From contig JAYXKI010000018.1 in the NCBI GenBank assembly GCA_037892935.1, positions 434,001 through 498,000 on the forward strand: a stretch of DNA of 64,000 nucleotides, given 5' to 3'. The position numbers and the translations under genes were made by a program. The notes beneath the pieces were generated by a model. That model saw nothing but the letters and a program-made list of their open reading frames with translations. It made no database searches and was not told the origin of the DNA. This document shows positions 1 through 64,000 of this stretch, one piece after another (position 1 is the stretch's first letter; each line of letters starts with the position of its first letter). The stretch is from Phlebopus portentosus. Lineage: Eukaryota > Basidiomycota > Agaricomycetes > Boletales > Boletinellaceae.

Positions 1-607
1 CAACCTCCCCTTGATTAAATTCTGCTCAGCATCTTTTGATTGATTGAGGGCAAACGTCTTAGTGCACAATGCAGTATATCCTCCGACATGAAATTATTAA
101 TTAAGGACTTGGCCGGCGAATAGACGAAGGTGAACACAAAGACACATGTTCCTCACGATCATTAGAACAGTATACTACTGACGTCCTTACAGCGTAGAGT
201 CATTCAGAGATCAATATAGCCGATGTGGACACACAAAAAAGTAGTCGCTAGTTACGGTTTGGGTTGAAGAGCAGAGAAGTAAGCTAGAACTCGGAAGGAC
301 AGCCTGCGGGCAGCAACTAAGTGTATACACAACCCTATATCATCTCGAGAACGTCCGCAGCTCCTTCCCTGAAACGAAGCCAAAAACGCCCTGGATATTC
401 GGAACGCACACCTAAACTCCTAAGCTGACGCGTCCGATTTGAGCCGAAGCTTGAAGTGTTACTGAGTCTGGAGGATCATTCCAGTCGATCGGATCGATAC
501 TCGATTTCAGAGAGGCAGGCTAAAATTGCATTGAAAATTGTCTATTTTTTTAAAGAAACGGAATGATGCAACATGCAAGACGAGAAAGCGATACTTCAAT
601 AGCTTCG
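1..607. other. intergenic, no gene seen
   Basis: No open frame with recognisable protein similarity and no structured RNA or repeat was seen here. It lies downstream of the phosducin-like gene and should hold that gene's 3' UTR and terminator. Confidence 0.5.
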
Positions 608-1856
608 TCAGTCCGAGACCCAAAGGTCTTCATCGTCCGAGGGAAATCCGCAATTGCCGAAACCTCCACCAGATCCTCTGAGTATATGATGTCTAATCGG
701 CAAGGTCATTGTTGAGGCTCAGTGCTAATTTTTTTTTAAAAACAGGCATTACTCACTTTGAAAGCAATTCTTCCACACCTTCCTGGCCTGCTTCCCAGTC
801 AACACGCACCCACGTGTGCACGAGCTCCCCACTCCGGTATACAAGAAGTGTAGGGAGGACATCAAGATCCACATCCTCATCTCGACCGTATTCACCATCA
901 TCTTCGTCACCGTCAGGCTCGGTGACGTCCTTTTCGTCGTACGCGTATGGATCCTCCTCCTCCTCATCATCATCCATTATTCTACGGGGTGCTGATCGGA
1001 GGTTTACTCGAGAACCGGCGGCGAATGGGAGTGTCCGGGATATTGACGAAGAGGATGATGCAAACCCAACGGCGGATGCCCGTGCACGAAGGAACTTCGT
1101 GTCCGGATTGAGACGAGCAAGCCGTGAAAGTTCAGCATCAAGATCATGGCAGCGATCAAGGGACTGATCTCAGGGATGAGTTACTTCCAAGATAAAAACA
1201 CAAATGATGAGGAACGTACCGAATCATACAAATGTACAACAACCCAGACATCGGGATCCTCCTTCTCCACCGCAGAGACGAAGTTCTTCACGCCAACCTC
1301 CCGGAGATGGCCAAACCGAGGCTTTCCATCTCTCTGGGGTGCTTTCGAAGCAACACTCGTACCATCTCTTGGAATACCCTCGAGCATCATCCTCTCTAAC
1401 TCGCGCTCTCGTTCTTCCTCCAGATACGTCTTTCCACCCAAGTTCGCCCTCTCCATCCGGGCATTTAGTGTAGCAATCTCCTGTGATCGCTTTTCTCGTG
1501 CTCGCGCCTGAGCCTCCGCACGGTCCCTTATGACACCCTTTACACCTGTGCGACCAGGGCCCATGCCAATTGAACCATCCGGAGCATCCTGCGGCACAGA
1601 ACCCATAATCTTGTCAATCTTCTTTTCTCGCTCTACGTCGGAGGAGTAGTCTTCAACGTCCCTTTCATATTTGTCTCCCGGCCAGTCTCGGCCCATATCA
1701 CGCTCGGACGAAGGAGAACGTCTGGGTGAGGAAGAACGGGAAGAAGAGCTAAAGAGCTTTCCGGATAAAACGAGCTCGTCCAGATCTGCGTACTGATGAA
1801 AGAACACATGAGTTTAACAATATTGTTTTCAGAAAGAAATAAATCCTACTTGCCAT
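608..1856 (-). CDS. phosducin-like protein (thioredoxin-fold G-beta-gamma chaperone)
   Basis: Four exons, 1850-1856, 1220-1785, 757-1163 and 608-677, give 349 residues. The first exon encodes only ATG GCA A. The usable acceptor is the second AG at 1786, which gives MANLDELVLSGKLF. Phosducin features are visible: a Ser/Arg-rich N-terminus, a long charged helix (residues about 75-125), then the core FGHLREVGVKNFV, VVVHLYD, LSRLARLNPDTKF and LPTLLVYRSGELVHTWVRVD, which is the thioredoxin-like fold. In this family these proteins act in the cytosol with the CCT chaperonin to assemble G-protein beta-gamma dimers. A very acidic insert (about 35 Asp/Glu-rich residues starting IMDDDEEEEDPYAYDEK) sits inside the thioredoxin-like domain and is longer than I would expect. 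The last intron removes a TGA immediately after LLSK and adds the tail GSGGGFGNCGFPSDDEDLW. Family call firm; PhLP1 subgroup inferred. Confidence 0.88.
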
Positions 1857-1949
1857 GGTGTTGGTCGAATATTTGGAAGAGTAGATCTATTAGTTAGCAG
1901 TATTGAAATAAACATCACGTGATGTTCTATTTTCGACAAGTTCATTCTA

Positions 1950-2573
1950 AGGTAGGGAAAGTATAAACCCGACCAACCGTGACGCGACGCGCTTACCCCA
2001 TTTGGTCATCCACCCTCCCACAACATTTCAACAGAAATACACACAACACAACAGCTCAAATGAAAATTCTGACTCCGTACATTTGTAGGGGGGATCCATA
2101 CCTACATTTTGTTGGTCTTATTTCCTAAAAATATGGCTATTTGAGCTTTTTATTTAAGGAAGAACCCTGACCTTATAAATTTACTCAGAATGTCATTTTT
2201 GCGTGTTTTGGCACATCTTGAAAATTTTCGACCTAGATTTTTGCCGCTTACATATGCAAAATTATTATGTAAAACATGCATTTGTCATAAATTTGTAATA
2301 GCTTTGTCATATCCAAATCAAGTAGTTTTACTTGAAAGACCAGAAAAGCATAGAGTAGCCAACCAAAGGCTTCAAACCAGCTCTAGGAAGCTAATCTACA
2401 TTTGCAGAGCTTAAAATTCATGAATCTCAAGGGAAATAAAATAAAAGTCCTGGGTTGGGTCAACCAGACCTCAGATTTTTGCCGCAGGGTCCTTCCAAAT
2501 CGGGTTAAATCAGGGTCTGTCAGGGTCATCAGTCACATGTGACAGGTTGGTCGAGTTTATACTTTCCCTACCT
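1950..2573. mobile_element. MITE-1a: 624-bp non-autonomous element with TA target duplication
   Basis: Terminal inverted repeats of about 28 bp with one mismatch start AGGTAGGGAAAGTATAAAC at both ends, continuing C/TCGACCAACC. TA dinucleotides flank both sides (1948-1949 and 2574-2575). There is no coding capacity. The subterminal part holds GTGACGCGACGCG on the left and, on the right, a stretch containing GGGTCCTTCC-like and CAGGGTCATC sequence. A second copy with the same organisation and almost the same length is at 15467-16089. TA duplication and short inverted ends fit a Tc1/mariner-type MITE (inference). Confidence 0.85.
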
Positions 2574-2575
2574 TA

Positions 2576-3654
2576 TTACTTGAAGTTGAAGTTGCCCTAG
2601 TAGTATAGTCATCTTTTCGTGAAACACAGATGGTTCGAGACGTTTCCTGAGAACCACGACAAAGCTTTCTGCTGTTTCTGGTTTGGTTGGTTCGGACGAT
2701 CGCCGTGCATTACCTCTGCAGCACTGCCAGCACAAAGTGGCGGGAATATTTATATTGATGAATTGGGGAGGCAGGCGATGTGCTAAAGCTGGCCTCGCTC
2801 AGTTCACTTCTTGTTCCACTCATTCCATCGTGTGTTTTCTGGCTCCGACAATCACTGACTATATGACTGCTGGCTCGCTAACCGCCGAAGGCAAACTCAT
2901 GACATAAGGGAGACCACGATATTATACATTCGTACCTTCTTGGAGCTCAGCATCAAATTTTTCGAGCCAAGAAAGAGTCATTGGTGACAGAGCACGTACA
3001 TGAGGAGCTCCAGCTCGCAGCCTCACACAAGGCCTCCGTTCTTGCCGCGAGATGGCTCTGCAGAAGTTGCAAGGTGCGTCACTCGCAATTGAATACCTAA
3101 ACTCCGAAAGTTAGGACATTCACGTGTGGCGAGGATTGCATGAGTATGTGTAACTGGCCTAGATTCTTAATGATACTCCATAAAGCTAGGAAGAATGGAA
3201 GGCATGCTGCATAATCGCTCGTCATTGCTTCTCGGCTAGCAACATCCGTAACGCCATTGGTCGGCCTTGCGTACAATGTTTACCGCCCGGCCCTTTGGAC
3301 ACAAGATGACACAGCTACATAGAGCAATGTATGACATCGGACATACATCCTATGCCCGAATTCCGCTACGTTATTATTGCAGAGGACACGCAAAGAAGGA
3401 ATTCTCGAGCGTTTCGTTGCTATTTGACCATACTCCTTTGCTTTCTCGTTCCTTAATTTCGGTGAATATTCGATATCTCCGAGCAAGATATGTGTGACAT
3501 TGCGTCGGGTCGTATTATTCATTCTCTTGTAATGTTATGGGACCAATAAAGGTCGCCTTATGTCTTGACGTTCTCCGGTTAACAAGATGTTCAAGACCCC
3601 TTCGGGAACGATGGGATCAAGTGATAGAAAAGGGTCAACAGGTTAGATCGCCAT
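2576..3654. other. intergenic, no supported gene
   Basis: Only short open frames without recognisable similarity. A tRNA-like box A/box B pair near 2590-2640 does not fold as a tRNA. Confidence 0.4.
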
Positions 3655-5167
3655 TTGCAGGAACGCAGTGCCAATTCCATACCTGCAAGATCTGGCCCAG
3701 GCAGCTGTAAGAAGACGACTGCAAGCTCAAAAGGTGGGGCTCAAGAATCAGGCCTTGAATGCTCCATGACCAATTTGTCCGTCAAAGCTTCCTCGACGCC
3801 GAAAACCGGGCTGAATTTTAAGTTAAAACCTTTTAAATCTCGAGTTCACGGATTCTTCGAAAACACAGAACTGCAAACTACAGGAACACCGTTACAAGCT
3901 TCGTGTATGGCTCGTTTACCAGTGGTTGGAGTCAGGTTCCGTCTGGATACTTCGATTACAGTCGTCCAGTCTAAGCTCCGGGAAATAGCCACCATCTCAG
4001 ATATTGGTGCACCGTTCTTTCTTGTTCGGAAGGACGTGTTCGAAAGCCAAGAGGATAAGGGGTTTCCTTGCTCATGGTCATGTCAAGATCGGTTCTCCAC
4101 AAGGGTTTTTGGAAATAGCGAACCAAAGGTTTTACGCTTGTGACAAATATGCATTGTTCTCAGGTCCGTTTCAGGCACTAGTAGGAACAAGTCCAGAGCC
4201 TTTTATTCCAGAAGTTAGCGAGCTTGAATCTGACTATCCCACAATTATCAAGACTATCGCGGAACAGAACAACCTTCAGCTTGTTCAAGGTACTTATCTG
4301 AAACCGTGGAACGAAGATCCGTCCAACCCTTACACTATGTCGGGTCATATCGGGTCATATCGACATTGGCAGTGTCGATGCACAAACATGTAACGAACAC
4401 CCTGTAGAGTGGACAAACAGACGTGCTGAACTTTCACATCACTTGGGCGTCAAAGGCACTGTCGAGTACGGTAGCTCATCATCGGGATACCAGAGGCTTG
4501 TACACAAAAATGGTGGATAATATGAACTGACCGGACGCGCATTGGCAATGCTTGATTACGGAGTACCTGCAATAGCATTTAACAGGATGGTGTTCACTGC
4601 CTGGAAAGATACCCTAGAATGGGCAGGGATTTACTGTGTGGAAGTGGAGCGTCGATGGGCACACTCTTACAGATACCAATCACTTATGTTCCGTTTCTGA
4701 GAAACTTACAAGTCACTTTTCTGAATAAAGAGCAACAAAAGTTCTCGAACAAGATTCCCCGACAGTATCTGGTACTTCGTACGAGAAGACTTCGTGAGCA
4801 ACGCATAACTCCATATGAAGGCTATGTCGTGATGTCTACGATGGAAATAACAAGTAGCCACGACATTACATTGTGAAACCTTTCTGTGAGCGTCTTTGAT
4901 ATTTCAACATGTTAACTGGTCGCTGACCCTCATTTTGATGATGAAGATCATGAAAGATATGTGATTGTAGATTGTACTCGTCTTGGTCAACACTATGTGG
5001 GATTCGTAAAGACAAGGACATCGAATAGCTCTAGTCTAGAGTTCGATAGAATCCTAAATGACCAAAGGAGGGAACAGATGAAGAGGGAACGGGAGGAGCA
5101 GAAACACAGTCAGAGAAATGATGGTAGATCCGGTAGCAGACATCATAGTAGAAAAAGAAGAGGTTGA
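3655..5167 (+). pseudogene. pepsin-like aspartic protease, decayed copy 1
   Basis: Collinear with the better copy at 7793-9541 but broken several times. The N-terminal segment (SGPGSCKKTTASSKGG to GVRFRLDTSITVV) is open. The first active-site motif reads SDIGAPFFLV where the other copy has LDSGARFFLI, so the catalytic D-S/T-G is lost. About 100 bp of the first lobe is missing near 4055. A 10-bp tandem duplication TCGGGTCATA at 4339-4358 shifts the frame. A stop interrupts the second lobe (near 4515), and the second motif is LDYG instead of VDTG. The last intron (from about 4885 to the AAG before ATCATGAAAG at about 4950) is conserved with copy 2. The tail ends in a basic Arg/Ser/His-rich stretch. 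Clearly non-functional as an A1 peptidase. Confidence 0.8.
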
Positions 5168-5873
5168 CAAAAGGAAAAGGCGCTAAATGAGGCCCTACGG
5201 GCTACAAGTTCTCAGATGATGCAGACTTAATAATAGAGAACAATTCAAACTCGTTCTGTGTTCCTCTGATAAGTCAATAAAGATTATACAACCCAAAATA
5301 TTGTAATATTTGGGGATTTAGAGCTCCATCGGGAAACCCTGTATACAGGGTGAATATACAACGAGAACTGTCCGTGTGAAGCTTTCCGGTCCAGTTTACA
5401 CGATCATTCCGAAGTATCGTCGATGGCGATGGCCTCTTTTTCCGCCCCCCTGATGACCTTAGTTCCACTCCACGGTTTCTTTCGGCCCTTGTATTTCCTT
5501 AATCTCTCCACTTACCATCGTTTCAGACTGACCGGTTAAGTGACGATCCAGGACGTAGCAAGGAGTAGGTTGCGGTCGTCTGCAGGGCATGTTTACAGTG
5601 GAGAAGCATTGATATACTGTAAAGGGTGTATTTGCTATGATGACGCAGGAAAGATTCCAATGAGCTTTATTCGATCCGAATATCTATTCATATTGCGATT
5701 GAATAGGAGGGATGTAGAGGATGTTTGAACTTGCATTGCAATTACATTTACTTATATGGCACAGTGAACTTCACCAATATTATATAAGTGCATGAACAAA
5801 CATGGTTATGCTTATTCAAGAGAGATATGGCATAGCTTTTACAATGATCCTGATGTATTTATTCGTACATGGC
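5168..5873. other. intergenic between two convergent genes
   Basis: No domain-bearing reading frame. It lies between the end of protease copy 1 and the end of the cyanamide hydratase gene, so it is mostly 3' flanking sequence. Confidence 0.4.
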
Positions 5874-6944
5874 CTACAATTTGTCATATCTATCCATGTT
5901 ACTGTTCGCCCGAACATCTGTTGCAAAATTACTCGGGACTCCATCGACCCAGTTCGGTTGCTCAAACGTGGAAGTGTGGCACCAAGGCTTAAGTGCCAAT
6001 TCCTTCTCGATGGTGCACGCGAAGCATTCGGACCAGCCCTTGCGTGGAAAGGCGGCGCACGTTGTTGATATGAGGTCCGGATGGATCAGGTTTGCTCGGC
6101 TATTGAATGGAAATATGCGATATAGAAGCAGTTTGGGAAGACTTCTATCAGGAGAATCTCACTTACATCCCAACATTATCTTATGATGAAGAATGTAAGT
6201 AATAAAACGTTCGAGGTGATATAATAAACTCACCAAGAATGGTAGCTAATTGGATGATCTGGCCGATCATTGTTATGTTGCCACTGAGTACAGACATGTA
6301 TTGGAATCCATGGTGCGATGAATAAGTAAAATAAATAAACAACATACCCCTTCGCAAAGATATCTTGGTGTCGAATTATGGCTTCACAGACGCTATCAGC
6401 CTGATCCTCAATGCCACCATTTGCAAGCAACAGTTCGCGTGCGACAATCGCACCCTTGAACTCGAAAGACATCTTTGTTGTTGCGAGGAAATCGTCTGCA
6501 GTTCCAATATCGTGCAGGAGACATGTGAGGTAATAGGTCTCAGAGTCGTATGACCAGTCGGGGAAATGAGTCTTAACAAGGGCAGTCCCTAAATTGTAGA
6601 GTCTGCCTAGGTTTCTTCGGTGGAAGTAAGAGAGAATGATACCATAAATGTAAACACGGTTACTATGGTTGAATGTTTGTTCGTTCAACTTTGTCTACTT
6701 GGTAAAGTGAAATTACTACATTGCCGATCAGGCGATTCGCGAGCCGGGAGCGCACCTTCACAAACTGCTTGACCTTCCGAACGAGAGGAGAATCGGGAAG
6801 AGGGTAACCCTCAAATTTGAACGGATCCTGTCTGGGATTTTCTCCACTCGCGGTAGGATGATCCTTGAACAGCACGTCGGGATCCCTTGCGACGGGGGTG
6901 TATCCATAGAATTTGACCTTTTGTTCATCAGCCAAAGTGGCCAT
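5874..6944 (-). CDS. cyanamide hydratase (HD-domain, EC 4.2.1.69 type)
   Basis: Six exons (6756-6944, 6643-6688, 6348-6588, 6234-6283, 6167-6179, 5874-6099) give 254 residues, close to the usual 240-250 of fungal cyanamide hydratases. Phases agree at every junction, including a 13-nt micro-exon. HD-superfamily metal motifs are present: FNHS (His71), LTCLLHDIGTADD (His104-Asp105) and EAIIRHQD (His152). The family segments IGQIIQLATILDNVG, FPRKGWSECF and EKELALKPWCHT also occur. The enzyme adds water to cyanamide to form urea, detoxifying cyanamide or nitrile-derived compounds in the cytosol. There is no signal peptide. The gene sits head-out between two pepsin-like copies and appears unaffected by their decay. 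Substrate within the HD family is inferred from the family, not proven. Confidence 0.9.
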
Positions 6945-7792
6945 TATTCTAGGTATGACTCTAGTGAGAATCCTAGCTTAACGAACGAGTTTCTTCGTGG
7001 ACCTTTATATGGGATACGATCCGTCACTGTTAATGGTGGGACTGAACTGACTTCGCCTTTCCGTTTCTTGCCCGTGTCGATGATCCAGTGGACCAGGCTT
7101 AGTGATGGACCAGGAGTCACGTTTTGCATAATCACAGCACCAAGACACATGATCATAAAGACGTGGCTTCTAATCTAACAATAGCATTTTCTCGTACGAC
7201 GAAGTGGGAGACAAGCGTGTGTACATGAAGCATAGGGACGAGCCTGAAGAAATGGTGAACGATTCGTCACGTGTTACCACACATAGTTAGTATGACGTGT
7301 TCGCGAGTATTCAGGTCAGTCGGGGTGAAGATTGCATGATGTCAAATTTGCCTCAGTACTATCTTGTAAGTTCTCGAGCAATCTTTTCAAAGACGCCACG
7401 AAAACTGTCTTCTCCACGCCAAGTTGGTGGAAACGCTTTTGAAAGCTTTGCTATCACTTTGCTCTCGAGGCCAGTAGTCCTGAAAACCACTTTGTCAATA
7501 TTGCTAAAGGAAACCCACTAATTCTTGGGCCCAGTCTCTAACAGGAGGAAATTTGAAGCAAATTCCTGAATTGAAGCCTTCTGATATGCGACTTCCCCGA
7601 TCGAGGAAAATAATGCACCAAGATTGCATCCCCATCTGAAGCCGCCCAAGTTCATAAGTGCAGCTCTGACAGCAAAACACGACGAAGTTTGCTCCCGTAG
7701 TATTTTCACTTTACTTTGTTCATTCTAGATCCTTTGATAATTTTCTGCCCACATCTCTATATGAAGAGCTCTTCAAAACCGGGTGTTTGTAT
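6945..7792. other. intergenic, promoter side of cyanamide hydratase and of protease copy 2
   Basis: Divergent intergenic region. Short open frames on both strands (for example 6944-7156 minus and 7518-7709 minus) show no recognisable domain. It should contain both promoters; no motif stands out. Confidence 0.4.
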
Positions 7793-9541
7793 ATGGCTGA
7801 ATATCAATCAAGGCAGCATAGTAGACACGAACATGGGAGACACAGGCATGGTACATCAAGGCATGACGCAGCTAAAGGTCGTGCCTGCACACTAGTTTGT
7901 TCTCTCCTACGATGCTGATCTTCAGACATGATAGATAATCGCTTGAAGGAACGAGATCCCAATGTCCCATCTCAAAGGTCCGAAAGCGGAAATAAGACAG
8001 GCCATGCTTCGCATCGTGGGTCTTCAACGACGGGCTTAGAAGGGATGATGACCAAATTATCTATAAACGCTTCCACTCGAGGTGTGAACCTCAATCTAAA
8101 ACCGCGCAGAGTCTCGTCTACCCGTTTTTGAAGATCTGGATACTTATGCGACTGAGACTGCGCTATATGGGTCATACATGGCGCGCGTCGGCACTGCGGG
8201 CTTAAAATTCCGTCTCGCTGCTCCAATGATAGTCTTGAGGCCCGAGTGTCTCAGCAACCGTAACACAGTCCTGGACAGTGGTGCACGATTCTTCCTCATC
8301 AACCAGAACTATTTCAAGGACCTGGACGATGTCAAGACTAATTATTCGATCTTAGACGGGAGAAATAATCTTAAGGAGTTCGAGGTAACTTTCGGTAACG
8401 ATCCAACTGGTCAGGCGGTCAGAGGGTTTCTCACCCATGGCCACATTAGAATTGGGACTCCTTCTTATGCGAACATTCGTGACCAGAGATTTTACGTCTG
8501 TCAGAGCCATCCCATTCTGTCAGGACTATTCTCGGCTTTAGTCGGACTGGGCCCGGAACTCCTCGTCGCTGCAGGTCAACCTTACCCGGCGGTTGAAGAT
8601 TGCCCCACAGTCCTCAGTACTATCGCGAGGCAAGATGACCTCCAGCTTATCCATGTTTTCAATATTTCACCATGGAACGAGGACCCGCACGCACGATATG
8701 TTTTCTCAGGACATGTTGACCTCGGAGCTGTCGACCCAGATATATGCAGAGACGAAAGGGATATAGACTGGACCGCAAGACGCCCTGAAATTATGCATCA
8801 CCTGGCAGTGACCACTGTGATGAAGTATGGTAATCTAAGGTCTGCGCAGGAGCTGATGATTAGGGTCGGGGAGCAGTACGAAATGATTACAAGTGTATCA
8901 GCCATCGTTGATACTGGCTGTCTCGGGATAGGTTTAAGTCAAAGTATATTCAGAGCCTGGTGCGATACTCTGAATATTTCGCAGGTTCTCCACGAAGCAC
9001 TCTTTCATCCCCAGGGAACCCTCTTGCAGATCCCAAAAGAGTGTGCGCCGAACTTAGAAAGCTTGATATTCTCATTCGATGACAAGAAACAAAAGACGTT
9101 TAAGGTCCGGATCCCTCCTCAGCATATGGTGTTCCCCAAGGCGATTCTGCAGAACATGGACGTGACTCCTAAAGAAGGTCATCTTGTGCTGATAACGATG
9201 GAGGTAACCAGTAGTCACGGTATCACATTGGGAATCCCATTCTGTGCGTGTACTCATCTCTTGGTTTATAACTATTTTTTTGCTGACTGCTCCGTCAAGA
9301 TCAAGAACGGTATACTATTATGGACTGCACTCGCCCCGATCGCCATTATGTGGGATTTGTAAAGAAGGACACTACAGAAGCCAGTAGTCCCGAGTTCGAC
9401 AAGCTTTTGAAAGAGCTTAAAGAGGCAGAGAAAAAGGTCAAGGAGGCAGAGAAGGCGCAAAAGCGAAAGGAAAATTCTCCGGCTGAAGGTAGTCAACAAA
9501 AAGATAAAGGTGGAAGCAGCAATAAGCGAAAGAAGAAGTAA
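7793..9541 (+). pseudogene. pepsin-like (A1) aspartic protease copy 2, one frameshift
   Basis: Three exons: 7793-7877 (MAEYQSRQHSRHEHGR, His/Arg-rich), 7926-9243 and 9300-9541. The summed length is 3n+1 because of one extra base near 8111; otherwise the frame would give about 547 residues. Both pepsin lobes are visible. Lobe 1 has TVLDSGARFFLI (first catalytic Asp), the GLFSALVGLGPE turn and FSGHVDLGAVDPD. Lobe 2 has AIVDTGCLGIGL (second catalytic Asp), GIPFYQERYTIMDC and HYVGFV, the last two being the usual C-terminal pepsin strands. Both Asp-x-Gly motifs are intact. Unusual points: no signal peptide or propeptide is seen, and a Lys/Glu-rich coiled-coil tail ending SSNKRKKK follows the fold. 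Alternatives to a pseudogene are a sequencing error or a functional start at the internal ATG at 8178. Substrate unknown. Confidence 0.72.
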
Positions 9542-10619
9542 GTGAAAGAAGAGCAGTAAGGACTAGTGCTATACTATACTTTAGCAGAGTACTACCGGCA
9601 GAATAGCAGAGACTCGCAAATAGAAAACGAACGAGAAAGTTCTCTTCTAGTTTTCCTTCTTTGTTGCCGGGACGTGTATCTTTTCAAATTCTGACGAAGT
9701 ACGCATGAGAGCACATGTTCAATGTAAGCCGAAAGCCGAAACGTGACGAGGGCCAACCAAGGATCATCAATTTCATTTCATCGGCCCGTACGAAACGGCT
9801 CGAGTTGAATCAGAGAGTGGAACCAGAAAGGGAGTACTATGTAAATGAGCGAAAAAGAAGACAGGAAACAAAAATAGAGCTCTATTGATGCCACGTAGGA
9901 TGGTATATATTACATTGCACAGAACCAAAAAAAGGAAAATCAAGTCAGACAGACAGACAGAAAGACAGAGGAAACTGGATAGAAATATAGATATAGAGGA
10001 GACGGCGGATACTACGCAAACCAATGAAAGAAGAAAGTCCTTGTCGAAAAAGTCGGGTGGGGCAAGTAGATGGTCTATGGGATTTGATGACGTGATGATC
10101 GGAGGGGCAGGCGATAAGTCTGTTGAATGATTGCAGATTGAACTAAGGGACGAGGGAGATTGGGGAAACTATGGTCACGACATGGAACGCGAGTCGTGCC
10201 AAGAACAACGGTGGCGTTGGGGATGGATAGTAGGTGTGCTAATACTGGGGATACACACGCGGACAGAGTCAAAAACCAACCGAATGACGTGATGAGGGAA
10301 AGAATTGAGAATCGAGTAAAGAAGAATCGAGGAGAGAATGCATGTAACACTAAAACGTGGAAGATGGTAGTCCCTAAATACGAACACGAGTAGTCGGCAT
10401 CAAGCTCCCGACCAAAAGAGACGAAAAACGCTCACCGAGATGAGAAGATAGTAGGATAGTCCACAGCCGCACCACAAGAATAATCGCGTAATAGAAACGA
10501 GAGAATAGATAGGGAGAGCGAGAGAGCGGGAGTACGGCACTCTGCTCCGGCCGTTACAAGCAGGCCAGCCCGCACGAATAAACACATGCGCGATACGACT
10601 ATATTCATCGGACTTCCGT
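9542..10619. other. intergenic, purine-rich
   Basis: Strongly A/G-rich on the plus strand, with a short GACA run near 9949-9966. No domain-bearing frame. It lies between convergent genes and should hold two 3' UTRs. Confidence 0.45.
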
Positions 10620-11831
10620 TCATGTTACTGTCGTTTCCTGATCCGTAGTAGAAGCCGCCAGAGCTGGAGCTGAAGTTGCGGACGCAGTGGTGGGGGTGTT
10701 CGCGGCAGAGGAAACGGAAGCTATTGTGACCGTAGTAGTAGTCGTAGCTACCGCGGAAGTAGTGCCAGAAACATGTTTCGATGCCATCGCCATCGTCGCT
10801 GTGTTCGACACAGTCGCCTCCCTGTCCAGAATAGGTAACCTCTTGAAGTTCCTCACAAAATCCGCCTGAGCTCCCGTTTCCGGAGAGCATGGGAAGCGCG
10901 TGTGCTTCTCCACGGTCGCCCACTGGCGTGCAATAAAGTTGAGTGCCTCCTCTCCATCTCTGCATATCCCACTCTGCACAAGCCAGCACCCGACAACCGT
11001 GCCCGTCCGACCAATGCCTCCACGACAATGCACAGCAGCGATCCTTCTCTCCTTCTCACACCGCCCCAGCACACTCAGTATCCGCGCAAGGAAGTCTAGG
11101 GAAGAAGGCAAACTCCGATCGGGGATAGGAAAGCGGAAGTATTCTATCGTATTCTGTTCAGAGGGCGGCAGGCCGCACGAGCTCGCGCGGAGGGGGAGGA
11201 GCTGGGAGTAACCGAGGAGTTCGCCGGATTCGGTTAAGTCGATGAAGGTGCGCACACCTGCGGCGAGAAGTGCGTCAAGCTTGGGACGCGGGGTGCTCGG
11301 TGCCCAGGGGTATTCGCAGGCCTATGCGCAGAGTATGAACAAAGGCATGAAGTAACGGCCGTAGGTTTAATTAAGCGCGAATCAAAAGATGATGCAAATG
11401 TGAGTATGGGGTAAGCTGAATATAAGTGAAGGACGCACGAGAAGATAGGGCGTCGCCCAATAGGAATTGGGGATTGGTCTGCGGAGTGTGCTGTAATGCG
11501 GGATATAATTTTGTTGTTGTTGGTGCTGCTGGTGTTGGTGATGGTGCCGCGGTAAAGGCGCTTGGAGGGCTGACATGCTCGTAGACGTGTGCTGCTCGTA
11601 CTGAAACTGTTGCTGGCGATGTGGCTGCTGCTGGACCTGTACATTCGCCATCGTCTTCGTCTTCTGTGCAGTTGTCGTTCTGGCTCTAGATCGTTCTGAC
11701 AAGTTGCTGGAAGTTGTGGTCTGGAGGAAAGGGGGGAGAGGAGTCCTGGTTAATTTCAAGGTGGAGGCAGTAGCAGTAGACTTTAAAGCGATCCGAGTGG
11801 CTCCTGCAACACCCGCTGCCCTTGGCGACAT
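10620..11831 (-). CDS. protein tyrosine / dual-specificity phosphatase (HCX5R)
   Basis: Two exons, 11439-11831 and 10620-11321, give 364 residues. Residues 1-115 are low-complexity, with Ser/Thr/Arg first and then Gln/His-rich. The conserved start of the catalytic part is NSYWATPYLLACEYPW, built across the intron. It continues with GVRTFIDLTESGE, FRFPIPDRSLP with a likely general-acid Asp199, and AAVHCRGGIGRTGT with nucleophile Cys230 and Arg236. After residue 290 the chain is an Ala/Thr/Ser-rich tail that is probably disordered. The family hydrolyses phospho-Tyr or phospho-Ser/Thr, usually in the cytosol or nucleus. The start is the first ATG in frame after a stop, giving MSPRAAGVAGATRIALK. 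This basic, Ser-rich N-terminus could act as a mitochondrial presequence, but a later start at MANVQVQQQPH is also possible. Substrate unknown. Confidence 0.85.
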
Positions 11832-13949
11832 CACGGTATCGTGTCCCGTGTCTCGAGGTCAACGCTGAGAGAAGCGGGCTATGCAGGTAGCAACACGAGA
11901 CTATGAATGAGAGAAGGGGAACATTCGAAGCGAGGATTGCGGGGTAACAAGTACTTATAGTATAGTCCTGGAGAATGGGGAGGAGAAAGAGTGGGGAACG
12001 TAACGCACCAGTAGTAGTATCACTACACTTCCGAGTAGATCTATTCAATTCAAAGTTATGGACGGAATCCAAACTGTAATCGGGTATCCGATCCTTTCGC
12101 AACAACGTTACAGTAACGCGGTAACACAGAGTAATGTCACTCTCGTCAGTCGACAATGGTTGAAACCCCTCGGGTAGGGGAGACGAAATATGGCAGCTAT
12201 ATACTCCTCTCCCATCCTCTATCCTCGGATCTATATATCCTTCTCACCAACCGTCATATCTCAGCTGAGCCCTTATCGGCCTAATGTTGAGCACATGCTA
12301 TGCTCCGCGCAACAGCACGCACGACAGCAGGCCTGACCACTCCATCGCAACTAACGAGCCTTGTGCTTGACCTGGACCTTCAGTCTATCAAGTTCATTCA
12401 GTTCATTTCCCAAAAGGCGATTCAACGTTGTCCTGTTTCGACGGCCAAGAGCTCCCTCGTTTCATCCAATCTTTGCCTTTTCCGATATTTATTTCGCTTT
12501 CTTTATTCTATGCTTTCTCGTTGTCATTTTCCGAGTCCGAGTTGTATTCCCACTGGTCGGCCCATCGTACCGCTGCCGCGCTGCATCAAGTCCCAGTTCA
12601 GCATTCAGCTATCGCTCGGATCGGTCCATCTCGGCGGATGCTTTTTATAGCGCTCCTGAACACTCCGTCTCATCACTTCTCACAAGTCATAACCACTCTC
12701 TCTTCTCATAACTCGGCACGTAACGTTAGATGTACCTTTGGTGCGCCTTTGCCATCACACCTCGTAACTTTCGTCACCGGCGTCGCCGCGTGTCGTAACT
12801 CTCCGGACGGACCTACATGCTGAAACGTCTCTCGCCGAACGACGCAACCTCATTCCTAGACATGTCTGTGCAAAGTATTGATCCAGAACTTTCTGCGTTT
12901 CATATTTACCTCGTGAGGAGAACGCGATTCTCGCCATTTCCTTGCCATCAGTTCTATCTCTGCCTCCATCTCGATCTTCATCTCCTCGAATGTGAGTGCT
13001 GTGTTCCTGACGCCACGCTGAAAAGTAGCATGATGTAACCAAGATCATCGCCTTCCTATCTACTCCCGCCCATTCTTGGTCTGTCTGGGTCCGGACTCTT
13101 GATCCTTCCTGTAAATTCGCTGAACTCGCGATAAAGTCTCATCCTCTGACATCTTCACTTTTGGAACTGATTGATTATCGTACCTCACTTCTCACACGTA
13201 CATACTTACGCGCACTAGGTGCTCAACTGAGCACGTTTCTACTCACATTCCTTCGTCCGACTCGCGCGTGCTCGTGCGCACTGGATAGGAACGTGTATGT
13301 GAATGTTCAATGTGATTTATCTTGAGAGCGTGTTCCTGGCTCTACGTCATACTTCGTGTCCTTTCTTTCGATTGTTCTTTGTCTGTTTGAGCTTTATGTC
13401 TGGGTTTGTCTTGGGCCTGATGGCACGGCTCGTCCTCCGATAATCTTGCTATCAATGATAGCATGCTTTATGTATTTCTCGACTCGAATACTCATCTCGT
13501 ATATCCATCCTATCATCCTCAAAAACCTTTTCTGTATGCGTATGTCGTCAGCTCCGACGGATATTGATCTCCTCGGGATATTGCAGCCTCTCGACTATCG
13601 GCCAGCATCCCCTGAGTCTATTGTTTCCAGGTCTCTCTCTCTTCTAATGTCAGGTATGAGTCGTATGACACTGGTGGAAGCTCTACATTCATACAGTATA
13701 GCTCGTCTGTTTTTGCTCAAAATAGAAAAGTTCAAACGACGAAAAGGCAGTTGCTTGCAAATCAAGTGGGAAATGATGTGAGGGAGAGGCTTCGGAGATA
13801 ATTGGGTGGTTCAAGAAGAAGTGAATAATAGTGGATGTAAACGAAAACGGAACAGATAAAGGTACACGTGCAGAAAGGATCGAGCCCTCTACATAAACGA
13901 CGCGCACAGCTATTGCCCGTTTTCACCCTCACCATTCTTCTTGCATGAC
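11832..13949. other. long intergenic region, CT-rich, no supported gene
   Basis: The first 500 bases upstream of the phosphatase are CT-rich, with TATATA near 12230, like a fungal promoter. Several 100-140-codon frames on the plus strand (12300-12823, 13356-13781) have the Ser/Phe/Arg composition expected of CT-rich noncoding DNA and no recognisable domain. No repeat or RNA gene was recognised. Confidence 0.4.
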
Positions 13950-14870
13950 CACGCTATGCGGTCAAGTATTGCTTCTCCCCTTCGACAAGACGTCGTCGTC
14001 CCTTCTCGCAATCTTGTCAGATCCATCATCCTCTCTGCGCTTTGTGCAGTCACAGTTGATCTCTTGAACCACGGGCGAAGAACGAACCCCAGGGGGCAAG
14101 ATACATCGCTTTTTTATATCGAAAACTTCACTCTAAGATGAGATCCTATTGTGAGGAACCCAACGGTCTTCGCCCAAGTACAATATTTCCTATCATGCAG
14201 CAAGCGTGCCTTTTAGGTTTTTATTTTCCTTTGCATGTGTGTGCTTGACATTGTGATAAGTGGACCTGTTCGGAGGCTGTAATGTACATTCTTTCTGATA
14301 GTATGTCGGACGATATCAGAGGGCCGACCCTGCTGTCCAGAAACACTTCTGACAGGTTTAATGCCAAATGGATGGACGGATGATAAACAGTGTCAAGGAC
14401 GTGTTCAAACCCGTGAACTCAACCTTTGCCCATGCATCGGCGACCTCTCCGAGAATGGTGTTTGTCGAAAATGTGTGGACAGCAAGCATCACATCACTCT
14501 GAGAGAGATGTTGTAAGCGTATCTGTCTCTTCCGCGCATACTCATACGTTCCGATTTTGTGATCAAAGAGGCAGATACTCATTGTCGCTTGGAACTAGGT
14601 TCAGATGATCGCACTACGTGGCTGTCTGCGATGGGATCCTTTTTCAGATGTTCCTCTCTGGAAGATCTATCGATGTTGGACGGCTTTGATGATAATTACG
14701 GGTTATAGAACATTGAGAGATTCGAGTAGTCTCGGTGCGTGAAGCTAGAAGAGCCTGAACGATAGGTCGACACTAACTTATGAAGGAACGGTCGGCAAAA
14801 AAGAAAGCCTAGCAGTTTTTGACTTATTCGTCAATAGGCTGAAAAGGCCCTCCAGTCTCCCTGCTGAGCT
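13950..14870 (-). pseudogene. zf-0: decayed relic of the tandem zinc-finger family
   Basis: Three stretches match family members in order. Around 14065-14105, GGGCGAAG and CCCCAGGG correspond to finger 3 (ARGTRD... and CPCG region). Around 14545-14582, CCGATTTTGTGATCAAAGA matches the intron-3 block read as MSICLFDHKIGTYEY, compared with MRICFFDHEIGTYEH in zf-8. Around 14755-14870, a CTCCAGTCTCC segment matches exon 2 and the exon 3 start (GAACGATAGGTCGACACT compared with zf-6). No continuous frame survives. It marks the left edge of the array. The segment left of 14358 is the least certain. Confidence 0.55.
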
Positions 14871-15464
14871 TGATGATTCATTCATTTGTAGGTTCATCGG
14901 AGCCGCTTAGCATCATGACCCTTTACATACCCCAGAAGTCCGGTTTGCTGTGTGCTCCTACTCCACAAGCGCGTTCAATCGCGTGTATGTGTAGAAGAAG
15001 CCGGGTTATGGATCGCTGTAACTTTTGGGTACTCTAGTGTGCTTTTGAGCTTTCTTCATGCCGAGTGTTGTCGGTGATTTAGGAGAGCCAGCACCAGGCA
15101 AAGCGTTAGAAATACCTATCGGCTTGGCTTAAATTCAAAGAAGGCAGGGATTCACAGAAGTTGTGTATTAGAAAAATGGGGAAGTGCCCTTTGTGGTTTG
15201 AGTGAAAGTTGGGATAATCAGGGCCGTCCAAGACCAAGTTGGTAAACGAAGATAACCACAAAGCCACGTCCTCCATTTCTTCTCCTGGAATTTTCGATTG
15301 AAATGAACTCGGATCAAGAACCTGTTTACATTTTCTCTTTCCCTACCTGGAAAAAGGGACCAAGCCTAATTCACCCTCTGTAACGCGGAATGAGAACTGG
15401 TGTACAGTCACTTTTATGACAAATTGGGCAAGTATGCTCCGATTCAGCTTTGTGTGTGTGTAAG
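14871..15464. other. spacer left of MITE-1b, nothing recognised
   Basis: No domain-bearing frame. It may contain decayed 5' flank of the zf-0 relic. Confidence 0.35.
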
Positions 15465-15466
15465 TA

Positions 15467-16089
15467 AGATACAGGAAGTATAAACTCGACTAGCCGTGAC
15501 GCGCGTCGCGAGACCCTGACTTACCTCATTCGGCACCACAACACAATACATTAATTCCACTTCTCACTTCATACAAATATACAATTGGACTCCATAGATG
15601 TCTTAAGGCTGAAATTAGCTACACATCTACAGTTTTAATTTTCAAAAATATTGCGGACTTGCTTCCCAATTATGGAAATAAGTTTTTTTGTGCCAAATGA
15701 CCCAGAATTTATTTTCCAGCCTTCTGGCGAAGTTTCGCAAAAATTTGGAATTCTCAACCCAAGATTTTTGCCACTTCCGGATATTACCGGATGACTAATT
15801 CACTCCATATATAGTAAGTTTAAGTGATTACAAAGTACAATTAAGTAAGCATTGCTTCCAATAGGTCTCAAGGGTGCTCCAATTGTACAACAAGTGTGTA
15901 AAATATGCAAATAAATCTATATTCACCCTTCTAAGCACCTCCACATGAAGTACAAGTGGTTTTCAAGTGTTTGGAAAATTCAACCCCGAGATTTTTGCCA
16001 TAGGGTCCTTCCTAATTGGGTTAGTACAGGGTCCGTCAGGGTCATCGGGTCACGCGTGACAGCTAGTCGAGTTTATACTTCTTGTATCT
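15467..16089. mobile_element. MITE-1b: 623-bp non-autonomous element with TA target duplication
   Basis: Ends read AGATACAGGAAGTATAAAC on the left and AGATACAAGAAGTATAAAC on the reverse complement of the right, both continuing TCGACTAGC. TA flanks lie at 15465-15466 and 16090-16091. It shares layout, terminal core GTATAAACYCGAC, subterminal GTCAGGGTCATC and length with MITE-1a, but the interiors have diverged, so the two insertions are not recent. No coding capacity. Confidence 0.85.
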
Positions 16090-16391
16090 TATGTCGGATG
16101 ACCAGGCAGATGGGGTAATAATTAAGACAAAGCAACACAGTTGATAGAAAATTTTACACGCGGAAATGCACCGAACGTAAAAACGGCAGCACAAACAGAA
16201 TACTGTAGCAGCAATCCATCCGGCTAAAAGACAGCGCAATGGAAAATGTTCACACCGGCAAGAATGCAAGCGGCAATGATGTAGACCGTGACGCAAACAC
16301 GAAAAAAGACGGAAACGGAAGATGATTGATCAAACACGTGACGAACTAGGTCGTGTCTTATGCAAGACTACGTAAGACCGAGCCTGAGCCT

Positions 16392-18101
16392 TTAAAACCG
16401 ACGTGCACGCTTGACAGTGACACCTGTGCTTGAGCCTTCGCCTCTATCGTCCTCTTCTTCCTCTGCAAGTCGACCCGTGCTCCTCAACCATCGCCGCTCT
16501 TCGTCGACGAGTCTTGAGTCGTCAACACTAATATACTCTGATAGGGTAGGGTCCGTCTTCCTCTTTTCTTGTAACTTCTTCTCGTGCCCGTCGCGTAAGT
16601 GACGGACAAACTGGTCCCTCGTTCCGCGAGCGAAGCACGTTCCGCAGGAACATCTATGCGCATTCACCCGAAGGTGAACTTCTGCGATGTGTCTGGGCAG
16701 ATTCATGTTCGACGACACGGTTGCCTTCCAAGTGCATCCCTTGCCCGTCTTGCTGTACGGGCATTCCAGAGGGTGCTCTCTTGTCTGTGCACCGATATGG
16801 TCGTGAACATGCGAACGAATGCCCCCTGCGTCAAAAGTTGCACGGCACTTTCCATCCTTCAGTGCGTCTTGTGGAGGGAAAGGGCATTCCCATTTCTCAG
16901 AACCGTTATGCGCTGGTGTAATACCGAACCGGTAGGCTATAAAGTCCGTGGATAAAGGGTTCGTATCTGTGTCATTCTTCATCCTTCTTGCGTCTGCGGC
17001 GTTTCCACGCTTGACGGTTGTCTTCAGAGTCTTGCGATGTCCAGTGTCCCAGGACTCGCTTGGGCTGTGTGCGTCGCTGCCGCGTTTTCTCTTCGTATGG
17101 CCTGAACATGGCTTTATTTCGAAGGCGGCTGAGATTTCTTTTTTATTCGGATGGACTGTGTGTCCCTTTGACTCCATTACGGAAGACTCTTTAGCTTCCG
17201 GCATAGAAATTAGACCCTCTGACGGAGGGTACACAGACTGAGCCACGATCAGCGTTCTAGACGGGATTATAAGTTCCAGATTGTGGGAAAGAAGGAACAA
17301 AAGCATTTACGTCGTAGCTTCCTGTGCGACCAGCCTGTCATCGTCACGGCATGAAGCAGTTTCTTTTACTTGCCCTTCATTCTTCCACAGAGATGAAATG
17401 TCGACGGCGTCGCTGGTCAACACTGGCTCGCCAGTGAATCGATCAAACTGGAAGCGATCATCCGTAGCGTAGAACGCATATCGTTCCAAAAGATCCATGA
17501 ATTCGTGTAAGCTTATGAAGGAATGTTCTTAAGCTCCGATTTCATGATTAAAGAAGCATATGCGCACCTTTGATGGGTAATGGTCTCCACCGACTGCACA
17601 AGACGGCCGTTTGGACTGGCGTTAGGTTTGTGGATCTTTTCGGCGGCATCTGTTTTTGTCGATGCATCTCTGCAGCGTGTACCTCCATGCAGTGAGACTT
17701 CACTGGTTTCACATGGTGGCTTGAAAAGCTTGAACGCTGAATCCAGTCTAGCCACGCGAAGGAAGTGGTCAGCAAAGGAAATCCTGAAAAATGAATGTCA
17801 TACCCATCCTCTACGGGCTGCAGGAGCCTCTCCAGTCTCTCCATGGATCCCTGGACTTCGTCAGAACTGTCTTCAGGGTCCCCGAACAATTCATCTTCAG
17901 GCATTTTCAGGAAGTCCAGTCCAGCGAACATTTCCTCCGAGGACGAGCTTTCAAGCGCGTTAGCACGCGTAAGAGGATAATATATATACAGGGATATGCT
18001 TACTTTGGTGTGCATTCAAGGTTTTTGTTGTGTTCGGGCGCGTTGGTGGTTTGGGGCGACGTGGGTGAGGGAGAACGTGAGTGACCGTCGGACTGAGACA
18101 T
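16392..18101 (-). CDS. zf-1: three-finger C2H2-like nuclear protein, array copy
   Basis: Exons 18004-18101, 17804-17947, 17568-17747, 17311-17511 and 16392-17256 give 495 residues; every intron is phase 2. Order of parts: Ser/Pro-rich start MSQSDGHSRSPSPTSPQ; acidic-hydrophobic block GLDFLKMPEDELFGDPED; conserved MDLLERYAFYATDDRFQFDRF; basic KRKRG; finger 1 (ECPFPPQDALKDGKC...HVHDH), finger 2 (ECPYSKTGKGC...HIAEVH) and finger 3 (CSCGTCFARGTRD...HLRDGH). It ends VKRARRF. This is the most divergent of the intact copies and the only one with an extra TV before KRARRF. A nuclear, nucleic-acid-binding role is inferred from the fingers and basic patches; target and process are unknown. Promoter motif pair at 18228-18293. 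Confidence 0.8.
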
Positions 18102-19281
18102 AGTGGTTTTCGCGCAAGGGGATCGGGTATTCACAGGACGCAGGTACTCAAATTCAAGTCAGGACACGGGAAGGGGCGCTCGGCGGGTACAGCACCGGGA
18201 GGAGGAGATACAAAGAGACGAGGAGAAACGCGTCGCGCTTTATTCACTGCTTATGTCATCTCAGCTTTGACAAACAAAGACAAACGCGTCGCGTCTTTCT
18301 TGGACTGTCCATGTCCCGCAACAGCATTCTTTGATGGCGAACTCGCCGTAGATTGAATAATGGCAGATTGAAAACCGCAGATGTCCCCGCATTGCACGTT
18401 GCAACGAAAGGACTTTAAAAGAAGAAAGAATAATGTGCCAATAATTCACCTTGCTTACGTTGTTCGCAAATCACCAAGCCACGGCACATGGCTGTATCAT
18501 CTGCTAGGCCTAAATATTTCATGCCTAAATGAATTATTATTATCACCGATTCCTTGTTCGACGAGCGCAAAATAATGCTACCCGTGATTAGCGATACTGC
18601 GTACATTTGCTCCAGTTTGTCATTCCTACATGGCTTACACTTCGAGAGGACATGACATGCGTCGGTACTGTACCGTGGCCCAAATGATGAAGCCGACTTC
18701 ATACCCATATATAATTCATTTCGACACGAGCTCCCGTCCGTTTTTTGAACATCGTGCGTACACCGACCTTGTACAGAAATGTACTCCTGTAGGTTTTTTG
18801 GAGATCAAGTTGTGTCGGAGCGAACTCGGCCAAGTTCATTTAGATCATCTACAAACCTATAAATCCGTCGACTATTTGCTTTTGCTGAGCTTCCTTCCGG
18901 TGGATTAACTTTATGATGAACAGCCTAAATATGCCCAGATCTAACTACAATGCTACAGAATAGACGAGTATAGTACAAGCCACGAATAAAAAAGCACTTT
19001 AGAATGGAAACATTCCAACTAGATATCGACAGCAAAAACAGATAGACAAATGCGAATGTCCGAATAATAGAAATTGAAAGTCAACACGGAGGAATGTCAG
19101 CATGAGAAAGAATACGAGCAAGAACACATAATACAAATGGCAAACGGAAAGAAATGGCGTAGAATGCGCAGACAGATAAAGAATGCAATATGAAAAAGGA
19201 AGACGCAAGATTGATCGGAGAGATGATCGATCGAACACGTGAGGAGATGTGTCTTACGCAAGACAACGTGGAACTGAGCCT
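18102..19281. repeat. array spacer zf-2 / zf-1 (promoter of zf-1, 3' flank of zf-2)
   Basis: Noncoding part of the tandem unit. Recognisable blocks shared with other spacers include GCCAATAATT near 18434, CACGGCACATGG near 18480, GTACAGAAATGTACTCCTG near 18773, and the AGACGAGTATAGTACAAG block near 18962. It ends in the AT-rich 3' flank of zf-2. Confidence 0.7.
18228..18293 (-). promoter_or_regulatory. paired CGCGACGCG-type motif upstream of zf-1
   Basis: Two ACGCGTCGCG sites (18228-18237 and about 18284-18293) lie 127 and about 185 bp upstream of the zf-1 ATG, separated by a conserved CTGCTTATGTCAT and TTTGACAAACA segment. The same arrangement recurs before every full-length family member, which argues for a cis-element. 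Function is inferred from conservation only; here both sites have the same orientation. Confidence 0.5.
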
Positions 19282-20966
19282 TTAAAACCGACGTGCACGC
19301 TTGACACCTCTACTTGAGCCTTCGCCTCTGTTATCCCCTTCTTCCTCTGCAAGTTGACCCGTGTTCCTTGACCATTGTGCTTCTTCCTCGACGAGCTTTC
19401 GGTCGTCTACGTCCACAAATTCCGGCACTGTCGGATCCGTCCTTCTCTTCACCGCCAGATTTTTCCTGTGTCCGTCGCGTAAGTGACGGACGAATTGGTC
19501 TCTCGAACCTCGGGCGAAGTGGGTTCCGCAGGGACACTTATACGCATTCGACTTTAGGTGGACATCGACTATATGTCTGGGCAAGCCTGTGTTCGACCCA
19601 GTTGCCTTCCATGAGCACTCTTCCCGCACGGTGCGGAATGGACACTCTAGAGAGCCATGAGGGTGTTTTCCCGTGTATGCATTTATATGGTCAATAAGAT
19701 GGGAGCGAATAGCCGTGGCGTTGAAGTTCGCATGGCATTTCTCGCCTGGCAGCGCATCTTGCGCGGGAAAAGGGCATTCCCATCTCTCAGCGACGCTGCG
19801 TACGGGCGTTATCCCGAATCGATAAGTTATGAACTCTGTCGATAGTGAGTTCTTAACTGTGATCTTCTTTACCCCTTTTGCATTTGCATTATTCCCGCTC
19901 CTGGAAGGATTTTTAAGAGGTATGTGACTGCCGTTGTCATCCAATCTTCTCGAGCTGTGTACGTGACTGCCCCGTTTTCTCTTCACCCGACTCGGACGTG
20001 GACCACTTGGTACAAAGGCGGCGGTCTGCTCTTCCTGATTCGGCTGGACTGTACATTGCTTCCTTTGCGTTGTCGGGAAGATTCTGTCCTTCGGCGTAGA
20101 GAGCTGTCCTTCTGACGGAGGGCTCGTAGTCTCGCCCATAGTCAAAACTCTGGACAGGTATCAGTGACGAATGATAGAGATGAAGGAAGACAAGCACATA
20201 CGGCGTTTCTTCCCTCTCGACCAGATCGCCCTCTTCATAATGGTGAGCTGGGACTTCTCCCGTCACCAACGACTCATGGGCGAGGTAGCTAGTCCGCACT
20301 GGCTCGCCGATGAACTGGTCAAAGTCAAAACGGGGATCACTTGCATAGAATGCGTATTGGTGCAAGAGATCCATGAAATCTTGGAGGCTTATGAAAGAAT
20401 CTTCATGAGTTCCGATTTCATGATCATTGGAGCGCGAACGCACCTTAATCGGGAAATAGTTTCCACTGATTGCGCTAGACGGTCCTTTAAAACACGGATA
20501 ATTGTTTGCGATGCTTCCTTGGCAGGTTCGGATAATATCGAGGTGCTGTCGTTGTATGTATCTGCAGCAGTCTCTGTTGGTAGCTCGGAAAGCTTCAACA
20601 ATGAATCTGGTCTGAGCATGGAAAAGAGTAGTCAGCGAAAAGAAAGTCAGACATGTGAATGTCATACCCATCTTCCACGCGACAGAGAAGGCTCTCCAGC
20701 CTCTCCAGGGAGCCTTGGATTTCATCAGGTGTATCGTCAGGGTTACCAAACAATTCATCATCGCGCATCCCCAGAAAGTCCAATTCGGCGGGCATCTCTG
20801 CCGATGACGCGCTTTCAATCGCGTTAGTACGCGTAGGATGAGATGTTGTACACACTGGACAAACTTACTTTGGTGTGGCCCATAACTTTCCTTTATGATC
20901 AGGCGTGGAGGTGGTTATGGACAATGTGGAGGAGGGAGATTGTGCGAGGCTATTGGACTGGGACAT
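19282..20966 (-). CDS. zf-2: three-finger C2H2-like nuclear protein, array copy
   Basis: Exons 20869-20966, 20668-20811, 20444-20611, 20202-20387 and 19282-20149 give 487 residues; all introns are phase 2. Intron 1 carries the perfect branch site TACTAAC. Acidic block ELDFLGMRDDELFGNPDD; middle block FMDLLHQYAFYASDPRFDFDQF; basic KRKR at 255-258. Finger 1 ligands are Cys324, Cys337, His349, His353; finger 2 Cys368, Cys377, His391, His396; finger 3 Cys404, Cys406, His421, His426. It ends VKRARRF. The spacings C-x12-C-x11-H-x3-H, C-x8-C-x13-H-x4-H and C-x1-C-x14-H-x4-H depart from the classic C-x2-4-C-x12-H-x3-5-H. zf-2 and zf-3 are close to identical in exons and flanks, so they are a recent duplication. 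Likely a nuclear regulator (inference). Confidence 0.82.
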
Positions 20967-22377
20967 AGTGGCTTTATTTAAAGAGAACAGGTAGCCACGG
21001 AGGTCAAATACTCTAAAGCAAGTCAAATCACGAGAAGGAGTGCTTTGTGGATACAGCAGTGGGAGGAGAAGATACAAAGAGAGGAGGAGGGACGCGACGC
21101 GGTTTATTCTCTGCTTATGTCATTTACACTTTGACAAACAAACATGGACAAATGCGTCGCGTTTCTCTACATTATAGAGCTGTCCAAATCATTTTTTGAG
21201 GGTGAGTTAATCCGGGATATAAAATAAAATAAAATAAAGTAGTATTGGGCGAGCTCTTTGAAAAGGGCTTGTAAAGAAAAGAAAAACAACATGTCAATAA
21301 TTCTCTTTCTTTCTCATCGTCCGCAAATCATCAAACCACGGCTCAGGCTTCTATCGGCATGGTCTGCTAGGCCTCTCTGAGCATCTCAGGCCTAGCCTCT
21401 GAAACTTGAAACTACAAATGAGTTCGTATTTGTTCGACGAGCACAGAATGATGGTTCGTGCCATCGGCATCTCCGGCCATAGCGGCGACACCTATAGCTC
21501 AAACAACATCTCTGACCGTGAAAGCCGAACGTATTTTTTACACGTAGATTCGTCTTCCGTAATGCAATGCAACGTTGTCTTCTCTGGTGGACTATCAAGT
21601 GAAGTCGACTTAGCGGAAGGAAGGACTTGATTCAGTCACTAAAAATGTATTCGCTTGTGCGTGAAGGAGCTGAGCTTCACTCATTAATGTTTGCTTCAGT
21701 TTACCACTCATATGTTGCTTCCTCTTTGAGGGGACATGACATGCCACGGTACTGTATCGCGGCCCAAACGATGAAGCCGACTCGATACCCGTGTATCATT
21801 CATATCGACACGAGCTCCCGTCCGTTTTTTCAGTATCGTGCGTATTCTGACCTTGTACAGAAATGTACTCCTGTAGGTTTTTTTCACCAAGTTCTGTCGG
21901 AGCGAACTCGGCCAAGTTCATTTACATCATCTACAAACCTCCAAATCCGTCGGCTATTTGCTTTATGATTTGCTGAGCTTCCGGTGGATTAACTTTATGA
22001 TGAACAGCCTAAATATGCCCAGGTCTTACTCTATAATAGTACGGTAAGCTACAGAACAGATGAGTACAGTACAAGCCACGAATAACAGAGCACTTTAGAA
22101 TGGAAACATTCCAACAACATAATGACAGCAAAAACAGATAGACAAATGCGAAAATCCGAATAATAGAAATTGAAAGTCAACACGGAGGAATGTCAGCATG
22201 AGAAAGAATACGAGCAAGAACACATAATACAAATGGCAAACGGAAATAAATGGCGTAGAATGCGCAGACAGATAAAGAATGCAATATGAAAAAGGAAGAC
22301 GCAAGATTGATCGGAGAGATGATCGATCGAACACGTGAGGAGATGTGTCTTACGCAAGACAACGAAGGCCTGAGCCT
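20967..22377. repeat. array spacer zf-3 / zf-2
   Basis: Noncoding tandem-unit sequence with the same blocks as the zf-2/zf-1 spacer, plus a short TAAAA microsatellite near 21218-21238. Long stretches match the next spacer (24069-25464) almost base for base, showing a recent unit duplication. Confidence 0.75.
21092..21161 (-). promoter_or_regulatory. paired CGCGACGCG-type motif upstream of zf-2
   Basis: ACGCGACGCGG at 21092 and TGCGTCGCG near 21153, 126 and about 187 bp upstream of the ATG, in inverted orientation. They flank the conserved TATGTCATTTACACTTTGAC segment. Confidence 0.5.
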
Positions 22378-24068
22378 TTAAAACCGACGTGCACGCTTGA
22401 CACCTCTACTTGAGCCTTCGCCTCTATTATCCCCTTCTTCCTCTGCAAGTTGACCCGTGTTTCTTAACCATTGCGCTTCTTCCTCGACGAGCTTTCGGTC
22501 GTCTACGTCCACAAATTCCGGCACTGTCGGATCCGTCCTTCTCTTCACCGCCAGATTTTTCCTGTGTCCGTCGCGTAAGTGACGGACGAATTGGTCTCTC
22601 GAACCTCGGGCGAAGTGGGTTCCGCAGGGACACTTATACGCATTCGACTTCAGGTGGACATCGGCTATATGTCTGGGCAAGCCTGTGTTCGACCCAGTTG
22701 CCTTCCATGAGCACTCTTCCCGCACGGTGCGGAATGGACACTCGAGAGTGCCGTGGGGGTGTTTTCCCGTGTATGCATTAATATGGTCAATAAGATGGGA
22801 GCGAATAGCCGTGGCGTTGAAGTTCGCATGGCATTTTCCGCCTGGCAGCGCATCTTGCGCGGGAAAAGGGCATTCCCATCTCTCAGCGACGCTGCGTACG
22901 GGCGTTATCCCGAATCGATAAGTTATGAACTCTGTCGATAGTGAGTTCTTAACTGTGACCTTCTTTACCCCTTTTGCATTTGCATTATTCCCGCTCCTGG
23001 AATGATTTTTAAGAGGTATGTGACTGCCGTTGTCATCCAATCTTCTCGAGCTGTGTACGTGATTGCCCCGTTTTCTCTTCATCCAACTCGGACGCGGACC
23101 ACTTGGTACAAAGGCAGCGGTCTGCTCTTCCCGGTCCCGCTGCACCGTGTTCCTTTGACTTGTCGGGAAGTTTCCTTTTGGTGTAAAGAGCTGTCCCTCT
23201 GACGGAGGGCTCGTAGTCTCACCCATAGTCAAAGCCCTGGATGGATATCAGTGACAAATGTTAGAGATGAAGGAAGACAAGCACATACGGTGTTTCTTCC
23301 CGCCTAACCAGATCGTCCTCACCATAGTGAGGAGCTGGGGCTTCTCCCGTCACCGGCGATTCATGGGAGGCGTAGCTGTTCCGCACTGGCTCGCCGATGA
23401 ACTGGTCAAAGTCAAAACGGGGATCACTTGCATAGGATGCGTATTGGTGCAAGAGATCCATGAAATCCTGGACGCTTATGAAATAATCTTCATGAGTTCC
23501 GATTTCATGATCATTGGAGCGCGAACGCACCTTAATCGGGAAATAGTTTCCACTGATTGCGCTAGACGGTCCTTTAAAATACGGGCTATTGTTTGCGGCG
23601 CCTCCTTGGCAGGTTCCGATAACCTCGAGGCGCTGTCGTTGTACGTATCAACTTGCAATGGAATTGTAGCAGCCTCTGATGGTAGCGCGGAAAGCTTCAA
23701 CAATGAATCTGGTCTGAGCATGGAAAAGAGTGGTCAGCAAAAAGAAAGTCAGACAAGTGAATGTCATACCCATCTTCCACGCGACAGAGAAGGCTCTCCA
23801 GCCTCTCCAGGGATCCTTGGATTTCGTCAGGTGTATCGTCAGGGTTACCAAACAATTCATCATCGCGCATCCCCAGAAAGTCCAATTCGGCGGGCATCTC
23901 TGCCGATGACGCGCTTTCAATCGCGTTAATACGCGTAGGATGATGTGATGTATACACTGGACAAACTTACTTTGGTGTGGCCCATAACTTTCCTTTATGA
24001 TCAGGCGTGGAGGTGGTTATGGACAATGTGGAGGAGGGAGATTGTGCGAGGCTATTGGACTGGGACAT
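22378..24068 (-). CDS. zf-3: three-finger C2H2-like nuclear protein, array copy
   Basis: Exons 23971-24068, 23770-23913, 23531-23713, 23289-23474 and 22378-23236 give 489 residues; all introns are phase 2. All twelve zinc ligands of the three fingers are present, as are the acidic block ELDFLGMRDDELFGNPDD and the KRARRF end. It differs from zf-2 mainly by a longer exon 3 (a TIPLQVD insertion) and a shorter start of exon 5. The finger region is nearly identical to zf-2 and zf-4, which points to recent duplication or gene conversion. Function unknown; nuclear nucleic-acid binding inferred. Confidence 0.82.
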
Positions 24069-25464
24069 AGTGGCTTTATTTAAAGAGAACAGGTAGTCAC
24101 GGAGGTCAAACACTCTAAAGCAGGTCAAATCACGAGAAGGAGTGCTTTGTGGATACAGCAGTGGGAGGAGAAGATACAAAGAGAGAAGGAGGGACGCGAC
24201 CGGTTTAGGTTTATTCTCTGCTTATGTCATTTACGCTTTGACAAACAAACATGGACAAACGCGTCGCGAGCGGCCCAAATCATTTTTTGAGGGTGTGTTA
24301 ATCCGGGATATAAAATAAAATAAAAAAGTAGTATTGGAAGTGCGGCACGATGGAGGGCGAGCTCTTTGAAAAGGGCTTGTAAAGAAAAGAAAAACAGCAT
24401 GCCAATAAATCTCTTTCTCATCGTCCGTAAATCATCAAGCCACGGCTCAGGCTTCTATCACCATCGTCTGCTAGGCCTCTCTGACCATCTCAAACCTAGC
24501 CTCTCTTCGTATCTGAATCTTGAAACTATAAATGAGTTCGTATTTGTTCGACGAGCACTGAATGACGGTTCGTGCCATCGGCATCTCTGGCCATAGCGGC
24601 GACACCTATAGCTCAAACAACATCTCTGACCGTGAAAGCCGAACGTATTTTTACACGTAGAATCGTCTTCCATAATGCAATGCAACGTTGTCTTCTCTGG
24701 TGGACTATCAAGTGACGTCGACGCCGTCACTGAGCGGAAGGAAGGACTTGATTCGGTCACTAAAAATGTATTCGCTTGTGCGTGAAGGAGTTGAGCTTCA
24801 TTCATTAATATTTGCTACTCATATGTTGCTTCCTCTTTGAGAGGACATAACATGCCACGGTACTGTATCGCGGCCCAAATGATGAAGCCGACTTGACACC
24901 CACGTATCATTCATATCGACACGAGTTCCCGTCCGTTCTTTTGAATATCGTGCGTACACCGACCTTGTACAGAAATGTACTCCTGTAGGTTTTTTTGACC
25001 AAGTTGTGTCGGAGCGAACTCGGCCAAGTTCATTTATAACATCTACAAACCTATAAATCCGTCGACTATTTGCTTTTGCTGAGCTTCCTTCCGGTGGATT
25101 AACTTTATGATGAACAGCCTAAATATTCCCAGGTCTAACTACAATGCTACAGAATAGATGAGTACAGTACAAGCCACGAATAACAGAGCACTTTAGAATG
25201 GAAACATTCCAACAACATAACGACAGCAAAAACAGATAGACAAATGCGAATGTCCGAATAATAGAAATTGAAAGGCAAAACGGAGGAATGTCGACATGAG
25301 AAAGAATACGAGCAAGAACACATAATACAAATGGCAAACGGAAATAAATGGCGTAGAATGCGCAGACAGATAAAGAATGCAGGAAGACGCAAGATTGATC
25401 GGAGAGATGATCAATCGACACGTGAGGAGACGTGTCTTACGCAAGACAACGTAGGCCTGAGCCT
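24069..25464. repeat. array spacer zf-4 / zf-3
   Basis: Tandem-unit spacer, near-identical to 20967-22377, with a shorter TAAAA run near 24310-24325. No gene. Confidence 0.75.
24194..24268 (-). promoter_or_regulatory. paired CGCGACGCG-type motif upstream of zf-3
   Basis: Proximal half is decayed (ACGCGACCGG at 24194); distal ACGCGTCGCG near 24259 is intact. Position relative to the ATG is as in the other copies. Confidence 0.42.
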
Positions 25465-27156
25465 TTAAAACCGACGTGCACGCTTGACACCTCTACTTGA
25501 GCCTTCGCCTCTATTATCCTCTTTTTCCTCTGCAAGTTGACCCGTGTTCCTTGACCATTGCGCTTCTTCCTCGACGAGCTTTCGGTCGTCTACGTCCACA
25601 AATTCCGGCACTGTCGGATCCGTCCTTCTCTTCACCGCCAGATTTTTCCTGTGTCCGTCGCGTAAGTGACGGACGAATTGGTCTCTCGAACCTCGGGCGA
25701 AGTGGGTTCCGCAGGGACACTTATACGCATTCGACTTTAGGTGGACATCGACTATGTGTCTGGGCAAGCCTGTGTTCGACCCAGTTGCCTTCCACGAGCA
25801 CTCTTCCCCCATAGTGCGGAATGGACACTCTAGAGAGCCGTGAGGGTGTTTTCCCGTGTATGCATTTATATGGTCAATAAGATGGGAGCGAATGGCCGTG
25901 GCGTTGAAGTTCGCATGGCATTTTTCGCCTGGCAGCGCATCTTGCGCGGGCATTCCCATCTCTCAGCGCCGCTGCGTACGGGTGTAATCCCGAATCGATA
26001 AGTTATGAACTCTGTCGATAGTGAGTTCGTAACTGTGACCTTCTTCGTTCCTTTTGAGTTTGCATTGTTCCTGCGCCTGGGATGATTCTTATGATGTGTG
26101 TAATTGCCGTTGCTATTCGATTTGCTCGAGTTGTATGCGTGGCTGTCAGATTTTCTCTTCATCCGACTCGGACGTGGAGTACTGGGCCCAGAGGCGGTGG
26201 TCTGCTCTTTCTGGTTCGGCTGTACCGTGCATTTCTTCCTTTGCATTGTCGAGAAGATTCCGTCCTTCGGCATAGAGAGTTGTCCCTCTGACGGAGGACT
26301 CATAGTCTCACCCATAGTCAAAGCCCTGGACAGATATCAGTGACAAATGTCAGAGATGAAGGAGACAAGCACATACGGCGTTTCTTCCCGCCTAACCAGA
26401 TCGTCCTCACCATAGTGAGGAGCTGGGGCTTCTCCCGTCACCGGTGATTCATGGGAGGCGTAGCTGTTCCGTACTGGCTCGCCGATGAACTGATCAAAGT
26501 CGAAACGGGGATCACTTGCATAGGATGCGTATTGGTGCAAGAGATCCATGAAGTCTTGGAGGCTTATGAAAGAATCTTCATGAGTTCCGATTTCATGATC
26601 ATAGGAGCGCGAACGTACCTTAATCGGGAAATAGTTTCCACCGATTGCGCTAGACGGTCCTTTAAAACATGGGTAATTGTTTGCGATGCCTCTTTGGCAG
26701 GTGCCGATAATTTCGAGACGCTGTCGTTGTGCGTATCAATTCGCGATGAAACTTCAGCAGTCTCTGATGGTAGCGCGGAAAGCTTCAACAATGAATCTGG
26801 TCTGAGCATGGAAAAGAGTGGTCAGCGAAAAGAAAGTCAGACAAGTGAATGTCATACCCATCTTCCACGGGCCAGAGAAGGCTCTCCAGCCTCTCCAGGG
26901 ATCCCTGGATTTCATCAGGTGTATCGTCAGGGCTACCAAACAATTCGTCATCGCGCATCCCCAGAAAGTCCAATTCGGCGGGCATCTCTGCCGATGACGC
27001 GCTTTCAATCGCGTTAATACGCGTAGGATGATGTGATGTATACACTGGACAAACTTACTTTGGTGTGGCCCATAACTTTCCTTTCTGATCAGGCGTGGAG
27101 GTGGTTATGGACGATGTGGAGGAGGGAGATTGTGCGAGGCTCTTGAACTGGGACAT
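25465..27156 (-). pseudogene. zf-4: array copy broken by a 7-bp deletion in finger 1
   Basis: The five-exon structure, splice sites and start (MSQFKSLAQSPSS) are kept and exons 1-4 are open. In exon 5, zf-2 and zf-3 have CCC followed by TTTTCCC at this place, but zf-4 lacks those seven bases at about 25949, between two CCC triplets. This removes the residues after the first zinc Cys of finger 1 and shifts the frame: upstream reads WECPRKMRCQ, and the correct frame resumes only as MPAQDALPGEKC. The downstream fingers and KRARRF end are otherwise intact, so the lesion is young. The first part of exon 5 (GQLSMPKDGIFSTMQ to NANSKGTKKVTV) differs from zf-2 and zf-3 far more than the finger part does. 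The distal part may still be made from an internal start. Confidence 0.82.
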
Positions 27157-28534
27157 AGTGGCTTTATTTAAAGAGAACAGGTCGCCACAGAAGTCAAGCA
27201 CTCGAAATCAAGTCAAATCACGAGAAGGAATGCTTTGTGGATACAGCAATGGGAGGAGAAGATACAAAGAGAGAAGAGGAGGGACGCGACCGGTTTATTC
27301 TCTGCTTATGTCATTTACGCTTTGACAAACAAACATGGACAAACGCGTCGCGTTTCTCTACATTAGAGACCGGCCCAAATCATTTTTGAAGATGAATTCG
27401 TCCGAGATAAAAATGAGTATTGGAAGGGCGGTTGCGATGGAGGGTAAGCCTCTTTGAAAAAGGCTTGTAAAGAGGAAGAAAGATTAACATCTCAATAATT
27501 CTCCTCATCGTCCCAAAATCATCAAGCCACGATTCAAGCTTATATCGCTATCGTCTGCGAGGCTTACCTGAGCATCTCGAGCATAGCCTCTCTTTCGTGA
27601 GTGTATCGTGGGATTATAAATGATTTCTTATTTGTTCGACGAGCACAGAATGATGCTTCGTGCAATCGGCATCTCTGACCATTGCGGTGACACCTATGGC
27701 TCAAACAACAACATCTCCGAGGGTGAAAGCTGAACGTGCGAAAACACGTAGATTCGTCTTCCATAATGAAATGCAACGTTGCCTTCTCTGGAGGACTATC
27801 AAATGAAATCGACACCATCACTTAGCGGAAGGAAAGACTTGATACCGTCACCAAAAATGTATTCGCTTGTGCGCGAGGGAACTGAGTGAGTCTCATCCAT
27901 TTGCTTCAGTTTGCTATATATGTTGCTTCCTCTTTGAGAGGGCATAACATGCCACGGTACTGTATCGCGGCCCAAACGATGAAGCCGACTCGAAACCCGT
28001 GTATCATTCATATCGACACGAGCTTCCGTCCGTTGTTTAGATATCATGTGTATTCTGACTTAGTATAATATGAATGTAATCCAGTAGGTTTCTTAGGGTG
28101 CACTTTCTGATGTTGCGACGGTTAAGCCCATACATATCTTCCGCAAACTCCCAGATCCGTCGAACCTTGGCTCAGTGATTTGGTGAACTACCGGTGGATG
28201 ATAAACACGATAAAATAGGCCCAGGTTCGATTCTATGATGGTACAATGAGCTATAAGACAGACAAGTACAGTGCAAGACAAACAATAGACCGTTAAGAGA
28301 ACAGACGATAATTGCAAAAATCCGATAGACCGACGACAGCAAGAACAGACAGAAATCTGTGTGATCCATTCCGGAAAGTCAGAACAATGAGGGAGGAAAA
28401 TGGATAAAGACAAAACGGAAGCATGTTCGTGACAAGAGCAAAGAATGTGACGGGTGGATTGGAGATTGTGCATGACAAACACGTGAGAAGACATATTATG
28501 TCTTACGTACACAAGACACTTTAGGGCCGATCCT
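27157..28534. repeat. array spacer zf-5 / zf-4
   Basis: Tandem-unit spacer, diverged from the two before it but with the same blocks in order. No gene. Confidence 0.7.
27284..27352 (-). promoter_or_regulatory. paired CGCGACGCG-type motif upstream of zf-4
   Basis: ACGCGACCGG at 27284 (decayed like that of zf-3) and ACGCGTCGCG at about 27343, at the conserved distance from the ATG. Confidence 0.42.
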
Positions 28535-30224
28535 TTAAAACCGACGTGTACGCTTGACACCTTTACTTGAGCCTTCGCCTCTGTCATCCTCTTCTTTTTC
28601 AGTGTATCTACCCATGCCCCGCGACCATTGTTTTTCTTCTTCAACAAGTTTCGGGTCATCTATGTCCACGAAGTCGGGTGTTGTTTGGTCCGTCTTCCTC
28701 TTCATCTCGAGTTTTGTTCTATGTCCGTCGCGTAAGTGACGGACGTATTGGTCCCGAGAACCTCGGGCAAAGCACGTTCCACAGGCGCATTTATGTGCAT
28801 TCGATTTGAGGTGAACTTCAGCTACGTGTCTGGGCAAGCCCGTGTTTGGCCCCGTAGTCTCCTTCCATGTGCACCCTTTTCCCGTCTTGCGGTACGGGCA
28901 CTCGAGGGTGTCATGAGGACGCTTTTTTCGATGCGCCTCCACATGGTCTGCAACATGCCTGCGGATGGAGTCCGAATCGAAGGAGGCAAGACATTTTCCA
29001 TCTGGCAAGGCGTCGTGCTCCGGGAAAGAGCATTGCCATCTGCGAGAGGAGTCATGGACTGGCTTGATACCATATCGATAGACGATAAACTGAGTTGACA
29101 GGCGCTCTAGACCTGTCACCTTGTTCATCTCGTTTGCGGTGTCGCCACGTTTTACGGCTTTTCTAAGACTCCCTCGACCTTCATCGTTGCTCGAGCCTCG
29201 TGGTTCATGATCGCGGCTGTTGCGTTTTCTCTTTGTTGAATGTGGGGTTACTGATTCCGAGATTCTGAAATTGTGTTCTTGCTTCCGCATTTCTGTGCAT
29301 CGGCCCTGCTGAATTGTTGGATGGTCACCATCCTTCGGCGTAGTAATTTGGTCCTCAGATGGAGTGCTTGCAGGTTCAGCCATGATCAACGTTCTAAGCC
29401 CATCTATCAGCGATAACTTATGGACAAGGAGGAATAAAAGCACGTACTGTGTCTCTGCCCTTTCAACGAGTATATTATTATCAGACCGTGAAGCGGGTTC
29501 TTTGATATGATCTCCATCACTCATTTTCCTTGATGATTCGTCTACGGTCGACATCGGCTCGCCGGTAAACCGCTCGAATTCAAAACGAGGATCACTCGCA
29601 TAAAATGCGTATTGCATCGAGAGATGCATGAAGTCAGGTTTCCTTATGAAGGAATGTTCGTAAGCTCCGATTTCATGATCAAAGATGCATACGCGCACCT
29701 TATAGTTTCCACGGGCCGCAGGAGATGGCCATTCAGACTGACGTTTAATTTTGGGGCCTCTTCGACAGTGTCGTGTTTTGTCGATGTATTTGCGCTGCGC
29801 GGAGTAGCACGCGGTGAGATTTCAGCGGTCTCGTTTAGTGGCCCGTAATGCCTGAGAGTTGGGTCGAACCTGTAGGTGGTTGAACGGTAGTCAGCAGAAA
29901 GAAAGTCAGACAAATTATTATCATACCCATCCTCTACGGGTTGCAGGAGCCTCTCCAGTCTCTCCAAGGAGCCCTGGATTTCATCGGGAGTATCGTTGGG
30001 TTTACAGAACAATTGATCTTCGGGCATCTTTAGGAAGTCCAGTCCAACAGGCGTCTCTGTCGAAAACACGCTTTCAATAGTCTCAGTACGGGTAGGACAC
30101 TGAGCTGTATACTCTGATATGCTTACATCGATGTGGCTTCTGACTTCTCCTTAAGCTGCGATTCATTGGTGGCTTGGGGTGACGTGGATGGGGGAGAGTG
30201 TGAATGGTGGTAGGGTTGGGACAT
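28535..30224 (-). CDS. zf-5: three-finger C2H2-like nuclear protein, array copy
   Basis: Exons 30127-30224, 29927-30070, 29699-29869, 29448-29642 and 28535-29393 give 488 residues; all introns are phase 2. Start MSQPYHHSHSPPSTSPQ; acidic block GLDFLKMPEDQLFCKPND; middle FMHLSMQYAFYASDPRFEFERF; KRKRN basic patch. Fingers: QCSFPEHDALPDGKC...HVADH, ECPYRKTGKGC...HVAEVH and CACGTCFARGSRD...HLRDGH, with all ligands present. It ends VKRTRRF, an Ala to Thr change in the conserved tail. It is intermediate between zf-1 and the other copies. Its C-terminal segment after finger 3 (MKRKTDQTTPDFVDIDD) is shared closely with zf-8, three units away. Confidence 0.8.
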
Positions 30225-31672
30225 CGTGGCTCAAACTTGGGTAGGATAGACGTCCTCTATGAGTCAGGTAGACGAAATCAAGTCAAAACTCGATAAGGAG
30301 CGCTCAGTGGATAAAGCAGTGAGGAGAGGGGATACAAAAAGACGAGGAGGAACGCGACGCGTTTTATTCTCTGCTTATGTCATCTCAGCTTTGACAAACA
30401 TGGACAAATACGTCGCGCTTCTCTTTTTCTTGAACATTGTCAGCCAATTCATTTTCAAGTATGAATCGTCCGAGACTTTTTCCTAAAAGGTAGGATTTTT
30501 GAAAGGCTGGTGTCAATGGAGGGCAAGTCTCATCGAAAATACTAAAGGAACAGCACAAGTGTACTGATAATTCTTCTTGCCACAAGTTACCAAGCCACGA
30601 TCAAAACTTCTATTCTGCTGGGCCTACTTTCAGCAACTTGGGCCGGAGTCACTTAGCGATTGGTTGATGTACCTGGATAATTAGATACAGAATGACACCA
30701 CCTGCGATTGGCTATAATCCCGAGACAAGTATCGCATGAGTCACAAGGTTACACTTCTTCCGAACGTACTTCCTGCAGAGACTGCAAAGTTTCTCGTAAG
30801 TACAGGCCAATACGAGCGCAGAAGTCGGATGAATTTCCCTCGTCTTTGTCTTAGTGCTTTCATGTTCCGCAATTGAATGTATTCACAAGCGTTGTCTTCT
30901 CTGGTGGACTGTCAATTGAGGTCGATTCGATGCCCATCATCTAGCCAAGGGGGAGTAATTCAGTCAGCTTGCTTGTTCACTTCCGGATGAAGAATGAACT
31001 GGGCCTCATCCGTTTGCTCAGCTTATCATTCCTTCGTGGCTAATTATTAGAGGGGGCATAGCGCAACACGGTACTATCTTCATCACCCAAAATAACGAAG
31101 TTAACTTCATACCCATACATCATCAACGTCGACATAAGCCCCCATCCGCTGTTTGAATGTAATAAGTACTCTAACTCAATAAAGGAATGCGCTCCGCTGG
31201 ACTTCTTGGAGATCATTCAAAACTCTAACCTTGAGACTAGTATGAGTCCCAAGATATTCGCAGCAAGTCTCAAATCCCATCGACACTTTGACCGGGCGTC
31301 TAGGTTTCGTCGCAGCGTTGCGATGCGGGCTGTAATGGACACTGGTTATTTTCTGATTAATAACTCTTGAACAAGCGGGGCGACCAAGGCAAGGTTCAAT
31401 AAAATAATAGTAAATCGAGCTACACGACAGACAAGTACAGTACAGAGCAGACAACGAGTAACAGAGCACCTGAAGATATGGTAATATCCAACAGAATAAC
31501 AACAATATAAATATCTAGATATATGTGGAAAAATCCAGACAAAGAAGCCACATAACGAAAAGGACAGCACAGAAGGCTGTTGTTCGCGACGCACGCAAAG
31601 CAGAGATGAGATGAGATATCGATCAAAGTACGTGACAAACTGCGTGTGTCCGAAGCCGTCAGGACCGAGCCT
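30225..31672. repeat. array spacer zf-6 / zf-5
   Basis: Tandem-unit spacer, more diverged than the preceding ones. It includes the sequence now read into by the stop-loss frame of zf-6 (31346-31672). No gene. Confidence 0.65.
30352..30417 (-). promoter_or_regulatory. paired CGCGACGCG-type motif upstream of zf-5
   Basis: ACGCGACGCG at 30352 and TACGTCGCG near 30409, 128 and about 190 bp upstream of the ATG, inverted. Confidence 0.5.
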
Positions 31673-33325
31673 TTGAAACCGACGCGCACGCTTGACACCG
31701 GTACTTGAACCTTCGCCTCTATCATCCTCTTCTCGCTCCGCAAGTTGACCCGTACTCCTCAACCATTGCTTTTCTTCGTCGATGAGCATCGGGTCGTCAA
31801 CGCTGACGTAGTCGGGTACGGTGGGGTCCGTCCTCCTTTTCACAGCCAAATTCCTTTCGTGCCCATCACGCAAGTGACGAACGAATTGGTCGCGCGTTCC
31901 GCGAGAGAAGGACGTACCGCAAGGGCAGGTGTACGCGCTCACCTGCAGGTGCACCTCCGTTACATGACGTGGTAAGCCTGTATTGGGCACGACAGTTTTC
32001 AACGATCCCCTATCTTCTGCCCACATACACCGTTCTTCCGTCAAGCGTCTGGGACATTCGAGCTTGCCATCGGGATGTTGAGCCAAATAGGCATCTACAC
32101 GGTCAGCAATGTGGGCACGAATCACGAATGGTCCCGGCGTCAAAGGATGTCAGGCACACTCCATTCGGCAGAGCGTCATGCGCCTGGAATGGGCAGGACC
32201 ACCTGTGTGAAGCACTATGCACAGGCTTAAGGCCGTACCGATAGATTATAAACCCTGTTGACAAGGGATTTGGGCCCGTGATCTTTGCCTTCCTTCTTGC
32301 GCTACTGGTGTTGCCACGCCTGACGGCCTTTCCATTAGATTTGCAGCGACTGTTACTACTTGAGGATTTTGGAATGTGCACACGGCTGTCGCGTTTTCTC
32401 TTAGTGGTTCTCGGACGGAGATTACTTGGTTCAGAGGCCGTGGAGTTTCTTTCTCGGTTCAACTGAACCGTCCCTCGCTCAGGTTGTATGATAGAAGAGC
32501 TTTCGTCTGTCGGTGTAAAAATTAGCCCCTCTGACGGAGGGCTCACGGATAAAGCCTTGATCAACTTTCTAGGCGCAAATATTATAAAGAGGCTAGAGGG
32601 ACGAAGGGGAAAAGACGCATACGGTGTCTCTTCCCTCTCAACCGCTGCGTCCTTCACGGAACGCGAGGCAGAATCTTTGTCTGTATCCTCATCCCTCTTC
32701 TTGCTTTCCTGTGTATTTGGTCAGCTCTGGCTCGCCAGTGAGCCTGTCGAAGTCCCAGCGATCATCACTGGCGTAGAATGCATATTTCTCTAAAAGATCC
32801 ATGAACTCGGGTAGACTCATGAAGTTATTGCTCATAACTTCCTGATTTCATGAATATAGAGCCATAAGCGCACCTTAGTCGGGAAATAGTTTCCGCCGAT
32901 TGTACCAGACCGCCGCTCGAAGGGAAGGTCGTTCTCGACGAATCCTCTTGCGTAGGGTTTGATGGCTTAGTACTGTACTATGACAGGTAGCGTTACACGA
33001 CGAATCTATCATGCTTTCGGTTGGTGGCTCAGAGGGCTTGAACGATGAGTCGAGACTGAACGCAGCGAAAGAATGGTCGGTAAAAAGAAAGTCAGGAAAT
33101 TTTTTTGTCATACTCATCCACCATGGGCTGCAGAAGCCCTTCTAGCCTCTCCAGGGACCCCTCGATTTCGACAGAATTGTCATCGGGGGCCCCGAACAAC
33201 TCATCGTCAGACATGCTCAAGAAGTCAACTGCAGTGCTCGTCTTTACTGAGAACGTACTTCAACCATGCCAGTGCGCGTCGGAGGACGGGCTATACGCAC
33301 TGGACATGCTTACTTTGGCGTGCAA
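31673..33325 (-). pseudogene. zf-6: array copy with frameshifts, stop loss and missing 5' end
   Basis: Homologous to zf-7 and zf-8 along exons 2-5. Lesions: the 5.5-kb insertion cuts exon 1 at about 33326, so start codon and promoter are gone; exon 4 is frameshifted before DEDTDKDSASR (near 32690); a 7-bp tandem duplication ATTCGTG at about 32128 shifts the frame inside finger 1 (SFDAGTIRDSCPHC then stop); and the normal stop codon after KRARRF is changed to CAA at 31673-31675, opening a further ~110 codons of spacer. The finger 2-3 region remains nearly identical to zf-7, so decay followed a recent duplication or conversion. Confidence 0.85.
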
Positions 33326-33509
33326 CACTTAGATCGTGGCGAGAGACCGATGAGCTAAGCGATCGGCACTGATCGTCGCTCGGACCCTGGCTGCCGAGCG
33401 GCATCGGCACCCACCCTGGCTGCCGCGGCCCCACACAGCCGCTCCCAATTTGGGGGCCCCTCTCGGTCACACTCACTCAATCAATGCACATGTGTGGCTG
33501 CATGTGCAT

Positions 33510-33533
33510 ACAGCCAGCCAGCCAGCCAGCCAC
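33510..33533. repeat. CAGC tetranucleotide microsatellite
   Basis: Five to six tandem CAGC units inside the left end of the insertion, followed by T- and A-rich runs (33534-33585). Confidence 0.8.
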
Positions 33534-33927
33534 CATTTTTTTCTTCAATTCTTTCCCCCTCATCCGAAAAAAAAAAAAAAAACATTTTTGCTCAGTAAAC
33601 AATACACTATTCTGAATGCATTCCTTTGCTCCTTCATGCCTCTCTTTGCTGGCTCTAAATCTAATCTTTCTGGCTTGCACAACTTGAAAACTAAGGACAA
33701 ATCTGAAGAAAGTCTCACTGGATGGATTCTTGGGCTATGGGGGCAGCATCTCATCATTGCTCTCTCATGATTCTGTTGAGAATGCACTCCTGGATGCAGC
33801 CAGATGGTATTTACAAGTATTACAAGCCTACAGGACTTGGAGCTGCCGGTCCTTCTCAAGGACCGGCAGGTCGGCTAGGTTTTGATGCTGATGGGCTCAT
33901 TTCGTAAGTTCTCTTCCAAATTCCCAC

Positions 33928-33990
33928 CCATTAGCCGGTCTCTCGACAAAAATCTGAGCACTTAGCTATTGTCGAGAGACCGGCTAATGG
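33928..33990. repeat. 63-bp perfect-arm palindrome
   Basis: Arms of about 22 bp (CCATTAGCCGGTCTCTCGAC and its reverse complement) around a loop of about 19 bp holding AATCTGAGCACTTAG. First of two near-identical foldback units. Confidence 0.85.
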
Positions 33991-34009
33991 CTGGGCAATC
34001 CGCGGATTG

Positions 34010-34074
34010 GGCCTTAGCCGGTCTCTCGACAAAAATCTAAGCACTTGGTGAATGTCGAGAGACCGGCTAAGGCC
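34010..34074. repeat. 65-bp perfect-arm palindrome, second foldback unit
   Basis: Arms GGCCTTAGCCGGTCTCTCGA and reverse complement, loop with AATCTAAGCACTTGG. Same unit as 33928-33990, only 19 bp away. In each, the bases just outside the shared TTAGCC core (CCA or GGCC) are also palindromic. Confidence 0.85.
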
Positions 34075-34196
34075 AAGTCCCGTGCTCCCCTTCCCCTCCT
34101 TCTTTCTTATCTAAGTGCTTGCCTTCAGCCTCCGCCATTCGCTCAGCGCTCGTCGCGTCGTCGCCCGTCGCTCCCTACCTCCATGTTCACACTCAA

Positions 34197-37100
34197 CATC
34201 GAACATGCACCCTTCAGGGAAGTGCTACGCATCGGGCAGGGAAGACAGGCTCGTACGTGTGCATCATTTCGACGACGAGAGCCATTTCAAAGCAAAGCCT
34301 TACGAAGGAAAAGGATGCTCTACAGAAATGGCAGCTTGATGATCTTGGCCTGCAAATCAAACGTCTCCTCAACTGGTTCGATTACTGGACGCGACGCTGC
34401 CTTCGGATGAAGATATGCAGGTTATTCAACCAGCATCGAGCGTGGAAGGCGTCACTACGAATAACCTCGTCCTCTATAAGCCGATCCCAGAGCCACGGCA
34501 GACGGACAAGGCTAGTTTCATCCGGGAGGTTTTGGCAAGAGTGAAAAAAGCCGAGCAGGAGTACAAGGCGCGAACGGAGAACGAGCCGAACGAAGCTATT
34601 CGTGAGGCGGACGAGGCAACCACGCCGTCCGAAGCTCAACTTGAGAGTACCCAAGCCGGCCACCAGGCGACGATTCGGGCTTATATCAAGGAGAGAGACA
34701 CGCTGAAGACTATGATTTTCTCGTTATGAATGGGGCGGAGCACTTCCAGCTGCTACTTCTACTCAACAAGCGGGCTCATCGTCTCCGCAGGTGAACGTAC
34801 GTGTTCGCGAGCCAACTGAATTACAGAAGGAGCCCGAGGAATTCCGTTCCGAGCTAACTTTGAGGCATACCGAAAAGAAATGGGCGTTGGTACTATCAAG
34901 CTTCGCGAAGAAGTTCTCCAATACCAGCGTGAATCCAGCCAACTGGGTGCGGCACTCGCAAAGGCTAACGCGAGGATTGAATTCCTCAATGGTGAGTTTA
35001 TTCTCTTTGTGTCCTCAACGGGTCAAGCTCACGATTTGGGCTAGAGCGACATCGCATGGCTCAGGAACAGTACATCATGCACGAGCGAGAAGCTCAAAAT
35101 CTGCAGAAACGGAACCAACAATTGCACGATCAATACACACGTCTGGATATCGCATGCAACCATGCTGCCGAGGAATTAGCCTCTGCTAATACTCAGATCG
35201 AGCGATTGTGGAACGAATGCTCCAATCTTCGTGCAGAAAAAAAGATCTGGGAGGTGCGTAGCCGTTAATTTACTCGTCTTGTGATTCATATTAACTCGAG
35301 ATGTAGAATGTGCAGACTCGACTAATTGATGAGAACAAGATTCTGTCTCTGGAGCGGTCTCGTATGGCGGACTTGATTGCCAACGTGCAGAAAATGCACA
35401 ATGACATTGACAAGGCGAACGGCAGCGATAGGCGAAGATTCGAGTCTCAAATCCATAATCTGGAGGGCCAAGCGTAAGTGTTCCCCATATCAAGTTTACT
35501 TTAGCGTAATAACATTCAATTTTTGATGCTTTAGTCAGGATCTTCGAACTCAGCTATCCCGCGAGCGCGACACAGTCCGACAAATTTCATTGCAGAAGGA
35601 TATCGAAGTTCAGGAACTGCGAACTAAGGTTGATCGCTCCGTAAGTTAGATACTTCTGAAAATGTCTCCTACGTTATTGAATATTATGGCAGGTGGAGAA
35701 CTTGTCAAAGGCCCGAGAATCTCTTGTGGAGGCTGATACAAGTCGGAAACACCTACAAGAACGAGTGGATGAGCTTGTCAAGCAGGTGCAGATGAATGAA
35801 GAGAAGATTGCCGTTTACGAGCGACGTACTTCCTCGGTCACTGTCACGACTGGTGACGCTTCACGTCCGCAGGCGGGCGGAGACAGCTCGGAGCAAGAAC
35901 TCAAGGTTGAAGTCGCCGAACTCCGGTAAGTTTGACCGCATTTTTGTATTAGTTGGTTATTGACTTTCTTGATACCACGTAGGGCCGCATTGAAGGCTGC
36001 CGAAGTTGATCTTGCCGCTGCCCGCAGTCATGTGCAGCAATTCCAGGAAATCAGCCAGGCCAGTGAAGCTGCTCTGCAATCACTGTCTGCCACGCATGAC
36101 GAGTATAAGGCATCCACCGAAGCTCAGATCGCTAAAGTCGAGGTACAGGAGTTTATTCGTCCTCTGCATCATATACTGATCTTCATCATATCTAGGCTGA
36201 ACGGAAGGCACTTGAGGAGAAGATATCATCTCTGCAGGATGAGATCACTCGGCTTAACACGAAGAACGGCGAGCTCCAGCAAACGCTCGAAAAGGAGCGC
36301 GAGACATACACTCAGGACAAGAAGATGCTGGAGGACACGATTGTTGATATTACTAACGCTGAGATGACCTCGCGCACTGATCAAACATCTCGCGAGAATG
36401 AGATACGAGAGCAGATGGAGCGTGCCAAGGTGGGTCTATTATGATGTCAAGAGCATCAGTGAACTTACCTGCTGTATAAAGGCCGCTGAAGATAAATATT
36501 CTCGCGAAATCGTCGCTCATGCCGAGTCGATCAAGGTCGTGGACGCTTTCAAGAAGGAGCTCAGCGAGGCACGGGCTTCGTTACGCGAGAAGACGGTTCA
36601 AGCCGAGACTGCTCAGGCGAACTTGACTGCATCGGAAGCTAGTTGGAACCAGCAGCGAGAAGTTCTTAACAAGGAGATTACAGATCTCACAGCTCGGTAA
36701 GCATAGCTGTTCTGCTCACTTCCTCACAGATCCCCCCTAAGCAAGAATATAGTTGCAAAGACCTTGCGGCACAAAATAGCCTGCTTCACCAGCACCTGGA
36801 GTCTGTCAGTTCACAGGCCTCTCGTATACGTCAAGCTGCGGATTCAAACATGACCGTACCAGAGTCGGGTGACGGTGATGATGTGGATGGCCGTGTGGTG
36901 GAGCTGCGTTCCGTGGTAGCCTATCTGCGCAAGGAGAAGGAAATCGTTGACCTTCAACTAGAGCTCTTCAAGCAGGAGAATGCACGACAAAAGGCACAGA
37001 TCGACCATCTCAGCCAGGCTCTTGACGAAACAAGGACGGCACTCTCAAATGTTCGTCCGCACCGTTCTGCTTATCCTTACAATGCATTCTAACTCTTTCA

Positions 37101-38453
37101 AAAGGAGCGTGAAGATGCAGCGAAGGCTGTCAGTAATTCTGCTGAGCATGCCGAACTGTTGGACAGGATTAACCAACTCAACATTCTCCGTGAAAGCAAT
37201 GCTACGCTTCGCGCAGAGAGTGAAGCGCAAGCTCGCAAAGCACGCCAGCTTGAGACGACACTCAATCACCTCCAATCAGAACTGAATCCGCTTAAAGAAG
37301 AAGCGAAGACGCTCCGTGCTGAGCTTGATGCCAAGAATGCTCAGATTCAACGGCTTGAAGACGAGAGCCGTCAATGGAAGGAACGGAATGCTCAGCTTCT
37401 TACGAAGGCAAGTTAACTGATCCGTATTTATAGTATTTATACTTGAAGGCTTATTGACAACGACTAGTACGATCGTATTGACCCGAATGACGTCCAAGCT
37501 CTCAAGGACGAGATCGAAGACTTACAGATCGATCTCCGTAAGGCTGAGGAAGAGAAGGCGGCTTACACTGCCGAGAAGGATGCTTAGACTAAACTTGTAT
37601 GTTTGGCTCACTTTTGAAACAGACGCTTCGCTGACCTGACCAACTGACCTTACAGCTTGAGGACATGCAGGCTACACTCGCCGACTTCCGAATGAAATAC
37701 TCGTCTCTAGGGCAAGAATCTCACAACTGACTTGGGCAACTGAATCATCAGATTTCCAAGTTGAACGAGGCTATCGCTGAGCTGCGAAAGCAAGTCAAGG
37801 ACCTGTCCGACGAAAAGGAACGCCTCGCCAGTCAGGCCGCAGTGGCGACATCATCGGATTCTCTGAAGACTCAACTGGCGGCTGCAGTCCAGGAGAAAGA
37901 GACGTCAGCGAAGTTACTAGCCGATGAAGGCTGCCGCTGATCATGAGGCTGCTTTGGTGAGTGTACTGAGTTTTGACTACCAGCAATAATTTCTCTAGAT
38001 TTTGTCTAGTCCGCTCTCCGTGAGGAGAGGGACAAGTTACTCGCGGAGAAATACAAGCAGGAGCAAAAGCAGGCCGTGACCGCCGCTACTGAAAAACTGC
38101 GGGCTGAACTGCAGAATCCGGGTGCGGATGCAGCGGAGATCGCCGCTCGACATGCAAAGTGAACTCCGTGTGTTGGAAGCAAGACTCACCGCTAAGCATG
38201 AGGAGGAACTGAAGGCTGCGATTGAAAGGACACGGAAGGAGGCTAAGTAAGAAGACGCGAAGGCAGGTGCTGCTGCTTCTTTAGGTACCACGCAGGACAT
38301 GATCTCGAGCAAGGAGCTTGAGCAGGCCCTTAAGGCAGCGACCGAACGCAGCACGATGGAGTCTGCGACGAAGCTGAAATGGAAGGATGGTATGCTTCAG
38401 AAAGCTCTGGCGGGCGTGAAGCGAAGCATCTCAAGGCGCAAATCAAACGGTAA
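34197..38453 (+). pseudogene. captured fragment of nuclear-pore nucleoprotein TPR/MLP1
   Basis: A series of exon-like coiled-coil blocks separated by retained introns (for example 35254-35307, 35475-35534, 36428-36482). Recognisable TPR/MLP1 segments: GVTTNNLVLYKPIPE, ASANTQIERLWNECSNLRAE, ANVQKMHNDIDKANGSDRRR, then the TPR_MLP1 domain with AAEDKYSREIVAHAESIKVV, DLAAQNSLLHQHLESVSS, VVAYLRKEKEIVDLQLELFK and QENARQKAQIDHLSQALDET. The fragment starts well inside a TPR protein and ends without the usual C-terminal region. Lesions include TAG after YTAEKDA (37585), TGA after GQESHN (37730), a frameshift near 37925, TGA near 38160 and TAA near 38248. Retained introns mean a DNA-level capture, not a retrocopy. 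In the cell TPR forms the nuclear basket; this copy is not functional. Confidence 0.8.
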
Positions 38454-38744
38454 GGCATGGTGGGGGATATTTACGTGCAATGCTGTTCGATTTTGGGAAT
38501 GTGAAATGAAATACATTTGTCTTAATTTTATTTATTTATTTATTACAGTATAAAAATACATACCCCGTGAAAAAAAATAATGGAGAGCCCGAAGATGGAA
38601 AGGGAAACCTCCATGGAGAGCGTGCCCGTCACAGAGGTCGACGGCACGCCCTCTGAGGGGCTCAGGAGGGCTTGCTAAGCGGGGCCGAGGCGGCTTCACC
38701 GTAAGGGGCAGGTGGACCCTTCGCTTACGGTAAGCGGGCTCGGC

Positions 38745-38768
38745 GTCTCTCGACGATCGTCGAGAGAC
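38745..38768. repeat. 24-bp perfect palindrome near right end of insertion
   Basis: GTCTCTCGACGA joined directly to its reverse complement with no loop. It is the same GTCTCTCGAC motif as in the foldback units at 33928-34074, about 50 bp inside the right border. Confidence 0.85.
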
Positions 38769-38817
38769 CGATTACATCAGCGACCCCCACCCAGGCCCGG
38801 TCTCTCGACAAAACAAA

Positions 38818-40033
38818 GCCAATAATTTCCCTTTTCCTTGTCCGTGCAACTCACTAAGCCATGGCACATGGTTCTATCGTCTGTTACACAACAGGCGAAT
38901 GGGCATATCATTCATAAAGATATTTTTAAAGATATGCAACTAAATATTCAAAATATCCTAAATGTGGGTATGCTTTATGATATTTTGAAAATCAAATTGC
39001 ATATCAATTCAAATATCATCATCAATGATATCCTTAATTGTCTGTTGTGTTAGGCCTACCTTGAGCCTTTTCGTGTCTTGATTAGGAAACTATAGACAAT
39101 CCTTTGTTGAATAAACACAGACTAATGCTACCTGTGATTAGTGACACTCACGGCAACATCAACAGCTCAAATAACAACTCCTATGGAAACTCTAGTCGTG
39201 ACCAGGATTTTGGGACAAGTACTGCTTGTATCACAGAGATATTCCTCTCCCGGAGGCATGCCCCTTTCAGAGAGGGAGGAGCAACTCATACGTACAGGTC
39301 ACCACAAGCGCAAAAAATCGGTCGAGTTTCTACATGTAATTATCTTCACTGTTTCCTGTTCCATGATCGTGTGCATTCCAAATGTTATCTCCTTTCGTGA
39401 ACTGCCGACTGAAGTCGATGTACATCGTAACGACGAAGGGAAATTTGAAGGGATCAACAAGAGCTCATGCTTGCTTGTTCGCTTGTACGTGAAGGAGCTG
39501 AGCCTCGTACATTTACTTCAGTTTCTTCAAGAGAGCGCGACGTGGCAGGGAATTGTATCGTGGTCCAGTACATATAGAAATCTTATTACCATGAAGGTGG
39601 ATGAGTTCTTTTTTATCGCCCTCCAAATCCGTCGGCGATTTGCTTTGTGATTTGGTGAGCTTCTGGTGGATTAACTTTATGATGAACAGCCGAAATATGC
39701 CCGGGTCCAACTCTATAATAGTACAATGAACTACAGAACAGACGAGTACAGTACAAGCCGCGCACTCTGTAAATAGAAGCATTTCGACAAGACAATGACA
39801 GCACGAAACAGATAGACAAATGTGAAAGTCTGAATAATGAAAATTTAAAGACGACACCGAAGAATGATCATGGAACGAGCAAGAATATAAACAATGAAGG
39901 AAAAGAAGTGGCGTAGAATGAATGTGGCAAAGAATCTATACATACGTAATGTAAAAAACGAGATAATCAATCAAACACGTGAGCAGATGCTTACACCAGA
40001 CACGTTAGGGCCAGACACGTTAGGGCCGAGCCT
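38818..40033. repeat. array spacer right of the insertion, 3' flank of zf-7
   Basis: Spacer sequence of the tandem unit (AGCCATGGCACATGG near 38856, ACAGACGAGTACAGTACAAG near 39737) interrupted by MITE-2. The open frames at 39104-39650 read through spacer and are not conserved as protein in the other units. Confidence 0.7.
38887..39049. mobile_element. MITE-2: 163-bp AT-rich element with TTA target duplication
   Basis: TTA at 38884-38886 and 39050-39052 flanks ends that begin CACAACAG on both strands (left CACAACAGGCGAATGGGC, right reverse complement CACAACAGACAATTAAGG), then both reach ATATC. The other spacers show the empty site as ATCTGCTAGGCC or GTCTGCTAGGCC, for example near 18500 and 24465. 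TTA/TWA duplications and short ends fit a PIF/Harbinger-type MITE (inference). Confidence 0.82.
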
Positions 40034-41766
40034 TCAAAACCGACGCGCACGCTTGACACCGGTACTTGAACCTTCGCCTCTATAATCCTCTTCTTCTTCA
40101 GCATGTCCACCCATGCTCCTCAACCATCGCTTTTCCTCGTCGACGAGCCTTGGGTCATCAACGCTGACGTAGTCGGGTACGGTGGGGTCCGTCCTCCTTT
40201 TCACAGCCAAATTCCTTTCGTGCCCATCACGCAAGTGACGAACGAATTGGTCGCGCGTTCCGCGAGAGAAGGACGTACCGCAAGGGCAGGTGTACGCGCT
40301 CACCTGCAGGTTCACCTCCGTTACATGACGTGGTAAGCCTGTATTGGGCCCGACGGTTTTCAATGATCCCCTATCTTCTGCCCACATACACCGTTCTTCC
40401 GTCAAGCGTCTGGGACATTCGAGCTTGCCATCGGGATGTTGAGCCAAATAGGCATTCACATGGTCAGCAATGTGGGCACAAATGGTCCTGGTGTCAAAGG
40501 ATGTCAGGCATGCTCCATTCGGCAGAGCATCGTGCGGCGGGAATGGGCAGGACCACCGGTGTGAAGCACAATGCACGGGGTTAAGACCATATCGATAGAT
40601 TATAAACCCTGTTGACAAGGGGTTCGAGCCCGTAATCTTTGCCTTCCCTTTTATGTTCCTGGTGCTGCCGCGTCCAACAGCCGTTCCATTAGAGTTGCAG
40701 CCACCATGGCTGCTCGAAGACCTTGGGTCGTAAATATGGTTGTCGCGTTTTCTTTTTCTTGAACGGAGACTACTTGGCTCAGGGTCGGTAGCAATTTGTG
40801 TCTGGTCCGTCTGTGCCGTGTGTCGCTCGAAATGCACCATAGAAGGGCCGCCATCTGTCGGCGTAGAAATTAGCCCTTCTGACGGAGGGCTCGCGGATAA
40901 AGCCACAGTCAATGCTCTAGACACAATTATTGTCAAGGGATTATGGGACGAAGAGGAAAGGGTGCATACGGTGTCTCTTCGCTCTCAACCGATGCGCTGT
41001 TATCGGAACGTGAGGCAGAATCTTTGACTAGATGTTCATCCGTCTTCCCACCCAATGATTCGCCTACTGTGTAGCTGGTTATCACTGGCTCACCAGTGAA
41101 CCTATCAAATTCGAAGCGTTCATCCGTGATGTAGAACGCATATCGTTTCGATAGATCCATGAAGTCGTTTAAACTTATGGAGGGAATGCTCATAAGTTAC
41201 GATTTCATGATCAAAGAAATATATGCACACCTTAGGCTGGCAATAGTCTCTGCCGACTGTACTAACTGACCATCAGAAAAGAAGCTCGTTTTTAATGAGT
41301 CCTCTTCGGCGGGGACTGATGGTTCTGAGGCACTGTGGCAGGTAGCGTCGCATAGTGGATCTATGATCGTTTCGTTTCGTGGCTCAGACAGCTTGAGCGA
41401 TACTTCGAATCTGATTGTAAGGAAAGAGTAGTTAGCAAAAAGCAAATCAGACAAGTGATTGTCGTACCCATCTTCTATGGGCTGGAGAAGGCTTTCTAGC
41501 CTCTCCAGGGATCCCAGGGTTTCTTCAGCAGCATCATTGGTGGTGTCGAACAATTCCTCGTCGGACATGTCGAGAAAGTCCAGCCCGGAACTTGTCTCTG
41601 CCGGAAATGCGCTTTCAGACGCGTCAGTACGCGTACGAGTCTCAGTTATATGCACCGGATGTACTTACTTTGGTGTTGCTTTGGAATCTCCTTTATCTTC
41701 AGGCGCGTCAGTGGTTTGGGATGACGAGGATGAAGGAGAGTACGAACGACTGTAGGATTGGGGCAT
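40034..41766 (-). CDS. zf-7: C2H2-like nuclear protein, array copy with altered finger 2
   Basis: Exons 41669-41766, 41468-41611, 41231-41410, 40970-41173 and 40034-40916 give 502 residues; all introns are phase 2. Start MPQSYSRSYSPSSSSSQ; acidic block GLDFLDMSDEELFDTTND; middle FMDLSKRYAFYITDERFEFDRF; KRKRD basic patch; ends VKRARRF. Finger 1 (SCPFPPHDALPNGAC...HIADH) and finger 3 (CPCGTSFSRGTRD...HLRDGH) are intact. Finger 2 has the longer loop of this subgroup, C-x8-C-x20-H, and its last His is replaced by Asn (HVTEVNLQ, where zf-6 and zf-8 have HVTEVHL), so one zinc ligand is missing. The stop is TGA where most copies use TAA. May be partly functional. Confidence 0.8.
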
Positions 41767-43144
41767 AGTGGCTTAGATTCAAAGGGGACAGATGTCCACA
41801 GGAGCCACGTATTCCGAATAGGGTCAAAGCACGAGATGGAGTGCCTTGTGAGTAAAGTAGTGGGAGGAGAGAATACAAAGAGACGAGGAGGAACGCGACG
41901 CGTTTATTCGTCTGCTTATGTCATTTTAGCTTTGACAAACAAAGAGAAACGCGTCGCGTTTCTCTTGGGCATGTCGCGTAACAACTGCTCAATTCATTCT
42001 TTGATGGTGAGATCGCCATATACAAATGGCAGACTAAAACCGTGGACGTTGTTTGAACGAAGGGATTCTTGTAAAGAGTAAAGAGTAATATGCCAGTAAT
42101 TTTCCTTCTTGTTGTCCGCAACTCACTAAGCCACGGTACATGGTTTTGTCGTTTGCTAGGCTTGGAGTTTTTCGCGTCTGAATTAGGCAACTATGAATGA
42201 TTCTTTGTTTGATGAGCACTGAATGACGCTATTGGCGGCACTGCCAGTCGCAGCAACATTGGTAACTCAAGCAACTTCTACAGAGACTCTGATCGTGACT
42301 AGGATTCCTGGAAAATACTGCATTTGTACCAGAGATATTCTCCCCCAGGTATCCTTCTATCGGAGAGGGAGGAGCATCTCGTACGTACAGATCACCCCGA
42401 GCGCAAAAAATCGGTCGAGTTTCTACGTGTTTCCGTCTTCGCCGTTTCCTGTTATGTAATTCAATACGTTCCAAATGTTGTCTCCTGTTGACTGAATTCA
42501 ATGTACATCGTAAAGACGAAGGGAAATTTGATTCGGTCAACAAAAGCTCCAGTTTGCTTGTTAGCTTGCATGCGGAGGAGCTGAGCCTCGTACACTTGCT
42601 TTAGTCTTTCGTTCCTAAGTGGCTCATCCTTCGAGAGGGCATAACGTGCCACGGCATTGTATTGTGGCCCAATATGAGGAAGTCGATCTCATACCCATGC
42701 ATCATCCATACTGACACAAGCTCCCATCCGTTGTTTGGGTATTTCGACTTAGTACAGAAATCTCATGTCATGAAGACGGTTGAGTTCTTTTATATATCCT
42801 CCAAATCTGTCGGCTACTTGCTTAATGATTCAGTGAGCTTCTGGTGGAATAAGTATATGATGAATGACCTTAGATATACCCGGACTCAGTTCTATAATAG
42901 TACGATGAGCTACAGAATAGACGAGCACAGTGCAAGAGTAGCACTAACAGAGCACTTTATGAATGGAAGCATCCTGAAAGACGACGACAGCAGAAAACAA
43001 ACAACGAAGTGGCGTAGCCGACAGTGGCAAATAATCTATATGTAATGTATGTACGAAATTTGGATGACAGGTCAGGTAGAAATGATCGATGAAGCACGTG
43101 ATGAGGAGATGCTTACGCCGCCGGACAACATTAGGGCCGAGCCT
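41767..43144. repeat. array spacer zf-8 / zf-7
   Basis: Tandem-unit spacer with the usual blocks; no gene. Short frames such as 42662-43045 are spacer sequence. Confidence 0.7.
41892..41959 (-). promoter_or_regulatory. paired CGCGACGCG-type motif upstream of zf-7
   Basis: ACGCGACGCG at 41893 and ACGCGTCGCG at about 41949, 127 and about 185 bp upstream of the ATG, inverted. Confidence 0.5.
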
Positions 43145-44883
43145 TTAAGACCGACGTGCACGCTTTATACCGGTACTTGAGCCTTCGCCTCCATCATCCT
43201 CTTCTTTTTCAGCGTGCCCACCCATACTCCGCGACCATTGCTTTTCTTCTTCGACAAGTTTTGGGTCGTCTATGTCCACAAAATCGGGTGTTGTCGGATC
43301 CGTCTTCCTCTTTGCCTCCAGGTTTTTTCTGTGCCCATCACGCAAGTGACGAACGAATTGGTCGCGCGTCCCGCGAGAGAAAGACGTACCACAAGGGCAG
43401 GTGTATGCGTTCACCCGCAAGTGCACCTCCGTTACGTGGCGCGGTAGACCCGTATTGGGTCCGACGGTTCTCAACGACTCCCTATCTTCCGCCCACATGC
43501 AACGTTCGCTCGTGAGGCGTCTTGGGCATTCGAGTTTCCCGTCGGGGCGTTCAGCCAAATAGGCATCCACATGGTCAGCAATGTGGGAACGAATGGTCCC
43601 GGCGTCAAAGGATGTCAGACAGGCTCCATTCGGCAGAGTATCATGCGGTGGGAATGGGCAGGACCACCGGTGTGAGGGGCTATGAACAGGCTCAAGGCCG
43701 AACCGATAAATCATAAAATCGGTTGACAACGGGTTCGAGCCAGTGATCTTCGCCTTTCTTTTTCTGTTTGCTGTGTTACCTCGTTTGACAGCCTTCCCGA
43801 GAGATTTGCAAGCGCCATCGTTGCCTGAGTACGTTGGACTATTCACTTGGCCATCACGTTTCCTTTTAGTAGAGCTCAAACGAGCACCACTTGATCCGAT
43901 GGTGACTGTGTCATCTTTCTGCTTTGGCTGAGCTATGCGTAGCTCAGGCTGCATCACAGAAGCGTTTTCATCTTTCGGTGCAGAAATTAGCTCCTCTGAC
44001 GGAGGGCTCATGGATAAGGCCGCGGTCAATGTTCTAGGCGTAATCATTGTTAACAGGTCGCGGAAAGGAAGGTGATAAAGCACGTACGGTGTGTCTTCTC
44101 TCTCAGCCAACGGGTCATCATCAGAGCTTGATGCAGCGTCTTCGGCTGGATGTTCATCCGTCTTTCCTTCCAACGATTTATCCACCGTGTAACTGGTCAT
44201 CACTGGTTCACCAGTGAACCTATCAAATTCGAAGCGTTCATCCGTGATGTAGAACGCATATTTTCTCAGAAGATCCATGAAATTGTTGATACTTATGGAG
44301 GAATGCTCATAAGTTCCGATTTCATGATCAAAGAAACATATGCGCACCTTAGGCTGGCAATAGTTTCTGCCGACTGTACTAGATGGCCATTCGAAGAGAA
44401 GCTCGTTTTCGACGATTCACCTTCGGCAGGGACTGATGGTCCTGGGGTACTATGACAGGCAGTGTCGCATAGTGGGTCTGTAGTAGTCTCAGTTGGTGGC
44501 TCGAACAGTTTGAGCGATACGTCAAATCTGAATGCGGGAAAGGAATGATCAGCAAAAAGCAAATCAGGCAAACGATCGTCGTACCCATCTTCTACGGGCT
44601 GAAGGAGGCTTTCCAGCCTCTCTAGGGATCCGTGGATCTCATCAGCAGTATCGTTGGTGATGTTGAATAATTCGTCATTAGACATGTTGAGAAAGTCCAG
44701 GCTTGAGCTTGTCTCTGCCCAGAATACGCTTTCAGACGCGTCAGTACGCGTACGAGTCTCAGTTATATGCACCGGATGTGCTTACTTTGGTGTTGCTTTG
44801 GAATCTCCTTTATCTTCAGGCGCGTCAGTGGTTTGGGATGACGAGGATGAAGGAGAGTACGAACGACTGTGGGATTGGGACAT
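43145..44883 (-). CDS. zf-8: three-finger C2H2-like nuclear protein, array copy
   Basis: Exons 44786-44883, 44585-44728, 44348-44527, 44088-44291 and 43145-44033 give 504 residues; all introns are phase 2. Start MSQSHSRSYSPSSSSSQ; acidic block SLDFLNMSNDELFNITND; middle FMDLLRKYAFYITDERFEFDRF; KRKRD patch. Fingers: SCPFPPHDTLPNGAC...HIADH, ECPRRLTSERC...HVTEVH and CPCGTSFSRGTRD...HLRDGH, all ligands present. It ends IKRARRS, the only intact copy whose last residue is not Phe. Exons 1-4 and the fingers match zf-7, but the segment after finger 3 (EAKRKTDPTTPDFVDIDD) matches zf-5, so the gene is a mosaic. Role inferred as nuclear nucleic-acid binding. Confidence 0.82.
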
Positions 44884-45728
44884 AGTGGCTTAGATTCAAA
44901 GGGGACAGACGTCTACAGGAGCCACGTATTCCGAATACAGTCAAAGAAGGAGACGGATTGTTTTGTGGATAAAGCAGTGGGAGGAGAGAATACAAAGAGA
45001 CGAGGAGGAACGCGACGCGTTTTATTCGTTTGCTTATGGCATCTCTGTTTGGATAAACACGGACAAACGCGTCGCCCTTCACGTGCCTCGCGTGTTCTGA
45101 TACTCTTCCTTGAACGTTGGCGCTCATGTACCATATTCTAGGAGTTTGATAGATACGTTGTCTGTGCACAAATGTTCACTCCAATGAGTGCTACTGGTTT
45201 GAACAACCCGGATTAAGAATCGTGCATACCGCAGCAGATAAAAACCAGCATCAAATCGTAAGTAAGTCCGAGACTCTCCTAAGGAATGAACCCTCTATCG
45301 AAATATCTCTTTGGATATAAAATTGGCTGGAGCGATTTTGCAAAATGGCAGATATAAGATACAAAAACTTCGAACAACTATTCCGAAAGTCATTCCGGTA
45401 CCAAACACATTCACCAAGAACAACATGAATTTAACGATGAAATTAGCATCGAGAAGTGTTACTACAGGCATGAAGGTCGTAGCAGTATGGACGGCGATCA
45501 AGGAAATTAATAGTGATAGAAGAGTAGGTGTCTCCCGGTATCGCTAGCGCTACAGAGTCTCTGTGAACTGCCGAACACGGTGCAATTTCGGGTGGGAGAA
45601 AGCGGTGTGAGGAACGAAGAGGGCTTGGGCATTGCAGTTGGTACAATCAACAGGCAGAAAGGGAAGGGCGATGGCATAAGAATGATCACTCGACACACGG
45701 TTTGCACGTTTCTAACAGATACTGGTAT
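44884..45728. repeat. promoter and decayed spacer right of zf-8
   Basis: The first 250 bp match the other zf promoters. Beyond about 45170 no family similarity or gene is seen. Confidence 0.55.
45009..45075 (-). promoter_or_regulatory. paired CGCGACGCG-type motif upstream of zf-8
   Basis: ACGCGACGCG at 45010 and ACGCGTCGCC near 45067 (last base changed), about 127 and 185 bp upstream of the ATG. Confidence 0.48.
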
Positions 45729-45739
45729 TCAGAAGTGGC

Positions 45740-46280
45740 GCTGGCGCTTGACACCCTTGCTCGATCCCTCCTCCCTTTCATCTTCATTGGAGATACGATC
45801 CTTATTCTGGTGTCGTAGCCACCGCCTCTCCTCTTCCACGAGCCGATTGTAATCGTCGAAGAAACTCGGTAGCTTCGGATTTTCCCGCCGGCGTTCCGCG
45901 AGACTATTTTGAACAGTGCTCATTGCGTAAATGCCGTATCAGCAGATTCCGCTTGTTGCGCGCTACGGTACTCCCGCAAGGACATCTCATCTCCGTGTAT
46001 TTGACGTGAGAATTAAAGATATGGCGAGAAAGGCCGGTATTTTATTCTTACCTGACTGAATCTCTTCTCTCCTTTTCAGCGTCCCCACACAGGGCACTCA
46101 ATACCTCCCGACCCGGATGCCGGCCATTACAAGCGTTAATATGTTCTGTGACAAGCTTCCTAACCACTATTGCATCCAATGTAATTCGGTATCTGTTTCC
46201 TTTAAGGCTTCTCGGGAGGGAAGGGACAAGGCCAGACAGCGTTACAGGCTAATGTCGTTTTGATCCCAAAGCGAAAGCAC
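45740..46280 (-). pseudogene. zf-9: distant, decayed family relic (finger region)
   Basis: On the minus strand, pieces of the finger domain occur in family order but in different frames. A PCPFPPEK stretch near 46230 corresponds to finger 1 start; LVTEHINA near 46160 to the finger 1 helix; IECPVWG near 46105 to finger 2; LSRHIFNSHVKYTEMRCPCG then RHLRNEH (46040-45930) to fingers 2-3. The C-terminal segment LPSFFDDYNRLVEEERRWLR with EGSSKGVKRQRHF corresponds to the family tail. Stops and at least one frameshift separate them. It is much more divergent than zf-1 to zf-8, so it is an old member bounding the array on the right. Confidence 0.7.
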
Positions 46281-51641
<5,361 letters not shown>

Positions 51642-52696
51642 ATGAGAGTAAATTGTGACCCGCATCTTCAACTTGCGGAGACTCACCGATGTATAAAACT
51701 AGGGTATCTTGCCATCAGCACATCGTATCCTGCTAAATATAAAATTCAGGGGGTACAGTATGTGCGGCCCGCATCACTGCCCACAATTCAGACTCGATTA
51801 GACCTCATGGATCTGCGACTGACCCAAGCAAAAAAAAAAGAACGATTCGCCCGAATGTTTTTGCTACTACTTACTTGCCGCTCTGTCTATTTTTGACTAT
51901 ACTTGTCCACGGACTCCGTGCTAGGCCTATCCTGTTCCCTTCGGATCTGCTTTTTTGACAGCTTCTCCTATCTGAGACGAGAATTGTTTCGAAGTACTAA
52001 CATCTAACGCCGTTCCATAAGATCTGGCTCTCCTCGCGTGTATTGTGCGATCTAGATTCAATAGAGGAGTGTTGTATGTGCTTGACAAGACATCCGGTCA
52101 GGAGGTAAATTAAGTAGCAATAGATGCACTATAGTTTCTTACGTGAGTCTTCCGTATGTACTAAGTAGCGCGCGATGTCTCTTTCACACTACGTGGTCAT
52201 GTAGCTGCGGAGCGCGAGAAGAACAGTGAAACCGAACTAATCACCGAGCTATCTAGACATTCATGTCGGACACGTTGAGCTTCGTCGTAAAATATTTAAT
52301 CATTCAACAGTTCTCATGTGCTGCTGAGCCTGGACACTCTGTCACCTAAGCGGACTAGAATGAAAGAAGATTATTTGATGTCAAGACTAAGACAGAATGG
52401 AAGGATGTGGGGTATTTGCTGATGACAAGAACCTCTTGAGGACGCCTGTGCTACGAATTTCCGTATCACTAACATTAGGATTCACGGTTGATTCTCCCCA
52501 TTGCTCAAAATACCATTGAGTTCGAGCCCTTGAATGGAGCCGCTGTTCCTGCCGGGCATGTGCACTATCTGGAAACACATATTTTTGAACATAGAACAGA
52601 AAGGAGAAGTCAGCAATAAAACGCAAGTACATACCATGTGCACCGAAAGTCGTTAGGAGTATTACAGTAAAAAAATTAATCCTTCTGCAGACTCAT
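51642..52696. other. intergenic between convergent genes
   Basis: 3' flanks of the maltase and PEBP genes. A minus-strand frame at 52387-52632 has no recognisable domain. Nothing else seen. Confidence 0.45.
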
Positions 52697-53511
52697 TCAC
52701 TCTGAATAAAGGACGAAGTAATTTACGCCGACCAGAGTGAGGTTGTGGAGCTTCGCAAATTCCATCGGAGACCATTTTCGGCGAGCCTCGAGCTCCGTCC
52801 CGAACTCTGGAGCATCAGGAGAGAGGGTATAACCTCCCTTAGGTTCTTGGAAGAGTAAAAATACTATGCACGAAAGGATTTGGGTTAGATATCACCGACA
52901 ATGGCGATAACTCGGGCTGGTGATTTTACGAAACGTGAACCATATGACTGACCGTATCTGTGCTTCCCACTACCTGGGCCAGGTCCGGGAGGCCGATATG
53001 GCGTTGGCGCCGCTTTGAACGTCGTTGCGGCAAGAGGGTCTGCGGAAGGAGATAGAAGGTCTGTCTCGGCCGAAGCAGCAGCGATGACTTCTCCCGGGGA
53101 CGGAGGTCTCAAACCGAATACCTGAAAGCCATGAGACGTCATATGTCCGAAAGGCAGAGTCACTTACAACCCAATGTCTAAATGGCCCAAATTTTGGATC
53201 ATCATGGGATGGTGCATCAGGGTCCAGCATCGCCAGGGTGTAGGTCGGATTCCCCTCTTCAGCTCCCATGGGTGTGATTTGTACGCTAGGCTCAGTTTGT
53301 GTATCCTCCTTGATGAGCTCGTTCCCAAGAAGAGCTTCTTTTTCACCCCAGTTTACCGAAAACAGGACTGATGGGGTGAAATTATCTGGGATAACCTTCA
53401 ACGGAAATGTATCAGATATGCGCACTACGAGTAATACTGACTCACGTCTGGAATGATGCGATCCTTCTTCAGCGAACCTGCTACAGATGACAAAGGGTCG
53501 AGCAGCGGCAT
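52697..53511 (-). CDS. phosphatidylethanolamine-binding protein (PEBP family)
   Basis: Four exons (53446-53511, 53168-53395, 52953-53121, 52697-52863) give 209 residues with consistent phases. Family motifs: VIPDNFTPSVLFSVNW at the start of the fold, LAMLDPDAPSHDDPKFGPFRHWV (residues 76-98, the DPDxP ligand-pocket motif), then a Pro/Gly-rich loop leading to GKHRYVFLLFQEP (the GxHR motif) and KWSPMEFAKLHNLTLVGVNYF at the end. Pairs with no obvious partner gene. PEBPs bind anionic lipid head groups and can inhibit kinases or serine carboxypeptidases; cytosolic here because no signal peptide is seen. A Pro-rich insertion (TPYRPPGPGPGSG) sits just before GKHR. Confidence 0.92.
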
Positions 53512-54457
53512 GATGGTGGTAGATGCTAATCTGATTCGATATGTATGAAATCGTAAGTGGTGACAGGTCAGTGGCGTGGGAACCCCAAGTTTATCAATGT
53601 TTCGCTGCGTCAGTGGCAGTGGAAATTTTGCCGTTGGTTCTGTCTAACCTCCATCTTCCCCTTTGGCCAGTCAAATCTATCGATGGCTACGGAATTTTGC
53701 TGTTAAGGAAGGTGTTGTATGTAAGTTGACTCACTGGATCGTCTGGACAAGGCAAATCGACCATCGAGATCCAGATATCAGGTCCTCTTGGCGCATATTT
53801 CTACCACTCGAGAACCCCTCTGCTCTCCCCTTGCGTGTTGACTTAAAACCATTAATGCTCATCAAAGTAAATGGCCTTAATTTCGTAGATGAAGGTCGAA
53901 TGAAAGCTGAAAGTTAGACTAGCACCGCTGCAAGATACCCTGTTGTTCGCTCTCTGTAGTCCGAGACGACCGGTATCCGTTTGTTCAACGTCGATGACAT
54001 CGTGTCCAGGCAGGCCTTCGCCTCGAGGCATCAACTAAAAAGTTTGCTGCCTCGCCGGTCGTTTTTCTTCTGGGATTTCATACGGCTTTGGGACACGTAG
54101 ATTAGCTCATCCACGAAGGTTTATGTTCTAAAGGAAATTAAGATGCCTTTCATTTCAAATCCGCCTACTAGAAGTACTGTAAGTGCATCGCTGCTAGAAA
54201 CCTGTAATATATCCTGAAACCATTTTCAGCAAAATTTAGCACAAACAAGCCACCACAGCGCCAATCAGTCGCGTGTCATGCCACATCGACACGCTGCGTT
54301 TCTTTCGAGCCAAAAGCATCGCCTGCCCCTTATACGCTCTACTGTTCAAGTCTGAGATCACAGGGTGAGAAGAGCCACGGTGCTCATTCAACGTCTAAGA
54401 GCCGCCGCTTCGTATTTCTACACTTCTCTCTGTCTTTCTCGAGCGACTCCATCCAAC
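53512..54457. other. divergent intergenic region PEBP / F-box gene
   Basis: Shared promoter region. A minus-strand stretch 53700-54040 has open pieces (MPRGEGLPGHDVID; DIWISMVDLPCPDDP) that could be exons of a small unrecognised gene or a relic; no consistent gene model was found. Confidence 0.35.
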
Positions 54458-56053
54458 ATGTCCGCAGCATCAGGTCCACGTCATGGGTTCGACCTCCGTC
54501 ATCATTCGAAGATCGCGTCGTTGTCAGAAGAAACGATAGCTCACATCTTTAACTTGGGCGCCGCGACGGAAACTCAGCACCCAGATGCTTTTAGAAATTC
54601 TACTTCGTTCCCGCTGATCGTTTCTCATGTTTGTCGGTTTTGGCGAGTTGTGGCACTTGGCACTTCACGCTTGTGGAGTAGGATATTCGTTTGTGATACT
54701 TTCGAGCTCTCAGATATATCGAAATTCGAATGTGGGTCTTCACAAATCACCTGCCGCACCGAAGCAACGTGTCTCCGTCGAGTCCAAGCATTCCTCGAGC
54801 GTTCAAAGTCTTCTCGTTTAGCCTTGTACATCGATATTCGGTCCCCGGCTTGGTTCTTTCGGCCAAATGACGAGAGTAACCTGTTCACAGCCGAGCACAT
54901 GTCTGTACTTTTGGATCATCTTCTTCCTCACATCTACCGTTGGGAGGATGTGGAGATCATTAGTGATGCTTGGGAACCTTTTGCCACTTTCCTCGAGCGC
55001 TGTAGTAGGTCCCGGGATCATAACGCAGCGCTGGAGGCCAAATCTTTGCGACGATTATCGCTCATCAGAACTAACGCATACGTCGCTTTGGAAGGTTCAC
55101 AACCATCGTCGAAGTCCAATATCTTCATAACTCCCTTCGAGAATACTCCGGCTCTGCGATGCATAGAGCTCGCAGGGGTGCACCTCAACTGGGCTCGAAA
55201 TAACCCTCGTAATCTCACCGAATTGACGCTCAAATATCAAGCGAGGCATGTCCTTCCTACCGCGGCGCAACTAGTCGACATTATTAATTCATCACCGAGA
55301 TTGGAAACCTTAAGCCTTCATGGTTGGGGAATCCGATCATTCGAAGATGGATCAAGTGGACTTGAAGGTCAGGTGTCGCTAAAAAATATCAAGAGTCTTT
55401 CTATCGGGTGGATTGATGCGCTTTATTGCCGTCGCCTTTTATCGCTATTCTTGTGGGATTTACCGAAGTTGGAGTCCATCACCTTGGAAGATGTCAGGAA
55501 TAGTCTCGACCCTCTGTCCATGCAGGATTCTTCTTGTGTTCTAGAGTACATCGCTTTGCGATCGTTGGAAAGCGACAACAAACGCAGACCTCTTGCTGCG
55601 TTTGAGTTGGTTTTAAACTCCGTATACGCTTCTCTCGATTCGCTTCAACACCTTATGGAAGTTCTTCCGCATTCCCGGAGCCTCACGCTACATAATGTTA
55701 ATGACCCGCTTCTTTCGTTCCTTGACATTCTGCAAGATTTTAAAGTCGATACGTGTTCTTTCCCCGAACTATCGCGTGTCATTGTGAGAACTTCGACCAG
55801 TGAATCTGAAGCGAAAGCTCGACAGATTGCTCACAACCTGATGACATTGTCTCCACGTCGTGTCGTACTCGAAGTGGAGGGTCTTCTCGAGTGGGATGGC
55901 GAATTAGAGTCGTGTGAGGATATTTCAGAGAACGGTGGCATCTATTCCTTCGAACATGGGACAAGTTCATTCGTTGGCGATGATCTGTGGATAGATCCTG
56001 CGCCGGATGAAACAAGGGATGTTATACTCAGCAGCACCATATGCTTTCCATGA
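54458..56053 (+). CDS. F-box-like / leucine-rich protein, intronless
   Basis: Single exon of 531 residues. The upstream open extension has no ATG, so the start is the ATG of MSAASGPRHGFDL. Residues about 20-80 form an F-box-like domain: IASLSEETIAHIFNLG, then FPLIVSHVCRFWRVVALGTSRLWSRIFV, the Agaricomycete F-box pattern. The rest has irregular Leu-rich repeats (for example LRCIELAGVHLNW, LTELTLKYQ, LETLSLHGWGI, LESITLEDV). These proteins usually act as substrate receptors of SCF ubiquitin ligases. This fungal subfamily is large and substrates are unknown. No transmembrane segment or signal peptide. Confidence 0.82.
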   Translation: MSAASGPRHGFDLRHHSKIASLSEETIAHIFNLGAATETQHPDAFRNSTSFPLIVSHVCRFWRVVALGTSRLWSRIFVCDTFELSDISKFECGSSQITCRTEATCLRRVQAFLERSKSSRLALYIDIRSPAWFFRPNDESNLFTAEHMSVLLDHLLPHIYRWEDVEIISDAWEPFATFLERCSRSRDHNAALEAKSLRRLSLIRTNAYVALEGSQPSSKSNIFITPFENTPALRCIELAGVHLNWARNNPRNLTELTLKYQARHVLPTAAQLVDIINSSPRLETLSLHGWGIRSFEDGSSGLEGQVSLKNIKSLSIGWIDALYCRRLLSLFLWDLPKLESITLEDVRNSLDPLSMQDSSCVLEYIALRSLESDNKRRPLAAFELVLNSVYASLDSLQHLMEVLPHSRSLTLHNVNDPLLSFLDILQDFKVDTCSFPELSRVIVRTSTSESEAKARQIAHNLMTLSPRRVVLEVEGLLEWDGELESCEDISENGGIYSFEHGTSSFVGDDLWIDPAPDETRDVILSSTICFP

Positions 56054-58551
56054 TTGTGTCTACACCAAATCAGCGGATCTCTGATGCTTGAAGTAACTAG
56101 CTTGGCTAATCACCAACAAAGAAGCCTTTCCGTAAAGATCTGGTAGATTCGCACTTTATTGTCACCACAAATTGTCCGCTAACATCCTTCGTTACAGAAC
56201 GTATTTGGCCCATTGATCGGACTTAGAGGCCTATTTATTCCGGACAACGCATATTGGTGCAAACCAATGGATAGTGTTTCTATTTCAGCTGGATTCAATT
56301 GCAGAACGCATCGATTGGTATCAGAGCCAATGAACCTCCACCTTCGAGTGACGCGAACGCAGTCCCTCCCAGTTGATTGGGTCTTTCCGCCACTCTTCGC
56401 GATGATTTGATTCGACGGATCTTAGCTCCAATCATGGTGCTTCAATTTTGTTCTGGATATCTTACCAAGATGGCCCTCTTTGAGTTCATCCATTTCGTGC
56501 ATATTTTCCTACTTGAACCTCCCTAATTCTCAAACCTTCTAAGACTCCTAGGCCATGTCACTGAGATTTACTCCTACACGCATTAATTTTGACTGTTTAA
56601 TTCTGTGTTCAGTTTGATATATCCGATCCATTATGCTATTCCATTATGCTGTTTTTCACCTTCAAGTGTATTCGCACGGTATCTATTCTACTGTAGGCTC
56701 TCTCTGTATAGAATAGAAAGTCTAAAACGTATCTTGTGTCTTGCAAGTTATTCAAGCAAAGAAAGATCTTAGCATCGAACGCAAGAATCGGGATAATGCG
56801 AAGGAAGTGAAACTCGCAATAAACGAATTGTGAACGAGGAAGGCAATATGAAAGTCATCCTCATACAGCTCGAAGTCGACAGTAATCCTTGCGGCCGCCA
56901 CCCCTCAGGAGGCGTGTAGGTGATGAATAATTCACCGATTTTGCACGTGTCTCGTCTGAGTAGGCATAGCAAGGCATTTCCGCCGAGATGAATCCACATG
57001 AAGGTTGACTATCGTGTCAAGGATGGACTAGGTTCATCGAGCACAGGCGACGGGATATCACAACTTCTCGAGAGTTAAGTCGCATACGAAGATGCAGAGG
57101 AGAGGCTAAAATCTTTGTCAATGCATCTGAGACTGCGGGCACCCGCACCTCTTATATAAGAACAACTCGAGTGTGTGATGTAATATATACTCGCCGTGCT
57201 TGGGAGAAATATCCAGGAACTTTTGTCAAGAAGCCTGCTCCATACGACAGCTGACGAAAATTTGGCGAAGCTTCCGAGGTCCCTGCGCATAACAGTCATT
57301 TGGTGAGATACTCCATTCGTGCGTCAGGTTCCTGAAGAATAGCCTCAAGGTTTATCTCTGAGCTCCGCTCTTTGAGAAGGCGATAAACTGAACAAAAAAA
57401 GTTCGGTTTTATCGCATTGTCACAACGTATGGCAACTTGTACCTTGTTCCGCAGATTCCAGTTTCGTATAAAGCTGAAACTCAACACATCTACGGCAGTT
57501 ACGATGAGTCCGAACGGATTGCGCGATTGCCAGGCCATCTCACAAGGCCACTTGACACCGCGGAGTTCTCGTCAAGCTCCTTCGCTTGCCAGACGAGGGA
57601 GTTCAAATATTGTCTTCTAGAATAGAAAATTTCCCAAGAGAAATGCAATAGAAATGGCGCACCGAGTGCCGCGGGAAAGGCGATAGGGAAGGAAGCTCTT
57701 AATCTAATGACACGGAAGCGAGGGCGATCGACAAGAACTCTCTTGTTTACTCGAAGTGGGGGATCCTCGACAAGAAGCCATATCACGTCCAATACACGAA
57801 GTCTCTGGTAAGGCGAAAATGTTTCTCACGCTCTCCGCGGAGCGGACTCCAAGGGAAAGGGAACGTATCCTTTCGGAAGGGTCTTATTCAACGCAGACTG
57901 CTAACCTGATTCCCCTGATTATCGAACCTGGGTCTCTTTCATAACTACCCGTGTAGTAAATGCCAAACGGTGAATAACTTCAGGGACGTGGATACAGAAA
58001 TTACGAGAGGTGAGAGCTATTCATCAGATTCGTCAAAGAACTGAAAATAAACACAGCAAAGCAGGGTAGGGACGGCACAGTAAGAAGACACTATGGTTGG
58101 GTAAGTCCCTCATTGACAGGTATTCTGTGTCCGTGATGCGGAATCACATACACTGATGAATGTGGTCCTTTCTCGGTCGGATATCCGGGAACTAAATATA
58201 TAAGTAACAATGGAGGTTTCCAGGCAAATTGAGGGTGCTTCTATTTGGGACTCGATGCCATCAGCCGATCTACCTTTATCAAGGAGTACCTTTGTATTGT
58301 ACGACGAAGCCGACTGCAGTCGACATATTGTAAGCGCAATAGAACAGAACAGAAGATCATATGCCATCGCTCAAGTGTCATTGCACAGTATCCGTCAATT
58401 GAGTCGAGCGGAGACTCAAATGCAGGACTGATGAATAGTCGACAACGTATCTTATTTGTTACCGTATGTCATGGACATGTACTACAAGATTCTCCGTCCG
58501 ATGTACAGTATGAGCAAATGAAAATATCGGCATATCCACGAGGCGGACGAT
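56054..58551. other. 2.5 kb without a resolved gene
   Basis: On the minus strand a set of open pieces between 57792 and 56770 (YLNSLVWQAKELDENSAV, NPFGLIVTAVDVLSFSFI, INLEAILQEPDARMEYL, GFLTKVPGYFSQARRVYI) may be exons of a small gene or a relic, but I could not join them in one frame and recognise no domain. Nothing supported elsewhere. Confidence 0.35.
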
Positions 58552-59994
58552 TTATTTCTGCGCCGCCTTCACAGTTTTGAACTTTTCGTTACGGATCACT
58601 GCATCAACTTCCGGGCGGATCGATGCGAGAAGGTCAGCTGTCGTGTAAGAGGGCGTCCAACCAATCGAGAGTGACCTAGAAGCTACGCAGCGTGAATTGG
58701 ATCCATACCAATCAGGCTTGTGATCGGAATGAAAACAGTTTAGTAAACGTATCAGATACATCGTTGAAATGCTTACACCATCACCGAAATATTTCAGGCA
58801 TTCTTCTCGAGTAAAGGTTGTCGGTTCAGAACTCTCTGCTTTCCCGAGCGAGAAAAGAACTTCGGCAATGCGCTTGCAAACATCGTACAACACGTGTTCT
58901 CCAGCCTCTGCAAAGTAGAATCCCTCGCGACCATGAGGCGTATCCTCATCTCCGCGGCTCTTGTCGAAGATGCGAATGTATAGATCAGCCTCTAATTGAT
59001 AGAAGATGAATCGTGAGCTCTTGAGTCGAGTCGTTATGGATATGAAGATCTTTTTTCTTACGATCGTCGATGTGTATATTCGGCCATCTGTTCTTGCCGA
59101 GTCCTACAACGCCGCCTCGCCCCCGATCGAGGCCAGCGCGGATTAGATAAGGGATTTGTATCGAATACGGGTTCTGAAGGCCTTTGTCTGTGAACCCGTT
59201 CTTGGCAATTCCATAGACTGTTGAAGGGAAAATTATGTATGTCTTAACGTAGCCTACATAAGATGAGGGACAGGGTGAACAAAAGACATTAATCTGCAGC
59301 ATTGGGTTGCCTTTACCTTCTTTGTCTGCTTCTGCGATCGTCGAGTCGACAAGTCGATGGGGTTGAGTGAGCGGGAGGGCCTCGATTTCCTCGATTTTCG
59401 TATCGTTGAATACTTTCGTGCTAGCATACATGCCAGCAGCGTCGTCGTCAAGAACACCGGTTCCGGACTGCGCACGTGATTTATAAATTAGTTTAATAAA
59501 TCTAGGTAGCAGACCGTTCGATTAGAAGCGAACCGTTTGAATGAGTACCGGGACCTTTCCCGTCGTCTTGTTGCGCTTCTTTAACCCTCTGAGAATCGCT
59601 AACGCGGCTTCGTAATCAACCACATCAGCCTAGAAACAATTTCATTTTCCATCAATATATGAATTGGCACCCCAATAAAACCAGGAACAGGAAACGTACT
59701 GTAGCTATAACGTAGTCTGCTCTTGCAGCTTCGTTCTCAAGTTTCGAAAGTTCCGCGAGGGAGCCGACCACGGGCTCAATATCATAATCAGAAGCAAAGC
59801 GCTTTGCTTTTGCTGCATCACGAATCAATGCCCTGATCCTGAAGGAGCTTGCCTCCTTGTGGTGCAGAAGGCGCCAGAGGATGGAGCCACCAATGTAACC
59901 TGGAAGACTATAAGCGAGATATAGGAAGAACTCGGAAATAGCTTTGACCTGTAGCACCGGTGAGAAATACATTCAAGTTCTGGGGAGCAGACAT
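58552..59994 (-). CDS. NAD(P)-binding atypical short-chain dehydrogenase / epimerase-like protein
   Basis: Seven exons (59949-59994, 59700-59899, 59534-59629, 59317-59467, 59062-59253, 58777-58991, 58552-58716) give 354 residues. The N-terminus MSAPQNLNVFLTGATGYIGGSI carries the Rossmann GxxGxxG motif across intron 1. It continues with RIRALIRDAAKAKRF, EPVVGSLAEL, DYVIATADVVDYEAAL and VPVLIQTSGTGVLDD, then YASTK, TYIIFPSTVYGIAKNG, NIHIDD and ADLYIRIFD. This is the layout of extended/atypical SDRs related to NAD-dependent epimerases and NmrA-like proteins. The reaction is not known for this fungal subgroup, so no substrate is assigned. Cytosolic by absence of targeting signals. Confidence 0.9.
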
Positions 59995-60798
59995 GTCGTC
60001 TCAAAAGCAAGATGGAGTGGAAAGGGCTGGGTTGTGCAAGACAAACATGAGCAGACTTTTATACCCTAATCGTAAGCACTTACAAATTCAGGCATAAATT
60101 GAACTCAGATAATTTCGCCGTGCACAGCTCCGCGAAAAGCGGTCGAGGAAGTTCGCCGCATGCGAACATAACTGTCTTACACTGTTACAGACACGGTGCC
60201 CAAATCCCACTTAAAGTATATACCCCGATCGTCAAGCCCACGTCAGACATCTTTGCAACTAGTGCTCCGCATGTGCGGGATTTTGTTTTCTCCATGACGG
60301 GAACGTTCTGTACGTCAGGAAGAACAGAAATCCGACTTGGCTAACCTGTATGCAACGTGACCATGCGCTCAAACTACCAAGGAGGCCGAGATCACCATCA
60401 AAGCACAGATGAGGACATGCCCTAGAAAAGAGCGAAGTGGACGGACATCGCACAATAAAGTGCGATATATTGTAACTCGATGCGGACATCAGAAGTACGA
60501 CTGTTAATACACAAGCCCCACGTTGTCGTTAGCTGATACTTGCAACGCCGAGGTGTATCAATCAAATGAAACGGCCGTTTCAAATGTTCCGGGGATCACG
60601 CTAACTCTATGCGATGCATGTTATTTCAGGAACTCGAGGCGGACAAGGACCTGAAGATGTATCGGAGTCTCGTGTTTCCGAAGTCATCATGGTCATGGAA
60701 GTTCGGCCCGGGGAGATAGCTGAGATTATCTGCGAATTAAATATAATCAACTCATTCGGAAGATAAACGCTCAACAGGCACTAGTCTGCACTACTGCA
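59995..60798. other. intergenic, no gene seen
   Basis: Promoter of the SDR-like gene on the left and 3' flank of the WW/FF gene on the right. No domain-bearing frame or repeat. Confidence 0.45.
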
Positions 60799-63452
60799 CT
60801 ACTGCCCATGCTCAGGGACATGGACAGAAAGCTTTGGCGCAGCTAACTTTTCTATATGTTTCTATTGAATGGTCGGAATCATAATTAAGCCACTTTTGCA
60901 AATCGGCTTCCAGCGAATAAGCGCTCACCCTGATCCATTTTTCTCGCTGATCCGGAATGTGGTCAAAAATCGTATATCGCCTGTCGTTCTGGGAAAGAAG
61001 AAAGGTAAGTTGAAAGGGTCTGCCAAATACACAAAAACGCGCTACAAACCTTGAGAACTCTTTCGATCTCCCGCACATCCACACTCTTTGCCAGGGCTTT
61101 CAAATCGACTTTTCCGGTTTCATCTTCTTCCCCTGGAAGGTCTTCCGCACCGATCTCGACTTTCATGGAACCTTCAGCTTCCTCGCGCATCTTGCGCACG
61201 CGTCCCCAAAACTCCACAAACGAGTTCTCGTTAAGCATCTGCTGGAATTCGCGTTCGGCACGGCTGATTCGTTCGTGGCGCCAACGCCGGTATTCACGTC
61301 TAAGAGCGTCGATATCTTTATCGAGACCTAGCTTCTGAGCCGGAAGAGATGTTTGGATGGAGGTGAGCGGCAGCTCGGAGAATTCTGTGTTCAGCGTCAG
61401 AGCGTGCGCCTCAAAAAGGGAGTGGAGTGCTTCAAGATGCTTGTTTCGTAATGCATCAACGTGCTTATTGAACAGGACTTGTTGAGCGGAGAACGGAAGT
61501 GCTGAGTGAATGAATCTCGGATCTGTCCTGAGTTGCTCCAGGGACGATTTCCAAGTAGCCTAGTGATAAAGCCGAGTAAATATCAATCTGCGGGACAAGT
61601 ATGATCGTACCGTTGGCTCCCGAATTGCGTCAGTCAACAATGTGCTAAGAATGATCAAACTCGTCATTAGCGCCAGTGGCCTACCACACATCGGAAAGAT
61701 AACTGAAAGCTTGGCGCACATGAACTCCAATTCACTCTCCTCGTGCGTCAGAGCCCTTCGGGACCGGGTCATTTCTGCCTCTACCCGCTCGCGTTCACGC
61801 TTGACCTGCTCCTCGCGCTCTCTCACTGCACGTTCCTTTCGTTCCTTGTTCCTACGTTGTTGATCATCCCTATTTGGTCCTGAAAACTGGGCTTTAGTGG
61901 AAGTTGACGGAAAACTCGCACTACTCGAAAGCGATTTCTTGTAAGTATTGAAAAGTTCTTCTCGAAGGGACGATGAACCAATAGCATCATATCGAGGGTC
62001 TTTGTCAAGACCCCGTTTGACGTCCTTCCAAGAGGAAGATTCAGCGACTCGCGCCTTTTCTTTCAATAACATAAAGAAGTCTGCTTCGGCCTTCTCTGCA
62101 GCTTTGCGTTTCTCTGATGAAAATGGGTATGAACTCGCTAGTCGCCAAAAAGCGGTAGATTTACTCACGCTCTCCAAGCTCCTTGAGCCACTCCCTGAAT
62201 CGTTTCTCGCGCTCGCGATCGTCTCGACCCCACCCGTAAAACCGTCGATCCTTCTTCCATGTCCGCCGCCATTCTGTCCAACTCGTGCGCGTGCTCTTCA
62301 CCTCTTCACGGAGAAGTTTATCAAACTCTGCTTTCGAGTCCCTCTTTTCCTCGGTAGCCGTGGCATTCTGTGCAGCCACTTTTGCTTGTCGTAGCTCACG
62401 TGCGCGGTCACGACAATACTCGTCGAATGCCTCCTTCCTGGCAGAGACGGATGGCAACAGCACATATCTAGGGTCCGTAACGAATTGTGGAAGAGCGGTA
62501 TCCCAAGGTAAAAGAGGATTGATGTCTTTCTCGCCCAGAAGTGTCTATTACTGTGTCAATAAGAACTCTGGGTGCCATTGCTTGATTTACCTTGAACAAA
62601 GCCTTTGCTTCATCAATAGAGAGGTCCACGCGATTCGGCATGTTGATGGCTAGGTTGCCTTTCTCATTCTCCTTGCGCTTCAACTCTGCTTCCTCGCGCT
62701 TTTGAGCTTCCTCCTCTTCCTTCCTGCGCCATTCCACTTCTTCCGCTTCTCTTGCCAGTTGTTCAGCAGCCTCTCTCTGCCAATCTTCCTCGTCCTCGTC
62801 CTCCCCGCTGAATGTATACTGTTCGTCGTCTGCATCTTCCACTCGAGCCTTCTTTGATACAGAAACCTCCTCTACCGGCTCGGACTTAGCTTTACGCTTT
62901 GCTGCCACGTCAACTTCAACCTCGTTCTTCACCCTTTCTATTTCTTTCTCGACGGCAAGTCTGTGTTCTTGTTGCTCCGGTGGTTTCTTATGCGATTCCT
63001 TCTCTTCCTTCTCCCTTTCCTCCCGTTCCATCTGGGCAACAGCATCCTTGATTTCGTCTGGGACAGTCCACACGCTTTCTTTTCGTTCCGTGTGCGTGTA
63101 GAAAACGTGCCCTGCATTTGTTATTACACGTAGCCAAGGAGTTCCAGGGATAGGCATCTTTATTTTTGGTTTCTCCTTTTTCTTCTCTTCTTTTGCATCG
63201 GAAGGAGCGGCATGCTGAGGCGGAACTGAACCGGGAGCAAATGGCGGAATATAAATATGAAAGGCGGGAAGCGGTCTGACATACGCCGATTCTTTAGATA
63301 CCGCATTGTAATAGTAATGCTGTCCTCCGGGCGCTGATTTTTGCATCATGATCAATAAAATAGCACTGTCCGAAAAGCGACCTGAATATACCTATATGCT
63401 CCGTCCATCCCGGAGGCAATGGAGGAGCATTATGATTGGAAGGAGCCGCCAT
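60799..63452 (-). CDS. WW/FF-domain protein, PRP40/TCERG1/URN1-like splicing factor
   Basis: Eight exons (63392-63452, 62591-63333, 62169-62544, 61720-62113, 61611-61644, 61050-61559, 60929-60988, 60799-60861) give 746 residues. WW1 is LPPGWTEHIAPGGQHYYYNA with ...YVRPLP (residues 11-43, completed across intron 1); WW2 is PWLRVITNAGHVFYTHTERK to VWTVP (about 84-115). A Lys/Glu-rich linker and coiled coil follow. FF-type repeats are at about 262-320 (ALFKTLLGEKDINPLLPW), 395-455 (DFFMLLKEKARVAESSSWKD), 518-580 (LLTDAIREPTATWKSSLEQL) and 640-725 (FQQMLNENSFVEFWGRV). Such proteins link the RNA polymerase II C-terminal domain and U1 snRNP or elongation factors through WW and FF repeats, acting in the nucleus. 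Two WW plus four FF is richer than yeast URN1, so TCERG1/PRP40 type is likelier. Confidence 0.9.
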
Positions 63453-64000
63453 GTTGCTGGACGAGATCCAATCGCTGAATGAAAAAATTACTCGGAACTC
63501 TTATCGGCGAACACGGGCGGCTGAATAGCTTAGCCCGGTGGAGCGCAGATAATTCGAGATGAGTCCTGTGGTCCGACCGAGCACTGTCATGGAGGTTGGA
63601 ATCAAGATGACCGTTCTCTAACCGAGTGAGTGACAACAACACGAAGGGATCACATGCACGTGCCGTTATCAGGCCATGGTGGTGACACGTGCTTCTTTGC
63701 TTCCTCTATTTCTTCGATGCGCAGCATGGATTTATCTTGAATAGTTACAGAGGTTTTTTTTTTCTTATTTCTTTTGTGTGTGTATGTGTATGTATGTTAT
63801 TTAACTTTCCTCCGATTTGACTTCTTATGACATTTTCACTTGATAATTCATTCTTGCAACTCCATTCGAGAAAGTAGAGATTGCCATACAACTCAGGATC
63901 GAACTAGCACTCGCCAAAACGAGCATATCACTTATTTTCATTAATTTGTATGACAGAGACTTTTATGTCTACGCAGCATTTCAAATAATGTAAATTCTAT
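63453..64000. other. intergenic, upstream of WW/FF gene
   Basis: Promoter side of the WW/FF gene. Contains a T-rich run and a GT/AT microsatellite-like stretch (about 63750-63800). No gene seen to the window end. Confidence 0.45.

Follow-up and report, generated by a model that had tools for sequence, protein, structure and literature searches.

An array of atypical three-finger zinc-finger genes with tandem birth-and-death turnover in the mushroom genus Sanghuangporus

The window analysed here (the whole stretch of 64,000 nucleotides, C18:434001-498000 of genome G000, which comprises 38.4 Mb in 23 contigs) carries on its minus strand, between positions 13853 and 46283, eight copies of one five-exon zinc-finger gene and two edge relics. 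A phosphatase-like gene near 10.6-11.3 kb and an amylase gene near 49.7 kb flank this array. The array noticed in an initial annotation of this DNA is real and larger than was stated there, and it also has sister clusters, single-copy relatives, conversion-like tracts, a common promoter and a transposon at one of its copies (zf6). The explanation that we favour, with moderate confidence, is a young family, with its array branch found in one genus within the range searched, whose members would be nuclear regulators that bind DNA, are co-regulated and evolve by tandem duplication and gene conversion. The array would form a single branch within a zinc-finger superfamily subject to tandem birth-and-death in Sanghuangporus, and each of its intact genes would most likely encode a nuclear DNA-binding transcriptional regulator.

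Gene copies, relics and a transposable element

Gene ends were set by splice-aware mapping of the proteins of relatives, followed by extension to the ATG or the stop. All eight stops proposed before (16392, 19282, 22378, 25465, 28535, 31673, 40034 and 43145) were recovered in this way. The five-exon structure also held, with four GT-AG introns (51-58 nt) at matching places in seven of the eight copies, zf6 being without exon 1. The distances from stop to stop were 2890, 3096, 3087, 3070, 3138, 8361 and 3111 bp, in agreement with a repeat unit of about 3.1 kb; the 8361-bp spacing includes an interspersed repeat of ca. 5493 bp (33322-38814) and leaves a remainder of ca. 2868. Six copies, all on the minus strand, are open from ATG to stop and encode 487-504 aa. 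They are zf1 (16392-18101; exons 18101-18004, 17947-17804, 17747-17568, 17511-17311 and 17256-16392), whose orthologue is Sv_7453; zf2 (19282-20966); zf3 (22378-24068), 97% identical to S. sanghuang ACEPAF_5680; zf5 (28535-30224), whose identity with A7U60_g739 rounds to 100% in the aligned columns; zf7 (40034-41766), where the second His of finger 2 is replaced by Asn; and zf8 (43145-44883), 97% identical to S. sanghuang ACEPAF_5685. The near-identical pairs that had been described were not found, the closest pair (zf2 and zf3) being only 92% identical in protein.

The other two copies, also on the minus strand, are pseudogenes, as had been noted for some members of the array. In zf4 (25465-27156) a deletion of 7 nt interrupts finger 1 near 25943; its counterpart in S. 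sanghuang (ACEPAF_5681, 96% identical) is annotated as a protein of 492 aa. In zf6 (31673-33321) there are three frameshifts, and the gene is cut off at the transposable element. Its exon 1 is reduced to about 8 bases, and past the element homology returns only some 326-336 bases upstream of the expected ATG, so that the core promoter is lost as well. A nucleotide profile built from the eight units recovered the old relics at both edges (nhmmer), which with the eight genes account for the ten copies or relics counted originally, and gave no match in 20 block-shuffled windows. The left relic lies on the minus strand in two pieces (15195-14534, E 2.9e-37, and 14480-13853, E 8e-20). The right one (45728-46283, minus strand, E 1.5e-10, with protein matches as well) retains fingers and tail, ends in GSSKGVKRQRHF and contains internal stops.

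The insert between zf6 and zf7 (33322-38814, no strand assigned) has a coiled-coil reading similar to TPR/MLP1, and several copies of the element match PF07926. A housekeeping TPR/MLP1 gene at 33.3-38.8 kb was considered and dropped, since the genome search revealed a repeat with many copies, including one that is 97% identical over the whole element span (C8:1844145-1849585) and further partial ones. An assembly artefact is unlikely to explain the array, because the S. sanghuang and S. vaninii records of an independent study place the family on neighbouring locus tags too (runs 5680-5685 and 7453-7459 respectively, with gaps).

Relatives and turnover within the genus

All 14 hits obtained at E≤10 with the last-exon frame of zf2 were Sanghuangporus proteins. 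Within the range searched, members of the array branch turned up in three species of the genus (and in A7U60) and nowhere else, as expected of a lineage-restricted family, and copy number differs between the species, with species-specific duplicates present. Gaps in the ACEPAF locus tags were not read as a lower number of copies in S. sanghuang. In the hit tables the tags ACEPAF, ACEPAG and ACEPAH correspond to S. sanghuang, S. baumii and S. vaninii, and S. weigelae carries the tag ACEPAI in the study that described four Sanghuangporus genomes (Cho et al., 2025; PMC12001456). Judging from the identities to ACEPAF_5680 and 5685 (97%) and to A7U60_g739 (100%), the genome that carries the array, from a wood-decay mushroom of the medicinal 'sanghuang' kind, most likely belongs to S. 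sanghuang or a very close relative. A7U60_g739 is filed as S. baumii, yet the ACEPAG proteins of S. baumii are 74-78% identical to the nearest array copy. The array branch was not found in S. weigelae in one search of annotated proteins (a single query against 90% clusters, with candidates between 161 and 511 aa long), and we take this apparent absence as a lead; losses in other species are likewise read from one search of annotated proteins.

A sister family is found on contig C15 in three clusters (324-337, 376-381 and 703-727 kb, the third with a spacing of ca. 4.3-4.6 kb). It amounts to 12 loci after joining pieces, nine of which stay open over 310-390 aa that span fingers and tail. Among the matches listed, it also forms near-consecutive tag runs in S. 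vaninii, S. weigelae and S. baumii. There are in addition two single-copy relatives, one at C18:533 kb, ca. 53 kb away from the array, and another at C4:1224 kb, for which we found one hit apiece in S. vaninii, S. baumii, S. weigelae and A7U60. The alignments show that the array, the sister family and the two single-copy relatives have in common three fingers and an acidic-GSSxG-basic tail. The superfamily may extend past the genus, because a related protein (P0040, 43% identical to the sister family, from a 2.9-kb contig) appeared among the matches listed. Within the searches made, no title or abstract on this zinc-finger family was found in the literature.

In a tree of 22 proteins (ACEPAF_5683, an odd gene model, was excluded), zf1 pairs with Sv_7453, zf7 with Sv_7458 and zf4 with Ss_5681. 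The copy zf8 groups with Ss_5685 and next with Sv_7459 and Sb_9184, zf5 with A7U60_g739 and next with two S. vaninii copies, and zf3 with Ss_5680 and next with zf2; three S. baumii copies form a group of their own. The duplicates of three species in this tree, together with the two pseudogenes and two relics, bear out the birth-and-death turnover suggested initially.

Selection, conversion and finger contacts

Pairwise averages of dN/dS among the six open copies (15 pairs) ranged between 0.18 and 0.34 and were in all cases below 1, i.e., the coding sequence is under purifying selection on average, which excludes positive selection as a whole-gene pattern. Values for the N-terminal part were 0.20-0.42 and for the tail 0.10-0.31. 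The finger block gave 0.13-0.20 in the ten pairs for which it is defined (dS was saturated in the other five), lower than the N-terminal part in every one of them. Synonymous divergence is 0.12 for zf2/zf3 and 0.61 for zf7/zf8, and above 1.1 for the other 13 pairs.

Identity along the genes is patchy. Between zf6 and zf7 it is 93% in the fingers and 91% in the tail, and only 68-72% in exons 2-4; between zf7 and zf8 it is 98% in exon 1 and intron 1 and 64% in the first part of exon 5, and the tail of zf8 is nearest to that of zf5 (83%). A GENECONV-like test over 28 pairs put zf2-zf4, zf6-zf7 and zf7-zf8 at the permutation floor (uncorrected p = 0.0005), followed by zf3-zf4 (0.002), zf6-zf8 (0.0045) and zf2-zf3 (0.02). 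This test takes no account of uneven constraint along the gene, and we refer to the tracts as conversion-like. Copies are therefore born, patched and lost. New copies would arise by unequal crossing-over and exchange segments by gene conversion, while indels and the transposon insertion would bring about their death.

Such an array could also be the passive product of unequal crossing-over, with redundant copies whose number simply drifts under dosage or near-neutral duplication. The death of two copies out of eight and of both edges, the ligand missing from zf7 and the homogenisation of copies by conversion-like tracts would all be expected in that case. However, subgroups separated by dS above 1 are still open and constrained, the core promoter is constrained as well, and zf1, zf7 and zf8 keep one-to-one orthologues in S. 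vaninii, so that we consider drift of this kind unlikely.

The initial annotation had seen in the pattern a sign of genetic conflict. The genes would then encode repressors or recognition factors in an arms race (with mobile elements or pathogens, or in allorecognition), and changing finger targets would drive the turnover. A lineage-restricted tandem array with pseudogenes, species-specific copies and a transposable element inside would fit such a family, although a single insertion at zf6 is uninformative on targeting. The average dN/dS, well below 1 and, where defined, smaller for the fingers than for the N-terminal part, does not support it. The contact positions of the fingers were compared in seven orthologue pairs (zf8 and zf3 each used twice). 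Finger 1 had 11 changes against 2.9 expected, whereas finger 2 changed once and finger 3 never. Position +2 of finger 1, the most variable finger column, was changed in five of the seven pairs. With only the S. vaninii pairs the finger-1 excess was 8 against 1.9 (p = 0.001), but it weakened without zf7 (5 against 1.4, p = 0.013) and with positions -1, 3 and 6 only (p = 0.04-0.27). Six paralogue pairs of the window gave 17 against 8.7 for finger 1 (p = 0.03), 10 against 8.9 for finger 2 and 4 against 8.8 for finger 3; the finger-2 contacts are thus not frozen among these paralogues, mainly via zf1 and position -1, which counts against the regulator model. There was no excess of contact changes over the three fingers together (p = 0.19 and p = 0.55), nor in the sister family (p = 0.41 for finger 1 and p = 0.11 for finger 3; 29 rows, with one locus in twice, as L049 and L053). 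The finger-1 signal is post hoc, because the idea came from data examined before testing, and we retain the putative excess as a lead. On balance a conflict family appears quite improbable. Under the regulator model that we favour, the little-changing finger 3, and finger 2 of most copies, would confer a shared target preference, and the largest differences among copies would lie in the N-terminal arm and perhaps in finger 1.

Predicted protein, regulation and significance

The classical C2H2 finger has the spacing C-X2-4-C-X12-H-X3-5-H, which the fingers of the array do not fit. The spacings, non-canonical as reported before, are C-X12-C, C-X8-C and C-X1-C in zf1, and finger 2 of the sister family has C-X2-C. 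Alignments show 12 conserved columns, two Cys and two His per finger, and these presumed zinc ligands are kept among relatives, with the exceptions of finger 2 in zf7 (His to Asn) and finger 1 in zf6 and Sv_7458 (His to Arg). The description as an unrecognised three-finger family is supported. No protein scanned reached the cut-off of any family in Pfam, a result that counts against the regulator reading. PF00096 was not listed for six array frames at E≤5, nor for four full array-branch proteins and five relatives at E≤1, and none of its 37 matches in the genome falls on contig C18. The KRARRF-like tail is present in all six open copies (KRARRF in four, KRTRRF and KRARRS in the others).

From N- to C-terminus the protein would consist of an acidic, aromatic segment similar to activation domains (exon 2), a disordered middle part with a KRKR stretch, the three atypical fingers and a tail that is first acidic and then basic. 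With acidic-window thresholds of our own choice, all but zf5 and three others among 22 proteins passed, and four of the six relatives tried from other branches did not. AlphaFold2 gave a poor model for the full-length protein (pLDDT 34, alignment of 14 close relatives), which also counts against the regulator reading; for a 200-aa fragment aligned with 35 relatives, two of five models were above 70 and the predicted model was finger-like. Foldseek found no PDB match at E 0.001, and the best alignment, a weak one, was to a DNA-bound GLI structure. In GLI/Zic proteins of the CWCH2 type a Trp stands between the paired Cys of both leading fingers (PMC2837044), and there is no Trp between C37 and C50 or between C78 and C87 of zf1. 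The array shares with the fungal SWI5 C2H2 finger a profile match of E 9e-4, short only (profile positions 419-457). The spacings are so unusual that the fingers could possibly bind RNA or protein, in which case these would not be transcription factors. The acidic activation-like segment and the alignment to the DNA-bound GLI structure, weak as it is, argue against that, and we think it very unlikely. The nuclear location assumed from the start is probable, and DNA binding and activation are what we infer for the intact copies.

A core promoter lies at about -215 to -90 of zf1 (18191-18316, minus strand), with equivalents upstream of zf2, zf3, zf4, zf5, zf7 and zf8. It is conserved between subgroups: in two sets of representatives identity was 83-84% between -160 and -90 and 75-78% between -215 and -160. 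For comparison, sequence farther upstream had 38-61%, the part closer to the ATG 56-69%, four-fold sites 49% and intron 4 60%. The block carries CGCG boxes (GCGACGCG- and CGCGTCGCG-like), and exact ACGCGT occurs in six of the seven array promoters. Neither TTTGTCAAAG nor CGCGTCGCG was found in the sister-family or single-gene loci examined, some of which have GCGACGCG and ACGCGT. Because the copies share ancestry, the number of boxes is not independent evidence and only their conservation was counted; gene conversion may account for part of it. The common core promoter would turn the copies on together. In yeast, ACGCGT is known as the MCB site of Mbp1/MBF (PMC4862756), and by analogy G1/S control through it in this mushroom would be a guess.

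Intron 3 (in zf1, 17512-17567, minus strand, 56 nt) is unusually conserved between subgroups, with a mean identity of 82% between four subgroup representatives, against 60% for intron 4, and exceeds the flanking exons (mostly 53-72%, introns included). In six of the eight copies a retained intron 3 would be read for about 18 codons, as far as a TAA that overlaps the 3' splice site; zf7 has an earlier stop and zf6 is broken. A hairpin is an unlikely cause of the conservation, given ordinary RNA folding (z 0.75, -0.02, -0.24 and -1.30). Differences by position in the retained frame lean weakly towards the third (27/90 against 15/90 and 17/84). A more elaborate combination is a long shot: finger 1 would be retuned per copy or species with finger 3 and most of finger 2 held to a single class of targets, intron-3 retention would give a finger-less acidic isoform that damps the family, and the array family and its sister would turn over in parallel within the genus.

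Rapid turnover of zinc-finger regulators in tandem clusters is most familiar from animals. Like the KRAB/poly-zinc-finger clusters of vertebrates, the array is a tandem cluster of finger proteins with lineage-specific copies and pseudogenes; unlike them, it has three atypical fingers that are on average under purifying selection, and Pfam scans of array-family proteins listed no KRAB match. Contact positions were positively selected in vertebrate poly-zinc-finger expansions, with no such signal in two insects (PMC2604467); the near absence of contact changes in fingers 2 and 3 between orthologues sets the array apart from the vertebrate case. The array resembles the animal clusters somewhat in its evolution and is not a member of those families. 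A survey of C2H2 proteins in 30 Basidiomycota used PF00096 and reported fungal C2H2 regulators with some tandem copies (PMC12295980), and neither 'Sanghuang' nor 'Hymenochaet' occurs in its main text. Such a survey would probably miss this family, because PF00096 finds nothing on contig C18. This suggests that surveys of fungal regulators relying on PF00096 overlook expanded families. The array would provide a young and compact example, from a mushroom genus of which several species are sequenced, and a test bed for what sustains the turnover of such a family, with the single-copy relatives and the second array family as internal controls.

Introns of the array genes

Among the eight tandem copies of the five-exon, three-zinc-finger gene (zf1 to zf8, minus strand), intron 3, located at 17512–17567 of the window in zf1 and at the equivalent positions elsewhere, was more conserved between the subgroups than the exons that flank it. 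If this intron were retained, six of the eight copies would read in frame to a TAA stop at its 3' splice site. The motif ACGCGT was found not only in the promoter but also within intron 1 of zf1, zf2, zf3, zf4, zf7 and zf8 (for example at 17965, 20829, 41619 and 44736).

Repeats within and beside the array

Between zf6 and zf7 (33322–38814) lies an interspersed repeat of 5.5 kb whose reading resembles a TPR/MLP1 coiled coil; the repeat also contains inverted motifs of the GTCTCTCGAC type. A genome search in which 40 of 129 candidates were scored detected at least four further copies with 93–99% identity, one of them spanning the full length, and at least 56 pieces among the matches listed, some more diverged. 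Near the decayed left copy, the segment 15465–15520 is repeated in inverted orientation at 16035–16091 (88% identity), and 2473–2564 matches 15989–16080 (84% identity). From these short repeats, the interval separating zf1 from the left relic may harbour a small mobile element.

Related genes elsewhere

Contig C15 of the same genome carries a second array family, with 12 loci (324–337, 376–381 and 703–727 kb) for related proteins that have three fingers. Two of these loci, at 333468 and 380128, share 97% identity in opposite orientation with 46 kb between them. A7U60_g739 (P0018), a protein filed as S. baumii, was almost identical to zf5, whereas the S. baumii proteins of the ACEPAG locus-tag set were distant from the array copies. 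The strain label of A7U60_g739 may be wrong.
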